Source: Fragilaria crotonensis
Lineage: Eukaryota; Bacillariophyta; Fragilariophyceae; Fragilariales; Fragilariaceae
Assembly: GCA_022925895.1 (NCBI GenBank)
Contig: JAKSYS010000266.1
Span: forward strand, 1 to 64,000
DNA length: 64,000 bases
Direction: 5' to 3'
The notes below the pieces were generated by a model. It was not told the DNA's origin. It saw nothing but the letters and a program-made list of their open reading frames with translations, and ran no database searches. Both the position numbers and the translations under genes were made by a program. This document shows, piece after piece, positions 1-64,000 of the stretch; the first letter of the stretch is position 1; each line of letters starts with the position of its first letter.

Positions 1-1939
1 GACAGCCTTGTTGACGCTACGAATTTTCAACTTTCCTTGTTTGACCACACTTCCACCGAAGTAAAGTTGGCTGTAGTAACCGTGATGGCACAGTTTTGAC
101 CCGGAGTGCTTTCTGACCGAAGGAAATGACAACTCCAGAAAACTTTTGATTTTGCGTTGGTTCCAAGCGACGACTGCATTCAGCGAGAAGTGTCTAAACG
201 CCCGTTGTATTTAATTAAAGATGGCCCAATGGCAAAATTCTTAATTAAAGATCAATTTCGGTCCTAACTTAACTTCTTCATTTAGCCTTGTATATCAAAA
301 TTAACTCGGCAAACGTATTTTCCATCAAGTTAAACCTCATGTGCCAAATGGGGGTGTCTTAGTAAGCAATGATTCAAGACCTACGTTTGTGGTGAACGTA
401 AAACTAGAACCCCGGTTTGCTTCCTCGAATGTATAGTACATGACCTATGCAGGCCACACAAGCAAAACCATGTCATTTGAGGCCTCAATTGACACATCGA
501 CTTCATTGCCTTCCTCTTTGATTGAAGCAAAACACTGAAATGCAATGGCCTTGAACGTGCTTTAAATGAAAGGTATGTCATTGGTGTGAATCTCTAATTT
601 TTGTTTCTTGTTGGGTTGTGGAAACAAATTTACCACCAGGAGCTTTTATTGCAAGTTGCTGTCTTGTCTTCGCCCCATTTCTCACTTCCTTTGTTGTGCA
701 GTGGTTGTGTTGACTTTGACAGAGTCCAACAAAATGTCCTAAGACTTTCTGCTGGCATATTTGTTGAAGCAAAGAACTTGAAGTTTGTGTCAATCGGGTG
801 AAGAGGTACAGTTATTGCTTCGTCCACGTTGACGACTCACAACATCACCATCACCGACATCGATACCATTGCTACGCGCACCTCCCGATACCGCCGCGCT
901 CTTGTTCATTGTGCTGTCGTGTTCCCCTCTTCTGTTCCCGTCGGTTCTGCGCTAACTCGACTCCCAAGCAAGTCAATGTATGTGGAGCCGCCGTAGTTGC
1001 CCAGGACTGCAGTGGTGGTTGTGGTTGCTTTGAAGCAACTCAAAGTTTCCCTCCGGAGCACTCCTCCTGCTCAAACCCATGACACTTCTACGCGGCTTCC
1101 CTCAAGTGTTGTAAGTAAGAGACATTTATGGTGAATCAAAGAATGGCTGCTGAAGACAATAATTTGATAAATCTTTTCAGATTGCGATGTCACGAGGAGG
1201 ACTGACTCAAATTTGGATACAGCCAATGCAGCGGGACGACAGCTACAATCTTTACAGCAGCAGCAGGCCGAAAGGTCGTCGAAGATTTTTATGCTTTCTA
1301 TATGAAGAACTCACCACGGGCAAAACCAGCAGATTGCATTTGGTGAATGCTGAATATTGGTGCCGATTAATGACGCACCGCATGATTTTTGACGGATCTG
1401 CACTCAAAGAGCTCAAGTATTAGGTTGTCTCACCCCAACAAAGTACTAAAAGGAGAGAACAATTCATGGTGACATCACTTCCACACATCATTACCAGGGC
1501 CAATGCTGAGCGCGCAAGTGTTTAACAACATGAGACATATACTGGTATCATGCCGTACTGCGCCATGTTATGTACCGTCGAAATCGCGTACTGGCACCGT
1601 TGGAAGGACTACAACATGCATGTGCTCTCGGTGCAAAAGTGCTTTTGAGTGCACTACAACAAAATGGATTTGCCACACCAAAAAGGAAAGTTTTGCATTT
1701 CTACCCATAAAGAGTCCTGCTACAGACAATAAAGTATAGATGTTGATTGCTGCTTAATGAGTTGTATGCTTGATGTATGAATCTATTGACGACGGCAATT
1801 GGCCATTGTCAGTATCCATTTTTGTGTTGTGGATGGTACAATTTGTACATCGACCGTCTTGCAAAACGTTCGAAAATGGCCATCTTTCAAAAACGATTTA
1901 TCTTCAATAAAAGAAAGCCTCTCGGGCGTTTAGACACTA
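1..1939. other. No recognisable gene
   Basis: Only short open frames occur here (for example 1187-1423 and 1503-1739 on the plus strand, 78 codons each). None shows a domain, a repeat pattern or a continuation across a plausible intron. I see no host gene in this stretch. It may be old transposon debris, because an RT fragment starts directly after it. Confidence 0.5.
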
Positions 1940-2329
1940 CTATAGTCTTATGGCTGGGCGACTGATTGCGGGAGAAATTCCAATGACTGAATCGTGTCGG
2001 TGAGAGGATTGGACACTTCCAGGGGTGGTAGTTCTGATTTTATATTTGACAGGACTGGGGCGCCTTGACTGGAAAATTTCCATGACATCACATGAAAAAG
2101 AGCATTTAGAAAACGCGCCAATGCTCCTCCTGTTGCCTGTAGGAGTAGGCCTGACCACGTTGTAGCATTTTGGCGTGCTTGGCGCACTATTTCCGGCAGA
2201 TTTGACGCATTCTCGGGGGCAAAAAAGGAGTGGCTGGACTAGTCCGTTACTGTCATCGTCGTAGTTAGTTTGTGGGAATGTTCGCCTGCTGAGCCAAGAT
2301 ATTGCAAACTGAAATTCTTCGATCATCAC
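1940..2329 (-). pseudogene. LINE-B reverse transcriptase fragment
   Basis: Two overlapping reverse-strand frames carry a piece of a non-LTR retrotransposon RT. The upstream frame reads YDDDSNG, which corresponds to the FVDDSNG active-site block (motif C). The second frame reads WSGLLLQATGGAL and then FHVMSWKF. This matches the thumb region of the larger LINE-B copy near 45.5 kb (WSNLLSTTGGALELTKCSYHV). The change of frame between the blocks and the lack of any neighbouring RT motif show a short dead remnant. Its ends and target duplication could not be found. Confidence 0.6.
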
Positions 2330-2694
2330 TGGATCAATTGCATTTCACTGAGGTCGTGACCCGTATTGACCTTCATTAAGTTGTTTCAATGCTTCTGCTT
2401 GGTACAAAGCCACAGCCATGCCATTTAATTCCTATGATGAGATTGAAGTCTGCTTTGTAGATGCGGATAACGTGCATCCTGCGTATCTTTATGCAGCCAT
2501 GGTCCTTGAACATGATAGTGCTTGGTGCTATGCGTTGCCAACGTTTGTACAAGTAACCTCTTTACAGAACACAATTCAACAAGGACATGTGCACTTCTGC
2601 AAGGGTTTATTACTCCTTGAGAGCAAGAAGCTTGCGGTGTGCCTGTGTGCGCTAGTCGTCTTCTGGTAGCAAAGGGTCCAGCCGAGGAGGGACG

Positions 2695-2951
2695 TGAGAA
2701 TACTTATGCTTAGCATAGAGGGCTTTGCATCACTGACGACAAGAGAGATGGAATGTCACAATCAGCCAAAGCAGGACAATGGCTTCATCAAGAAGAACTG
2801 CCGTGGCCAGCATTGTATTACATTGACAACAAGAGGTTGGAAACTCTTGGTCGCTTGGAAGGATGGCAGCACGGATTGGATTCTGTTGAAGGACTTGAAA
2901 GAAACAAGCCCCAATCACATAGTGCTGACGTGTGATCCAGTATGGGTCTGA
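2695..2951 (+). pseudogene. Ty1/copia polyprotein fragment
   Basis: The frame contains TTRGWKLLVAWKDGSTDWI followed by LLKDLKE. This is the conserved block that I associate with diatom Ty1/copia polyproteins between integrase and RT. The copia relic near 39.4 kb has the equivalent reading SSDWVSLKDPKESYP. There is no RT, RNase H or LTR beside it, so it is an isolated fragment. Neighbouring sequence from 2330 to 2694 and from 2952 to 3416 shows nothing recognisable. Confidence 0.55.
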
Positions 2952-3416
2952 TAAACTGTTTAAGTCTACCTGTTGTATAACTTACCGCCAACAACCAGAG
3001 CGTTAAACAGAAGATAGGCAACATGAGGGAGACAAGTCAAGTAAAAACAATAAAGATTAGAATTGTCAATCACTGTTAAGCATCCCCAGTCATCTGCGTA
3101 GGAAGAAATCGGATCGAAAACGTAGACGTGGCTGGCATGTACTGACGGCAGGTTTAACATGGTCGTGCGACGTTATACAGTATACGATATCGAACAAATT
3201 CTTTCTTCGCATCAGGGAGGCCAAATCTCTGGTTTGTACTTCACCCGGTGGGTTTTAATCACATATTCCATCAATTTCTACTTATTTCTGAGAAATGTTT
3301 GCTTTATTGTAAATATATATGAACAACAAAACACATTTCTCCTACTTATTGGCAATGTATGATTTTCAGATATTTGTAGCTTTGTTGTAGATATTGTTTT
3401 ACAATAATAACTCTTT

Positions 3417-6400
3417 GTGCATTATTCAATGGTAATTTATCTTGAATTCCCTGTAATGGGTCACCACCGGGCCAATGTTCACTCATGCTCAAGTTCCAAG
3501 GATGCCGCGCAATTTTCTTCACGCGCCAGACTCAGGATTATGTTGTTATGTCTTGCGCCAAAATTTGTTGCCTCAAAGTTGCACCATCAGGCATTGTTGA
3601 CAATTGTCATGTTTGATTGCTTTAACATCAATTGCTATGCTAGGTTTAAATCTGAACGCGGACTGCGTATGCACCTTTGGCGGAGTTCATCCTGTAAGGA
3701 TTACATGGAAAGGCAGCAGTCAGGAACTCGGGCAAGCGTGGATGGTTGCCCCGAAATTGTTTCGACAGTGCGACGTCCCTGTTATGGTGTAGAATCAACC
3801 CGCCTGAATCCAGGAATGGACACAAATCCTCCCACGCACATGCCATTGAAGAATTTGACTATGGAACAACTGGCTATGACGACGGCAATGATGATGATGA
3901 TGACAATGAAAATGACAAGAATGAAATGTGTTTTAACGCCCAGCAGTTAGATCAACTTCCAATAACAACGACACTCTTTCCTGAATTGACAATACTGCAT
4001 CTCCTGCAGTTGTCCATGCGTTGATGGAACGCATTCGTGCAAATGAGAGGCATGCAGTGATGGTTTTGCAACATGATGTTGAACATCGATGCATTGTTGA
4101 ACTTTGAAGATTCTGGAGGACGCCCAGTGTCCTGACTACATGCTGCACAAAGTTTTAATGTGGGCTTACAATGCAAAGTCTAGCGGCTTTGACTTCAAGC
4201 CAAAAGCTATGTCCAGGAAAGCGAACATCCGATGGATGTATCAGGCTTTGCAACATTCACACCACCATCTCCCCAGGTGATCTCCATTGCCCTTGAAGAT
4301 CGTGACAAACCTCAAGAGATTGCTTGCTTTGACTTTGCTCCCATCCTTTGTCGTTGCTACAGGATGAAGACTTGATGGCACCAGAAAATCTTGTGCTTAA
4401 CCACGAGGATCCCACGTCAATGTACCTCCCACGCAACAACAAAATTGGTGAGGCACACACTGGAAGCCGCTACCGTGAGCTCTATCATGAACTTATCACT
4501 CGAAAGAATCAGCTACTTGTCCCTATCATCCTCTATATTGATGGGACTGCCATTGACAGCAAGGGGCATGTTGAAGTGTGTCCTGTGTCCTTCACGACAT
4601 CTCTTCACTGAGAAGCTCAGGAGAAAGAGCACATCCTGGCGAGTACTAGGCTATGTTCCCGACTTGAATCGCGGACGATCATCCGCAATGAACTCTCAAG
4701 CTAATAACGCACAGTCCAAAGGACGCACCACACGTAATTTTCATGCAGTGATGGACGTAATTTTGAATGGCATGTCAAAGGCACAAGCTGGAAATGATTG
4801 TCGTTTGAGGAATGTTCCTTTGAAACTTGGCGGTCAGTGGGTGGTTGTTGATATTGTTTGTCCACTGCTTTTTGTGATTAATGATGGTAAGCAAGGCGAT
4901 CAACTTTGCTGCCGTACAAACAGTCACCATAGAAGTACACCTCGTCACCATCGGTCCTGTGATTGTGTTTTTGATGATCTTGACAATCCAAATGTTGAGT
5001 GTTCTTTTCTTCGCATGGATTATGTCAATGATGCATGTCGCAATGGGAAAGACGATTTTCTTCAGCAGCTCTCAATGTACAGGGTTGACAATGCCTTCAA
5101 CCGTGTCCAGATGGGACGTAATCCTCATGGCATCTTCATGTGTGCTGTCATCGATGTCATGCATACTGTGCAGCATGGTGTCATCATGTATGTACTTGAG
5201 TCATTCAAGACTTTTCTTGGCGCCGAGATCTTGGCAATCCTTGATGACATGGCACTTAAATTTGATGTCACATGCCTCCAAACTATTCGTCAAGATTTTC
5301 CTCGAACTGATTTCGCACGCGGCATCACCAACCTAACACTTATTGAGTGCTCGGAACAATCAGGTACTTTGTTCCTTTCGCTGCACTGACTATGCAGGCT
5401 GAGGTATGGCATGCCATCTCAAGGTACATCCCCGATCTTCCGGCAGTCCTGGGTACAATGGAATGCCTTCTGTGCTTCGAGGCATGGCTGGATGCTGATA
5501 CCTATTGGGACGCTATAGGAGGAGATAAAGTTGGGGAGGCAGCCTTGGCAGAAAATGCAATTACACGGCTCATGTCTCTTATTCTGAAGTACCTCCCACG
5601 AGATGCTGGTAATGGCTGGAAGGTGTCAAATTCCACGAATTGAAACACATCGTCCGTTTCATTTCTACGTTTGGAGCACCTCGTGGTTACAATGCCTCAC
5701 GACCCGAGGAACATCACAAGGCCCATGCAAAGCGCCCTGCTCGTCGTTCACAAAAGTGCATTCAGACGATAGACCAGCAGTGCGCACGGAGAATTGCCGA
5801 CACATTAGTCATAGACACAATGCACGCCGTGTTTGCAGAAGAATTCCGTGAAAAACGCTCCCTCAACACATCACGTCCACTAGCAACGAAAGAAGTAGGT
5901 CGTGGCACTCGCTATCACATCCGATGCTTCCGTGATCCCAATCAGAACAATCGTTTGGTTCGTGAAGTTGTTTTCATAACGGAAACAAGGGAACCCATCC
6001 ACCTCGAACCAAATCTTGCACTTTTCATAGTGCAATCGTACAGTGAAACTGACTTGGATGAGAATGGGGAGGGTACGATAGAGTGTAGCACTGAATACAC
6101 AAAGTACGAAGTTGATTCAGAAGAGAAGTGCATTTCCATTCGAGCCCATCCAAATTTTCGAGGTGATGGATATCCCTGGTATGATTGGGCATTGATTCGG
6201 TTTGAAGACAATCAAGGAAATTTGGATGACTTCCCATGTCGTATTGTCAGTTGTATTCACCGACGTGGACATCCCCAGGAGGATAAGTCATTCGACCTCG
6301 TGGTCCAATCTTGCAATCAGCCCACTGGTCGCGAGTCCATATTGTTCACTGAGTGGACCTTTGACCGAAAATTCTACGTTGTTTCCAGCACTGCACTTGT

Positions 6401-6539
6401 TTCTTTGTGTTATGTACTTGTCGATGGTTGCGAGCTTACGGACACAGTTTTTGTCGTGAAGGATAAGGAGAGTGGGCATCTCTGTTTTACAAATCTGTGT
6501 GGTGATCCGCATTCTTCAACTATAGTATGTATCAATTAG
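3417..6539 (+). pseudogene. Plavaka/CACTA-like transposase, frameshifted
   Basis: This is a decayed cut-and-paste transposase read through four frames. Near 3610-3710 there is a C2H2-like finger (CFNINCYARFKSERGLRMH, then a later Cys), as at the N-terminus of such proteins. A block around 4350-4610 reads LLVPIILYIDGTAID, next to the first catalytic acid. It continues in another frame as STSWRVLGYVPDLNRG. Near 5130-5180 comes NPHGIFMCAVIDVMHTVQHG, and at 5640-5800 FISTFGAPRGYN followed by HAKRPARRSQK, both typical of the family. Frames change near 4611, 5350 and 5629. The last restores KFHELKHI if one A is missing. The C-terminal ~200 residues are acidic and unrecognised. The stop codon (6537-6539) overlaps that of the convergent gene. 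No terminal inverted repeats were found. The family name is inferred from motif pattern. Confidence 0.65.
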
Positions 6540-8931
6540 TACCTCAACCTCTTCCTTCTTGGTACCGTGTAGTTGCCCTGCATCAGCATGGCTGCCGTTA
6601 TAGATTCAGTTGGTGTCCCTTGTGAACGGTCTCCCGACAACATCACCCGAGGATGAAGGTCTTCATTGAGACTGACATGTCCCTCTCCATCAAAGTTATC
6701 CATCGCCACGGAGTCAGAATATTCATCATCAATATCACGAGAGAATAGGGATGAGTCCTCATCAGCAGTCACCGCTTCATCAGGTTGGTGTACCTTATCC
6801 CAACCCTTCTTCTGCGCGTAAAAACACAACCAGTGTTCCTCCGAGCCATCTTTGGGCGGTGGATGCCCGTCAGGTCCGCATCCTCAATTTTGGGGACGTA
6901 AGGTGGAAGCACTTTATCCCACCAAGGAACAAGGTCATCGTCATTGCTGTTGTCATCACCGTTAACTCCAGCGGCTCCAACAACATCCACGCCCACGTGC
7001 GGTGCAATGATTTCGTCACCGGATGCTGTGACAGGACATCCAGCAGCCGCAGCCGCAGCTGCCCTGCATCGTCCTGCATTTACAATCCGCTCTTTAGCGG
7101 CGGAGAATGTACCATACACATGGTTCAGTGTGGGATGGTCGCCGCCCCATATGGCTTGCCAGTTCCGTCAGGACAAGTCAGTGACGTACAGTGACGTATG
7201 ACTCGGCCATCCCAACTGATGGCTGTTCCATGGTATAGCTTGACAGCAACGCCATTGAATGGCGCACCGTTATTGTTCCCGAATAGATTTGGCATCACAA
7301 AAACCAGTTCGCCGCCTTGCCAGGGACTTCTTCAGTCCAAACTGAGAAGCCCTGAGGAGTCACCCACATCGAAGTGGGAGGCGTTTCCAAGGTCCACGGA
7401 CATGTCAATGGAATACGCCACACGATCTTCACTTCCTTGTCAGCCATTGGTGTTACAGGGTGGAGACCGGTGTCGCCTTCAGAATCTTGCATCACGGCAA
7501 GAACTTCCGGAAAGCAGTTCGCACCAATCTTAGCCAACGACTCAACAAACTTCCGCAACATTCGCTGGGGAACTTTCGAGTTTGCAGCGTACTCTGCCGT
7601 TGTCACTCCGTCAAGAAGGATGCGAGTCCCAATCGGATGCATGTTTCAAGATCACCGCGACTGGCCCTAGCCGAGCCGACAGGAACACGCGTCCTCAACA
7701 AAGAGTTGTGTAACGTGATGAAACGCAAGTCCTCAACCATGAGTGGTCGCCCTGCTTCACCCTTACACAATGGATCCAGAGTTGGCGATAAGATCTGGCG
7801 AACCATGATGATCGACTTCCGAGATGTGCAATTGCCAATTGGTGCAATATCCACAACAATGTCAACCACAGCATTATCAGCCCCATCAATCACAAGACAA
7901 TCGCTGGGCAGGCGGAAGTGATGGCAGCCAGGAGCATAGTGTCTCCCCCCAATTCTGACAGAGTTTGACCTCGCCAAGCGGTCATTGAAAGCTTGCCCAC
8001 GATCAGCTGGATGCCACGCACCAATATCAATGCCACCGATGACATCAGGTGGCATTCGAGGACCGTCAGCATCGGAGCACTGACTTGCCCAATACACCTG
8101 GCGACTCAATTTTTCGTGATGATAACTCCGGGATATTTTCCAAGCGGATACAAATCCACCATCTGCAGAGGCATCGAGGCAAGTTTTCTCACGTATCCAC
8201 CCAGACCGAAGGCCAATCGGTCCATTCCAGTATCTGATGATTCACTTGTTGCCCGAGAGAGTCGAAGCCAGCTCATGTCCAGCTGTACAAACGAATTCTG
8301 CAAACCCGTCTCAGCCTTGCGTCGCTCGCGGTGGCTATACAAGGTGCCAGCACCGGGAAGGAAAGCAAGCACCGCACAGTACTCGTAATCCTTCCCATCC
8401 TCGTCATCGCTGTCAGTGTAGACGCACGCATTAGCGACAGCGTCAGGATCTCGTTCGCCAGAGGAGCCACACCTCTCCCAGTTGTGGTCGCGCGCGATGA
8501 AGAATAACATCTAGCAAGAAGAATTCCGAAACATGGTCATGTACACCAGGTCTACAGTAGAGTTCATCAAGGGAACGAAGTTGTGTGACATGATACTGTT
8601 TTTCTCTAAAAGAATCCTGAATCCACCGCAGTGGAGTCCCACAAATACATAGATCATCAGGCATCTTTGGACGTGAATCCATTGCAGCCTTGAAGCCACG
8701 ACGAACACTCCCCCGAAAACCAAGGGGAACACACTTCAACAGAAGCGACAGAACCTTTGGATGGCCAGGGTAGTAGTTCCTACGGCCACGCGAACGTGGC
8801 ATTTGTTGTGCACCACCTGCAGCTTTTCCAGGGTTTACACGCGGGTTGTCCCCAAGATTCAGAACGCTCGAACGACAGATCGACGTCCGACCACGTGTAG
8901 CCAAATGGTCGTTGTCATCATTGCGAATCAT
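6536..8931 (-). pseudogene. Unrecognised gene convergent with the transposase, several frames
   Basis: Consecutive reverse-strand frames (8931-8443, 8510-8106, 8109-7603, 7642-7295, 7119-6769, 6829-6536) appear to be one long coding region cut by frameshifts or small introns. The product would be about 750 residues. The N-terminal part is basic (SRGRRNYYPGHPKV). The middle reads LVIDGADNAVVDIVVDI. The 7.2-7.4 kb part reads WDGRVIRHCT followed by a GTFSAAKERIVNAGR block with an alanine run. The C-terminus is basic (PRRKRLRY). I do not recognise the family. Its TAA stop (6536-6538) overlaps the TAG of the plus-strand transposase, and a repeat array lies directly upstream of its start. It could be a second gene of the same mobile element, but that is inference. 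Whether it is live with introns or dead is undecided. Confidence 0.45.
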
Positions 8932-8939
8932 GGAAGTTG

Positions 8940-9775
8940 AGCGAAGGCGACGTCAAGCTGCGTCGTCTGTTGAATGGCAGCTTCAGCGACAGGACAATAT
9001 CAGTCCTCCCAAACAACGTTGATTGCGGCTTGCTAGATGACGTCAAGTCGCGTCGTCTGCTATATGGCAGTTTCGGCAACAAGACGCTTCCAACAAAGTC
9101 AACAGCGATTGCAGGGCAGGCCAGATGACGTCAAGCCGTGTCGTCTGCTATATGGCAGCTTCGGCGACAGGACGCTCCCACCAGTCCTCCCAACAACGTT
9201 GATAGCGCTCGCAAGATGACGTCAAGTTGCGTCGTCTGAAATATGGCAGTTTTGGCAACAAGAGCGACTCCCAACGAGACGCTCGCAATCAGTCGCTGTC
9301 GTTGCAGTTGTTGTTGTCCCAGTCGTTCGTCGGAAGATATTCCGAACTTAATGCACTCAACGCCGTCGTCACAGTCGTTTGGCAGGGATTCGACTCAGCC
9401 AAGCAACGCAGGCTCACGTCGAAGGTGCGTCGTCTGCTATATGGCAGCTTTGGCAACACAACGCTCGCAATCTGACGCGCTGTCGGAAGATATTCCGAAC
9501 TCAACGCACTCAACGCCCTCGTCACAGTCGTTTGGCAGGTAACTCAACGCCGTCGTCGTTCGTCACAGTCGTTTGGCAGTGATTCCGAACTCAAGCAACG
9601 CAGGCTCACGTCGAAGGTGCGTCGTCTGCTATATGGCAGCTTCGGCAACACAACTTAATGCACTCAACGCCGTCGTCACAGTCGTTTGGCAAGCAACGCG
9701 GGCTCACGTCGAAGGTGCGTCGTCTGCTATATGGCAGCTTCGGCAACACAACGCTCGCAATCTGACGCTGTTGAC
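8940..9775. repeat. ~90-98 bp tandem repeat array with CRE-like palindromes
   Basis: A 20-base core, CGTCGTCTGCTATATGGCAG with minor changes, recurs at 8961, 9051, 9139, 9230, 9428, 9620 and 9718. Spacings are 90, 88, 91, 198, 192 and 98, so the unit is about 90-98 bp with two positions where the core is missing. The first units are preceded by GACGTCA; perfect TGACGTCA palindromes lie at 9038, 9126 and 9217. Later units instead carry CTCACGTCGAAGG. A second sub-repeat (CACTCAACGCC and CAGTCGTTTGGCA) fills the later half. The array sits just upstream of the reverse-strand gene starting at 8931, so it is either its promoter or the subterminal repeat zone of a CACTA-like element. Confidence 0.8.
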
Positions 9776-10176
9776 AATGAAAAGACTTCCACAACAGTAA
9801 TGTTGGTGTGAACAATTGGTGTGGTGTGAACAATGTTGGTGGTAACATGAACAAATTGCTTTCGATACGTAGCAAATGTACTAGAAAATTGATAGAGATT
9901 TTCAATTTAATGCGTAGCTAGTGTACTGGACGAAACGTAGAGACTCCAACAGCATGAAGTGGGACTTCGAACACAGTATACAAAAAAAACTAGAAGCTTC
10001 CTAGGAATTGATAAGAAACTTTGGTAACAAGATCGATACATAGGATATATTAATCGCATACGAATTTTTGATTGCGAATGCGGAGAGTTTAACTCCCCAG
10101 AAGACATGTGTCACACAAGTAAAGAAATTGCTATTTACACGAAATGATTTCTATTTATTTTTTTAGTTTAGAAATG
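9776..10176. other. Gene-free spacer
   Basis: AT-rich sequence with no coding frame of note. Nothing recognisable apart from two short GGTGTGAACAA repeats near 9806-9835. Confidence 0.5.
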
Positions 10177-10192
10177 TGAGGACTTCAAGTCC
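10177..10192. repeat. Left target-site duplication of LINE-A
   Basis: TGAGGACTTCAAGTCC occurs here and again at 19304-19319, exactly framing the LINE-A element. The inner GGACTTCAAGTCC is an odd palindrome, so the original target was a small inverted repeat. Confidence 0.85.
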
Positions 10193-10287
10193 ACACAATT
10201 TTCTAGTTTAGTTTTTCGCAAGTACGTTCCGTCCGTCGACCGTATTTGCGTACACCGAATAGGAAGTTGTCGCGTATCAACACCACC

Positions 10288-12221
10288 ATGACCATGACCG
10301 CCCAAGCGGCGCTCCCGTCACCTCCCGATCCTGCTGCCTATCATGATCCACACCACCCCACATATGGCTTCCATACTGAGGAGTGGCATGATATGCCTCG
10401 CTCTCCTACTGCCTTAGCATGCTTCACTGAAGAAGAACGTTACCGCCGTGAAGCTAACGCACACGCATACCGCCAATATGGCACTCCTCAAAACTGGCTC
10501 CGTTACCTGACCCTTGGTTATTACGTCTACGACGACTGTTCTAAGTTTGACGCCCTGTGGATGAAATACAGCGCCGATCCGATCATCTGTCATCGCATGG
10601 TATGGTATAATTTTCTCTACCACGTGGACCGGCATCTGGATATTTCTACAACTCTCTCCGCATGGGCAACTGATGTCTCGCAACCATATCTCCAGCGACA
10701 CGCACCTCAGTTCTTGGACTGCAACACCTTGGAAAGCACGTGGGCTGATCACATTCAAGGCGATCATGACGTCATGGCTATCGAGTCCACCCAATGGACG
10801 ACAGTCGGCTCCACGAAAAGAAACTCCCGCAGCAAATCTCCGCCAGCTTCCTTTCCCACAAGTACTGATACGGCCACACAGTCTCAGAACGCCACTAACA
10901 TCTCTGGAGCACGCATTCACCAGTCATCCCGAGAGGACAGTATGCCGCATATCGAAGGAACACCAGTCATTGCTAGGCTCTCAGCAGTCCGGCCTTCTCC
11001 AGCAAGTGTGGACCAAGGCATGGACACGACCGATCAAACTCATCAACCCACGGCCTCTAGTCATCATACTACTGCATCCGAGACGTCTTCCGTAGGAAAA
11101 CAGTCTGCTCTGCAACCCTACTTGAATGTCCCAACTAACGACGGGACATACCGTCTCACATTCCGGTGGAACCCGAAGGGAGATTTCAAGCAGTATCAGG
11201 AAAATCCTACAACTTGGCTCACTGGCGTCCATACACTTATGAATGCTCTCTTTCACGATTCAGATGGCTCGTTCTATCGATGGGAAAGCCTTGATCTCAC
11301 GTCATCAGCGGTCATGTCAGAATTGTCACCTGGCGAACTTCGTGAATTTTTGTCTCCAAAGATAACTTTTCTCCCCTCCACAGCACAGATCGTGTTCGGG
11401 GCTCGCGTCTGCTTCGCTGCCACTTTTCCCGGCCAATGGAAGAATCTTGACAGGACTCGACAGTTGCTCAAGGATAATCAAGTCTCAGTGCAGATTTCGA
11501 ATTCCACCACCACCAGCGGGCGCATTGTGACAGCGGGATACATCTTGTTTAAAGCGGCCAGGACTACACATCGCACGAGATTCCTGCAAAGCATGCGAAC
11601 AAAGCTCCCTCCGGAAACCCCATATTTCGATATTCTCCAGTTCCAACGTACCCCAATGGAACAGAAGATAGATCACTTGGTGGTGCAATGCGGCGAAAAC
11701 CACGTCTCTCCACTCTCTAAGGCACTCTCGGAACTTCTGCCTGGACACAACTCATCCCTATATCTGCCCCGTTTGGCTCTAGCCAAACTATCGCCTACAC
11801 AAATCAGTACCTACTTTGAGATGCAGGATAAATACTCAAAGACACTCAAGTCATTGGCATTGTCTCCCACGTTAACAAATCTCGATAAACCTCGGAAAGA
11901 ATTTTTGCCGACGGGACAGTGTTGGAACGGTCGACTCGTGACTGGGCGGCTACCCTCTTCACTGATCGTGGCGATGTCAGTGCTAGATGCGAAGTTGTCA
12001 ATGGCGGATACGACCAAAAAGCTTACTTGCTCGTTCCAGCACAACATTTTCTAACTGCTCAAGAACATCTTCGTCAATACAGACTGAGGATCAATCCTAT
12101 CGAACGCCGCGAAGCAAGATTTCGAGACAGCCTCCCGGGACTTCCATCGGTTATCCACATCGACGTCTCGACACAACAGAATTTGGATTTCCTGGCCAAT
12201 CTATCGTCAGCTGATGTTTGA
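10288..12221 (+). pseudogene. LINE-A ORF1 (gag-like, unknown fold), frameshifted
   Basis: The first ATG in a sensible context is at 10288 (MTMTAQAALPSPPD). The frame runs to 12054, but the C-terminal coding sense moves to another frame near 11905 and continues to the stop at 12221 (TLFTDRGDVSARCEVVNGG onwards), so the intact product would be about 640 residues. The N-terminal 150 residues contain an aromatic-rich region (TPQNWLRYLTLGYYVYDD). A Ser/Thr/Pro-rich linker follows. The second half has a mixed alpha/beta look (GARVCFAATFPGQW, RIVTAGYILFK). No zinc knuckle was seen. By position it should be the RNA-binding or capsid-like ORF1 protein of the element. That role is inference; I recognise no named domain. 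Confidence 0.6.
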
Positions 12222-12347
12222 CGAAACGCTCCCACTTCTGTACGCGCGGACACCAGTATTCATGCACCACATCTCGTATCGCCTGCGGCTCATTTAAACC
12301 CCTGGCATCACGAGGGCAGACCAAATCCCAAATCAAGCAACGGCGGC

Positions 12348-13268
12348 ATGGACAGGAAACACACATCTCGGTTATCGTCCCTCGGTGAAGCACGCAAGTC
12401 AGCGGAAGATTATCACAGCCAGCCAGGAGGACAGGACGATCAAACCAGTTCCACAAAATCGGCTACTCAGTCAATGGCGACCCCGTCGCTCCTGTCTCAT
12501 ACCACTACCAGACGCCTGAACGAGTTGGAAGCTATGTTTCGTAGTCAACAGACTACGCTAACTGAAACGACTCAGATGGGCAAGCAAATGGACGCAGCTC
12601 TGCAACAGACAATTCACACTCTACAGGAAAATAGCGATAAGCTTGTATTGACTATGGAGCGTCAACAAGATACTCATGTCCAACTGGTTGAGTTGAGCAC
12701 CCGAGTATCCCGATTAACTGAAGTCATGGATAAAATGGCATCACAGTTAGACGCCCTGACTAATTTAACCATTAGTCAACGCGTCCACGGCAGCAATCAT
12801 GCCAGCGATCTCGATCCTACTGGAGCGAGCCGGCGGCGACCGATTGGAGAGTTGTCCATGGCTGGGCAATCTGTTGACGGACCTCCTGCCACTAGTGACT
12901 TACATCCAGTCTCCCCTCCAGAAGGTCCACCAGCGCCGGGCGGCATCGCCAATCATCCGACATCGGACAACCTCGCGTCTCCCACCAAGAAGAAGGCCAG
13001 ACCAATTCCAGCGGACAAGCCTGGTTGTACGCTCCACACGGACCTTGAGGAAATGTCCCTTGGGTCCGACAACAATGGCAATACAGAATCTCCCGGCCGC
13101 CCAGCTAGGCTATCCCTGCTTTTTCACCCGCCAGAATCCAATCAGACTATGGGGGGTTTGCTTCTGGACGATTCCTCGGACGATTTTTCCACCAACATCG
13201 ATGTTATGCCCGGTCTGGACACTCAATACACTTCTCCAAGTGATCCAGAGGGAGGCGCCTCCCGATGA
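12348..13268 (+). CDS. LINE-A coiled-coil protein (ORF1-like)
   Basis: An uninterrupted 306-residue frame starting with ATG. Residues ~60-145 form a long heptad-like stretch rich in Gln, Leu and Thr (for example TTLTETTQMGKQMDAALQQT and VSRLTEVMDKMASQLDAL). This would form a coiled coil, a common feature of LINE ORF1 proteins that trimerise on the element RNA. The C-terminal half is Pro/Ser/Asp-rich and probably disordered. Its TGA stop overlaps the ATG of the next ORF as ATGA (13265-13268), an arrangement suited to termination-reinitiation. No RNA-binding domain is visible, so the function is inferred from position and coiled coil only. Confidence 0.6.
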   Translation: MDRKHTSRLSSLGEARKSAEDYHSQPGGQDDQTSSTKSATQSMATPSLLSHTTTRRLNELEAMFRSQQTTLTETTQMGKQMDAALQQTIHTLQENSDKLVLTMERQQDTHVQLVELSTRVSRLTEVMDKMASQLDALTNLTISQRVHGSNHASDLDPTGASRRRPIGELSMAGQSVDGPPATSDLHPVSPPEGPPAPGGIANHPTSDNLASPTKKKARPIPADKPGCTLHTDLEEMSLGSDNNGNTESPGRPARLSLLFHPPESNQTMGGLLLDDSSDDFSTNIDVMPGLDTQYTSPSDPEGGASR

Positions 13269-14530
13269 CCACGGCAAATACATCACGATGTCAGTCCCAA
13301 ACTCCCTCTCGCAGTCTTGTTTCCGCAGCGATGAACCCGACACTGGATCCCCCTGAGCCACTGCTAGCGCCGTATCAGTCTTGCCTCGAGTCTCCCCGAC
13401 ACCAGATGGAGGTACCAAGCCTACCACCAACCCCTACAGTCACGGCATCATCGTCTTGTCCTGTCCACCGAGTGAGCAGCACATATACTCTCCCAACTTC
13501 CTCCATACTTCTCCTTCCCAAAAGGCGACCCGGAAGAAACGTTTGGTCGAGTCCAATCGATCCGCATCCCCACACACATTTTGGTAACACAATTCGCGAA
13601 AAACCCAAAAACGGGATTCGCGTATTTTTCCAGAATGTCAATGGACTCTCTCAGTCGTCGGACTTTGCAGATTATAAGTACTATCTCTCGTGTCTAAGAG
13701 CATATGACATTGATATTGCTGGCCTTGCCGAAACTAATATAGCCTGGCAGCATGCTCATAATCAGCAGGACTTCCGACATATCGCTCACCGTCAATTTCG
13801 CATTAGCAAGGTGACTTTTGGCTTTCCGGACGCTCAAGTAGATCCGTGTTCATCTAACGACTCTCGTCAATCCGGCGGTACGGTCTCTATTCTGCAAGGC
13901 GCTATCACATCTCGCATTTATGGCAATAACATCACGGATGACACTGGCCTCGGCAGATGGACTGGGGTCACACTACGCGGGCGCGACGGCTACATGATAA
14001 GCATCATCACAGCCTATCGTACGTGTGGCGGTAACATCAAGACTTCCCCGCTCGGCAGCGTTTTTAGCAGGGAATTCCTGTATTTCAGAGGCCAAGGAGT
14101 TATTCAACCAAATCCCCGACGTCTCTTCTTCCAACATCTTGGTACCTTGATTCGCAGCTTACAGGCATCTGGTCACCAGATTCTTTTGATGCTCGACGCG
14201 AACTCAGACCTGTCTACCGACCACAGTTTCTCGGAGTTCCTATCGTCGAGTGATCTTCACGATCTCCACCAATCTAACTCTCCGCCATCCACCTACATTG
14301 GGTCGGCGCACCGACGGATCGATTATATGTTGGGATGTTCCTCTTTGCTCAAGTCCAGTCGACGCTCCGGCGCTCTATCGTACTTTGAGGGTCCCCAATC
14401 TGACCACCGCGGTCTATTTGTGGACTTGGTTCTCCCATCTCTAATTCACCCCAGCCTCTGTAAAGAAAAAATGGTACCGGCATCTCAGCGAATCCTTCAC
14501 ACGGGAAATCCTGAACTGGTATCTTCTTAA
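13265..14530 (+). CDS. LINE-A APE-type endonuclease domain
   Basis: The 421-residue frame begins at the ATG inside the ATGA overlap. After a Pro/Ser-rich lead of ~110 residues comes an endonuclease of the exonuclease-endonuclease-phosphatase fold. Visible blocks in order are FFQNVNGLSQ (Asn), GLAETNIAW (catalytic Glu), LLMLDANSD (Asp/Asn), and QSDHRGLFVDL (Asp-His). In LINEs this enzyme nicks target DNA for target-primed reverse transcription. The frame ends with TAA at 14528-14530, yet the RT that follows is in the same frame, so an in-frame stop separates endonuclease from RT in this copy. Confidence 0.8.
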   Translation: MTTANTSRCQSQTPSRSLVSAAMNPTLDPPEPLLAPYQSCLESPRHQMEVPSLPPTPTVTASSSCPVHRVSSTYTLPTSSILLLPKRRPGRNVWSSPIDPHPHTHFGNTIREKPKNGIRVFFQNVNGLSQSSDFADYKYYLSCLRAYDIDIAGLAETNIAWQHAHNQQDFRHIAHRQFRISKVTFGFPDAQVDPCSSNDSRQSGGTVSILQGAITSRIYGNNITDDTGLGRWTGVTLRGRDGYMISIITAYRTCGGNIKTSPLGSVFSREFLYFRGQGVIQPNPRRLFFQHLGTLIRSLQASGHQILLMLDANSDLSTDHSFSEFLSSSDLHDLHQSNSPPSTYIGSAHRRIDYMLGCSSLLKSSRRSGALSYFEGPQSDHRGLFVDLVLPSLIHPSLCKEKMVPASQRILHTGNPELVSS

Positions 14531-16267
14531 CTTACAGCTATACGTCAGTATTATGTCCAACACCGCATGTTTCAACGGATGGAGTACTTGGCTCAGCACC
14601 ACACAACCATGGGTAGAAACGAGGTGATGCAATCTCTGATCCAATGGGACAACGACCAAGGCAGAGCTATGGCCTGTGCCGAATCTTCAATCAGTCGTCC
14701 ACCAAAGCCTTACGCCTGGTCGCCAACACTTCGCAACCTCGCAGTCATCCGGCGGTATTGGAAACTTCGGCTCCGAGAACTCACCCATCAACACAACTAC
14801 CAAACCACGTTTTCCCGATGGCAGACTCAAATACAGAGGTACGATCCTGGGTTTGCTCTTCCACGACTTCATGATCAGCTCTCGATTGATGAAGTAAGAG
14901 TATGCCTCAACCAAGCCACAAAACAATTTCGCCGAGCTCAGCTGAACTCTTCCGCCTTACGCATTTTGTCATACGAGGACCTGATTCGATCCTACAACGA
15001 GGACGGGAACCCCAGTACGAGACCGGAGTCCCAACGCAAGGCTAAGCAATTACTACAGACTATCCGGACTGAGACATGCAGGAAGTTTTTTGGTGATCTT
15101 CGATCCACGTTCAAGCCCGCCGACTTCCAGCGCGGCTTGTCGTCTGTATTGATTCCACGACCTCTCAATCCAACGGCGACGAGTTCTGTCAACAGCTCTA
15201 TCTATTCCTTATTACGTGACACCAAACCGGAGGCCCTGCAATGGGATACTGTGATAACTCCAGCGGACATTGAGCGGCATCTTATTGCTTACAATCGGGA
15301 TGCCTTCCGAGCAGCCGCATCTTCTCCATGCGGCCATGGCCTCATATACAATGCTATTACTTTTACGAGCTTATCTTTTGAAGCCAAGTCCATGCTCCAT
15401 GGCTTGGTCCCATCGGAGTGGCATAATGACGACGACATTCTCAAGGAATTCCTCGCCTCATTCTCCATTCCGGATGCGGTTCGGGCAACCGCTCCCATAA
15501 ATACAACTCTTTCGGAAAGCGATGTCATGCGAGGCTTTAATGGCTGGAGAGAATCAACCTCTACTTCACCATCCGGTCGTCACCTCGGCCATTACAAAGC
15601 CTTGATCCAAGATCCAGACCTCTTGACCTGTTTCACTCAATTTTTGAACATCGCTCTTTTTCATGGGATCGCCTTGCCCCGGTGGTGCAATGCCACAAAC
15701 GTCCTCATCGAGAAAGATGCCGGACGTCCATGCATCAATCGACTCAGAATCATACACCTCTTCGAAGCCGATTTTAACTTTCTCCTCAAAATTATCTGGG
15801 GATCTCGGCTGGTCCAGCGCGCTGTGGAGTTCAACTTATTGCATGACGGCCAATTTGGCTCGGTTCCAAGGAAAACCACGATGGATCCCATCATGTTGAC
15901 TCAGCTAACAACTGACTTATCACGGATTTTAAAGGTCAATGTGGCACGATTCGATAATGATGCATCGGCTTGTTATGACCGCATCATTGTTGCCCTTGGC
16001 ATGATGGCCGCGCGACGATGTGGTATGCTCGATAACGCCATCAGCACGCATGCTTCGGCGCTCCAGTTTATGAAATACACAGTAAAGACTGTGTACGGCG
16101 TCTCGACAGAAAATTATGAAGGAACTCCCCTGGAACCCTTATTTGGCACTGGGCAGGGCAGTGGCGCTTCTCCTGCAGTATGGCTATCACTTGTTGTCAT
16201 CCTCCTGCATACGCTGGAGCGATTGGTACCGATCGAACTGCTTTTGAATCTCCAAACAAATGCTTGA
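14531..16267 (+). pseudogene. LINE-A reverse transcriptase, fingers and palm
   Basis: In frame with the endonuclease after one stop codon; the open part with ATG starts at 14567. Motifs in order: RLRIIHLFEADFN, GSVPRKTTMDPIMLTQLTTD, motif A with catalytic Asp in VARFDNDASACYDRII, and motif B in GTGQGSGASPAVW. Shortly after motif B the sense moves to another frame near 16220-16240, and motif C is found there. The domain copies element RNA at the nicked target. The frameshift between motifs B and C makes this copy inactive as it stands. The same blocks occur in the second LINE-A copy near 46.2 kb, which supports the family assignment. Confidence 0.8.
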
Positions 16268-17709
16268 CGCATAGTCGACTGGTGGATGCTTTCGTTGATG
16301 ACACCTCCCTTGGTATATCGGATATTGATTCCGAGCACACGCTGGAAGAGACCGTCCTTCGTCTTCAGGCGGTTGCTCAAACGTGGGAGAAGCTCCTATC
16401 TTTGTCGGGAGGTGCTCTTAATCTCAAGAAGTGCAGCTGGTACGCTGTTCACTGGGAGTGGCACAACGGACGCCCAGTGATACGCCCTATCCAACCGGAT
16501 GACCCTCAGGTGCTTTTGACACCATCCTTTGGCTTATCAGACCCGCAAGTTATTCCCAGGATGTCTGTCGACCACTCTTCCCGCATTCTCGGAGTTTACT
16601 TATCTCCGACGGGGAATTTCTCGGACGCGATCAACAAGTATCGGGTCAAGGCTGATAGTTTTGCCGCACGCCTGAAATCACCGAGGATCGGACATACGGA
16701 AGCAGTGGTTTTCCACAGATCAATCTATATCCCATCGATGCGTTATGGGCTGGCGGCTATCTCTGCCTCTGAAGGTGACCTGTCAGGAATACAGACAAAG
16801 GTTCTCGCATCTCTTCTCCAAAAGATGAACGTAAGTAGCACTATTCCTACATCAATACGACACAGCCCAATAGAACTCGGAGGTCTCGACCTCTATGACA
16901 TGCGCACAGAACTGGGCATCGAACAACTTCAATTTCTCCGCAACGCTATTTTTTCCAACTCGTCGGCAGGTCGTTTGATACTTTTGAACCTCCAGTACTT
17001 GCAGCTGGAAGCAGGTATTGCTGAAGGACTTTTGGCGAATCCTGGTATCGAAGTGTCATACTTAACCCCATCTTGGCTCGTCTCAGTTCGTGACTTTCTC
17101 GCAACACATAATATGTCAATCACTCTGACCGATCAACCGACCATTCAAACAGCGGGCCCTACCGACCAATTCATCATGCAATCACAGCATCTGCGACGCT
17201 ACAGCAAGAGCCAACAAATGGATATCAATTTGGTACGGATATATCTCCAGGTAAATACCCTGGCTGATATGACGGATGAGCTTCAACCCAATCGCATACG
17301 TCTTGAGTACCTCGACGGGACGCGTCCGCTTGGGTGGACCACCACTATGAGATGGCCAAAACAGCTGGAACCATCCAAGTCTCAACGGCGACTCTGGAAA
17401 CGATTTATCGCATCCTCTTATCTGCGTTATATTCCTTACTGGAGCCAACCGCCCCTCTCGAATACAGAGTTCGCTGGCTCCGCGTATAAAGAGACATTAC
17501 GCAGCACGCCCGACTATGCTCACGCGACTACGACGCCTTTGTCTCAGTATTTATCAACCCTTCCACGCACTCAGCGTCGCATGGTGTCTGACGTGGAACA
17601 AGTCGCTGATGATGTTCAAATCTGGCGCGCCTTCCGCTCTAAGGAACGTCTTCACCTTGCATCGGATGGCGGTTTAATGGGCCGACGGGAACATTCGGGT
17701 AGGTCTTGA
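16180..17709 (+). pseudogene. LINE-A RT motif C, thumb and start of RNase H
   Basis: This frame resumes the RT: FESPNKCLTHSRLVDAFVDD carries the FVDD catalytic pair. It then passes through the thumb (LSLSGGALNLKKCSW) and a long connection region with IPSMRYGLAAISASEGDLSG and GGLDLYDMRTELGIEQLQFL. The final part, RLHLASDGG, contains the first RNase H aspartate. Near 17678 one base appears to be missing. Restoring it would continue TFG-stop-VLTTS, where the stop (TAG at 17700) replaces the Trp found in the second copy. The open frame starts upstream of its real content, so its ATG at 16180 is not a true start. Confidence 0.75.
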
Positions 17710-19145
17710 CAACCTCCAAACGCGTCCTTTTTAAATGTGGCGGACCAGTCGATTGTCCACATGACACAGCTACATCAACTCGTAGCGAACTGTGTGGCAT
17801 CGCCTCCGCCCTCCTTCTGATCGCTTCAGTGGCACGCAATTGGGGTTTACGTCATCGGTGCTCATTTCGAATTATCACTGATAGTCGATCTGCTCTCGCA
17901 AAAATTCGACATATCTTGAAACGTCATGGCCTCGAGAGCCGGCAACCACCTGAGTCCGATCTTCTGATGATGATTCACTCTTTGCTCCGGGAGATCCGAC
18001 GTAAGGTTTCTTTCCGATGGACAAAAGGCCACCAAGACTCCATCGCATCCTATGCGAGTCTTCCCCGCGATGCTCGGATGAATGTTGACGCAGATTTTTT
18101 AGCCACTCGATACCGCTTGCGTGGCAAACTGAAGTCTTCGAGTCACATTGATCATTATCCAGAGCAACGGATCTCTATCTCCATTCAAGGCATCCGCTTG
18201 ACTAGCCAGCTGGACTCGTGCATACGATATCACGTCAATGGCTATCATCTGAAACAGTATATGCTCGAACGGAAGGGCTGGAATGAAGATATCTGGAATT
18301 CCATCGATTTTGGACTATTTGGTCAACATACTCGGTCTCTGTCATCTTCACATCGCGTTTTAAAAATGAAAATGGTTCACGACCAACTTCCCCTTGGTGT
18401 TCGACTGCATCAACGTTCCTTGAGTAAAACGGAGTCCTTGAAAACTTGCCCGTGTTGCAGAAATAGCATTGAGGGGAATTATCACTTCTGGAGATGTGCG
18501 GCGAACTCGTTCTCAGCAAATGGTCTTGCAAACCTTCGACGGGCATCAAGTGGGCGCCAGGAGAACGGGCTTAACCCTATTCGCACATTATTGGTCTCAG
18601 GAATCGAGCACTGGCGGGCGACGGGATCTTCCCATTTTCGGGTGGATGTCAATGACTATCCTTCCCATATGAGAGATTACGTCCAGAACATTCTGCGCGA
18701 TCAAGAACTTATCGGCTGGGACAATGCCATCCACGGCTTGCTCAGCAAGTCATGGGTTGACTTAGCTTCCCTCGACTATTGCGGCTCCCATCGATCTCCG
18801 CATGATGGCGCGCGACGCATGCGGGAGTGCACGAAAGCCTTATTTTCATTCTCTCAAGGGTTATGGAAGGCACGGAACGTGGCTCTTCATGAGTCCGAGG
18901 AAGCAAATCGTCGGGACATTAGGTCCGGTTTGGCTGACACCATCACCTGGTTACATAATCACCCGGATCAAATATGTTTCGATGATAGATATCTGGTCGA
19001 CATGCCTTTACATAAGCTTCTGCAATGCTCTGCATCTACGCAGCGCCGATGGATCAAGCGCATGCAAGACTCGAAGGCCCTTCATACGCGACGGGGCGAA
19101 CGACAGACGTTGATTACGTCATTTTTCCGGAAAACGGCCTCATAA
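17710..19145 (+). pseudogene. LINE-A RNase H and C-terminal zinc motif
   Basis: Continues the polyprotein in a third frame. RNase H blocks are TSTRSELCGIASALLL (Glu), RIITDSRSALAKI (Asp) and WTKGHQD with DARMNVDADFLA (final Asp). This places an RNase H domain downstream of RT, as in APE-type LINE clades that carry one. About 200 residues later a cysteine-rich patch, TCPCCRNSIEGNYHFWRCAA, forms a CCHC-like zinc site. The last stretch is basic and ends with a stop at 19143-19145. The frame opens with a TTG rather than an ATG, so this is a continuation and not a separate gene. Confidence 0.75.
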
Positions 19146-19303
19146 TCACGACTCACCGCAACGCAAAGTCCTCAATTCTCTGGAGTGCATAGGTAGAGCG
19201 TCAAAACAATTTCTCGCTGCCCTGTGGCAGCTGGAAAGGGGTACTCACCAGAGTCCGTGTGGTCTCTGGACGGCGATAACCCTATAATTAGTTTTGGTTT
19301 GTT

Positions 19304-19319
19304 TGAGGACTTCAAGTCC
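19304..19319. repeat. Right target-site duplication of LINE-A
   Basis: Identical to 10177-10192. It follows directly after the T/G-rich 3' end of LINE-A. Confidence 0.85.
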
Positions 19320-19978
19320 CATTTCCGCGGTAAGCAAAACTATGGCAGAGATGCACATGTATGAATCTTGAATACACTTCATAGTGTGCTGATTAAATAC
19401 ATATATGTTATATTCGTATATAACTATCACAAGTAATATGTCCGAGGCAGTACAGTACAAGCTTGTCATATAAACATGTGTGACCGGCAACAAACAATAT
19501 ACAGATGTGCACAGCAGTACACAGTACCCCAAAGATACCATACAGTATTACTATAGCTACTGCTACTTACTACAGTACTACAGTACGGTATTTCTACCAC
19601 AGCATTGCAGTGTAGTTCTACCGTCATATGCACTTCATTACTTTGGTACAATTATTACAGCGTCATTACATATGGATAAGTAGATATTTAAATGGATGTA
19701 CTTATTGAGCAATGCATGTGCCCTTCGCTCGAAAGACTTGAAAATATTTCTTTTGAATAATTTAGTTCATAAAGAAATACATACATAAAACACAGATTTC
19801 GAGGGCATTGAATTTTTACAAGACCAGCACACAAAGCACCATCCCGCAAGATGCAGCACAATCATATTTGACAATAGTTGTCAACAACAAGAGATCTTGT
19901 TGATGACAGTTGACTACACCACACCTGACGAGCCTGCCATAGCTTGCTCTGATTGGTGTGTACCTGCAGTCAACCAAG
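19320..19978. other. Intergenic region, no gene seen
   Basis: AT-rich sequence with many small AGTAC/GTACT palindromes around 19500-19600. It contains the presumed promoter of the three-exon gene that starts at 19979. No clear TATA box or repeat element is supported. Confidence 0.5.
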
Positions 19979-21633
19979 ATGTCGTCGAGCGCGGGAAAAA
20001 GAGGCTCCAATCAAGGTGGTGGCAGTCGTGATCATGGACATGGAAAAGGTGCTGGGCCTCCAAACGCAGCGCCAGTTACAGTTAGGGGGCAATCTTCAAA
20101 CTGGCAAGGAAAAGGATCACCATCGCCTTCTGGCGACTCGCAAATGATACGACGGAGTCAAGCTGCAACGTTGTCGCCCAGCAGAACCCGCAGTCAACAA
20201 GATGCAGCAACATTGTCACCCATGATCATGACCCGAAGTCAAACTGCAGCATTGTCACCCATGATCATGACCCGCAGTCAAGCTGTAACAGCTGGTCGAC
20301 ATGCTGGTTTCACGAATCCAGGAAGTGGAGTTGGAGGAATGTCTGGTAGATCACAACAGGAACGACAACAAGTGCGACGACAACAAGAGCAACGATATCT
20401 ACAACGACTTCAAGAACGATTTCAAGAACAACAACAGCGACAGCAAGTTCAACAACAAACACCACCAGCAGCAACAACAATAGGAAGGGAAGACGATATT
20501 GCACGCGATTTAGAATTCACACATGCGAATTGGTGCAAGAAGCCACAACGGGAGGATAGCAGCCGCACTGCATTGACGAAACGGTAAGGAGAAGATTGGA
20601 AATGGGTGATCATGATGGACTGACAAGAACTAAGCTTAGAAAAGTAAGCCAAGAGTTCATGCACGACAAGGTGGTGAAAGAGCTCTTATTTCCGAAGCAA
20701 AAGTTTGCTACTCTGGCTGAACTTGACTTCAGCAACAGTCCACACTCAATTTGTAGGTTCATGGCGAGCAAGCTCCAGATAGAAGGCGAGGATGAAGTGA
20801 AGACTTGGTGGGATGGAGTCAAGAAACATGTTAATGATGCACTGAAAAGGCATAGAAATAATGTCATCAAAACCATCAAACAACTTTTTAGAGGTGAGGA
20901 ACGTGCATATTGCTCAGGATGGTGGTAACTGTGATTGACTTTCTGTACTGACAACTGCTATTTCACAGATAAAATACTGGGGCGAGATGGATATGCTGTC
21001 ACGTTTGAACTTAATCAGATTGCTGGAATGAGGAGTCCAGCATCTAAAGAAAGATACATTGACTTCCTTGACTGCCTTGTCAAGGCTGTCGTCGGGTACA
21101 GCAAGTACATGGAGAATCGCACAAGGCAGCCTCTGAGTCAGTGGTTCACACTGACGGACGAGGCCTTCCTGATGGTGTGCATCGAATCGTACATGACAAA
21201 ATGGAGGCATGATTGGATGGTACAGAGAATGGGACCTCCAGCCACAATGCCACCTCGCGATAGTTCTCCACAATTATATGAGGCAAGATACACTGGAAAA
21301 ACTTACGGAACGAAAAGAAGTTGGTCGAAGGAAGGGTTAGAGCGTTTCAACGCATTAATGATTGACGTGTTTCGCAACCGTCAAGAACATGGAGCAGCAT
21401 TTGACGCTGACTTCTTGGAGGAAATGAAGTTCAGGTATGCTTCTGGAATTGACGCTGCAAGTGGACAATCTGGAGAAGAAGCTGAGGTAATTCCTGTGGC
21501 GACTGTTCAGCCAACAATTGTCTACAATGATTTCAATATGGAATTGTTATTAGCACACGCAAACATCACTGGAGGTGCAGGGATGAATGGAGAGCAGCAA
21601 CCTGACGATGGAGTTCGAGGAGTATCAGTTTGA
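19979..21633 (+). CDS. Unrecognised three-exon gene, Gln/Ser-rich N-terminus
   Basis: Two GT-AG introns join three frames into one 507-residue protein. Exons are 19979-20583, 20640-20893 and 20969-21633; introns are 56 and 75 nt (donors GTAAGG and GTGAGG, acceptors CTTAG and TCACAG). Both junctions preserve frame exactly, and intron 2 holds an in-frame stop, which supports splicing. The start ATG at 19979 (MSSSAGKRG) is the first one in frame. Residues 1-190 are low complexity: a Gly/Ser region, four related LSPxxxTRSQ-type repeats, then a Gln/Arg-rich stretch. The rest is folded-looking, with LGRDGYAVTFELNQIAGM, SQWFTLTDEAFLMVCIES and KRSWSKEGLERFNALMIDVF. I do not recognise the family. A nuclear or transposon-associated role is possible but not shown. 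Confidence 0.65.
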
Positions 21634-21699
21634 TAACAATGGTGCTTGTTAGTGTGCTGGCAACAACACACAGTAGTAGTACAGTACTGTGCCAGCTTA

Positions 21700-21771
21700 A
21701 CACTAGAAATATTTGCGGGAAAGTTTGGAATGTCACACTAGAAATATTTATGGAAAGTTTGGAATGTCAAG
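21700..21771. repeat. Two-copy ~36-bp direct repeat
   Basis: CACTAGAAATATTT followed by AAAGTTTGGAATGTCA occurs twice in tandem just downstream of the three-exon gene, with a small change in the middle. Confidence 0.7.
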
Positions 21772-21899
21772 CCAAATGGTGGGGAGAAAGCCTTTGTACA
21801 GAATTATGTATAAAACTTTAAAGATACATCTGCAGTAATTTCACTTTTTGTACATAAATATCTAGAACTTTTCTAAGTAATAGCCAACGAAAGAGGTGA

Positions 21900-24130
21900 T
21901 AGATATTAAAATATTTAATTATAAAATGTCAAAAATAATTATTCAGACTCCAGAGATTTGGCCCCCCTGATGCGGGCCACCGTTACGAAATTACATTTCA
22001 CGAACGTTTTCGTTTTTGAGGGTCTATTTTACCACTAATTCTTGTTGTTGCTGAGGCCGATGCTTAATAAAAACAAAGTGTGTAAAACAAAACAAACGGG
22101 ACTGCACCGTTTGCGAAAAGTTCTGCTTAGTTGGACAAACCGTTGAACAAACCGTGCATCACCGTTTGTGAAACCGGGGTCTTTTGGCTTTTCTCACAAA
22201 CGGTGCAGCATGGTTTGTAAAAGACCCGGATAACAAAGCATGCAAAACAAACAACAAACCATTGCACATGGTACTCGAGTACTCGGAGTACTGCACTTGC
22301 TACGGATACCATCCGCGCGACAATGAAATACTACTCGGAGTACTGTCTGCATTGTTGATGATACTCCAGTACACCCTTTGCAACTCTTTTGCATTGGTGC
22401 TTGATGCTCCGCTACCGGTACCACCATGTCACAGCAACAAGAGTCTTTACTCCTCTACTCCTGCTTATCAATAGTTTGCGTTTACATACTTCGAATTATG
22501 AACAAAGTGGAGGAGCGGATGTTGGACATGTACCAGTACCTGGTACTATAGTGGATCAAGATCTTGTTGGTGCGGCACAGACGAAGGTACGACGGACCGT
22601 TTGGATTTGACAAAGGAGACGAGAGGCACGTGCTCATGAGTATTAGTTTTATTCATGTCTGTATGTATCGATAACGATGGTTTGTTTTCTTCGACAAAAA
22701 CTCCAACAAAGCGTGCATCATGGTTTGTTTTGTGACACACGTTGTTTCTCTAAGCATTGGCCTGAGTTAGTTCTGCATCACAAGACGTCAGGATTGCAGG
22801 AGGATGCAACGATGCAAAAAACGATTTCTGGTTGGGCTGTCTCACTTCAGCTTTCCTCGAAGCAAACATCGTTTGCCATGGTATTGCAGCAGTAGTAGTA
22901 CTCGAGAGTTAAGTGACACACGTTGTTTCTCTAAGCATTGGCCTGAGTTAGTTCTGCATCACAAGACGTCAGGATTGCAGGAGGATGCAACGATGCAAAA
23001 AATGATTTCTGGTTGGGCTGTCTCACTTCAGCTTTCCTCGATGCAAACATCGTTTGCCATGGTATTGCAGCAGTAGTAGTACTCGAGAGTTCCAAGTGCA
23101 TCATACTAAACCATTGTTATGAAACCCGTCAAACGATTGATTCGTAGAAAGCCGTTGGCACAAACGCATTGCAACCATGCCACACAGAAGTTACACATTA
23201 CCGCAACACTGCTGTGAACACATTTTCTCACTACGCCTCCTTCCCGACTGTGAATAAATTATGACAATATGGTGACATTCGATGCTTTGTCATGAGTTCG
23301 GATGCGGAGTACGCAGAATTGAACTCCAAATCAAGCGATGTTGCTTAAGGTAATGGTATTGTCATCGTTGACGATGCTGCTCCCGCGGAATCGGTCAGGA
23401 TCGCACCGACCCCATGGGAGGAAATTGCCAAAGCATGACCATAGGACTCTCGTATAAACTGTGCCGACCAACTTGTGCCGCGGGCAAGACAGACATATCT
23501 CTGAGCTTTAATTGCACAAGTTTTCAAAAAATATGACGGTAGGCATGCACATTCGTGGGGACGGCAAATGCCGATGGCATCAACATGATTTGGGACCATC
23601 ATCCTCAAACCAAAGCGGTGCATTCACTCTTGTGAAAATCTAACGTCCTGACAGGTTGTCAATCCCAAGATTTTACAACCCGAATTGCAACCCACCAGCC
23701 AACAACAAATTGCGACAGTGGTGATGACGCCGTCTTGTTACTGCTCCCTCAATTTCTTTCATCATCCCAGAAACCGCAGTTCGTTGTAAAACGAGATTCA
23801 GGGCCTCATGGAAAGTCCAATACACATGGGTGTGCATTGGCTTCATCCGGAAGGGTGAATTACGATGAAGGCAATGTCATCGTGAGCAGCAATTGGAGTT
23901 GTCCGAAATTTGCAGCAAACGAGAGAGCAAAGACCAAAAAATGTTCGCAGAGTTGACTATAGTAGTAGTTATTGAACATCAGTACAATAAGTTCCAAGAC
24001 CTATGGCTTATTTCACCCTGGGGCTACATATCGTAGGCATACGTAGACTCAGTATTCTAAAAACTTAGTTGAAGCAAACATTGCTTGTCGGCAGCTGGCC
24101 CATCAGCTGCTAGGATACGTTTTCATAGTT
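21900..24130. repeat. Gene-free repeat region with hairpin and 181-bp tandem duplication
   Basis: No coding frame is convincing. At about 22139-22217 an imperfect inverted repeat of ~23 bp (AAACCGTGCATCACCGTTTG against its near-complement) could fold as a hairpin. Related CAAACGGT and GTGCATCATGGTTTG words recur to 22730. At 22732-22912 and 22913-23091 a unit of 181 bp starting GTGACACACGTTGTTTCTC is repeated almost perfectly. Several CTCGGAGTACT words occur at 22270-22350. From 23100 to 24130 nothing recognisable is seen. Confidence 0.7.
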
Positions 24131-24136
24131 TCAGAA

Positions 24137-27100
24137 TCACTCCATTATCACATTGTTCCCAAGTATTGCTGATGAGACAAAGCTCCTGACAAAGCCTGCA
24201 TCGAAGTCAACTGCAGCTCGGTGAGTTTTGAATTCCTTCGTAATACGTTCAATTAGAGGCAAGGAGAGTGCTGGTGTGTCATCCTCACAATTGTGCATCT
24301 TGTGCTGATGGAGTGCATAATATGCACATATGTACAATCGAGCACGTCGAGAGCTTTCGAACAGTTGCTGTTGTCAGGACTTCTCTACTTGTGCAATCGT
24401 TCACTAACGCCTTGAAACCCGTCTTTCCCCTTTTAGATTCCAACGGTTTGCGACGATAAACACATTTAGCCACTCCCCAACTATACTCAATTCCTTCGCC
24501 AGCCATTTCCGCGTGAAACTTTGGAGTGATGATAACCGAAACACCAAGTTCCTTTCCAACGTGTTGAAGTGCGGTCATCTCCTCGGCAAAGTCGAGGCAA
24601 GAAGCCATGAGATACTTCAAGCTCCAACGCTCTGCATCCTCTAAAACTTCGCCGTCGCTGTCCTTTGCTACATCAATTGTATATCTTTCAAGTTGACCTT
24701 CATCAATCCATCCTCGCTCCCATAGGACTTGCAGCAGACCTTTCGGCTGACCCGCCCAACCTTTTCTCTCTCGTGTCCTCTCAACCCTCGTTTCTAAATT
24801 CCTATCCCTCGCAATTTGTTGTAATTCTGCAAGTCGATACTGGCGACGGTCGTTCAAAACATCGAGGGGCCCAAGTTCGGCTTTTAGCTCAGCAATGGTC
24901 TTGTTTCTCATTCGAGGGTTTCCTGGTGCAGGAGGTAGTATACGGTCGTTTCGAGTGAGCTCCCTTTCTTGTGGCGTCATCCAAAATGGTCCATCATCGT
25001 CCAAGGTGAACACAAACGACTGCGTGTCGCCAACCTCTAAGGTACGTGCATTAAATCCGAGGTATCCGTCATGCTCCTTGATTTTTGATTCACGCATCAT
25101 CGGCTGTGCTCCTCCGTAGCCTCGGTTCATGCTATAAGCATCCAAACCACCCATCAGCTTCTTCGCATGTCCCTGTGAATGGTCAAATAGAAACACAAAG
25201 TCGAACTGCGGGTATAGTACCTTGATGCAATCCACGCAGTCTTCAAATTGAATGCTCATGTGATTGTAAGTCCAATAACCTTCGTTGTTTGTTCCTAACT
25301 CAAAACTCACGACAAATGGTGATTCTTCCAGATTCTTTTTTGCAACTTGACCGTGGATTGCAATCGCAGCATCCATGTCAGCATAGTTTGTCCCCCGACG
25401 TGTCTCGTTTATCTCGTCCATCTGCATTCGACTGATATGCACTCCAAATCCTGTTTCTCTTGATTGAAAGGCTGAAAGCATTAGACTCAAGCCGTCAGTC
25501 TTTGGAAGCAGTGCACGCCGACCGTCTGGGCTCACCCACTGTCGCGTTTTCAAAAGGAACTGGTTAAAAACACTCTCGTCTTGTCCAAAAATCATCAGTG
25601 GTTTTGTACCTGGTTGTTTGCGAACACTCAGGTTACCTCCGAACGCTCCGAAGCCCATTTCGTTCGCAACCGAATGGAGAAATTCATAATCATCAACGTG
25701 AAATTCAACCATTTCGTCTCCCGTATTTGGATCCTGGTAAGCGTATCCTTGACTTGCCAAGTTGTTTGCGATTCGTTTCTCTAACTTCCACTCCTTGACA
25801 GTTCGCTTCGTCACTTGGATCCATCTATACGTACGAGGTTCCAGCTTTGACAAGTAGTTTGTGCAAAAGTCATTGCAATAGAACACCACGTCAGGCCGTT
25901 CGTGTCCATCAACAAAGAATGATTTCTTACGGTTGTCGTGACGATATCCAAGACGTCGCAGCCAACGCCAGGTCGTACTAATTGAAATAGGATGTTCGAT
26001 ATAACGAGAAAGCAGACAGTCTTTAATTGTTGTTTGCTTTTGGTTGTTCTTTGTCTGCTCATTAGTAGTAATTGTGTCCTCGCCTTCATCCTCAGCAATA
26101 CTGCTTAATTGTTCGTGCTCTTCTTCGTCTTCGTTCTCGTTTGCTTCTTGCGATTGGATGCATTTTGGAATGATCTTTGTGATGAGCTCGTTTCGTGCTG
26201 ATTCCACTGTGAGGTCGGCAAGGTTTGTATTGCAGTACCCGGTCCATGGTAATGTTATTTCTTCATGAAAGTACTCAAGAAGGTCAGGCAGTGGTCGCTG
26301 TTGTTTATGGATCTTTGGATCGGGCAGTGGAAAATGCTCTCGATTCGCTCGTAGCATGATATTCCAACCTGCTACCGTGCGTTCGTTGGTAGCTGCCGCT
26401 TCAATACCCATCCTACTGCTATCATATATAAAAAAAAACCTCAATTTAGCGGGCCGCTTCATCTCCTCCAGCGATCGTACCCACACACACGACTAGAACA
26501 TCCTTCAGTTAAAAGCGTCCAGTGGTGTATCCACTCCAAATCACCTTACTGGTGCCATGACTCTTATTGATCTGACTGATATGGCTTTGCGCTTGGCGCG
26601 CCGCAAGCTCTCACGGAAGATAGGTCATTTATCTGTATCCAATTCCTCATACTAGTCGGATTTTGGTGCCGTTGAATGTGATCTTGTACCTCGCGAAACA
26701 TGAGTGTTTGTACTTCCGGTTCAAGCTGGTCCCTCGTCTCGTATATGGCACGCAATTCCGCTTCTGTTCTTCTACGATTCGCCTCTCGTTTGGTTCAAAG
26801 TTTTCCCATGAATCATCTCGTTCCGTTGTTTCCACACGACCGTCCATTGTTTCCATATCGCAAGTATAAACCTTTGTTGCCAATGTTTCCCTTTTTTTAC
26901 TTTACTGCTATCATATATAGCTTGGGTACAGCAATCTTCTACCCACCGGGCGGAGTTCATCTCCTCCAACGCGATCGTATAGGCTAAACACAATATAGAA
27001 CATCTTTGTCGAGTTATAAATACATCGTAGGCAGAACAAAGGTTGTCGACATCATGTCGTTCAATGAGATCTCTCCAGCCATCAGGACTCTTGTTGACTT

Positions 27101-27845
27101 GCTGAAGCCTTTCTATTCTATCCTGGAGAACTTCAACAACGCTTCGGTGGTCCGTTGAGCTCCCAAGGAAAAGCTTTTTGCCTCTGGACTGTCCCAGTAA
27201 CTTCAATCATGATCTTGGCAGATGCCGAGCCGGCAGCAGCAGCTTCAGCAAAGAAGAAGCCTTTGCTTTCTTATTACTCTCAGCTGCCTGTGCTGCAGCA
27301 GCTGCTACCGCTTCAGATCTTCTTTTTGCTTTTGATTGCAATTGAATTTTGTTTATCAGATCAACCACTTCGGATGCACCACGAGCAACACTGTATCGAT
27401 CATTTATTCGTTCATCTTGCAAGAGTGATAAAAAACTCCTCTTTCCTCCATCCGGCGGGCGTTCAACCAATCCTCCTGGTTCTGTAACAAAATATCCCCA
27501 CATGTGTCGTTTGGGATTTCCATACACATCAATGCCTTGCGCCTTGCGTCGAAATTGTCCAGTTTGGTTCGTTTCGGTGAAATCGTCCAGTACTGCACCT
27601 CCGCACGACAAAATTGCCTTGTTCATCATACCCCTGTTGAATCCAAGGGTCTCTAATGACGGAAACTGCGCCTTGATTGCTTGAAAAAAGTCTCGTCCGA
27701 CAGCCACTTGTCTTGGTACCGCTTTTGTTTGATGACCTGAAGCCAACACTTGTAATATGTTCGCAGTGTCTTCATTTTGCCTCAACTCCCCTCCCTCACA
27801 AGCTAAAGATTGTTGTGAACAGTATTGTTCAGCGAGACGCAACAA
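24137..27845 (-). pseudogene. Tc1/mariner-like DDE transposase with long D-E insert (copy 1)
   Basis: Pieces in order: 27845-27207 (GFNRGMMNKA, TGQFRR), 27206-26920 (WRDLIERHDVDNLC, VEDCCTQAIYDSS), a LINE interruption, 26413-24330 (main DDE part) and 24337-24137 (KEFKTHRAAVDFDAGFVRSF) after a frameshift. The DDE part shows a helix-turn-helix-like STTWRWLRRLGYRHD, the first Asp in IFGQDESVFNQFL, the second in FVFLFDHSQGHAKK, and a final Glu in GEGIEYSWG after TPKFHAEMA. About 231 residues separate the second Asp and the Glu, against the usual 34-41 in Tc1/mariner enzymes. The insert contains GQPKGLLQVLWERGWID, shared with copy 2. The long open frame begins inside the inserted LINE end, so its apparent N-terminus is foreign. 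The protein is broken and presumably inactive. Confidence 0.7.
26431..26902 (-). mobile_element. LINE-B 3' end inserted in the transposase
   Basis: A 472-bp 5'-truncated LINE fragment flanked by a 17-bp direct repeat, TACTGCTATCATATATA, at 26414-26430 and 26903-26919. Its translation carries AIWKQWTVVWKQRNEMIHGK, RAIYETRDQLEPEVQ and NWIQIN. These match the C-terminus of the LINE-B copy at 42.5 kb (HIWKHWMKLWK, ELHGRD, NWLTVN). On the sense strand the fragment ends GAGGTTTTTTTT right against the repeat. Copy 2 of the transposon lacks this block and reads straight through, which confirms an insertion. Confidence 0.85.
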
Positions 27846-28643
27846 AAGCTCGGGCAGTTTCGAAATGGAAGTTAGTGCAATTGTCGTCGCACCATCATGG
27901 TCTGCGAATCTCTTTTTTGTGTGCAGTCGACCGTGCTATGTTGGCATGCGAGTCAGCCATCCTTGTATGTATCACTGCGACCTCCTGGATTTTGTACGGA
28001 GCCTACGTACGTTCAACGATATGTAAGATTTATGTGAAACAAGCCATACCTTGGGAGGGTCCAGGTGAAACCAGCCATACAAAAACTCGTCCCCAAAAAC
28101 GTTCTGGAAATCACTCGGATGCGCCTCATATCCCATTATCAACGAAAATCTGCCAAGGTCTTTTCGTTGATACACGAAAAACACAGCCTTTCCTCGAAAT
28201 ATTTCAAGATTCTGGATTCCTTCTGGTGGGTCTAATATGTGTGCGTTCAATTCGCCAGGTTGACACATGCTACCAGGTACCGTCTACTGTCACTGCTGGC
28301 ATCAAACCCATGAAGGTGGTTTTCTTGCCAGAGAAGAAGACGTCGTTTCTACCGTTGCATGGAGCCGTAGAAACTGTAACGACGATCGATGCTAGTGCGG
28401 TGTTGATGAGTGGTGGTTCCACATGAGGATCATTGCCAAAATGGTCGTCATTGTCGCTTTCCGAAGAGCGACGATATCAACACATCTCTGTGTTTCACAT
28501 CAAAAACAAATTAAACGGAGGATTGCTATGTAATGCTAACTGTTAATAACAATTCTCACATCAACACGCTACCGAGCGTCAAGACGTGAGACATTCATAG
28601 TATGACACAAAGGTAACATGTCCGACAGTTCGAAGCATGTCTT

Positions 28644-30167
28644 TTAATCGGTACCTTGCGCATCACCATTATTGACAGTCAAAGATTTGACAAACTGCGC
28701 CACGCTGGGGTCTTTCTCCACCAATGCTTTCAAACTGTCAGGGGCATGGTCGATAAAGTTCGGGAGCTTGACAATGTGTCCAGGACCATATTCAAGGACC
28801 GTGTTGTCATCCTTCATGTTAAGGCCGGCACGCTCCTCGGCAGTTCCAATGTACTCCTCATCGCGTTTGAAGCCAGCAATGGCCTTGTGAACATCTGCAA
28901 TAACCCATGCTCCCTGACAAAGGCCAGTAGCCTCCAACAAAAGGCAAATGCGAAGCAGAATGTACGTGATGGGGGAGGACATGAACGTGATTGGGAAGCA
29001 GGAGGCCACAAGCTGCCAAGCGATGGAGCCAATAATCGTGGTGATCAAGGCGCCAAGAAGACCGGTATCGAAGAGCTTCTGGACGCCGTCAGAGACACCG
29101 AAGATGTTCGTTTCACCCGGGGCAATCTCAACACTTGTAACTCGGGCCACAAAGAACATGCAAGAAACCACACAGAGTTGTCTCCCAACCATGAATCCAG
29201 GCAAGTTGCGAGCGTCGCCGCTGAAGAGCATGTGAGCAGTCTTCCTGGCAAAAATGTTGGAACCGCGGTCCTTTGCGCAAATCTTGGCAGTCGCAAAGAA
29301 GGCAATCTGCATGGCCTCGAGCATGCCGACAACACACAACAGGAATATGAAGACGAACACAGCAGCAATCGGAGGAATACCGTCCCAGACAGTTGTCTTG
29401 CCCTCAAACAAGGCAGTGAAGGTAACTGCCAAGGCGAATCCCAAAACTACGAACGAAAACAAGCATCGCAACCAGAAGAAGATGTTCATGATTGCCGATC
29501 GAGGAGGCTCCTTGGATACCACAGGCTCTTTGGCCAAGTAGCACACGATCATCTGAAGAACATAGGATGCATGCAACAACCCTGTGAACTCGATGGTCAT
29601 TGAAACCCAGAAGACAGCTGACATGAAGTAGTTGTTGATGTAGTCAAGCATGCAGAGCGAAGCGTTAACCTGGGAGTTGAGTTGTCCAACCATGCAGGTA
29701 AAGAGGATCATTGCCAGACCACTACCCAAGAAGATAGTGATGATCCATTCAGGAAGTCCCCAGAGTGCCGCACCCTTGGTGGGACCGCCAGCCATGTTGA
29801 CAGCAAACACAGTCAAAACAACCAGGAATTGACGACCGAGAAGGTAGCGGTCAAGGTTGTCGCCAGTGAAGCAGAACTTGCAGATGGAGTGAGTTTTCTT
29901 GTGCGAGACCTTGTAGAGTTCTGGGTTGACCGGCGCGAGACCAACGAGAGAAGCTTGACCTCCTTCGACCATGGTGAGCCAAATGATAGCACCCCAAATG
30001 ACAACAAAGGCGAGGATAGGACTGACTTCCGAAGAGATCTTGGTCTGGCCGGTGAAGATCAGGCCCATGACCATGGCAATCGAGAAGATGAGTAACCCGA
30101 TGGAGTAAATGCTCTTGAACAACGTGACATTGTCAGAAATATCTGGAAGGGGGGTTTCGATTGCCAT
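28644..30167 (-). CDS. SIT: Silicon transporter, intact copy
   Basis: A 507-residue, ten-segment membrane protein and the clearest diatom marker here. SITs take up silicic acid, usually with sodium, for frustule formation; location at plasma or intracellular membranes is known for the family. Visible motifs: EGGQ at 68-71 and GRQ at 111-113 in the first half, EAMQ at 294-297 and GRQ at 328-330 in the second. These are the two paired EGxQ/GRQ-type motifs tied to substrate binding. CMLD is at 172-175. About ten hydrophobic segments span residues 17-426, followed by a charged C-terminal tail of ~80 residues. Length is close to the usual ~500-550. ATG at 30167 follows a T-rich leader shared with the second copy. 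No intron or frameshift. The promoter side carries the two-box module at 30313. A nearly identical copy at 47.5-52.6 kb is disrupted. Confidence 0.93.
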   Translation of the reverse strand: MAIETPLPDISDNVTLFKSIYSIGLLIFSIAMVMGLIFTGQTKISSEVSPILAFVVIWGAIIWLTMVEGGQASLVGLAPVNPELYKVSHKKTHSICKFCFTGDNLDRYLLGRQFLVVLTVFAVNMAGGPTKGAALWGLPEWIITIFLGSGLAMILFTCMVGQLNSQVNASLCMLDYINNYFMSAVFWVSMTIEFTGLLHASYVLQMIVCYLAKEPVVSKEPPRSAIMNIFFWLRCLFSFVVLGFALAVTFTALFEGKTTVWDGIPPIAAVFVFIFLLCVVGMLEAMQIAFFATAKICAKDRGSNIFARKTAHMLFSGDARNLPGFMVGRQLCVVSCMFFVARVTSVEIAPGETNIFGVSDGVQKLFDTGLLGALITTIIGSIAWQLVASCFPITFMSSPITYILLRICLLLEATGLCQGAWVIADVHKAIAGFKRDEEYIGTAEERAGLNMKDDNTVLEYGPGHIVKLPNFIDHAPDSLKALVEKDPSVAQFVKSLTVNNGDAQGTD

Positions 30168-30312
30168 TTTTGATTAGTAGATTTTGGTCTGCAAAGGAAG
30201 ACACAAATCAAAGTTGTGAGACAATAGCAAATGCTAGCTACTAGGCGACTTGAAAAGGAAGCGGTGGCATCGCTTGTGGCCACCGGCAGGAGCTATATTT
30301 AAAAGTTGTTTC

Positions 30313-30421
30313 CATGTGTGAACGGTTTACTGGGAATGGAATTTTGCGTCAATACATACGGGTTATGTATAGATTTATGTAAAGGTTTGTGGGATTAGAT
30401 CTTTTCCAAAACTGCGTCGCT
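30313..30421 (+). promoter_or_regulatory. Two-box module, copy 1 (upstream of intact SIT)
   Basis: Box A starts CATGTGTGAACGGTTTACTG at 30313; box B starts TTTGTGGGATTAGATCTTTT at 30386, 73 bp later, and ends in AAAACTGCGTCGC. The same pair occurs near 32454, 33049, 52787 and 53142. It lies about 145-255 bp upstream of the SIT start, in opposite orientation to the gene. Function is unknown; calling it regulatory is inference from position and recurrence. Confidence 0.6.
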
Positions 30422-30459
30422 ATCTTGGGTTGTTACTTGCGTACATGTGTCTTCTGAAT

Positions 30460-30580
30460 TTCCTGAGGAAACTTGTTGGTTATCATTATGGTTTTTACAC
30501 GGAAACTTGTTGGTAAACATTATGGTTTTTACACTGGGATAAACGGGGATAAACGTGGATAAACGTGGATAAACGTCCAT
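30460..30580. repeat. Short tandem repeats upstream of SIT
   Basis: A ~38-bp unit (GAAACTTGTTGGT, then CATTATGGTTTTTACAC) occurs twice, followed by four ten-base units of the type GGATAAACGT ending near 30578. Confidence 0.75.
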
Positions 30581-30973
30581 TCTTCCGGACCTCCCTGGGA
30601 TAGGAGGTCGCACTAGTCTAACGGCTCTCAAGGCCATGTAATACTAAAAGCGGCAGTGATCCAGTTGCCACTCCATGGCGGCGGTCATCCATCATCGCTC
30701 AAGAATGCCATGACAGAGCAAACTTTCTTCCACATGACAGATGACTGAGGGAAAGTAGTGATGGTCACCAGCATGACGAATCGCACAACCTCCAATTCTT
30801 CACGTTGATCGATGAACTACGTTACGGTGGTAAACGAAACGATGTGGACAGATAAACACTTAGACTTCAAAATATTCTAACATCTACAACGTAACGGCTT
30901 TAGCGCTGATTTCACACCACTAATTGCCTCGTAGGACGGTACGACAAGGATTGCGCAACAACAATATCACGTG
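30581..30973. other. Intergenic region between SIT and RING gene
   Basis: No gene seen. It contains the upstream end of the SIT promoter side and the 3' flank of the RING gene. Confidence 0.5.
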
Positions 30974-32371
30974 CTAAACAGGCGAGTCTCGACTTTCGTC
31001 ACACGCCGGAATGCGAGCATCATTTGGAAGCACATCTGTTTTGCACAATGGACAACAGCTTTGCCGTTCTGTCAGCCATGGCTTGATGCATTCCAAATGA
31101 AAACCATGGTTGCACCTTGGTAGAATTCCTATCGCTTCGCCATCCTCGTATTCTTCAAGACAGATGGAGCACATGGAGCAAGTGGTGAACAAAAATGTGT
31201 CAGATGGTTCCTTGACAGTTTGGGAATGAGGCATATCTTCAGCATAATCCTCCTGCTGATCCCGTTCAAGGTTCTCCATGATTTTGTCGTCATCAGTTTT
31301 GTCGGCGTTGACAGGCTTCGATTTTTCGTCGTTAATGGGGGGATCGGCGTCAGCTCCATCGACGTCATTGCTTAGTTCGTGTGCGTCATCTTCTTCCATC
31401 GGTTTTCGTTTGTATACAAGCTCCGGTAACGCTTGAACTTGTTCCTCTGTCAAACAAGTCGCCGTATGCTTGTCGTGATGCATATCCGAACCAGTCGCAG
31501 ACAAGATCGGCGGGGGATGAATGTATTGTAATCCAGTAACTCGGCCGTTGTCGTCGCGCCTTAGTAGGATGCGACCTCCAGACGAGTACCACAAATAACC
31601 AGCTCGGGCGCAAGGAGCAACACCTAAGAAAGCAAAGAGCACACATCTCAAGTAATAAAGAATGGCGCTCGTATCATTCTGATCAGGTTCCGTCGACCCA
31701 CGTCCTGAGTCGTCGTTACTGTGGACAACTTCCAGATTGACTCGCAGATCCCAGGGACGGCTTGCTTCGCCTAGAAACCTCGAGCTCAAACCGGCTTGGT
31801 AGGAATAGTTGCTTACCATCTCAAGGATTCCCACACCAGAATTCCAAGTAGAAGACAAGAACATAGAACTCACTGGATCTTGTGCCTGAAGGGTAGTATT
31901 CGACAATATATAAATCAAGTCGTCGGGCTGCGAGCTGTTGGTGTTATGCACGATCATATAACTGAGGGACGGCGTCAATCGTTTTTGTATCTCGGTAATC
32001 ACAATCGCCTTCAGGTCCACTGGACAACCACCCCGCGCTACCAGAAGAGCTATAGGTCGATCCATTGTCAAGTATCTCGCGTCTAACATAGTCATGTTCT
32101 CAAGTGATGCGGGGAAAACGCAAAGGTTCAGATCATCAGGCGGGAGCATCAACAGGGGTTGAAGCGTCATGTCATGTTGAAGTTTCACATCAAACTCGGC
32201 AACTTGTGAGCGAAAAGTGACGGGATTCCAATCAAGTGGAGTAATCAATACTGTGGGTGGAAGATCCCCTGCGACCGTAGTCGTAAAGTAAAGCAACAAG
32301 TGGCACAATCCTTGCGCAAAGATGGACCTCATCGTCACCGTGAAGCCGCTTGTAAGTGCTCTCTGTGACAT
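30974..32371 (-). CDS. PA-TM-RING type E3 ubiquitin ligase
   Basis: A single-exon 465-residue protein. Residues ~1-35 are a signal peptide (hydrophobic GLCHLLLYFTTTVAG). Residues ~40-215 are lumenal or extracellular. They include a PA-like segment (RPIALLVARGGCPVDLKAI at ~105-123) and several N-glycosylation sequons. A single membrane segment is at ~235-253 (ILYYLRCVLFAFLGVAP). The cytosolic part has an acidic linker and a RING-H2 finger at 401-443: CSICLEEY, CNHGFHLEC, CCPLC, giving the C3H2C3 pattern. This order matches the RNF13/GRAIL-like family, which ubiquitinates partners at endosomal or secretory membranes. The substrate is unknown. ATG at 32371; the next gene is divergent, with a shared ~1.16-kb intergenic region that contains two copies of the two-box module. 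Confidence 0.85.
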   Translation of the reverse strand: MSQRALTSGFTVTMRSIFAQGLCHLLLYFTTTVAGDLPPTVLITPLDWNPVTFRSQVAEFDVKLQHDMTLQPLLMLPPDDLNLCVFPASLENMTMLDARYLTMDRPIALLVARGGCPVDLKAIVITEIQKRLTPSLSYMIVHNTNSSQPDDLIYILSNTTLQAQDPVSSMFLSSTWNSGVGILEMVSNYSYQAGLSSRFLGEASRPWDLRVNLEVVHSNDDSGRGSTEPDQNDTSAILYYLRCVLFAFLGVAPCARAGYLWYSSGGRILLRRDDNGRVTGLQYIHPPPILSATGSDMHHDKHTATCLTEEQVQALPELVYKRKPMEEDDAHELSNDVDGADADPPINDEKSKPVNADKTDDDKIMENLERDQQEDYAEDMPHSQTVKEPSDTFLFTTCSMCSICLEEYEDGEAIGILPRCNHGFHLECIKPWLTERQSCCPLCKTDVLPNDARIPACDESRDSPV

Positions 32372-32453
32372 ACGGAGTACGGTGTGACCAACGGCGGAAG
32401 AAAGAGTTCGTCACAAATCTCGAGTTTAGTCTATAGTCCTATGACTTCGTTTG

Positions 32454-32562
32454 CATGTGTGAATTGTTTTCTGGGACTGAAACTAGTAACAGATGGTACG
32501 GAGACTATAAATTATAAATTGACATGTGTGTTTTGTGGGACTGGAATTAAGTGTGTGGTTTC
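32454..32562 (+). promoter_or_regulatory. Two-box module, copy 2 (RING/ATPase intergenic)
   Basis: Box A CATGTGTGAATTGTTTTCTG at 32454 and box B TTTGTGGGACTGGAATT at 32532, spaced 78 bp. It lies 83 bp upstream of the RING start codon. Box B is less complete at its 3' part than in the SIT copies. Confidence 0.6.
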
Positions 32563-33048
32563 CACATTTCCGCCACACCCTGGTACTGAACCTGCCAGCT
32601 CATTTTAAGGTGGGGTCTCTTAAGTGACAATATCACTCATGGATAAACACAGCTATCTTTCTCCTTAATCAGGTTTATTTCGGGGATATTGTTCATAATG
32701 CCCTCTTGGTCACATGCCTGACAATGCTCGTCGGAGCCAGTATTTTGCGTCATCATGACATCACAATCCTCCTCGTTACCTCTTGCCGTAGTACTACAAG
32801 TACCTGGTACTGTATTATTGTAATACGACAGTACGGTTGTTATAAGCCTGCAGTAATTTGCGAGATACAGGTATGACGGTATGACGCTAACAACGTGTTC
32901 GTGTACTTGAGTGTACCTGGAATTAGACGCAGACTGGTACTGTGCGGTTGATATCGCTTGTGACCAATGCCCCAATGTGCCTGAGTTGCCATACACTACT
33001 GTAGTCTACTACTGCGACTATGCAAACAAGATGTTTCTTCTTCGTTTT

Positions 33049-33182
33049 AATGTGGGAATTGGTTAACGGGATTGATACGTCGATTGAATTGTATGCATGA
33101 ATCCATTCTTTACATATAAATATGCAGTCGAATACATCCCATGTTTCTGGGACTGGATCTTATCCAAAAATGCGTCTACGTC
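33049..33182 (+). promoter_or_regulatory. Two-box module, copy 3 (ATPase side)
   Basis: A diverged box A (AATGTGGGAATTGGTTAACG) at 33049 and a good box B (TTTCTGGGACTGGATCTTAT, then CCAAAAATGCGTC) at 33144, spaced 95 bp. It lies ~350 bp upstream of the ATPase start. A third partial word, TTTCTGGGATTGAAGTTT, is at about 33329. Confidence 0.55.
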
Positions 33183-33534
33183 TTGCTATGAGCTATGAGG
33201 TCGTAAATGCCCGTAAAATGCACATGATTATGTTCCATTTCGTCCACATCATGTGTTCATTGTCTTCGTTCGATATACGTTAACCTCATTTCTTATCGTT
33301 GATGAAGATTGCTAAACTTCTATTTTGAAGACTTTCTGGGATTGAAGTTTAAATGGGTGCTGCGACACATGAACACACATTCATATGCATTCATACGTAC
33401 TGCGATTTGTGCAACTCGCCGACATCATTTTGTTTCTCTTTTGGCGCACGCAAATCAAATCGTCATTTTTCTTCGGCTTCCGTGTTCTGACGTGAGAGTA
33501 TTGGAGTAGTGGTGAGAGGACGTAACAGCATTCG

Positions 33535-36500
33535 ATGAAAGCGGATAACTTGAAGGATGATGCCCATGGGGGCCCCACCACCCCCTCGTGGCACGCCATG
33601 AGTGTGGAGCAGGTGGTTTCTAATCTTGGTCTCAGCACGTCTGTGATAAAGCAGGGTTTGACAAATGCCGAGGCCAAGGAGCGGCTCGAGAAGTTCGGTC
33701 CGAACAAGATGACTGAGGCTGTGAAGAAGACTCTCTGCCAGCGTATCTACGATCAGGTTGCCAACGTGTTGGTGTTCATCCTCGTTGTCGTTGCAATCGT
33801 CTCCGCTGTTCGTGCCGCTACGTCTACTGACTCCAACACAATCGTCACTAACGCGATCCAGGTTGGTCTCATCGTCGGCGTCATTGTCGTCAACACCATC
33901 ATCGGTATTGTCCAGGAAGGTTCTGCTGAGGCTGCTGCTGAGGCTTTGAGGAATATGCTTTCTGCTGACGCCCTCGTTATGCGAGACGGAAAGGAAGTTC
34001 AGATTCCTAGTGTAGACCTAGTTCCTGGCGATCATGTGATTATCGGGACTGGCGACAAGGTCCCGGCTGATCTGCGTATGTTTATGGTCTCCAATGTCGC
34101 ATGCGGAGAAGCTGCGCTGACTGGAGAGTCTGTACCGATTGACAAGACAGTTGAAGCGATAGCGGTTGCGGGCAACCCAGAGTCCACCCCGCTCGGTGAT
34201 CGTCACAATATGGCATTCAGTGCCACGCTTGTCGCCCAAGGTCGGGGTGCGGGTATCGCCATTGCTACGGGTGACGATACCCAAATCGGTACTATCAACG
34301 CCCTCGTCAGTACTGTTGAGAAGAAGAAGACGAACGTTTTGGAGCAGATTGACTACATTTCCAAGTGGTTGGCCTTCTTCATCCTGCTCTCCACTCTTGC
34401 TACCTTCCTTATTGCCTTCTTGAAGACTGGACTTCCCGCTATTGATGCCCTTTCTATTGCACTGGTTTGCGCTGTTGGTATGATCCCTGAAGGCCTCGAG
34501 GCCATTGTCACCATGACGTACGCTTGGGCTGTTTCCAACATGGCAAAGAAAAATGCCATCATTCGGGCTCTTCCAGCGGTTGAGACACTCGGTAGTGTCA
34601 CAGTCATTTGCTCTGATAAGACTGGGACCTTGACCCAAAACAAGATGTCTGTCGTCGCGTTTGTCACCTCCAACGCGCACTATCGTGTTGATGTCAACGC
34701 CAAAGATCGTTCACCGGCCAGTTTCGTTCGCGACGATTCATATTTGTCTGTTCGCGCTGGGCATCAGGCCGATGCTAATCTCCAAGCAGTTATTAAAGAT
34801 GGTCCCAACACAGCCATCCCTCGTCGTGGGAAGCTCGCGGCTTCTAACCACTACGCCATAACTAGTCTTGAGAAGCCACCTCCTTCGATGCACAATCCAG
34901 CCTCGGATGACGGCGTCGACGGCATACCTGTCGCAAATGGAGCTTCTCCAGACCTCCAATTCATCAAGTCAGCTCTTGCTGGCGGAGTACTCTGCTCGCG
35001 ATGTGTCCTAGGTGTTGATGGAACACGCGACGGTGAGATTGGAAACCCCACTGAGATTTCTATTCTACGCGCCGCCTACAATGCGGGTGTTGACGTTGAC
35101 GGTTTGAAGGAGAAGGATCCAATCATCGCCGAGGTTCCGTTTAGTTCGTCATATAAATTTATGTCGACCATACACGAACCCATGTCTGAAATAGACGGCG
35201 AGGGATTAGACGGTCACTACATTGTCCACGTGAAGGGTGCCCCAGATCGGATGCTTGCTCTCTGCAATACGCAGGCCAAAGCTGGAAAGATTGGCGAAAC
35301 TGAGCCAATCAGAAGAAACTATTGGACGGAACAGATTGTCACTTTATCTTCCCATGGCCTTCGTGTTTTGGCTCTCACTCGTGCGGTCGTACGGAAGACG
35401 GACGTCAAGGCTGGGGAACAACTCGGCCCTGAGTTCGTCAACGGACGCCCCGTTGAGCAGTGGCTTACAATGGTTGGTCTTTGCGCCATTCAAGACCCTC
35501 CTCGCCCTGAGTGTATCGACGCCATCGCCACTGCTCACAAAGCTGGAGTTCGGGTTGCTATGATTACCGGTGACCATAAGGATACCGCCATCGCCATCGG
35601 CACTACCCTTGGTTTGGTCGACGAGGAATACCCTAGTGGTATCACTGGTCCTGAGCTCGACGCGATGAGTGAAGATCAATTGAAGGAGGCTGTCATGACG
35701 TATAATGTATTTGCTCGTTCGTCACCTGAAAACAAGCTTCAAATTGTGAAGGCCCTTCAAGCACAACAGCAAGTCGCATCAATGACAGGTGATGGTGTAA
35801 ATGATGCGCCATCCTTGAAGCAGGCCGATATGGGTGTTGCCATGGGATTAGAAGGGACTGACGTAGCTCGCGAGGCGTCGGATATGATCCTTGCCGATGA
35901 CAATTTTGCTACCATCGTTGTTGGTAAGACAGTCTGTATGATACTTGTTGCGTGGCTGTCACTCGCTAAATCCTAACGCGCCATTGTCGTCGTGCAGCGG
36001 TTCGTGAGGGTCGAGTTGTTTGGGATAACCTTCGGAAGGTTCTTCTTGTGAATACTCCCATCAATAACGCGCAGGGAATGTCCGTATTGTTCGGTTTGGC
36101 CTTCGGTCTTAAACAGACTCCCCTTACTTCCATCCAGGTCTTATTCTCCAACTTGATTTGTGCCGTGACCCTCGGATTTGTGTGCGCCATCGGTAAGTTT
36201 CTGATTACAGCTCTATATTGTTATGCGCTTCGTCGGTTACGATTTCATGTGGAACTGATATCAATGCCATCTCCACAGAACCTGCCGAGGATGGTATCAT
36301 GGACATGCCACCCCGAAAAGTCGGAAAACGCTTGATTGGGCGTTTCTTGTTTCTTCGAATCATGCTTGGAACTTTTATTTTGATTATGGTCGTCATTGGA
36401 TCCACATTCTGGGCTAAAGACAGCGGATATGACCTTGAACATCAGAGATCCGTTGCGTTCAATGTTCTTGATTTTGGAGCTATCTCCATTTGTTTGTCAG

Positions 36501-36865
36501 CTCGATTCTCGTACAACAGTTCTATACACCCTCGTCTGTTCAGAGGAAATGCCTTTTGTTGGTGGTCAGTTTTAATTGTTGTTGTATTGCAGATCGCCAT
36601 CACCTACATCCCAGGTCTCAACAGCGTCATTTTCAACATGGCTCCTATGGACGGGACTTTGTGGTTCGTCACTTTCCTTGGCATGCTAATTACTTTCCTT
36701 GTCATGGAGGCGGAAAAGGCTCTTCGTCGTTACCTAAAGGACCATGGATCGGACACTGATGATAGAGTTACATCTCCCATCTTTGATCAAAAGGTCGTCA
36801 GCGACGGCCACGTGAACCTTCCAGACGGTGCCTCGCGGTTGGGGCTTGAGGAGCTCAAGAGTTAA
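33535..36865 (+). CDS. P2-type cation-transporting ATPase
   Basis: Three exons, 33535-35923, 35998-36192 and 36279-36865, with GT-AG introns of 74 and 86 nt. The joins restore [20 protein letters not shown] and [14 protein letters not shown], giving 1,056 residues. An N-terminal cation-ATPase domain starts near residue 20. TGES at 196-199 is the dephosphorylation loop. IPEGLEA at 317-323 lies in TM4. The phosphorylated Asp is D361 in [18 protein letters not shown] at 567 is the nucleotide-binding domain, and TGDGVNDAP is at 751. The C-terminal six-helix region is encoded across exons 2 and 3. Such pumps move Ca2+, Na+ or related cations using ATP, at plasma or internal membranes. The ion is not decided by sequence. 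PEGL is followed by Glu rather than the Pro of SERCA/PMR1 types. Start ATG at 33535. It is divergent from the RING gene. Confidence 0.88.
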
Positions 36866-37970
36866 AGCTTGCAGCCAGGGTGCAGATCCGATTAGTCTAG
36901 TATTTACATGTAGTAGAATGAAGTGAAATGACGTCATGTCGTCCCAATCACTGCGTACTACCTTACCAGTACTGTACTGGATTACAGTATTGTATCTCCT
37001 TTAAGGACATAATTACTTGCTGTATAAAAATGTACGGAGTACTGTACTGGTTTGTGGAGGCGCATCACAAATAGTGACCTCGTGAATGACGTCATATCAC
37101 TGCATTCCAAGGAGATCTTTCGCAGCACTTATGTTTATGTACTTCAGATATGCATATATGAATCATATGTAATATAAGGTATAAGGCCACCGGTGGCACA
37201 CCTTTAATTTTTTTGCCCTATGGCGTAGTGGCAAGAATTTAGCGTCGCTGGTTTTCACGCATTGGATTGAACTCTCGACCCCTTGGCTTGGACTCCTTGA
37301 AAACAGAACATCCAACCGAGATCTCAAATAAATGTATCCGACATAACTTACATTCCTATTTTGAAGCGATGAAGAGCACAACTAGTAAAAACTATAAGCA
37401 TGTAACTATCAAGTATAAGGACCCACAGTTTGGAAATTGGATAATCACATGCGTCATTGTAAAAGGCAAGAATGTCATCGGCGTCCTCAGTACATCAGCA
37501 GTATCTCAATAACACTGTTGTACTTAGTCCATTCTTCTCCAATTAAATGTGTGCGCGTACTGAATGGAAGTTACTTTGAAAAGCATTCCGCAAGATTCTG
37601 GTGAGTTCTGATGTGTGCAACAGTTATAATCCCCCGCTGCCGCAATGGTGATATGCCACGGACAAATGCTTCTTATTCAGCATTGACTCGACGTTTGACG
37701 TGTTCCTCATTACACTTTCATTCTCGCAGTAGACATGCGCAGGATCACCCTTCGACAACGGTAAGCCGAAACACCGCAACTTGAATCGTAGATGTTCAAT
37801 GGCTCAAGGCAGACCTTCAGCGCACTGAATTCTGCTGCTGAAACCTGCAGTATGACACTATCCACAAGAGGGTAGTATTGTACTGTGTGGGTCGAGTTCT
37901 CCTAATCATGAGCACAGCGGCAGCACGTAAAATAGATCTGGGATTTTTAGTCTCTATCGTGTTTTGTCGT
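36866..37970. other. Intergenic region
   Basis: Rich in AGTACTGTACTGG-like words near 36955-37050. Apart from the tRNA-like sequence at about 37214, nothing recognisable is seen. Confidence 0.5.
37214..37283 (+). tRNA. Degenerate tRNA-like sequence (possibly Glu)
   Basis: TGGCGTAGTGG at 37221 fits the pol III A box, and GATTGAACTC at 37264 is a weak B box at the right distance (~43 bp). The stretch TTTTCACGC resembles the TTC anticodon loop of tRNA-Glu. The acceptor arms do not pair and the B box lacks the usual GGTTCGA. I read it as a relic or tRNA-derived sequence, not a working tRNA. Confidence 0.25.
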
Positions 37971-39700
37971 TCACTGACTGTCCACAGTATCAAAGAATGA
38001 TTGAGGAAGACAACCCGCCATCCGGAGTGAGATCGTCGAGTGACTTTGTTTTAGCATGCGAGCGTCAACGTAAGCCATGATCTCCATACAAGTACTCCGT
38101 CCTCTGGGCATTGGCATACGATGTGGGAGTGGCTCCTCAGCATAGCAATAGATTTCTGAAAAGTCTTCTCGCTTTGTGCGAAAGTCCCCGTAATCCGTCC
38201 GTGATAATTCTGGCGACAGGTATAGCGTTAGTTTTGGATGACATTTGAGGAATGCAAAGATACGTAGTAATTGGTCTAGGTGACTCTCATGTGGATTTGC
38301 TCGGTACTGTAACAGCAGCGGTACCTCAGCCAAGCAGTTCATCAACCCTGCCAATCTCAGTTGAGCAGCGGAGAACGTCAATCAACTCCTGGAAATACGT
38401 CGTGCCATTGGAATTATATTCTTCGGTGATATCCAACTCTGGGGAATATGTGATGTTCATCAGTGTGTCACTATTCGTAGTCGGTAATTTGTATCCTTTT
38501 CTCTTGATGGCTTCACTAACATTCTTCACTGCAGCCTTGTCATAGTCTTGGCTTGAAATTGCAAGACTCTTGATCGGTTTCTTCTGTAACTTTGCTCCAA
38601 GGTAATAAACATGCGGCTCTATCTTGTCGTTCTTAAAGCTAGTAGATGTACCTCGTATGATCTTCGCTAGTATTGCTCGTGCGTCGCAAGATAAGGCCAA
38701 AATGTCATCAACAAACATCATAACGTACTCGTAGAACATGTCTCCATCTGACTTCGTAGCTGTACGTCACCATACATATGGGTCAGCCATGGATGATTGA
38801 AAACCCATCAAAGAAAGTTTTCCCAAATTCGGGACCAGCTACCATCCAAAACTTCCCTTTGTTTGATGCTGTCAAGAAAGCCTTCTGAACTTCTGCTCTG
38901 AATACAGCCAAATCGTTCAAAGCAGCCAAAGATCTGAAGTATTCTCATGGAGTTGCGTGAAATCACCATATTGTACGTGACAGAAGCTGGAGCCCCTATC
39001 TTATGACCGTCGGCGCAGTACCTGGCCTTCCGTCAAAAGTTTTCACGAGGAGCTTAATGTCGAACACGCACAAGATGTCCAGTTATCTGGGTAATAACCC
39101 ACCAGAGTGGTGCTTGGATCTCGCTCCATCAAAGTCTTCGAATGCTATGCGGACATTTTGCATCTCGAGTTTGATTGCATCCATCCACAAGGTTTTTCCA
39201 TTTTCCCTGTCGATCTTGATTCCCTCTTTATATTTATGGGATTCTAGGTACCCTACTTGTGTGTATGTGCCCAATACTACTTTGACTTGACCTTTTGTAG
39301 CTAGTATCCGTTTTTGTTTCTGTAGAATATACGAAATCCGCCATGCGAGAGCTGGTCCATCTTCGAGCATGTATGCTTTGCATACACAACAAGCTCCACC
39401 GGATAGGATTCTTTGGGGTCTTTGAGTGAGACCCAATCACTAGATCCATTAGTGCGCCATTCAACCAGCAACTCGCTTAGTGGTCTGCTTTCGTCCACAT
39501 GAGTTTACGTAAGTTAATGGCTGTTGGGAATCGCATCGTGCAAGGTGCAATGGTCCATAACTGATGAAGAACATCATTTGCCGTCTACCCTCTTCATCAA
39601 CCTGCGCCATCAAGTTCTCTGCAATTAGAATTGCCAGTAACTCTTCAATGTGTTCATCCAAGTACTCATTGGGTTGGCACGTGCAATTCCCGCTGGCCGA
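37971..39700 (-). pseudogene. Ty1/copia retrotransposon relic
   Basis: Reverse-strand fragments of one copia polyprotein in several frames. From 5' to 3': ENLMAQVDEEGRRQMMF (about 39620), SSDWVSLKDPKESYPVELVV (about 39440), RT N-terminal part KTLWMDAIKLEMQNVRIAFE (about 39170), RT active site YVMMFVDDILALS (38739 onwards), and the RT/RNase H junction EVPLLLQYRANPHESHL with LLRIFAFLKCHPK (about 38340-38240). The order integrase-linker, RT, RNase H is the copia order and differs from gypsy. Block sequences resemble those I associate with diatom copia elements. No LTRs, primer-binding site or intact frame were found. The region 39700-40264 may hold integrase remains but is too diverged to call. 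Confidence 0.7.
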
Positions 39701-40579
39701 CCATATTTGTCACGAACTCGTCATTTGCGGACAGCAGTTGCATGCACCATTTCACCCTCTGATCTTCGTTACCTTGCCATTTCCGTACCAACGTGTGGGC
39801 CCAAGGTCACTTCTGTGCGAAGGTTCGTTTTTTCGGGAAAAAACCTCCGACAGCGTGCTTGAATAACACATGTTTTCCCATCCCTTTTTCAAAAGTTAAC
39901 TGGTCACGACCCTTCCTAATTATGGAACTTCCCCAAGATCGTCATTCCTTTTGCATTCTAGTACATATTGTTTCACCGATCAAAGCATTTGTTTTGTCTC
40001 CGAATTCTGACTGTGATCTCCTTCCAAGTGGCGAGCGCTCACGCTCTGGGGTGAAGCAATGAGAATGGAGGGTCCACAATCGTCCACGAAGATGGATACG
40101 CACAAATACCGAAGAATGGTATACAATTCTCTCAGCAATGGCGTTCTGCGTTCAAAGTAGGCGGCACCAGCACGTAGTTGCTTGGGTGAGTTGGACAGTG
40201 TTGTGTAGATGCTTTCGTAACAATAAACCTTGTACCTCTTTCCCTTACAATCAATGACCAACAAGAAGAGTACAATTGAAGTAATAAAGGGATTAAAGTA
40301 GAAGTTGTGTTCAGAATACAGGGGAAGTATTCCGAATTAGACTAGCTACATAGTGCCTCATTTAGTAACATGCTGTATGTCGGAGTGCATTTGCACCGGG
40401 CGGTACTGTATTGTAACAGCACGGTGCGTGTACACATACCATGGACAAAACAAAACTAAACAAAACCTACTAATCCTCGGGTTGTCACCACCTTGAGAAA
40501 GTACGGACTCAGGTATTTTATTACTATCTACTAACTCGAACGTGATCCGATCGATGTCGCCAGGACCCATCCAAAAGTA

Positions 40580-40971
40580 AAAAAACTAGAAATCAGTTTA
40601 ACGTGCTACCGCTATGCCCGAGAAGAAGGCATTCGACCCGCACAGATAGGAACTGCACTGGAGTATGCAGTAGCTATCGGCAATTCTCAACCGTACTTAC
40701 TGGTGCACACTGAAGTAATCTCTAATCGACCGCATGCCTGCAGTCACTCACCGCTTGGCGCGTCGATAACTTTCGCAAAAAGATTGGTGCATTAATAGTA
40801 GACAACCCGTTTGTTGTGACTCCCAGAGAATGCTGCTTGTGCTCGGTGACATTGTTGGTATGTAATAATCTTGTACATGCTCTTCGTATAGCGAACGGTT
40901 TCAATAAACTTCTGTAAGTTGCCGCCTGACATGATCACGCCTCGAGGCTCCCGCCCGGGAACGTTCGTCGT
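40580..40971 (-). mobile_element. LINE-B 3' end inserted in LINE-A copy 2
   Basis: A 392-bp insertion flanked by a 16-bp direct repeat, GACCCATCCAAAAGTA, at 40564-40579 and 40972-40987. Its reverse-strand sense contains GMRSIRDYF, matching AGVRSIRSYF at the C-terminus of the LINE-B copy at 42.6 kb. It ends GCGGTAGCACGTTAAAC and then CTAGTTTTTTT, which aligns with the 3' terminus of that copy (GCGGCAGCACGTAAAAT, then GGTTTTTT). Confidence 0.82.
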
Positions 40972-42899
40972 GACCCATCCAAAAGTACTCATTGTACGAT
41001 CAAGCCCCCCGTCTGATGCAATGTATAGTCTCTCGCGTGATCGAAAGGCGCGCCAGACTTGTAAATTGTCCGCTACGTGTTCGACATCCGAAACCATCCT
41101 CCGTTATGTCAGTGGTGGTAATGTTTTCAAGTACACAAATAGCCTGAGATTTGTGCCATTCCCGGGGTCTTGAATAGAAGAAGAAGTTTCCTGGAACATC
41201 GAGCGGATATTGCCTTGGAATTGGTGTTCTGGCGGCTGCTTCCAGACTGGAACGTATCGTAAGTACGAAGATGAGACGTATCTTTTCCAAAGACGGCGTT
41301 GTGAGGATGACGGTGGTGCCTGATGTGGCCATCGCATTCGCTCTGTCCATTCTTGCGGAGGTTAACCATCTAGATACTACCTATGGTTTATGAGATTGGG
41401 TTGAACGGTGTCAATCATGTTACCTGAGGGTTGTATACTTTTTGAACTAGTACATGATGGATGCCCCGCTGCTGGCTAGGTGTGGATCAATTTAAGTGCT
41501 CATGTTGTATAAATGAATTGGTCCATCGGCCCTGCCTTACTTATACTTGGTTGTTCGGTCAGTGTGACCGACAGATTGTGTTTCGACAAACACTCCCGTA
41601 GCGAAAGAAGCCAAGAGGAAGTCAAATACGGAATCGCCTTATTGGGATGTTCAAGCAAATACTTGCCGATTCCAGCTTGTTCTGGTTGGAGATATTGGAG
41701 ATTCAGGAGAAAAAGAAGTTGTCCTGCTGCCGATTTTGAAAAGACAGCATTTCTTAAGAATTTCAAAGATTCAATACCGAGCTCACTATGCAAGTCTTTT
41801 AAGTCCAGACCGCCGAGTTCCGCAGGACCGTATCGTATTGAGGTTGTTGGTAAAGTACTGCACACGTTCATTTTTTTGAGGAGTGACGCGAGTACACGAG
41901 TCTGGATTGTTGAATGTTCTTCTTCAGATGCCGAAAGTGCTGCCAACCCATACCGCACGGTCGGGACATAAATTGATCGATGGAAAATGCGAGCATCAAT
42001 TGCCTTTATACAAAGGGAATGAAGGCGGGCCGCAAACGAGTCGGCTTTAGTTTTGTGTAATTGTATATGATCCGGGAAGCTGCCAGAAGGAGACAATTGA
42101 ACCACGCCAAGAACTTGCGAACATGTTTCCAATTGCATTTGCGGAATTGCTTGTTGTCGCGGAGAGCCAAAAGCATTCTTGCCTATGGTAATATTTGGAT
42201 CTTCGGAACCAATCGGGCGAGGGAATGGCCGACCATTCTTCTTCCACTCCCAGTTAACGATGTAGTACCAGCTGCAGTTCTTACAATTCAGAGAACCGCC
42301 TGAAAGAGAAAGGATGTGCTCCCATGTCTGAGCGATACGCTGCAGGTTCTCGATCATCATGTCCTCCAATGCAAAATCTGAGGAGTAGGGGTCGGTAAAC
42401 CCAGCTGATGTATCCTCAACAACGTAGGCGTCTAGCAGTCTAATGTGTTTCATTCTTGTACCGTTCGGAGACTCGAATGAAATTCGCTCTTGTGTTAAAA
42501 AACCAAACATCTATTTTACGTGCTGCCGCTTCTTCTGGAATCCGGAAGGTTGACTCGCACGACTGAACATACCCCGTGTAGGAGCACGTCCAATATGATT
42601 TCCACCCTGCTACATGTCCGTTCGTGTCGATTGGAAGTACGACCGAATTGATCGCACTCCTGCTAAAGTCTTGTTCTTAACTCTCCGCGTGCTTTCTCTG
42701 AACACTGGGGTATTCACTGTCAACCAATTTTGAATTGCCCATGTCGGTCGTTGCAATTGGTCCTGAAGTTGTCAACTTAGGAGTTCCTGTACTCTGGGCT
42801 TGTAGTGTCGACGATTGTCATATGCCGCTCGCAATTCCCTCTCCACTTCTCGCCTAAGTGCCTGGTTTTGAGTTTCTGTGTCGCGTCCGTGCAATTCTT

Positions 42900-44486
42900 C
42901 GTTTCATAATTTCCACAACTTCATCCAATGTTTCCAAATGTGTGTAATCGACTGGATTTGCCAGCATTGTCCCGTCCGTTTGTCGTCTGTACCCCGTTGC
43001 CGTCGCTCCCTCGCGTAATAATCATCTTGGGTTCTACTCCACTCATTGCCGAATCTCCCGTTAATAATTTGTCTCCACCCGATTGAGTTCTGTTGGGATA
43101 GTATCACGTGGTGCACATCTCTCCGGTATTCGTTTGGGTTCAGGACCATGTCGTCGTCTTCGCTTTGCATCCATGCAGTGCGGATTTTATTAAATGCCGA
43201 AGAGGTCTATATGTGTCCATCTTCGCGTGGAACTCTTCAAGCGATTCTATGAATTTCTTGCGCCACGTTTCTCGGCTGTCAGATCGACATCGAATAATGT
43301 GATCTCTATCTTCTTTGAAGCATTGATGGCATCCTGGGCACTGCCGTTTTCCATTGTCCTGTCGGTTGGCGTGTTTCAAGGTTGGAAGACATTTGTGGAC
43401 CATCTTTGTTAAATGGATTCGCTGTTTGATATCTTTTCTCATCGCTTTACCGTGTGCGCCCCAATTGACCATGTCCATTGTGTTGTCGTCAAAGTTATTC
43501 TTGATCTGAATATATTTCTTTAGAGGACCGCTCGTGGCTCGTCGTCGAATGTCTGTTGCATATTTCGCCGTTTGTGTGCCTTCCGGATATATCAAGAATG
43601 CCCCTGTGTGCTGTGTCATATAGGCGTACGGTCGTGGTTGGCCGAACCTTTTCCTGAAACGTTCGTGCCATGTCGTCTGCATCTACGTTCAACTGGGCTA
43701 AAAGATCTAGAAGGCTGTATGCTCGATTAGCGTCTTGATGTCCTTTCACATATACCAGCCAACTTGACGTTTGGTAATTGGAGCAAAGTGTTTCGGATTT
43801 TGACTAAGAGGTCCCACTCGGGTATCAATGGATTGAGTGGTGCCACGTCGGGTTGCTTGTAGACTCATTGGCTCCTTTCTTGCTGCCGGACTATTGTCAT
43901 CGCCTCTCCCGAAGATTGTGTCGAGCATGCTTTGGCTGTCTGTTCCTATAATGCCTGTCCATGTGCCGTCCATCGCAGTGAATTCCGCCAGGCGAATTAA
44001 GAATCTCAAGATAGAAAGCATTCCGCTACACTCGGCCCTGTACGAATCCATGACATGCCCTCGCGATGGGCCCATGCCTGTTGCTGCATGTTCTCCCTCC
44101 ATGTTGCTCAGCGTCCAGCCAAATGCGCCTGCGTTTCCATACTTTTCTGATCCGTCGCTTCCTGCAACAACGAATGCTTCTTGTAGATCAAGACATATTG
44201 TATATGCGTCCGCAATTAGTTCGGTATGTTGCAAAAGATCAGCTTCCCATGCCTCGAGTGAGTGTACATAATCCGCGAATGTTGCGATTGTCGGTTGCCT
44301 TTGGGTGGGAATCATCGCAGTTTTGTGAGTGATTTTCCACCGGTCGTATCCCTCGTCTTCGGTTTCTACTGGGATAGCACCTGTCGGAAGGTCTTTCCCT
44401 CGAACTGTTCTCGACGTCTGTTGGTAACACTGAGCGTTTTCTCTTCTGCAATATGCAAACGTGCCGCCAGAAATCCGCACGTACAT
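42900..44486 (-). pseudogene. LINE-B RNase H and C-terminal zinc region
   Basis: RNase H blocks: VVAGSDGSEKYGNAGAFGW (Asp), SYRAECSGMLSIL (Glu), IIGTDSQSMLDTI (Asp), and GHQDANRAYSLLDLLAQLNV followed by DADDMA (Asp), the last in a new frame at 43749. A CCHC-like zinc site follows: CPGCHQCFKEDRDHIIRC (about 43300). The end carries HIWKHWMKLWKL, a stop codon, then NEELHGRD. Stops and shifts show decay. The same C-terminal blocks identify the LINE-B fragments at 26.4, 40.6 and 53.8 kb. Confidence 0.75.
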
Positions 44487-44519
44487 CGAGTCAGGTGTGG
44501 CATACGCGAAGTGTTCGAA

Positions 44520-45991
44520 TCAACTTTCCCGATGTCCCCTAGTCCATTTGCCCAGTGGTTGTCGAAGCGTACCGTCATTGTGACTCCACAATGAAATTGC
44601 CTTCTTCCATAGTTTCCATACTGCATTATTCGGTCGTTCTTGGTGAACAACCTTTATCAACTTTGCCTCAACACTTAATAATGAACGTTCTCCGTTAAGT
44701 TTGGTGTTGTCGAGTCGATCTCCCATCGTGGTAGCGAGGTCAGCTATTGTTAGAACGCCGAGATACATCCAGCAGTAATTGAGCTGACGTATCTCGTTTG
44801 GGGCGAATTGTTTTGATGCCAGTATATGATCGATTATGTAAGTGTCGTGTTCTCTCTCTAAAGGTGCAACTCTGTTTTGATCCACTTGTATTCCTGCCTT
44901 GATGTGTGATAAATATTTACGCAATGATGACAGCCACGGTGATTCCAAATGCACCAAGTCCACATGAACGTTTTCCAGTATTGGTGTTGCTATTCCCGCG
45001 CAGTATTGCGCCCACGCCACTGCGCACCGAAGCAAGCGACCTGCTTGTGTTTGGCTCCGCCACCAGCAGTGGAAGAGAAATAATTGAATTTGCCCGATAC
45101 CTTGCTGATCGTATAGATGCCTGAAATTAGCTCCGCCGAGTTCGAGTGGGCCGAATAATATTTCGCGTTTGGTATTCCGATTGTATCCGCACTTGGCGTA
45201 TATCACAGCCATCGCCTTTCATTGGATGTTTGTTAACTGTGCTTCCGTAAAGTGTGAATTTGCTAACGGATAACCAATGCTTGGCAGGTAGCATGCATAA
45301 TAGTATGTCCAAGCCTCTTCTCTTGTCAAAGTACAGTTCCACATGAATTCTACAGACCCGTTGCTTTTCCGTTTCAGCTGTCTATACTGCTCTTTTTGGG
45401 TTCCAGCTGGTTCTTTGTAATGTCCCAGCAGTGCTTTATGTGCCTCGCACGGTGACAAATATTTGAGGAGTTTTCCATCGCCTGTTGTTGAGTCTATGAC
45501 GTGTGCCGTGAGAACCGGCAATCCTGCTCCTGTGAACTGCCATGCCATAACGTGATACGAGCATTTGGTCAATTCCAAAGCTCCGCCTGTTGTGCTCAGG
45601 AGATTCGACCATATTTGTGCGTTTCTGCCTTCGTAGTTGATGAAGTACCGATTGTCGTGAGTGTTCTGTTTCCTCCTGAACAAATGTATTGGTTTGACCG
45701 TTGGAGTTGTCGACAAAGCCGACCATTCCAAGCTCAACTTTCTCCGATTTGTCTGGGGAATAATACACTGCTTTGTCTGCTTGTTTGTCGTAGCAATCGT
45801 ATAAAACACTGCTGGATAGGAAGCACCAGATGACAGGCGAGTTCCCACTGCCTTGTCCAGTGCCATAGATGGGTTGCGTTTGGCAATGGCTGTATCCTTC
45901 TTCGTCCAAGCCTAGCTCCGTTCTGATGTGATACTTTGCTTGTACAACGTACTAGAAGCGTTTGTCGATGTAACTGTTGCAGGCACACCAA
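44520..45991 (-). pseudogene. LINE-B reverse transcriptase, C-terminal part
   Basis: Starts at the 5' truncation with YGTGQGSGNSPVIWCFLSS (motif B), then LGMVGFVDNSNGQTN (motif C). The normal FVDD appears as FVDN, so the second catalytic aspartate is lost. The thumb follows in another frame (IWSNLLSTTGGALELTKCSY). The connection follows at 45212-44520 (FGPLELGGANFRHLYDQQGI). Fingers and motif A are absent because of the truncation. It differs clearly from LINE-A in all blocks, so it is a separate family in the same broad LINE group. Confidence 0.78.
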
Positions 45992-46450
45992 ATGTGCGAC
46001 TTGATACCATGGAAATTCGCTCTTGTGTTAGCTTTTCAAGGGTATTGAGAAGTACAACAACAAGCGACAGCCGTGTGAGTCAAGTGTTCATATACCCAGG
46101 ACATCCCGGCAGCATGTTATAATAGAATTGGTTTTTTTTGGGAGGTGCCACTGCCTTGCTTGACCTGTGCCAAAAAGAGCTTCATCCTCTGTCCCAGAAT
46201 ATTGTTGTATCGAAACTCCATGCATCGTCTTCACAGCATACCGCATAAATTTTAGTGCAGATGAATGTGTGCTAATAGCAGTTTCTGGCGTTCCGCAGCG
46301 TCGAGCAGCGAGCATACCGAGGACTATAATTTGATCGTAACAAGCAGATGTGTCGTTATCGAAACGCGCCGTATTCATTTTTAAAATCCGCGAGAGATCT
46401 GATGTAAGCTGTGCCAACATGATTGGATCTAGTACCACGGACATATTGTA

Positions 46451-47480
46451 AGTCGTGACAAATATGCAGCCAGTGACAAACAGACCCAACAACTTGCCAC
46501 TGGAATGGAGAAAAGCATAGAAGACCAATGGACAGAAGTATTCTTGGTCAGAAAGCAAACTAACCAAAAACGCAATTCCTCACTCTCCAAAGTTGAGGAA
46601 AACACCCCACAAGTTAACATCATCTTCAAATTCAATCTGCTGGTTAATGACACTCCAGCATGTACCAGTTTGAAACCAATGGCAAAGAACCAGGCCTCAT
46701 AAAGTCCTCAGGCGGACAAAGTGTTCATCAATTGTCACTGTGGTTGTCATCATTTGACTTGCTCTTTTTCTCCCTGCTAGTAAGGAGTTGGGCGGGGCAT
46801 TCGAGCACAACATGAATCCATGGCATCATATGTGCAGAGACTCTGACAAGCTCCTGCTCAGCAGGCTGATCAGGCCCCGTCTTCCAGTTTGGGTGAAAGC
46901 AGTCTCTCTCACACTGAGCAGCACACCATCCATCCTTGGAGGATATTGATTGCAGGTAAACCAATGATAACAAGAGTGAGACTACAGTATCTGCCTAGTG
47001 GGGTCATCCTGCAAGTCATCCCACAGAACAGGGCTAAAAATGCCTTGCCCATCAGGCTTGGTCCAAATAACTTAAAAAAATTACTGGACAGTATGCAACA
47101 GGATAGCTGAAAGCATTATTTTTATTAAGAAAATTACATGACGTGAGATATTCAAGATATTTGAACTCCGGGCGATGTCTTACTGGATTACTGAATGACC
47201 AAAGGCAATACGTGAAAGGGTCCGTATCATACTGTGATAGACATGAACAAAGAGAGCTTATCTGTTGATTATGATCTGACTATTCAACAAAGCAAGGATG
47301 TGTCACCAGCAATAAATGTAAAGGTTCTTTCTTTATTGAGGATTACTAAGTTATCCGTCTTACTATACTGTTAACAATTCTCACACGAAGCCCTATCAAC
47401 ACTCCTCCACCATCAAGACGTGGCACATCCATATGACAGAGGCACCACGTCTGACAGTCCGAAGCGGATAGGGATCAGGA
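46451..47480. other. No recognisable gene
   Basis: Short frames only, no motif identified. The last ~100 bases before the SIT stop (47380-47486) resemble the 3' flank of the intact SIT gene (shared CTGTTAACAATTCTCACA-type stretch and a GACAGTCCGAAG word). The duplication therefore included the 3' untranslated region. Confidence 0.5.
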
Positions 47481-48510
47481 TGTCGTTTATGCCAACGTCT
47501 CTACATTACCATCACGGGTCCCATCGGAATCAGTGCCTTCCGCACCACCATTCGCAACAGTCAAAGACTTGACGAACTGCGCCACGCTAGGGTCTTTCTC
47601 CAACAATGCTTTCAAACTCTCAGGGGCATGGTCGATAAAGTTCGGGAGCTTGACAATGTGTCCAGGACCATATTCAAGGACCGTGTTGTCATCCTTCATG
47701 TTGAGGCCGGCACGCTCCTCGGCAGTTCCAATGTACTCCTCATCGCGTTTGAAGCCAGCAATGGCCTTGTGAACATCTGCAATAACCCATGCTCCCTGAC
47801 AAAGGCCAGTAGCCTCCAACAAAAGGCAAATGCGAAGCAGAATGTACGTGATGGGGGAGGACATGAATGTGATTGGGAAGCAGGAGGCCACAAGCTGCCA
47901 AGCGATGGAGCCAATAATCGTGGTAATCAAGGCGCCAAGAAGACCGGTATCGAAGAGCTTCTGGACGCCGTCAGAGACACCGAAGACGTTCGTTTCACCC
48001 GGGGCGATCTCAACACTTGTAACTCGGGCCACAAAGAACATGCAAGAAACCACACAGAGTTGTCTCCCAACCATGAATCCGGGCAAGTTGCGCGCGTCGC
48101 CGCTGAAGAGCATGTGAGCAGTCTTCCTGGCAAAAATGTTGGAACCGCGGTCCTTTGCGCAAATCTTGGCAGTCGCAAAGAAGGCAATCTGCATGGCCTC
48201 GAGCATGCCGACAACACACAACAGGAATATGAAGACGAACACAGCAGCAATCGGAGGAATACCGTCCCACACAGTTGTCTTGCCCTCAAACAAGGCAGTG
48301 AAGGTAACTGCCAAAGCGAATCCCAAAACTACGATCGAAAACAAGCATCGCAACCAGAAGAAGATGTTCATGATTGCCGATCGAGGAGGCTCCTTGGATA
48401 CCACAGGCTCTTTGGCCAAGTAGCACACGATCATCTGAAGAACATAGGATGCATGCAACAACCCTGTGAACTCGATGGTCATTGAAACCCAGAAGACAGC
48501 TGACATGAAG

Positions 48511-48523
48511 TACAGCTGGTTTT
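48511..48523. repeat. TA target and left terminal inverted repeat
   Basis: TA followed by CAGCTGGTTTT. The intact SIT has a single TA at this position. Confidence 0.92.
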
Positions 48524-51500
48524 CTGTTCTAAAATCCGGGCGCACGTCCCAGTATTAATTCTACGCTAGACCGATTTCACTGCCAATATGACGTCACGAG
48601 GGCGGGACTTTGTCGTGTTGGAAGCAAGGCTTCCACAATGAGATTTTCAAGCCGTCGTTTGCAACATTTCCATTCTAATCTATAGATTTACCTCCTGCAG
48701 TCACCTTCCTATGTAACTCAGTGAACCTACTGTTGGTGATAAATCTATAGATACAATGGTTGACAAAGGTAAATATGCTATTTTGACTGATGCCGTCATG
48801 CTACTTCGAACAGACATCACGTATGGTCCGAGATTGTCAAATTGCTGGCTTCCTGCATCAACTTGGGCTGAAGCTTTAGGGAGATTTGATGTCAATGCGT
48901 CCCTTGGCGTCATTGATGTAAGAAGGTTCAATACAGGGATGTCCAAGTCGGCTTCTTTCGGAGAATTGATGCACCGATTTGATGGATCAAACACAACAGG
49001 AGTGTTCAGAGTCACATACAAGAACACATTCTATTACTACTTCACAGAGAAATCAAGGCAGATACGGTACCCATGTCCACTTAACAGTGCATGGAACGAA
49101 AAAGTAATGGAAGCAGCCGCAAATGTGCTAGTCATTCCAAGCACAAGATCAAGACCCGCTCTCGACACAATGATAACTACACCTGTCAACACGGAGGCTA
49201 CAACGGGAGGAAGGATCGGAGACATTGTTGAGCAATCACCGAGCAAACGAGCAAGGATAGGAGATACTGGTGCGGCCGCTGTAATGATTGCTGCTGATGC
49301 TTCTAGCTCAAGTTACTGGCCATGTAGCCCAGAGGCATACCGAGTGTTCAAACCACCAAAGAAACATGGGACAACGAATTGCGAGGATGGGAATGATACT
49401 GATTTCGATTCTGAAACTCCAATGGAAGCACTTCAGAGAAGGATTGTACTGCTTCAAAGCGTTCATGAGGAAGAAAATAATTGGAGGAATGTTGTGCAAG
49501 GTAGAGATATCGACAACGTGTGTACCAAAGCTGAGATATGCGCTGTCAGGCAAAGGGCGACGTTTCTTTGTTATGCGTACCGATTGGCTCTTGCAAAAAT
49601 GAATGAATGGACGTGGCAAGACTGTTGCACTGAATCTTGTAAGGTATTGAACACTGTTGGTATGACGCAAGCAACCTTCTATAAAACCATCGCAAATTGG
49701 AACATTGTGTTCCGTAATTTTGAATGCTTCCCAAACCCAAACTTGTCTGTTCAGTGTGGAAACGACCTCTTCCTCGAGTTCTCGAAGTGTTTCCATGCGC
49801 AAAGGAGCAGATTGTTGCATTTGGCGTCGAGAACTTGTCACATCTTTCAATTGAAGCAGTCTATCAATTCGTTCATTCGTCTGTAATCCCAAGGCTGGCT
49901 GCGTTGTGGAAACGTGAATCGGTAGTAGACGAAGATACTGCAGAAACGTCAACATTGAGTACAAGTACTACAGCCATTAATCCTACTAGCAATCCTGTCG
50001 ATGTCGATCAAGATGAGGATGATATTGCGCTATTCCTTCGCGCACATAGACTTAAAAACATGAGCTTCACAACAGCATGGCGCTGGATGCGATTACTCGG
50101 ATTCAAGTATGATACGAGAAGGAAGAGCTTCTACGTCGATGGCCATGAACGTGAAGATGTTGTCGCACATCGAAATGCATTCTGCAAGAACTACCTTACC
50201 GTGCTTGAGCCACGTTGTCGGCGTTGGATTCAGCTTCCACTCAGTGAAGCTGCTACGATCAAGACCTTAGACACAGATTTCGGACATCATTACTATGATA
50301 TTATATCTGATGAGACTCGGGTTGAGTTTCACGTTGACTATTGGAAGAATTGCATATCAAGAATCAAAAGGGAGAAGAGGCAGCGCGAGATGTTGAAGCA
50401 AAAACAAGCATACGAGTGTCATCATCAGTCAGGCCCTTGATGATTATTGGTCAAGATGAGTCTGTCTTCGCGCAGTATCTACTGTCCTCCAAACAATGGG
50501 TTGGGCCAAAGGACAAGTGCCACTTCTGCCCAAGTCGGAGGGCGATGGGTATATGCTTTCTGCGTTCGTGTCACGCGAATTCGGCTTTGGCAGGCAGATG
50601 ACAGAGGATGAGTTACAAAGAGTGAATATGGCAAGGCAAACAGCAGCTCTCGGCGGTGGAAATTACCTCGATACAACAGCTGCGATGGAAATCTTGGGAA
50701 CAACGAGGAAGCCGATTTTGTTGGAATCCCCCTTCGTAAAATACTTGTTCATCGGAATCAATAATCAGGGTTATTGGAATTCATACCACATGAGTCTTCA
50801 GCTTGAGGATGTGGTTGATTGCCTACGAATCCTATATCCAAGCTTCGATTTTGTATTTTTGTTCGATCATTCTCAGGGACACGCTCGCAAACGTGATGGT
50901 GCACTCAGTGCGATCAACATGCAAAAGAACTTTGGAGGATCAAAACAGCAGATGAGAGACACAGTCATAATGTCACAAGAGGGTTATCTGGGCACACACT
51001 CACCAACCCTGGGCATCGGAGACACACAGTCAATGGTATTCAATACTGACGACTGTGGCCCATGGTATTTGACACCAGAGCAACGTGACTTACAACGTCA
51101 TGATCGAATAATGGGAAAAGAAGCAAGCCAATTGAAAACAAAGAAGACCCTTCTTGAAGAGCTCAACGAAAAGGGTGTGACGCTCCAACAAAAACGCGGG
51201 TACACTAAAGCCGAACTTCAGGAATTGGCAAGAAACAATTCAATCGAAACTCACAAAGAAGTCGACAAAATCCTATCTGGATGGGAAGGAAAATCTAAAG
51301 GCATGCTACAAGTTCTGTGGGAAAGAGGACTGATTGATCCAAGTGAGTTAGATAAATACACTGTCGACGGAAAGAAAGACACAATTTCAGGGAAGATTGA
51401 CTTACGGTATTCCCTACGCCATCTCATCGCAGAGTGTGCTGATTTCAAGGATGAGGAAACGGCACTTCAGTACCTTGGATCTCAGCTGGGCATCACGGTA

Positions 51501-52077
51501 CTTCTAACACCAAAGTTCCATGCCGAATTAGCAGGGAAGGCATTGAATTTTGCTGGGGTCACGCAAAGGCTTTCTACCGACGGGTTCCTGTATCTCAAAA
51601 GAGGGACGAGAGAATTTCAAACAACTTGTGAGAGATTCAACGTGTTCAATCAAGGAGTTGACCAAAGAAAGGATGGGAAAGTTTGCTTCGAGAGCACGCG
51701 CATATATTTGTACTTACCATCATCTTTTGAGAGTCAGCAGAGAATGAGGCAGCAAGGTCGTACCCACAACTTCATCGCCACAAGTATAACAGAAGATCAA
51801 GGACTTCTGTACTCCGAAATCCAACGCCTGATGAAATTGTTCAAGTCTCACAGGTGTGCATTGGACTTCGATCGTGGCTTCGTCAACAGTGCACTCAAAG
51901 AAGCAAAGACAAGAAACGAGGAGGACGAGGTGTGATCATCATGTCGACAGAGATGGATTTTTATGGTCGCAGGAGACAGCTGCTACTAAAACTTGATAAA
52001 GGATATGGAAATAATATGCGTGCATGGTACGAATTGTACACAACCTACGTTCGGACGCTTCAACGAAAAACCAGCTG
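48513..52077 (+). mobile_element. TA-flanked Tc1/mariner-like transposon (copy 2) in SIT
   Basis: Comparison with the intact SIT gives the exact ends: GACATGAAG-TA-GTTGTTGATG in the intact copy becomes GACATGAAG-TA, element, TA-GTTGTTGATG. The element is 3,565 bp with 11-bp terminal inverted repeats, CAGCTGGTTTT and AAAACCAGCTG. A duplicated TA is the signature of the IS630/Tc1/mariner superfamily. It encodes a broken DDE transposase related to copy 1 at 24-28 kb. It lies in opposite orientation to SIT. Confidence 0.93.
48756..51935 (+). pseudogene. Transposase of the SIT-inserted transposon, three frameshifts
   Basis: The coding sense starts at ATG 48756 (MVDKGKYAILTDAV) and crosses four frames. 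Blocks: FNTGMSKSASFGELMHRFDG (N-terminal), WRNVVQGRDIDNVC and WQDCCTESCK; then 49724-50340 with FTTAWRWMRLLGFKYD (DNA-binding) and EVEDVV-type spacing; then 50341-50500 with IIGQDESVFAQYL (first Asp); then 50496-51935 with FVFLFDHSQGHARK (second Asp) and KGMLQVLWERGLID. At the expected final Glu (GIEYSWG in copy 1) this copy reads ALNFAGV, so the catalytic Glu seems lost. All three shifts fit single-base losses (near 49730-49880, 50342 and 50510). Inactive as it stands, although the element ends are intact. Confidence 0.8.
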
Positions 52078-52079
52078 TA
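52067..52079. repeat. Right terminal inverted repeat and TA target
   Basis: AAAACCAGCTG followed by TA, complement of the left end. Confidence 0.92.
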
Positions 52080-52786
52080 GTTGTTGATGTAGTCAAGCAT
52101 GCAGAGCGAAGCGTTAACCTGGGAGTTGAGTTGTCCAACCATGCAGGTAAAGAGGATCATTGCCAGACCACTACCCAAGAAGATAGTGATGATCCATTCG
52201 GGAAGTCCCCAGAGTGCCGCACCCTTGGTGGGACCGCCAGCCATGTTGACAGCAAACACAGTCAAAACAACCAGGAATTGACGACCGAGAAGGTAGCGGT
52301 CAAGGTTGTCGCCAGTGAAGCAGAACTTGCAGATGGCGTGAGTTTTCTTGTGCGAGACCTTGTAGAGTTCTGGGTTGACCGGCGCGAGACCAACGAGAGA
52401 AGCTTGACCTCCTTCGACCATGGTGAGCCAAATGATAGCACCCCAAATGACAACAAAGGCGAGGATAGGACTGACTTCCGAAGAGATCTTGGTCTGGCCG
52501 GTGAAGATCAGGCCCATGACCATGGCAATCGAGAAGATGAGAAGTCCAATGGAGTAAATGCTCTTGAACAAGGTGACATTGTCAGAAATATCTGGAAGGG
52601 GGGTTTCGATTGCCATTTTTGGTTAGTAGATTCTGCTCTGCAATGGAAGACACCAGGTCGAAATTGTGAGACGAGAATTTGGTGTGGTGGTCCCTCGCAA
52701 AAAGGTGAACATTTGGCTATCATACGGCAAAAGAAAACGTGACGTCGCTTGCAAGCAACGGCAGAAGATGTATTCGATGTTGTTTG

Positions 52787-52892
52787 CATGTGTGAATTGC
52801 TTCCTGGGATTGGAATTTTGATTCGATCATACAGATATATGAAAAGATATTGCTCACGTTTGTGGGACTGGATCCTTTCCTAAAATGCGTTG
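52787..52892 (+). promoter_or_regulatory. Two-box module, copy 4 (upstream of disrupted SIT)
   Basis: Box A CATGTGTGAATTGCTTCCTG at 52787 and box B TTTGTGGGACTGGATCCTTT at 52859, spaced 72 bp, ending in AAAATGCGTTGCC. It is the positional equivalent of copy 1 at the intact SIT. Confidence 0.65.
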
Positions 52893-53141
52893 CCACCTTG
52901 AGTTTAAGCTTGCTTGTATGTGTCCATTGTTTACTCTGGAACATCTGGTTGACCTTGGTTTTTATTCTGAGATAAAGATAGCTAAAAGTCAGTGTACCTT
53001 GCCTTGGTGGGATTAACCTTGCGCCAACGGCTCTGGGTACAGATGGTAATTGAATTCGGTGATATCGCTTGTGACCAACTGCGGATCAAAAATGTCGTCA
53101 CAAAACCAAGTTACATAATGTTTTTTGTTCGATATTGTTTT

Positions 53142-53252
53142 CATGTGTGAGTTGTTTAATGGGATTGAATCTATATACTTTTAACTTACATATTATAATT
53201 TTCGACGTGGAATGTGCGTTTTGTGGGACTGGCTCTTTTCCATAATGGACGG
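53142..53252 (+). promoter_or_regulatory. Two-box module, copy 5
   Basis: Box A CATGTGTGAGTTGTTTAATG at 53142 and box B TTTGTGGGACTGGCTCTTTT at 53220, spaced 78 bp. It lies ~355 bp beyond copy 4, so the disrupted SIT has two modules upstream and the intact one has one. Confidence 0.65.
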
Positions 53253-53730
53253 GTGACGAGTTCCAATTTTGAGTTTCTGCTGGTCAGTGATACTATGATG
53301 ATGTAGTCTATGCTCTAGACATGCCCAGTATTATTCCGAATCATCGTTTTCCTTTCATCTCGTGTCCGATGTTGCTTTATAGATGACACACGTTGATGTA
53401 TCATACTATCATACACATATATGTTTGGGACGAAATCTTTAGATGTGTGTGTTAAAAAAAACTGAGCCACCAAAGAACTTGCTGTTGGGTTGTCTGAGCA
53501 ATACTCACACTTGCCGACGAACCTTGGCACAGACGACGTCAGACTTCAAACACCTCAGACTATCAGACTGTAACGTGAGACGATAGTGCGATGATCTGTC
53601 CGTCACCCGTGGGTGCTAGTCTAGCCTCACATCACACAACAACCAGCCTGAGCCCATGTTACCCGTCCCGTCATGTTACAAGACTTGATACTTGATCACA
53701 CGCATCCTGTAACATCCTAACTCGGTTGAC
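53253..53730. other. Gene-free stretch with a T-run in reverse sense
   Basis: No coding signal. At 53453-53460 there is an A-run (T-run on the reverse strand, after GGTGGCTCAG). It could be the 3' end of the LINE-B relic beside it. No matching target duplication was found. Confidence 0.35.
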
Positions 53731-53732
53731 TC

Positions 53733-54850
53733 TCACATTAGAAGGAAGATCTCTTTCCCTTCATGCTTAAATCGCTTTCTCGCTGAATACTTTCCCTTCA
53801 TGGTGGGACCATGGATCCTCAGCCAATTCCAATAAAACGTGTCGGTTGAATGAGGTGGATGCTGACCTCTTGTGGTACTGCGAGTCTCGGACTCTTTGGT
53901 TCCAGAAGATTTTAAGCGCAATGGAACCTCTTGTTTCCCTCAAAATGTTCAGGTGTACATCCTGTTTTCGGGTAGCTTTATCTGTGTCACTGCACAGCTT
54001 CATTTCGTATTGACCAGAGCAGAATTCCCATCGTTTGCCAGCCAGCGTTTTTGTTCTCAGTTGCGACCCCTTCATTCTTGAATAATGATGTTCCTCACAT
54101 TGACGATTTGTCACCACCCAAGAAGATTCTTCTGATCGGTCACTATTCACGCGTCATTCGAATAAAGAAACTGAGGTATTAATGGCGACGTTGACTTCTG
54201 GGTGCTGCATCGAACCAACTCCATACGTCGTGAAGCAATATATACGACGTAGTACCAGCTATGCCTCAAAAGGAAAGGAGCCCATGGTGTGTCGTGCAAT
54301 ACAAAAAGCCATCTAATGCCGATAGGAACTCTCCTCTCTACTTGACTCAGTTGGGAGGTCTTGACATTTGAGAATATGATTGCGGTCGTCAATGTCGGTG
54401 CATGTTTGGGCAAAACAATGGTCCGGTGAACGCTGTAAATTTTTGTCAGCAAAAGGTCATTGTCGTGAACCCGTGTCCCACAGATAGTGGACGCACTTTG
54501 GCAACATTCGACCATGCCGAACCGTGTGCATCCCGATGAACGCTCTCTGACATTTTCCTTCGTCCAACCATTTTCGAGAGATTATGTCATGAATGTAAAT
54601 GATGGGGGACCGCTAGAGTTGCAGACCGAGTAAAGTGCAGAGACATGTTGAGCTGATAAGGTTCCATTTTGAAGCATGAGATCAGCTCAAATATCAGTGG
54701 GCGTCGGTCGTCTATGTTGCCTCGCTGTAATCTCGATGCCATGCTAACTGCGTCAACGTTCAGTTACGCGAGCGAGGTGAGGTTGTCATGCGCCGTGTAC
54801 ATGCTTATTGTTGTCCTGCTGTAACGCTTTGAATATCCTGGAAGTGCGGT
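53733..54850 (-). pseudogene. LINE-B relic (RNase H end, zinc motif, C-terminus)
   Basis: Reverse-strand remnants match the LINE-B C-terminal order. GHQDNNKH-type sequence with RGNID and LIFELISC words lies at about 54.85-54.66 kb (RNase H end). HAPTLTTAIIFSNVK and its sister frame CTDIDDRNHILKCQDLP at about 54.4 kb give the zinc motif. NWLRIHGPTMKGKYSARK near 53.83 kb corresponds to NWLTVNTPVFRESTRRVK in LINE-B. Frames are heavily broken, and ends are unresolved. Confidence 0.55.
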
Positions 54851-55196
54851 CGTCTCAATGGCTCTTCAACGTATTTCAAAGTATGTCCGTTCATGTCTTG
54901 ACGAGGAAATACGTGTTGACTATCTTTCGACTGTTCGTAGCAGATGTTGCTCTTCAGGTCCGACGTGGCCAACAATTCGCATGCAAACCCAGATTAACTC
55001 ATTATGGCTGACGATATCCCCTGGCATCATTCTTGTGGGCGCTATATCAGGAAAAGATCAGCAACTATAGTACAAATATAATGTCAATGTCTCGTTATAT
55101 ATGGTAGATTAGAACATAAAATCTGAGGAAGGCGGCAACATCAGTTCATTGCCGGAGACAGCTGTTGTTCCAGTTCATCGATCACGTCATTCGTCT
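54851..55196. other. Intergenic region
   Basis: Nothing recognisable. It contains the 3' flank of the SLC13-like gene. Confidence 0.4.
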
Positions 55197-58100
55197 TCAA
55201 GCGTCAAATTCTTGGTGCTCAAGAGGCTTTTCTTCGGTCGTTTTGACAACATTTCCATTAATCTTGCTGAAACCATTGCCTTCATTCTTAAGAACACGTG
55301 TTTCTTCATTCTGTCCTGCCTCGTAACCTGGTTTCTTGTCCTTCTTAAAAATCGCATTTATAATCGCACCGTTGCTCAAGCGAATTGCAGAAACCACCAC
55401 GAAAAGGATTCCAGTAATAACCCAACTGACATACCACGTGTCACCGGTTGATACAATCGCAGTACCACTGATGAAAAGAATAAGCTGAAGAGGTCCACCA
55501 AACCTCAAAAAGTCAGCGTTCTTGTAGCCACCAGGAGCGCATACCATTAAGTTTGTCTGGTATCCAAAAGAGGTCATGTAATCGCTGGATGCGAGCATGA
55601 CTGTGATGGCCATTCTGAGACGATTTACACCAGTTTGATCCACAGCGTCCATAGCAATAGGATACATGAGTGCGGCGGCAGCGTTGTTGGTCAGAATACT
55701 GCTTAAAAGAGACGTTCCCAAGAAAATGGCTCCGTAGACTCCAGCGTCTACCAAACGAGTTGAGAAAAGAAGAGTTAGGAAACGAACACGACATGGTATA
55801 CTGGCGACTTCCAAAGATAAAGAACTCACCTCCAATATTCATCGAAGTGCCCACTCTCACGAAAAAGGTTGCCAAACCAGCTGCAACGCCTGAATTCACC
55901 ATCGCCGTACCAATTCCAAATGCAGAAGCCACAACGATGTAGAGATCCCATTGAAGACAGTCCCTGGCTTCCTGTTGGGTCACAATACCCAAGAGGACCA
56001 TACAGACACCGACAATAGCCGCAGTGATGAGTAGTTCCCTGATCTCAAGCCCGGCAACGACCAAACTTGTGATAATCAGCACAACGCTAAGAAGGAAGAA
56101 ACGGGGACGAGGCGGGGATGAGTTTTCGACCTCAGTCACGAGGGCAAACGTTTCATAGTTTCCTCTGTGCTGATTGACAAACATCGGCCCGGCCTGAATG
56201 AGCAGAGCATCGCCAGTTTGAAGCTTGACTTTGCCTGGATGCTCGTGGACACGATCGCCACTTCGCTGAATAGCAATGATAGCACCGCCGTATCGAGTAC
56301 GGAATTGTGACTCAGCTACGGTCTTACCAACCAAAGGCGATCCCTTGGCGACCACAGCTTGCACCAATCGACGATCCTGCAACACTGGAGTAGACTTCTC
56401 GATCTCCTCGCTTTCGTAGAAGACAAGCCCATGGACCGTTTGGAGGTCGGCAACAGATTCTCCACTTCCAGAAAACCAAAAGACATCACCAACACGCAAA
56501 GGCTCGTCAACCGTTAAGGCTTCAAAGCGAGATTCGCCGAGTTTTGGATTTCCCACAGGTCGATCAATACTGACAAGAACAGCTCCAGGCAACGAGTTGT
56601 ATCCCAATTGCTGCAGGGACTTATTCTCGAGGGGGGAGTTTGGTGGGACTACGAATGCAGTCAAGAAATCCCCTTTACTCACAGAATCTGAGCCGCCGTC
56701 AAAATGCCTGTCGTCCTTAAATTCAACCTGAAGGTCCTTCCAAACTGAAACGAGTCCCTGATCTTGTTCAAGGTCCGGATCTTCATTCCCATTGCGCGAA
56801 TCTGAGGTTCCCAAAGCTTTTCCAAACAGGGAAGACTTCGATCCTTTCTCAAGTTTGTCATAAAAGTCAGCTGGTGGTGAAATCAGCAAAGGAGAGCCTT
56901 CGAGTACTTGCAGTATCAACAGGTCGCCTACCTCAAGCGGTGCGTGCAATGTTACATTTTTCTCGTTCTTCTGCAGAGCAAGAACTGAAGCCTTGAATGT
57001 CTCGCGAAACGTGATGCCGAGGGGTTTCTTTCCAATGAGACTCGATGACTTCGGAACGTAAGCCCGAACAACCCGAGACCCGACCTGCTTTTTCAATGCG
57101 GGTAGTTCTGAATCACGAGACACGTAGCTCAAAGCAGACCACACCTCACCATACTCAGGAAGAGTAGAACCGAGGGACTCGGTGCGCCAAACAGAGATAG
57201 ACCTATCGTCAAACACCGCTGCCTCTGAATGACGAACCTTGAGACCCAATTCAAAGAGAGCGGAGGAAATCTCCATAAGCAGTCCAGGACGGTCGATACA
57301 ATCAACCCCAGCAATCAAAGCACCATCACTATGATTAACATCCTGAGTTACCACAACTCGCGCTGGTCTTGGTCCGGTGGCAACAGGACTACGACCATCG
57401 ATTTGATCTGAAAAACTGTTGACAATTTGAAGAAGCTTAGAGTCATTTGCGGATACAACTGACTCAAGTGTCGTTCCAATTTCATCGGGTGCTTCAGCTT
57501 CTGTCAGAGGGTCACCAGGTGTGATGATTTCAAGAGCATGCTTCTCGCAGAACTCGCTGAATCCGCTGACGGATCCAGCGAAATACAGCTCGTCGCCCGC
57601 GGAGACCACAAAGTCTTTGCTCACAGCATAAACCATGTTTCCTGTTGCAGCGCGTCGAACGTTGACAAGGTAAATTCCTCCAGAGTTACCTAAACCGGAT
57701 CTCCTCACTGTTCTACCAGCAGCAGGTGACCAGGGTGTCGCTCTAGCCCCGAGTAAGATTGTATCGCCTTCCGTGTTGACAGCCTTTCGTCCGAATGGCA
57801 GCAAGAATGGACTGAGGGCCATGATGTACGACAATCCAATAAGCAAGTTAGGAATGCCATAAAGCGCGATATCAAAAATGCCCATGTTGCCTTCAGGTGT
57901 GCCTGGGTAATCATCTGCTAAAAGGCCCGAAACCACAAGATTCGTTGACGTCCCCACAAGCGAACAAGTTCCTCCCAAAATCGTAGCGTATGATAGTGGG
58001 ATCAAGAGCTGCTGACGTGGCAATCCTGTGTTCTTGGCCCAACGAAGAGTGAGGGGAATCATGACGGCTACAATGGGCGTGTTGTTGAGAAACGTTGATA

Positions 58101-58482
58101 TGATTCCAATCGGAACCATCAATCGTAACTGTGCGCCAGCAATGGTTTTGGGCTTTCCCAATATCATGCCCATGTAGTAGTCAAGGGCCCCAGTGCGACT
58201 GATTCCTTCGGCAACAATAAACAAAACCATGACCGTCAAAATACCCGTGTTGGAAAATCCAGCAAGGGCTTCCTTGAGCGTGACAATCTCGGTAACCATG
58301 AATAAAATCAACGTAGTCGCCATGACCCAGTCAACTCCAATCCTGTCGGTACTGATGATAGCCAACATGATGACAATAGAGACCGACACAACCACGGTCT
58401 GCCACACAGGAGCCTTGGTCGCCATTCGGCGGACAACCTCCTCAAAAAAAGTCGTGCTCGACATCTCAGACGCTTCGACCAT
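55197..58482 (-). CDS. SLC13/DASS-like permease with internal RCK_C (TrkA_C) regions
   Basis: Two exons, 58482-55830 and 55747-55197, with an 82-nt GT-AG intron (donor GTGAGTTC, acceptor GGTAG). The join restores DAGVYGAIFLGTSLLSSILT and gives 1,067 residues. The first membrane half (~25-240) has ALAGFSNTGILTVMVLFIVA and the helical-hairpin signature STFLNNTPIVAVMIP. It is followed by GGTCSLVGTSTNLVVSGLL. The centre (~250-780) is soluble, with several RCK_C-like units (VRAYVPKSSSLIGKKPL, VQAVVAKGSPLVGKTVAE) and an ACT-like piece (GVDCIDRPGLLMEISSALFE). The second membrane half repeats the hairpin as SSILTNNAAAALMYPIA. The layout matches sulfate or related anion permeases of the SLT/SAC1-like group in algae. 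Substrate is not proven by sequence. ATG at 58482. Confidence 0.85.
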
Positions 58483-59250
58483 AACTATACCAGTGGTAGT
58501 AGTAAATGAAAGGTACTCGGAGAGCCTGGGGTAGTGAACCTTCGGAACTACAGCGAATTCGCCAAGTGAATTCTAACACCCGAGAGAACTTTTTATGCAC
58601 GAAGGGATTAGTTTTGAACTAATCTCATTTAAGTTGGCGCTTCGCGGAACCTTCTGTACGATCGCAGCACTTATGTACCACTTACCTACCTAGAGGCTAC
58701 GCTCCAGTATATTCTCTATATGCGTCAACGAGGAGGGTGGCCGTTTGGAATTGCATATAGGGATGGGGATGCGGCATTCCGAGTTCTCCAGTACACGGTC
58801 TTGTAGGGGATCTCTGTATTCTGAAGTACGTGAACATCATACCAGGTACAAGTAGACCTATGTCATACTCACACTGTCTTCTCTGGACACTCGACCAGTA
58901 TCACATACTCCGAGTACTCATTAGTAAGTGGTAATCATACAGTAGAATCTCTTGTAAAATTGTACGTAGAGTGCACGTCATGGTGCACGTCTGAATTTTT
59001 TCGTAAAACCTGGTACTAGTTCCATTGCTGCGGCACATGAAACATTTTTTGTATGTGTAAAGTGTCATAATCCTTCATGTGTTAATTGTTTTCTTTTTTG
59101 AATCAATATTTAGGCTCGATCGGATCGATTAGAGGACATGACGACATGACACATGCCACCAAATCTTATACTACTACTGTATTGTGTTTTGACATGTACA
59201 CAGCATTGGCATCTTTCTTGCATGTACTATGTACCAGAGTCCTGCACTGG
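58483..59250. other. Intergenic region with a lone box-A-like word
   Basis: No gene. CATGTGTTAATTGTTTTCTT at 59076 resembles box A of the two-box module, but no box B follows. Many GTACT/AGTAC words occur. Confidence 0.4.
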
Positions 59251-59254
59251 GTAC

Positions 59255-59400
59255 CCATACCCAGTACCCACCCAGTACCCACCCATACCCATGGATAATG
59301 GGTGGGTATGGGCACGCCCAACCAGTGGGTGGGTGGGTATGGGTGGTCCAAACTCCACTGCGCAAATCGTGGGTGGGTAATGGGTGGTCTAACCTGCCCA
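59255..59400. repeat. G-rich minisatellite with inverted arms
   Basis: CCCACCCATACCCAT on the left faces ATGGGTGGGTATGGG on the right around 59290, an inverted repeat. To the right, two units of the type GTGGGTGGGTAATGGGTGGT follow. Related units occur at 62640-62660 and 63913-63990. Runs of GGG could form G-quadruplexes. Confidence 0.8.
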
Positions 59401-59499
59401 CACGAATCGACCATTGCACTCCATTTCTCCAAGTATCCTGTATCCTGTAGCTAGTAGCCATAGGGCACTCCAGTACCATTTCCTAGTGTGGTGCAAGGC

Positions 59500-61460
59500 G
59501 CAAATCAATGTTGATTGTCACAATCCCCAATTTAATTCATATTCTGTGTTCAGACTTGGAGTTGCAGAAAATAGTCCTATCAATGCTTCATTGGTGATAT
59601 TGATGGCACCCTTGGATTGTATGTACTAAGCTTACTCATAGACTAGTACACAAATCAACAATGTGCCTCAATCCCAAAGAACAGCTTGTCCTGGGTGCCA
59701 AATTCCTTTATAAATGCAAAATGTGAGGGCTGAAATGGAGATGCAAAAAATGCAACTGTCAGGAATTATGAAGATTTTTTGGTCGTAGTACTGACGGCAG
59801 CCATTGATTGCAATGGATATGCAAACTGATTGACTAGTGGGCAATTCAATGAGCAATTTGCAACTATAGCACATTTGATGCTTTCCAATTAAATGGATGA
59901 TATTCAGTAGGCAGACAGTGAGATAAAACAAAATTGTACTGGTGTGGGTTGCTTGGTGTGCATTGATTGTATTGCTTGATGGCATCCTTGGAAGCGCTTC
60001 ACTTTCCAAGCTCATTGACTTCTTGAACAAGATTCAATGCATGATCCCAGAATGCAATAAAAATACTATGCAGAAATTCTCATTTTGGAAATGAAAAACT
60101 AGCTGTCATCATGATGGTTTCTTAAGTGTGTATTGGGTGTATTGACAGCACCCTTTGATTGTCAGTACTATCCATGCCCATCAACACTTGTTGAATTCAA
60201 TGCACAAATCAACACTTTGGGTGTGGGATCCTAGTTAAAGAGGTGCAAAATCTGTGGTCAACCTGGGAATTGGAAAGTTTTGGTCAATATTTGTTGAGTT
60301 TTTATTATGTGTGGTATTGATGACACCCATTGATGGTAACTGACTTCTGGTAAACTCAGTGCACAAGCAAATCCAGCACACTTGTTTACTTGGTGTAGGA
60401 TCCGTGCTCAAATGCAAAAACTGCGGTCAGCTATGGGCATGGAGAAATTATTCTGTCAGTGTTTGTTGTATCTTCTTCGGTTGTTTTGTTGACCCTTCTT
60501 GATTCTAACAACTTTCAATACAAACTGACTGTTGCGCAAACAAGCAAGTATGCAAAACCCCTGAGTAGTACACAACTTTGGCAGATTGGGGGTTCCCACT
60601 TCAATTCATATTCTGTGGTCAGACTTGGAGATGCGGAAGATGGTCCTGTCAAAGTCTCTTTCAGTTGCATTGTTGATAATCATGACACCCTTGGATTTTT
60701 TGTAGTGAGCTTACTTATTGGTTGAATCACAAGGCGATGCACAGCCAAGCCCCAAATATACAGGGTGCAGAGTCCCCATTGTAATGCAAAATCTGAGGGC
60801 TGCATTGGAGATGCAGAACAAATCTTCTGTCAAGGAATGTTGAGGGTGTATCAGAAATGTTTTTGACACCCTAGGATTTTGTAGTGAGCTTACTTGTTGG
60901 TTGAAAGGCAAGTCAGTGCACAAGCCCCAAATATACAGGGTGCAGGGTCCCCATTGTAATGCAAAATCTGAGGGCTGCATTGGAGATGCAGAACAAATCT
61001 TCTGTCAAGGATTGTTAAGGGTGTATCAGAAATGTTTTTGACACCCTAGGTTTTTTTTTGTAGTGAGCTTACTTATTGGTTGAAAGACAAGATAGTGCAC
61101 AAGCCCCAAATATACAGGGTGCGGGGACCCCTTTGTAATGCAAAATCTGAGGGCTGAATGAAAGATGCAGAAAAATGTTCTGCCAGAGTTTGTCAAGTTT
61201 GCATTGATGATACCGACGGCATCCTTTGATTGGAGTGGGTATATACCCATTGACTAGTGTGCAATTCAGTGGGTAATTTGCCACAATTGCCGATACAGGG
61301 TTTTTATTAATGAATATTCTGCAGTCAGACATTAATATTCTGCAGAATTGTAATGTTGTATTTTGTTGAGTGTGTATGGATTGTATTGATGGCATCCTGA
61401 GATCCTTTCAACCTTTTTTGCTCATTGACTTCTTGAAGATTCAATTATGATGCCAAAATG
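59500..61460. repeat. ~178-bp satellite array, at least 11 diverged units
   Basis: Phased on a GA(T/C)GGCACCCTTGGAT-like word, units start near 59598, 59788, 59968, 60139, 60312, 60490, 60684, 60865, 61039, 61204 and 61385. Spacings are 165-194, mean about 178. A common second word is TGCAAAATCTGAGGGCTG. Units at 59598, 59788 and 59968 each resemble those at 61039, 61204 and 61385 more than their neighbours, at distances of 1,416-1,441 bp. This suggests an eight-unit higher-order repeat. No coding sequence. Confidence 0.8.
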
Positions 61461-61728
61461 CGAACAAAAAAATACACAAAAATGATCAATACTCAATGGA
61501 TTTTGGATTTTTAAAAAATCCAAAACTGGCATTTACTCCATCATCAAAAGCCTGAGACTCATTGGCTGAAGCTCCCGCAACAATATTTGCTTTGGGAGTT
61601 AGTGTTGGTGTTAGCGACATAAGTTAATGTGAAATTTAGGATGCGATCACATGTTATCTACTAGTGTTGTAGTCACACAAATCAGAAGTACTTTATGTTC
61701 TGAGCTTGTCAGTTGCACTATAACAACC

Positions 61729-62370
61729 CTAGCATTGACTTTCGTTGCTGGAGCTTCTGTAAATGAGCAGGTGTTTGATTGAACTGTAGTCAGAGTCGTC
61801 GGACAACATCCGCAGCTCTGACGGTTTCATCATTGTATCCTTGAAGTTGCAAAACATCTCTTCATTTGAATTGTCGTGCTTGGACCTTGTAATGTAAGTG
61901 GCGAACTCACCGAACATTTTCTGATGACGGTCATCATTGCCATTTGCAAGACAAGCGAGAGCAATCTTGGCTTGTTGATTAATTGACGGCTTCCCCAGTT
62001 GAAGGAACTCTTCTCGAATTCACCTGCAATCCTTGTCCGCCTCTCAGTATACATTGGATGAGTTGCAAAGGCAAGTGCATGTGCTTGTGTAGATGGTTGC
62101 AAGACAATGGTCTGTTAAATTGTCATTCAAAACAATATCATCATTATTCAGGTTCAAGCCTTACTTGACAGCACCATCAAGCTTCTTCAGGTGATATTTT
62201 ATTGCAACAAAGCAAGCATAAACAGACAAGAAGGCAGAAGGTAGCATCCTTGCCTTCAAAATAGGTGGGACAGGAACTGATTGTTTGAAAAAGGACTTGA
62301 AAGCGGCGACGCCCTTCCAATACGCTGGATCTGCGACAAGCTGCTTCAGCTTGTGCAGCTTGTCACACAT
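61729..62370 (-). pseudogene. hAT-like transposase C-terminal fragment (tentative)
   Basis: Reverse-strand frames read KQLVADPAYWKGVAAFKSFF, then PSTQAHALAFATHPMYTE, then ALACLANGNDDRHQKMFGEF across frame changes. The pattern of a D-x-x-W helix followed by an A-x-A-x-x-x-x-P-x-Y block is what hAT (DUF659-type) transposases show before their dimerisation region. No catalytic residues, BED finger or inverted repeats were found. The fragment could instead be an unrelated decayed gene. Confidence 0.35.
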
Positions 62371-62665
62371 GTCATGTCAAGAGAGGAGTAAGGGGTTGCT
62401 GTTTGATGGACAGCACGTGCAAAAAGCATGTTTAACTTCTGCATTTCATCTGCCTTGAGAGAATCAAAGTGTTGCCAACCGCCAGAAAAGAATGATGAAA
62501 TATTATACAGGTGTTGTAACAGCGTGTATTAAACAGCAATTAAACAAACACATCCATAGTTATAGTTCGCGGAGTGCGTACTACCGTGTGCTCTCGGTTT
62601 GTGTCGAACAGGGACTTTTACGCGCGGACAACGGGTAATGGGTAATGGGTGGGTATGGGTACGAC

Positions 62666-63912
62666 CTAGTGTCTAGCATCCCGACGGGGTTAATTAACCC
62701 CAAACGGGGTTAATTAACCCCGTATTTGCACATCACAAAAATTGTTCGCTACTACGTGCAAATCTTCCGTTCGAATAGAAACTTGGGCAGTGGCTCAAGG
62801 ACCCCATTATTGTGCATGCCGTCAAAGCCCAGTATCTGTATATTGTTTTTCATCGAGAAACAAGAGTTTTCTGCATCAATTTTCTTGACCCTCTGATTTT
62901 CCTGTCATTTCTGATTAAGACTAGCAGTAGAAATAATACCCGATTCTACGTAAAGCTCACTATTCTGACACTCCTTTTGGCCTGCGGTTTGTTTACGCTC
63001 ATGTCGAATTCAACCAAAAGTAAGGTGACTATTGTGTGTCAAATACATTGAAGTATTGTATCTAAACATGAAACTTGTCGGGCGCTCAATATTTAAGCGA
63101 CAGCAATCAATTAAAGAACGACATCAAACCAGAAAAAAAAATGCAGAAGAATCGTGTAGAAAATATACCAAAGTCTACGAAGGAGTAGGTGGTTTCGAAT
63201 CCCCCGGTTTTACATAATTCTCATCTACATATAGAAAAAGCTGAGGTGATCATCATCTTCAGTATACCTTCAATGGTGATGAAGTACTCAGGACATTTGA
63301 CCAGCTTGAAGAATTCACAAGTATAGGTTGATCGGAAAAAGGAACCCCAACGGACAATTTCCACGCAGAAATCGTGTAGAATTTGTACCAAGCGTTGGAA
63401 AAAAATTCTCTACTATGACAGATTTTGAATTAAGAGTCAGAAGATGATTTCAAAGCGCTCGGCAAGGAGTGAGGATGCCAGATACTTCGAAAGTTGTCGG
63501 TCACCGGTCACGCAGTAATGTTTTCCAACGTCTCAATTTGGCTTTGCAGAGTTGAATGAATTTGACTTCCACAAAAAAACTGTTTTGAAGTTACGTAGAA
63601 CCTCTACCACACTCTACGCACGTTTGCATACCTTTAGTCAGAAACTGATCGGGGATGAAAAGACGAAGTATCGCGCTTTTCTTTCACATCAGTGACTTCC
63701 ACTGAAAACAAAGAAAAGGAATATGGATCAAATGGATGCACTTAAGTATCGTCATCTTGCAACATAGATGACTGCAGTTGGAGCACTTTTTTCTGTGGCC
63801 CGTGGTATTAAATGTACAGAAAAGCGTCTTGCACACGTACGAAAATGACGGGGTTAATTAAGGCAATTGACGGGGTTAATTAACCCCAAGGCTCCGGGAG
63901 GCTAGACACTAG
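62666..63912. mobile_element. 1.25-kb inverted-repeat element with GGGGTTAATTAACCCC palindromes
   Basis: The ends are inverted: CTAGTGTCTAGC at 62666-62677 and its complement at 63901-63912, followed inward by TCCCG on both sides. Inside each end are two copies of a 16-bp perfect palindrome, GGGGTTAATTAACCCC: 62686-62701 and 62706-62721 on the left; 63872-63887 and a partial one at 63850 on the right. The inside has no convincing coding frame, so it looks non-autonomous. Two related ATCGTGTAGA blocks lie at about 63148 and 63371. Flanks are the G-rich minisatellite, and no clean target duplication was identified. Confidence 0.65.
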
Positions 63913-64000
63913 TGGGCGTGGGTGGGTAATGGGTGGTCCGAGCTGGACCGTGCGAAGAGTGGGTGGGTCATGGGTGGTCCAAGCCTGCGTACCGGCTGCC
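63913..64000. repeat. G-rich minisatellite, second array
   Basis: Two units of the type GTGGGTGGGTAATGGGTGGT separated by ~27 bp of related spacer, closely resembling the units at 59330-59395. It runs to the end of the window. Confidence 0.75.

Follow-up and report, generated by a model that had tools for sequence, protein, structure and literature searches.

A candidate Z-A-B promoter module shared by silicon transporter and RING finger genes in the diatom Fragilaria crotonensis

The window analysed here is a stretch of 64,000 nucleotides from the diatom Fragilaria crotonensis (contig JAKSYS010000266.1, positions 1 to 64,000 of the forward strand; C188 below). It carries an intact single-domain silicon transporter (SIT) gene, SIT-a, a second transporter gene, SIT-b, found as two separated parts, a RING finger gene, RING-a, with a predicted ectodomain, and a P-type cation ATPase gene of which a further part lies downstream of the tabulated reading frame (Table 1). 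Five pairs of short sequence boxes, A and B, had been described in the intergenic DNA of this window by a sequence-only reading, and all five were found on the plus strand where that reading had placed them. Both boxes were above chance within the window: with up to three mismatches, box A gave 13 matches against 1.55 expected, five of them being the reported copies, and box B gave 7 against 0.72 expected, five again being the reported copies and one more being the core inside the box A of copy 2. Neither total was reached in any of 100 window shuffles.

The distance from the start of box A to the start of box B was 73, 78, 95, 72 and 78 bp in copies 1 to 5, and a spacing that ranges from 72 to 95 bp shows no rigid helical phasing between A and B. 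Box A starts 146, 83, 678, 171 and 526 bp from the annotated ATG in the same order, so that the earlier figure of 80-640 bp to start codons was roughly right, the measured range being 83-678 bp. The A/B pair proved to be part of a larger colinear module, Z-A-B, in which a third box, Z, lies 5′ of box A; it was present in all eight modules found in the genome (five in the window and three elsewhere, see below), and the order and orientation of the three boxes were kept in every one. Throughout, the module strand is antisense to the SIT or RING gene upstream of which the module lies. Among the window copies, the box A of module 3 is the most diverged and was caught only by the more degenerate of our patterns, not by the pattern extended through the TGGGATTG core, and the box B of copy 2 has a 10-base insert between its core and its TTTCC part. 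Distal cores resembling the isolated TTTCTGGGATTGAA of Table 1 also occur upstream of the SIT genes on contigs C637 and C703.

Table 1 Genes and module boxes in the 64,000-nucleotide window
Feature	Position	Strand	Basis or remarks
SIT-a, intact single-domain silicon transporter	28644..30167	-	PF03842, 645 bits
Module 1 (SIT-a), box Z	30266..30292	+	leave-one-out score 25.4; 0/109,648 background positions as high
Module 1 (SIT-a), box A	30306..30345	+	box A patterns, leave-one-out scoring
Module 1 (SIT-a), box B	30384..30411	+	box B patterns
RING-a	30974..32371	-	hydrophobic N-terminal stretch; strongly hydrophobic stretch near 234-255; RING finger at 400-444
Module 2 (RING-a), box Z, adjoins annotated RING ATG	32374..32400	+	leave-one-out score 18.3; 0/109,648
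Module 2 (RING-a), box A	32447..32486	+	box A patterns, leave-one-out scoring
Module 2 (RING-a), box B core	32530..32547	+	shorter patterns; longer box B patterns fail here
Module 3 (between RING-a and ATPase), box Z	32950..32976	+	leave-one-out score 17.0; 0/109,648
Module 3, box A	33042..33081	+	leave-one-out score 32.4; background maximum 20.2
Module 3, box B	33142..33169	+	longer box B patterns
Isolated extra core TTTCTGGGATTGAA, distal to module 3	33332..33350	+	sequence
P-type cation ATPase	33535..35976	+	best but sub-threshold fit to PMR1-type Ca2+ model
SIT-b, 5′ part	51939..52616	-	about 3.4 kb apart from SIT-b 3′ part, 47487-48545
Module 4 (SIT-b), box Z	52741..52767	+	leave-one-out score 25.4; 0/109,648
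Module 4 (SIT-b), box A	52780..52819	+	box A patterns
Module 4 (SIT-b), box B	52857..52884	+	longer box B patterns
Module 5 (SIT-b distal), box Z	53061..53087	+	leave-one-out score 22.8; 0/109,648
Module 5 (SIT-b distal), box A	53135..53174	+	box A patterns
Module 5 (SIT-b distal), box B	53218..53245	+	longer box B patterns

The whole assembly (62,107,879 bases in 881 contigs) was then searched with patterns of increasing length. The box A 16-mer, allowing two mismatches, was not enriched (99 matches against 95 in the control), and longer box A patterns were needed because the short one is swamped by chance. A degenerate extended box A gave 13 matches and none in the control, ten with at most two mismatches and three with three. 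Every one of the ten close matches is upstream of a single-domain SIT gene, of RING-a or of its paralogue on C521, at 72-678 bp from the annotated ATG: the five window copies, a pair on C521 and a single copy on each of C637, C703 and C349. Extension of box A through the TGGGATTG core, with up to three mismatches, left seven matches and no control match, all on C188, C521 and C637. The scan for which the sequence-only reading had called thus showed box A not to be scattered, its close matches being confined to DNA upstream of SIT and RING genes. In total the 62.1-Mb genome holds eight separate modules and one near-identical, split copy. A DNA search with module 4 recovered nothing beyond module 4, C637 and a part of C521; this negative is weak, because the remaining window copies, four in number, went undetected too. 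IMG/VR contigs were searched as well for relatives of the SIT and RING genes, and none was confirmed.

Box B is less specific than box A when taken alone. Its extended form gave eight genomic matches, all of them module boxes, and none in the control. The box B 16-mer with up to two mismatches gave 64 matches against 13 in the control, seven in the modules of the window, C521 or C637 and 57 elsewhere; at three of these 57, one-mismatch sites on C235, C337 and C669, box A was absent. Likewise, a longer, loose box B pattern matched 70 times with up to three mismatches (control 9), mostly outside modules, and its nine matches with up to two mismatches comprised seven module boxes and one string common to C872 and C873. 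B-like sites away from the modules may therefore exist. Box Z alone, with up to three mismatches, matched three times, in a module every time, against two matches in the control. The core TTTNNTGGGAYTGRA gave 39 matches against 3 in the control, nine in SIT or RING promoters and 30 elsewhere; among the nine, one distal core is counted twice, as it stands both in C703 and in C349, the near-identical copy of C703. A wider regulon defined by this core was rejected, as the ten outside sites examined each had one core and no A or B box; ten of the remaining 20 are the identical string TTTGATGGGATTGGA.

Conservation of the boxes was assessed by leave-one-out scoring against a hard background, the loci having been chosen in part for box A or box B 16-mer matches. 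All nine box A copies scored (five in the window, four elsewhere) reached 32-64, against a background maximum of 20 over 109,232 positions. For the first 18 bp of box B, four of eight copies scored above every background position and the other four were equalled or exceeded by one or two positions. Mean pairwise identity was 0.80 for A, 0.83 for B and 0.69 for Z (shuffled 0.61, 0.59 and 0.56), and the spacers and flank stayed at shuffle level, a contrast that is partly circular since the boxes were picked for conservation and for which the leave-one-out scores are the fairer test. Binding-site statistics are thin because only eight separate modules exist.

Silicon transporter genes adjoin the box copies on C637, C703 and C349, and every near-full-length single-domain SIT locus that was found in the genome has the module. 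C703 and C349 are 97.7% identical over 533 bp, with a coding dS of 0.02-0.03, and are perhaps alleles. The C521 copies lie upstream of a second RING gene, RING-b, about 64% identical to RING-a and built alike, with a hydrophobic N-terminus, one strongly hydrophobic mid stretch and a C-terminal RING finger; this architecture would fit a membrane E3 ligase. RING-b has a second box A at 165 bp from its ATG. Two of the three full-length RING paralogues thus carry the module; the third, on C327, showed no box A or B above noise within 1,041 bp upstream. Neither did the fused SITs, of which 1,500 bp (C97) and 731 bp (C771) of upstream DNA were scanned, and scores at noise level were likewise obtained for two partial SIT matches, one on C76 and one on C169. 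The fused SITs and the C327 paralogue together indicate that the module is not needed by every family member.

Plain promoter homology, in which the boxes would be functionless remnants of upstream DNA copied together with the genes in segmental or gene duplications, has some points in its favour: the coding sequences of SIT-a and SIT-b are nearly identical (dS 0.04-0.07), and about 60 bp just 5′ of the ATG are also common to the SIT paralogues. Copies 1 and 4 are more diverged than the SIT coding sequences that they adjoin. The modules of SIT-a and SIT-b agree at 45 of 54 box positions and those of SIT-b and C637 at 47 of 54, so that the SIT-a/SIT-b pair is no better matched. Gene conversion may have evened out the SIT coding sequences and left older differences standing in the promoters; gene conversion has also been raised for Synedra SITs in the accessible part of one report (PMC6114903). 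Against plain homology, the module is common to two unrelated protein families, its boxes A and B are about 80% identical where spacers and flank are at shuffle level, and Z, A and B keep their order and orientation in eight of eight modules. We consider passive inheritance improbable on these grounds. The earlier view that the SIT duplication does not account for copies 2, 3 and 5 stands.

The second candidate of the sequence-only reading had been a tiny mobile repeat, which here would be a MITE- or SINE-like element lying near these genes by accident. Such a repeat might leave several copies that all point the same way, and might account for the extra module at SIT-b, for a possible extra one at RING-a and for the additional box A at RING-b. 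Copies dispersed independently of gene identity, as expected of a MITE, were however not found: 62 Mb hold eight modules and the split copy, with no close copies elsewhere, and the ten close box A matches all fall in SIT or RING promoters. Terminal inverted repeats were absent from the five window modules, three of which contain one short imperfect inverted repeat each, none pairing the module ends. The small number of copies, their location and the missing ends thus rule against a mobile repeat, which we regard as scarcely credible. A tRNA-derived SINE was rejected too, ARAGORN finding no tRNA gene and Rfam giving no match in the window; the reversed core may faintly resemble the B box of Pol III promoters. 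Transcription of the box-bearing strand ahead of the SIT and RING genes into a conserved non-coding or antisense RNA would agree with the fixed strand of the boxes, but the consensus fold of the eight modules has four pairs, no compensatory changes and -1.49 kcal/mol, and the spacers are free to vary in sequence and length. With this trivial fold, and no Rfam match at the gathering threshold in the window, a structured RNA or known RNA family was discarded, and an RNA of any such kind seems very improbable.

What remains, and what we consider likely, is a promoter-proximal cis-regulatory module that was copied whole between the SIT and RING genes and has been maintained by selection. The modules lie at limited distances from the ATG at several genes, are enriched there relative to the genome and are conserved above their surroundings. 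A long, ordered and oriented block in common argues for the descent of one module, copied between SIT and RING genes, rather than for chance assembly of short sites; a single Z-A-B module would then have moved as a unit between the two unrelated families. Location speaks strongly for the earlier suggestion of a shared regulatory element, each of the ten close box A matches being upstream of a SIT or RING gene.

Control of the P-type ATPase by the module as well, with copy 3 as a two-way element shared by RING-a and the ATPase on either side of it, is in our view rather unlikely. The box B of copy 3 ends about 365 bp ahead of the ATPase ATG, and the extra core at 33337 is closer still. SIT-b nevertheless has a second module, 526 bp from its ATG, although the next large ORF there runs on the SIT strand, and RING-b has its second box A; given these distal copies, a distal copy needs no second gene and RING-a alone can explain copy 3. 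Copy 3 can just as well be taken for a distal RING module, and may serve either gene.

A silicon response of the shared promoter module is suggested by the identities of its genes. More tentatively, and with the balance leaning somewhat against it, Z-A-B could be a dedicated silicon-response element with a tiny regulon of SITs and one membrane RING ligase family, placing a transporter and its limiting enzyme under one switch that was copied between unrelated genes. The RING ligase would then limit SIT at the membrane. Such a joint switch is plausible because PtSIT2 genes and a RING finger ligase both rise under silicon starvation in Phaeodactylum, according to the accessible part of that study, which also mentions, as data not shown, an increase in vesicle-like PtSIT2-GFP with MG-132 (PMC2758714). 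No match was found for a transcription factor that would bind the core.

Shared promoter modules are a known kind of thing, and the present one appears to be undescribed: no SIT promoter element was found in the literature searched, which covered few subscription journals. The silicon-starvation-inducible SIT promoters of centric diatoms (TpSIT1 and a Cyclotella cryptica SIT; PMC5561644) are likewise silicon transporter promoters, there shown to respond to silicon limitation; the main text of that report is without the words motif, cis and transcription factor. The CO2/cAMP-responsive elements (CCREs) of diatom carbon genes are, in the consulted part of their description (PMC5067629), likewise short cis elements common to co-regulated genes. 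The present module differs from them in its longer boxes (18-40 bp), its core and its gene set. CCREs are of the TGACGT type. TpSIT1 is likewise tightly co-expressed with few partners, kinase 14322 and protein 9619, but these are a kinase and a protein of no known kind, not a RING ligase, and no common promoter motif is reported for the group in the accessible parts of the two papers (PMC5067629; PMC5501833).

Being compact and present at every near-full-length single-domain SIT locus found in this genome, the element could be used as bait to fish for the missing transcription factor, and the module yields a short list of genes that may be co-regulated. The pairing of SIT with a RING ligase suggests that silicon uptake comes with its own brake.

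The coding parts of the two silicon transporter (SIT) genes in the window, the intact single-domain SIT-a and the divided SIT-b, differ by a dS of only 0.04-0.07, but their upstream DNA is strongly diverged past about 60 bp, and this disparity in sequence suggests that the coding part may have undergone gene conversion. SIT-b lies in two parts with approximately 3.4 kb between them, and this gap holds ORFs of 376, 238 and 479 aa. Neither the 479-aa ORF nor a 733-aa ORF elsewhere in the window had a Pfam match; the two resemble each other when judged by eye.

Coordinates of SIT genes and associated features
Feature	Location	Description
SIT-a	window 28644-30167 (-)	intact
SIT-b	window 47487-52616 (-)	
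479-aa ORF	window 50496-51935	inside SIT-b gap
733-aa ORF	window 24285-26486	
Fused multi-domain SIT	C97:29752-33738	three SIT matches, single open frame
Fused multi-domain SIT	C771:21682-24327	two SIT matches, single open frame
Third SIT	C637:18802-20312	two overlapping matches in different frames, plus stop
Insertion in SIT promoter	C349, about 35180-43985	~8.8 kb, separating box A from box B

The fused genes on other contigs recall the multi-SIT genes of Synedra, as described in PMC6114903. The third SIT, on C637, is seemingly interrupted, which may reflect either a pseudogene or a fault in the assembly. Genome-wide, the string TTTGATGGGATTGGA occurs ten times outside the promoter modules and is perhaps a coding repeat.

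Sequence comparison found the C349 promoter copy near-identical to the SIT promoter on C703. Its insertion is bordered on both sides by a 17-bp duplication, GTATACTGTTTGGATTT, and the separation of boxes A and B provides a natural test of whether box B is needed in place.
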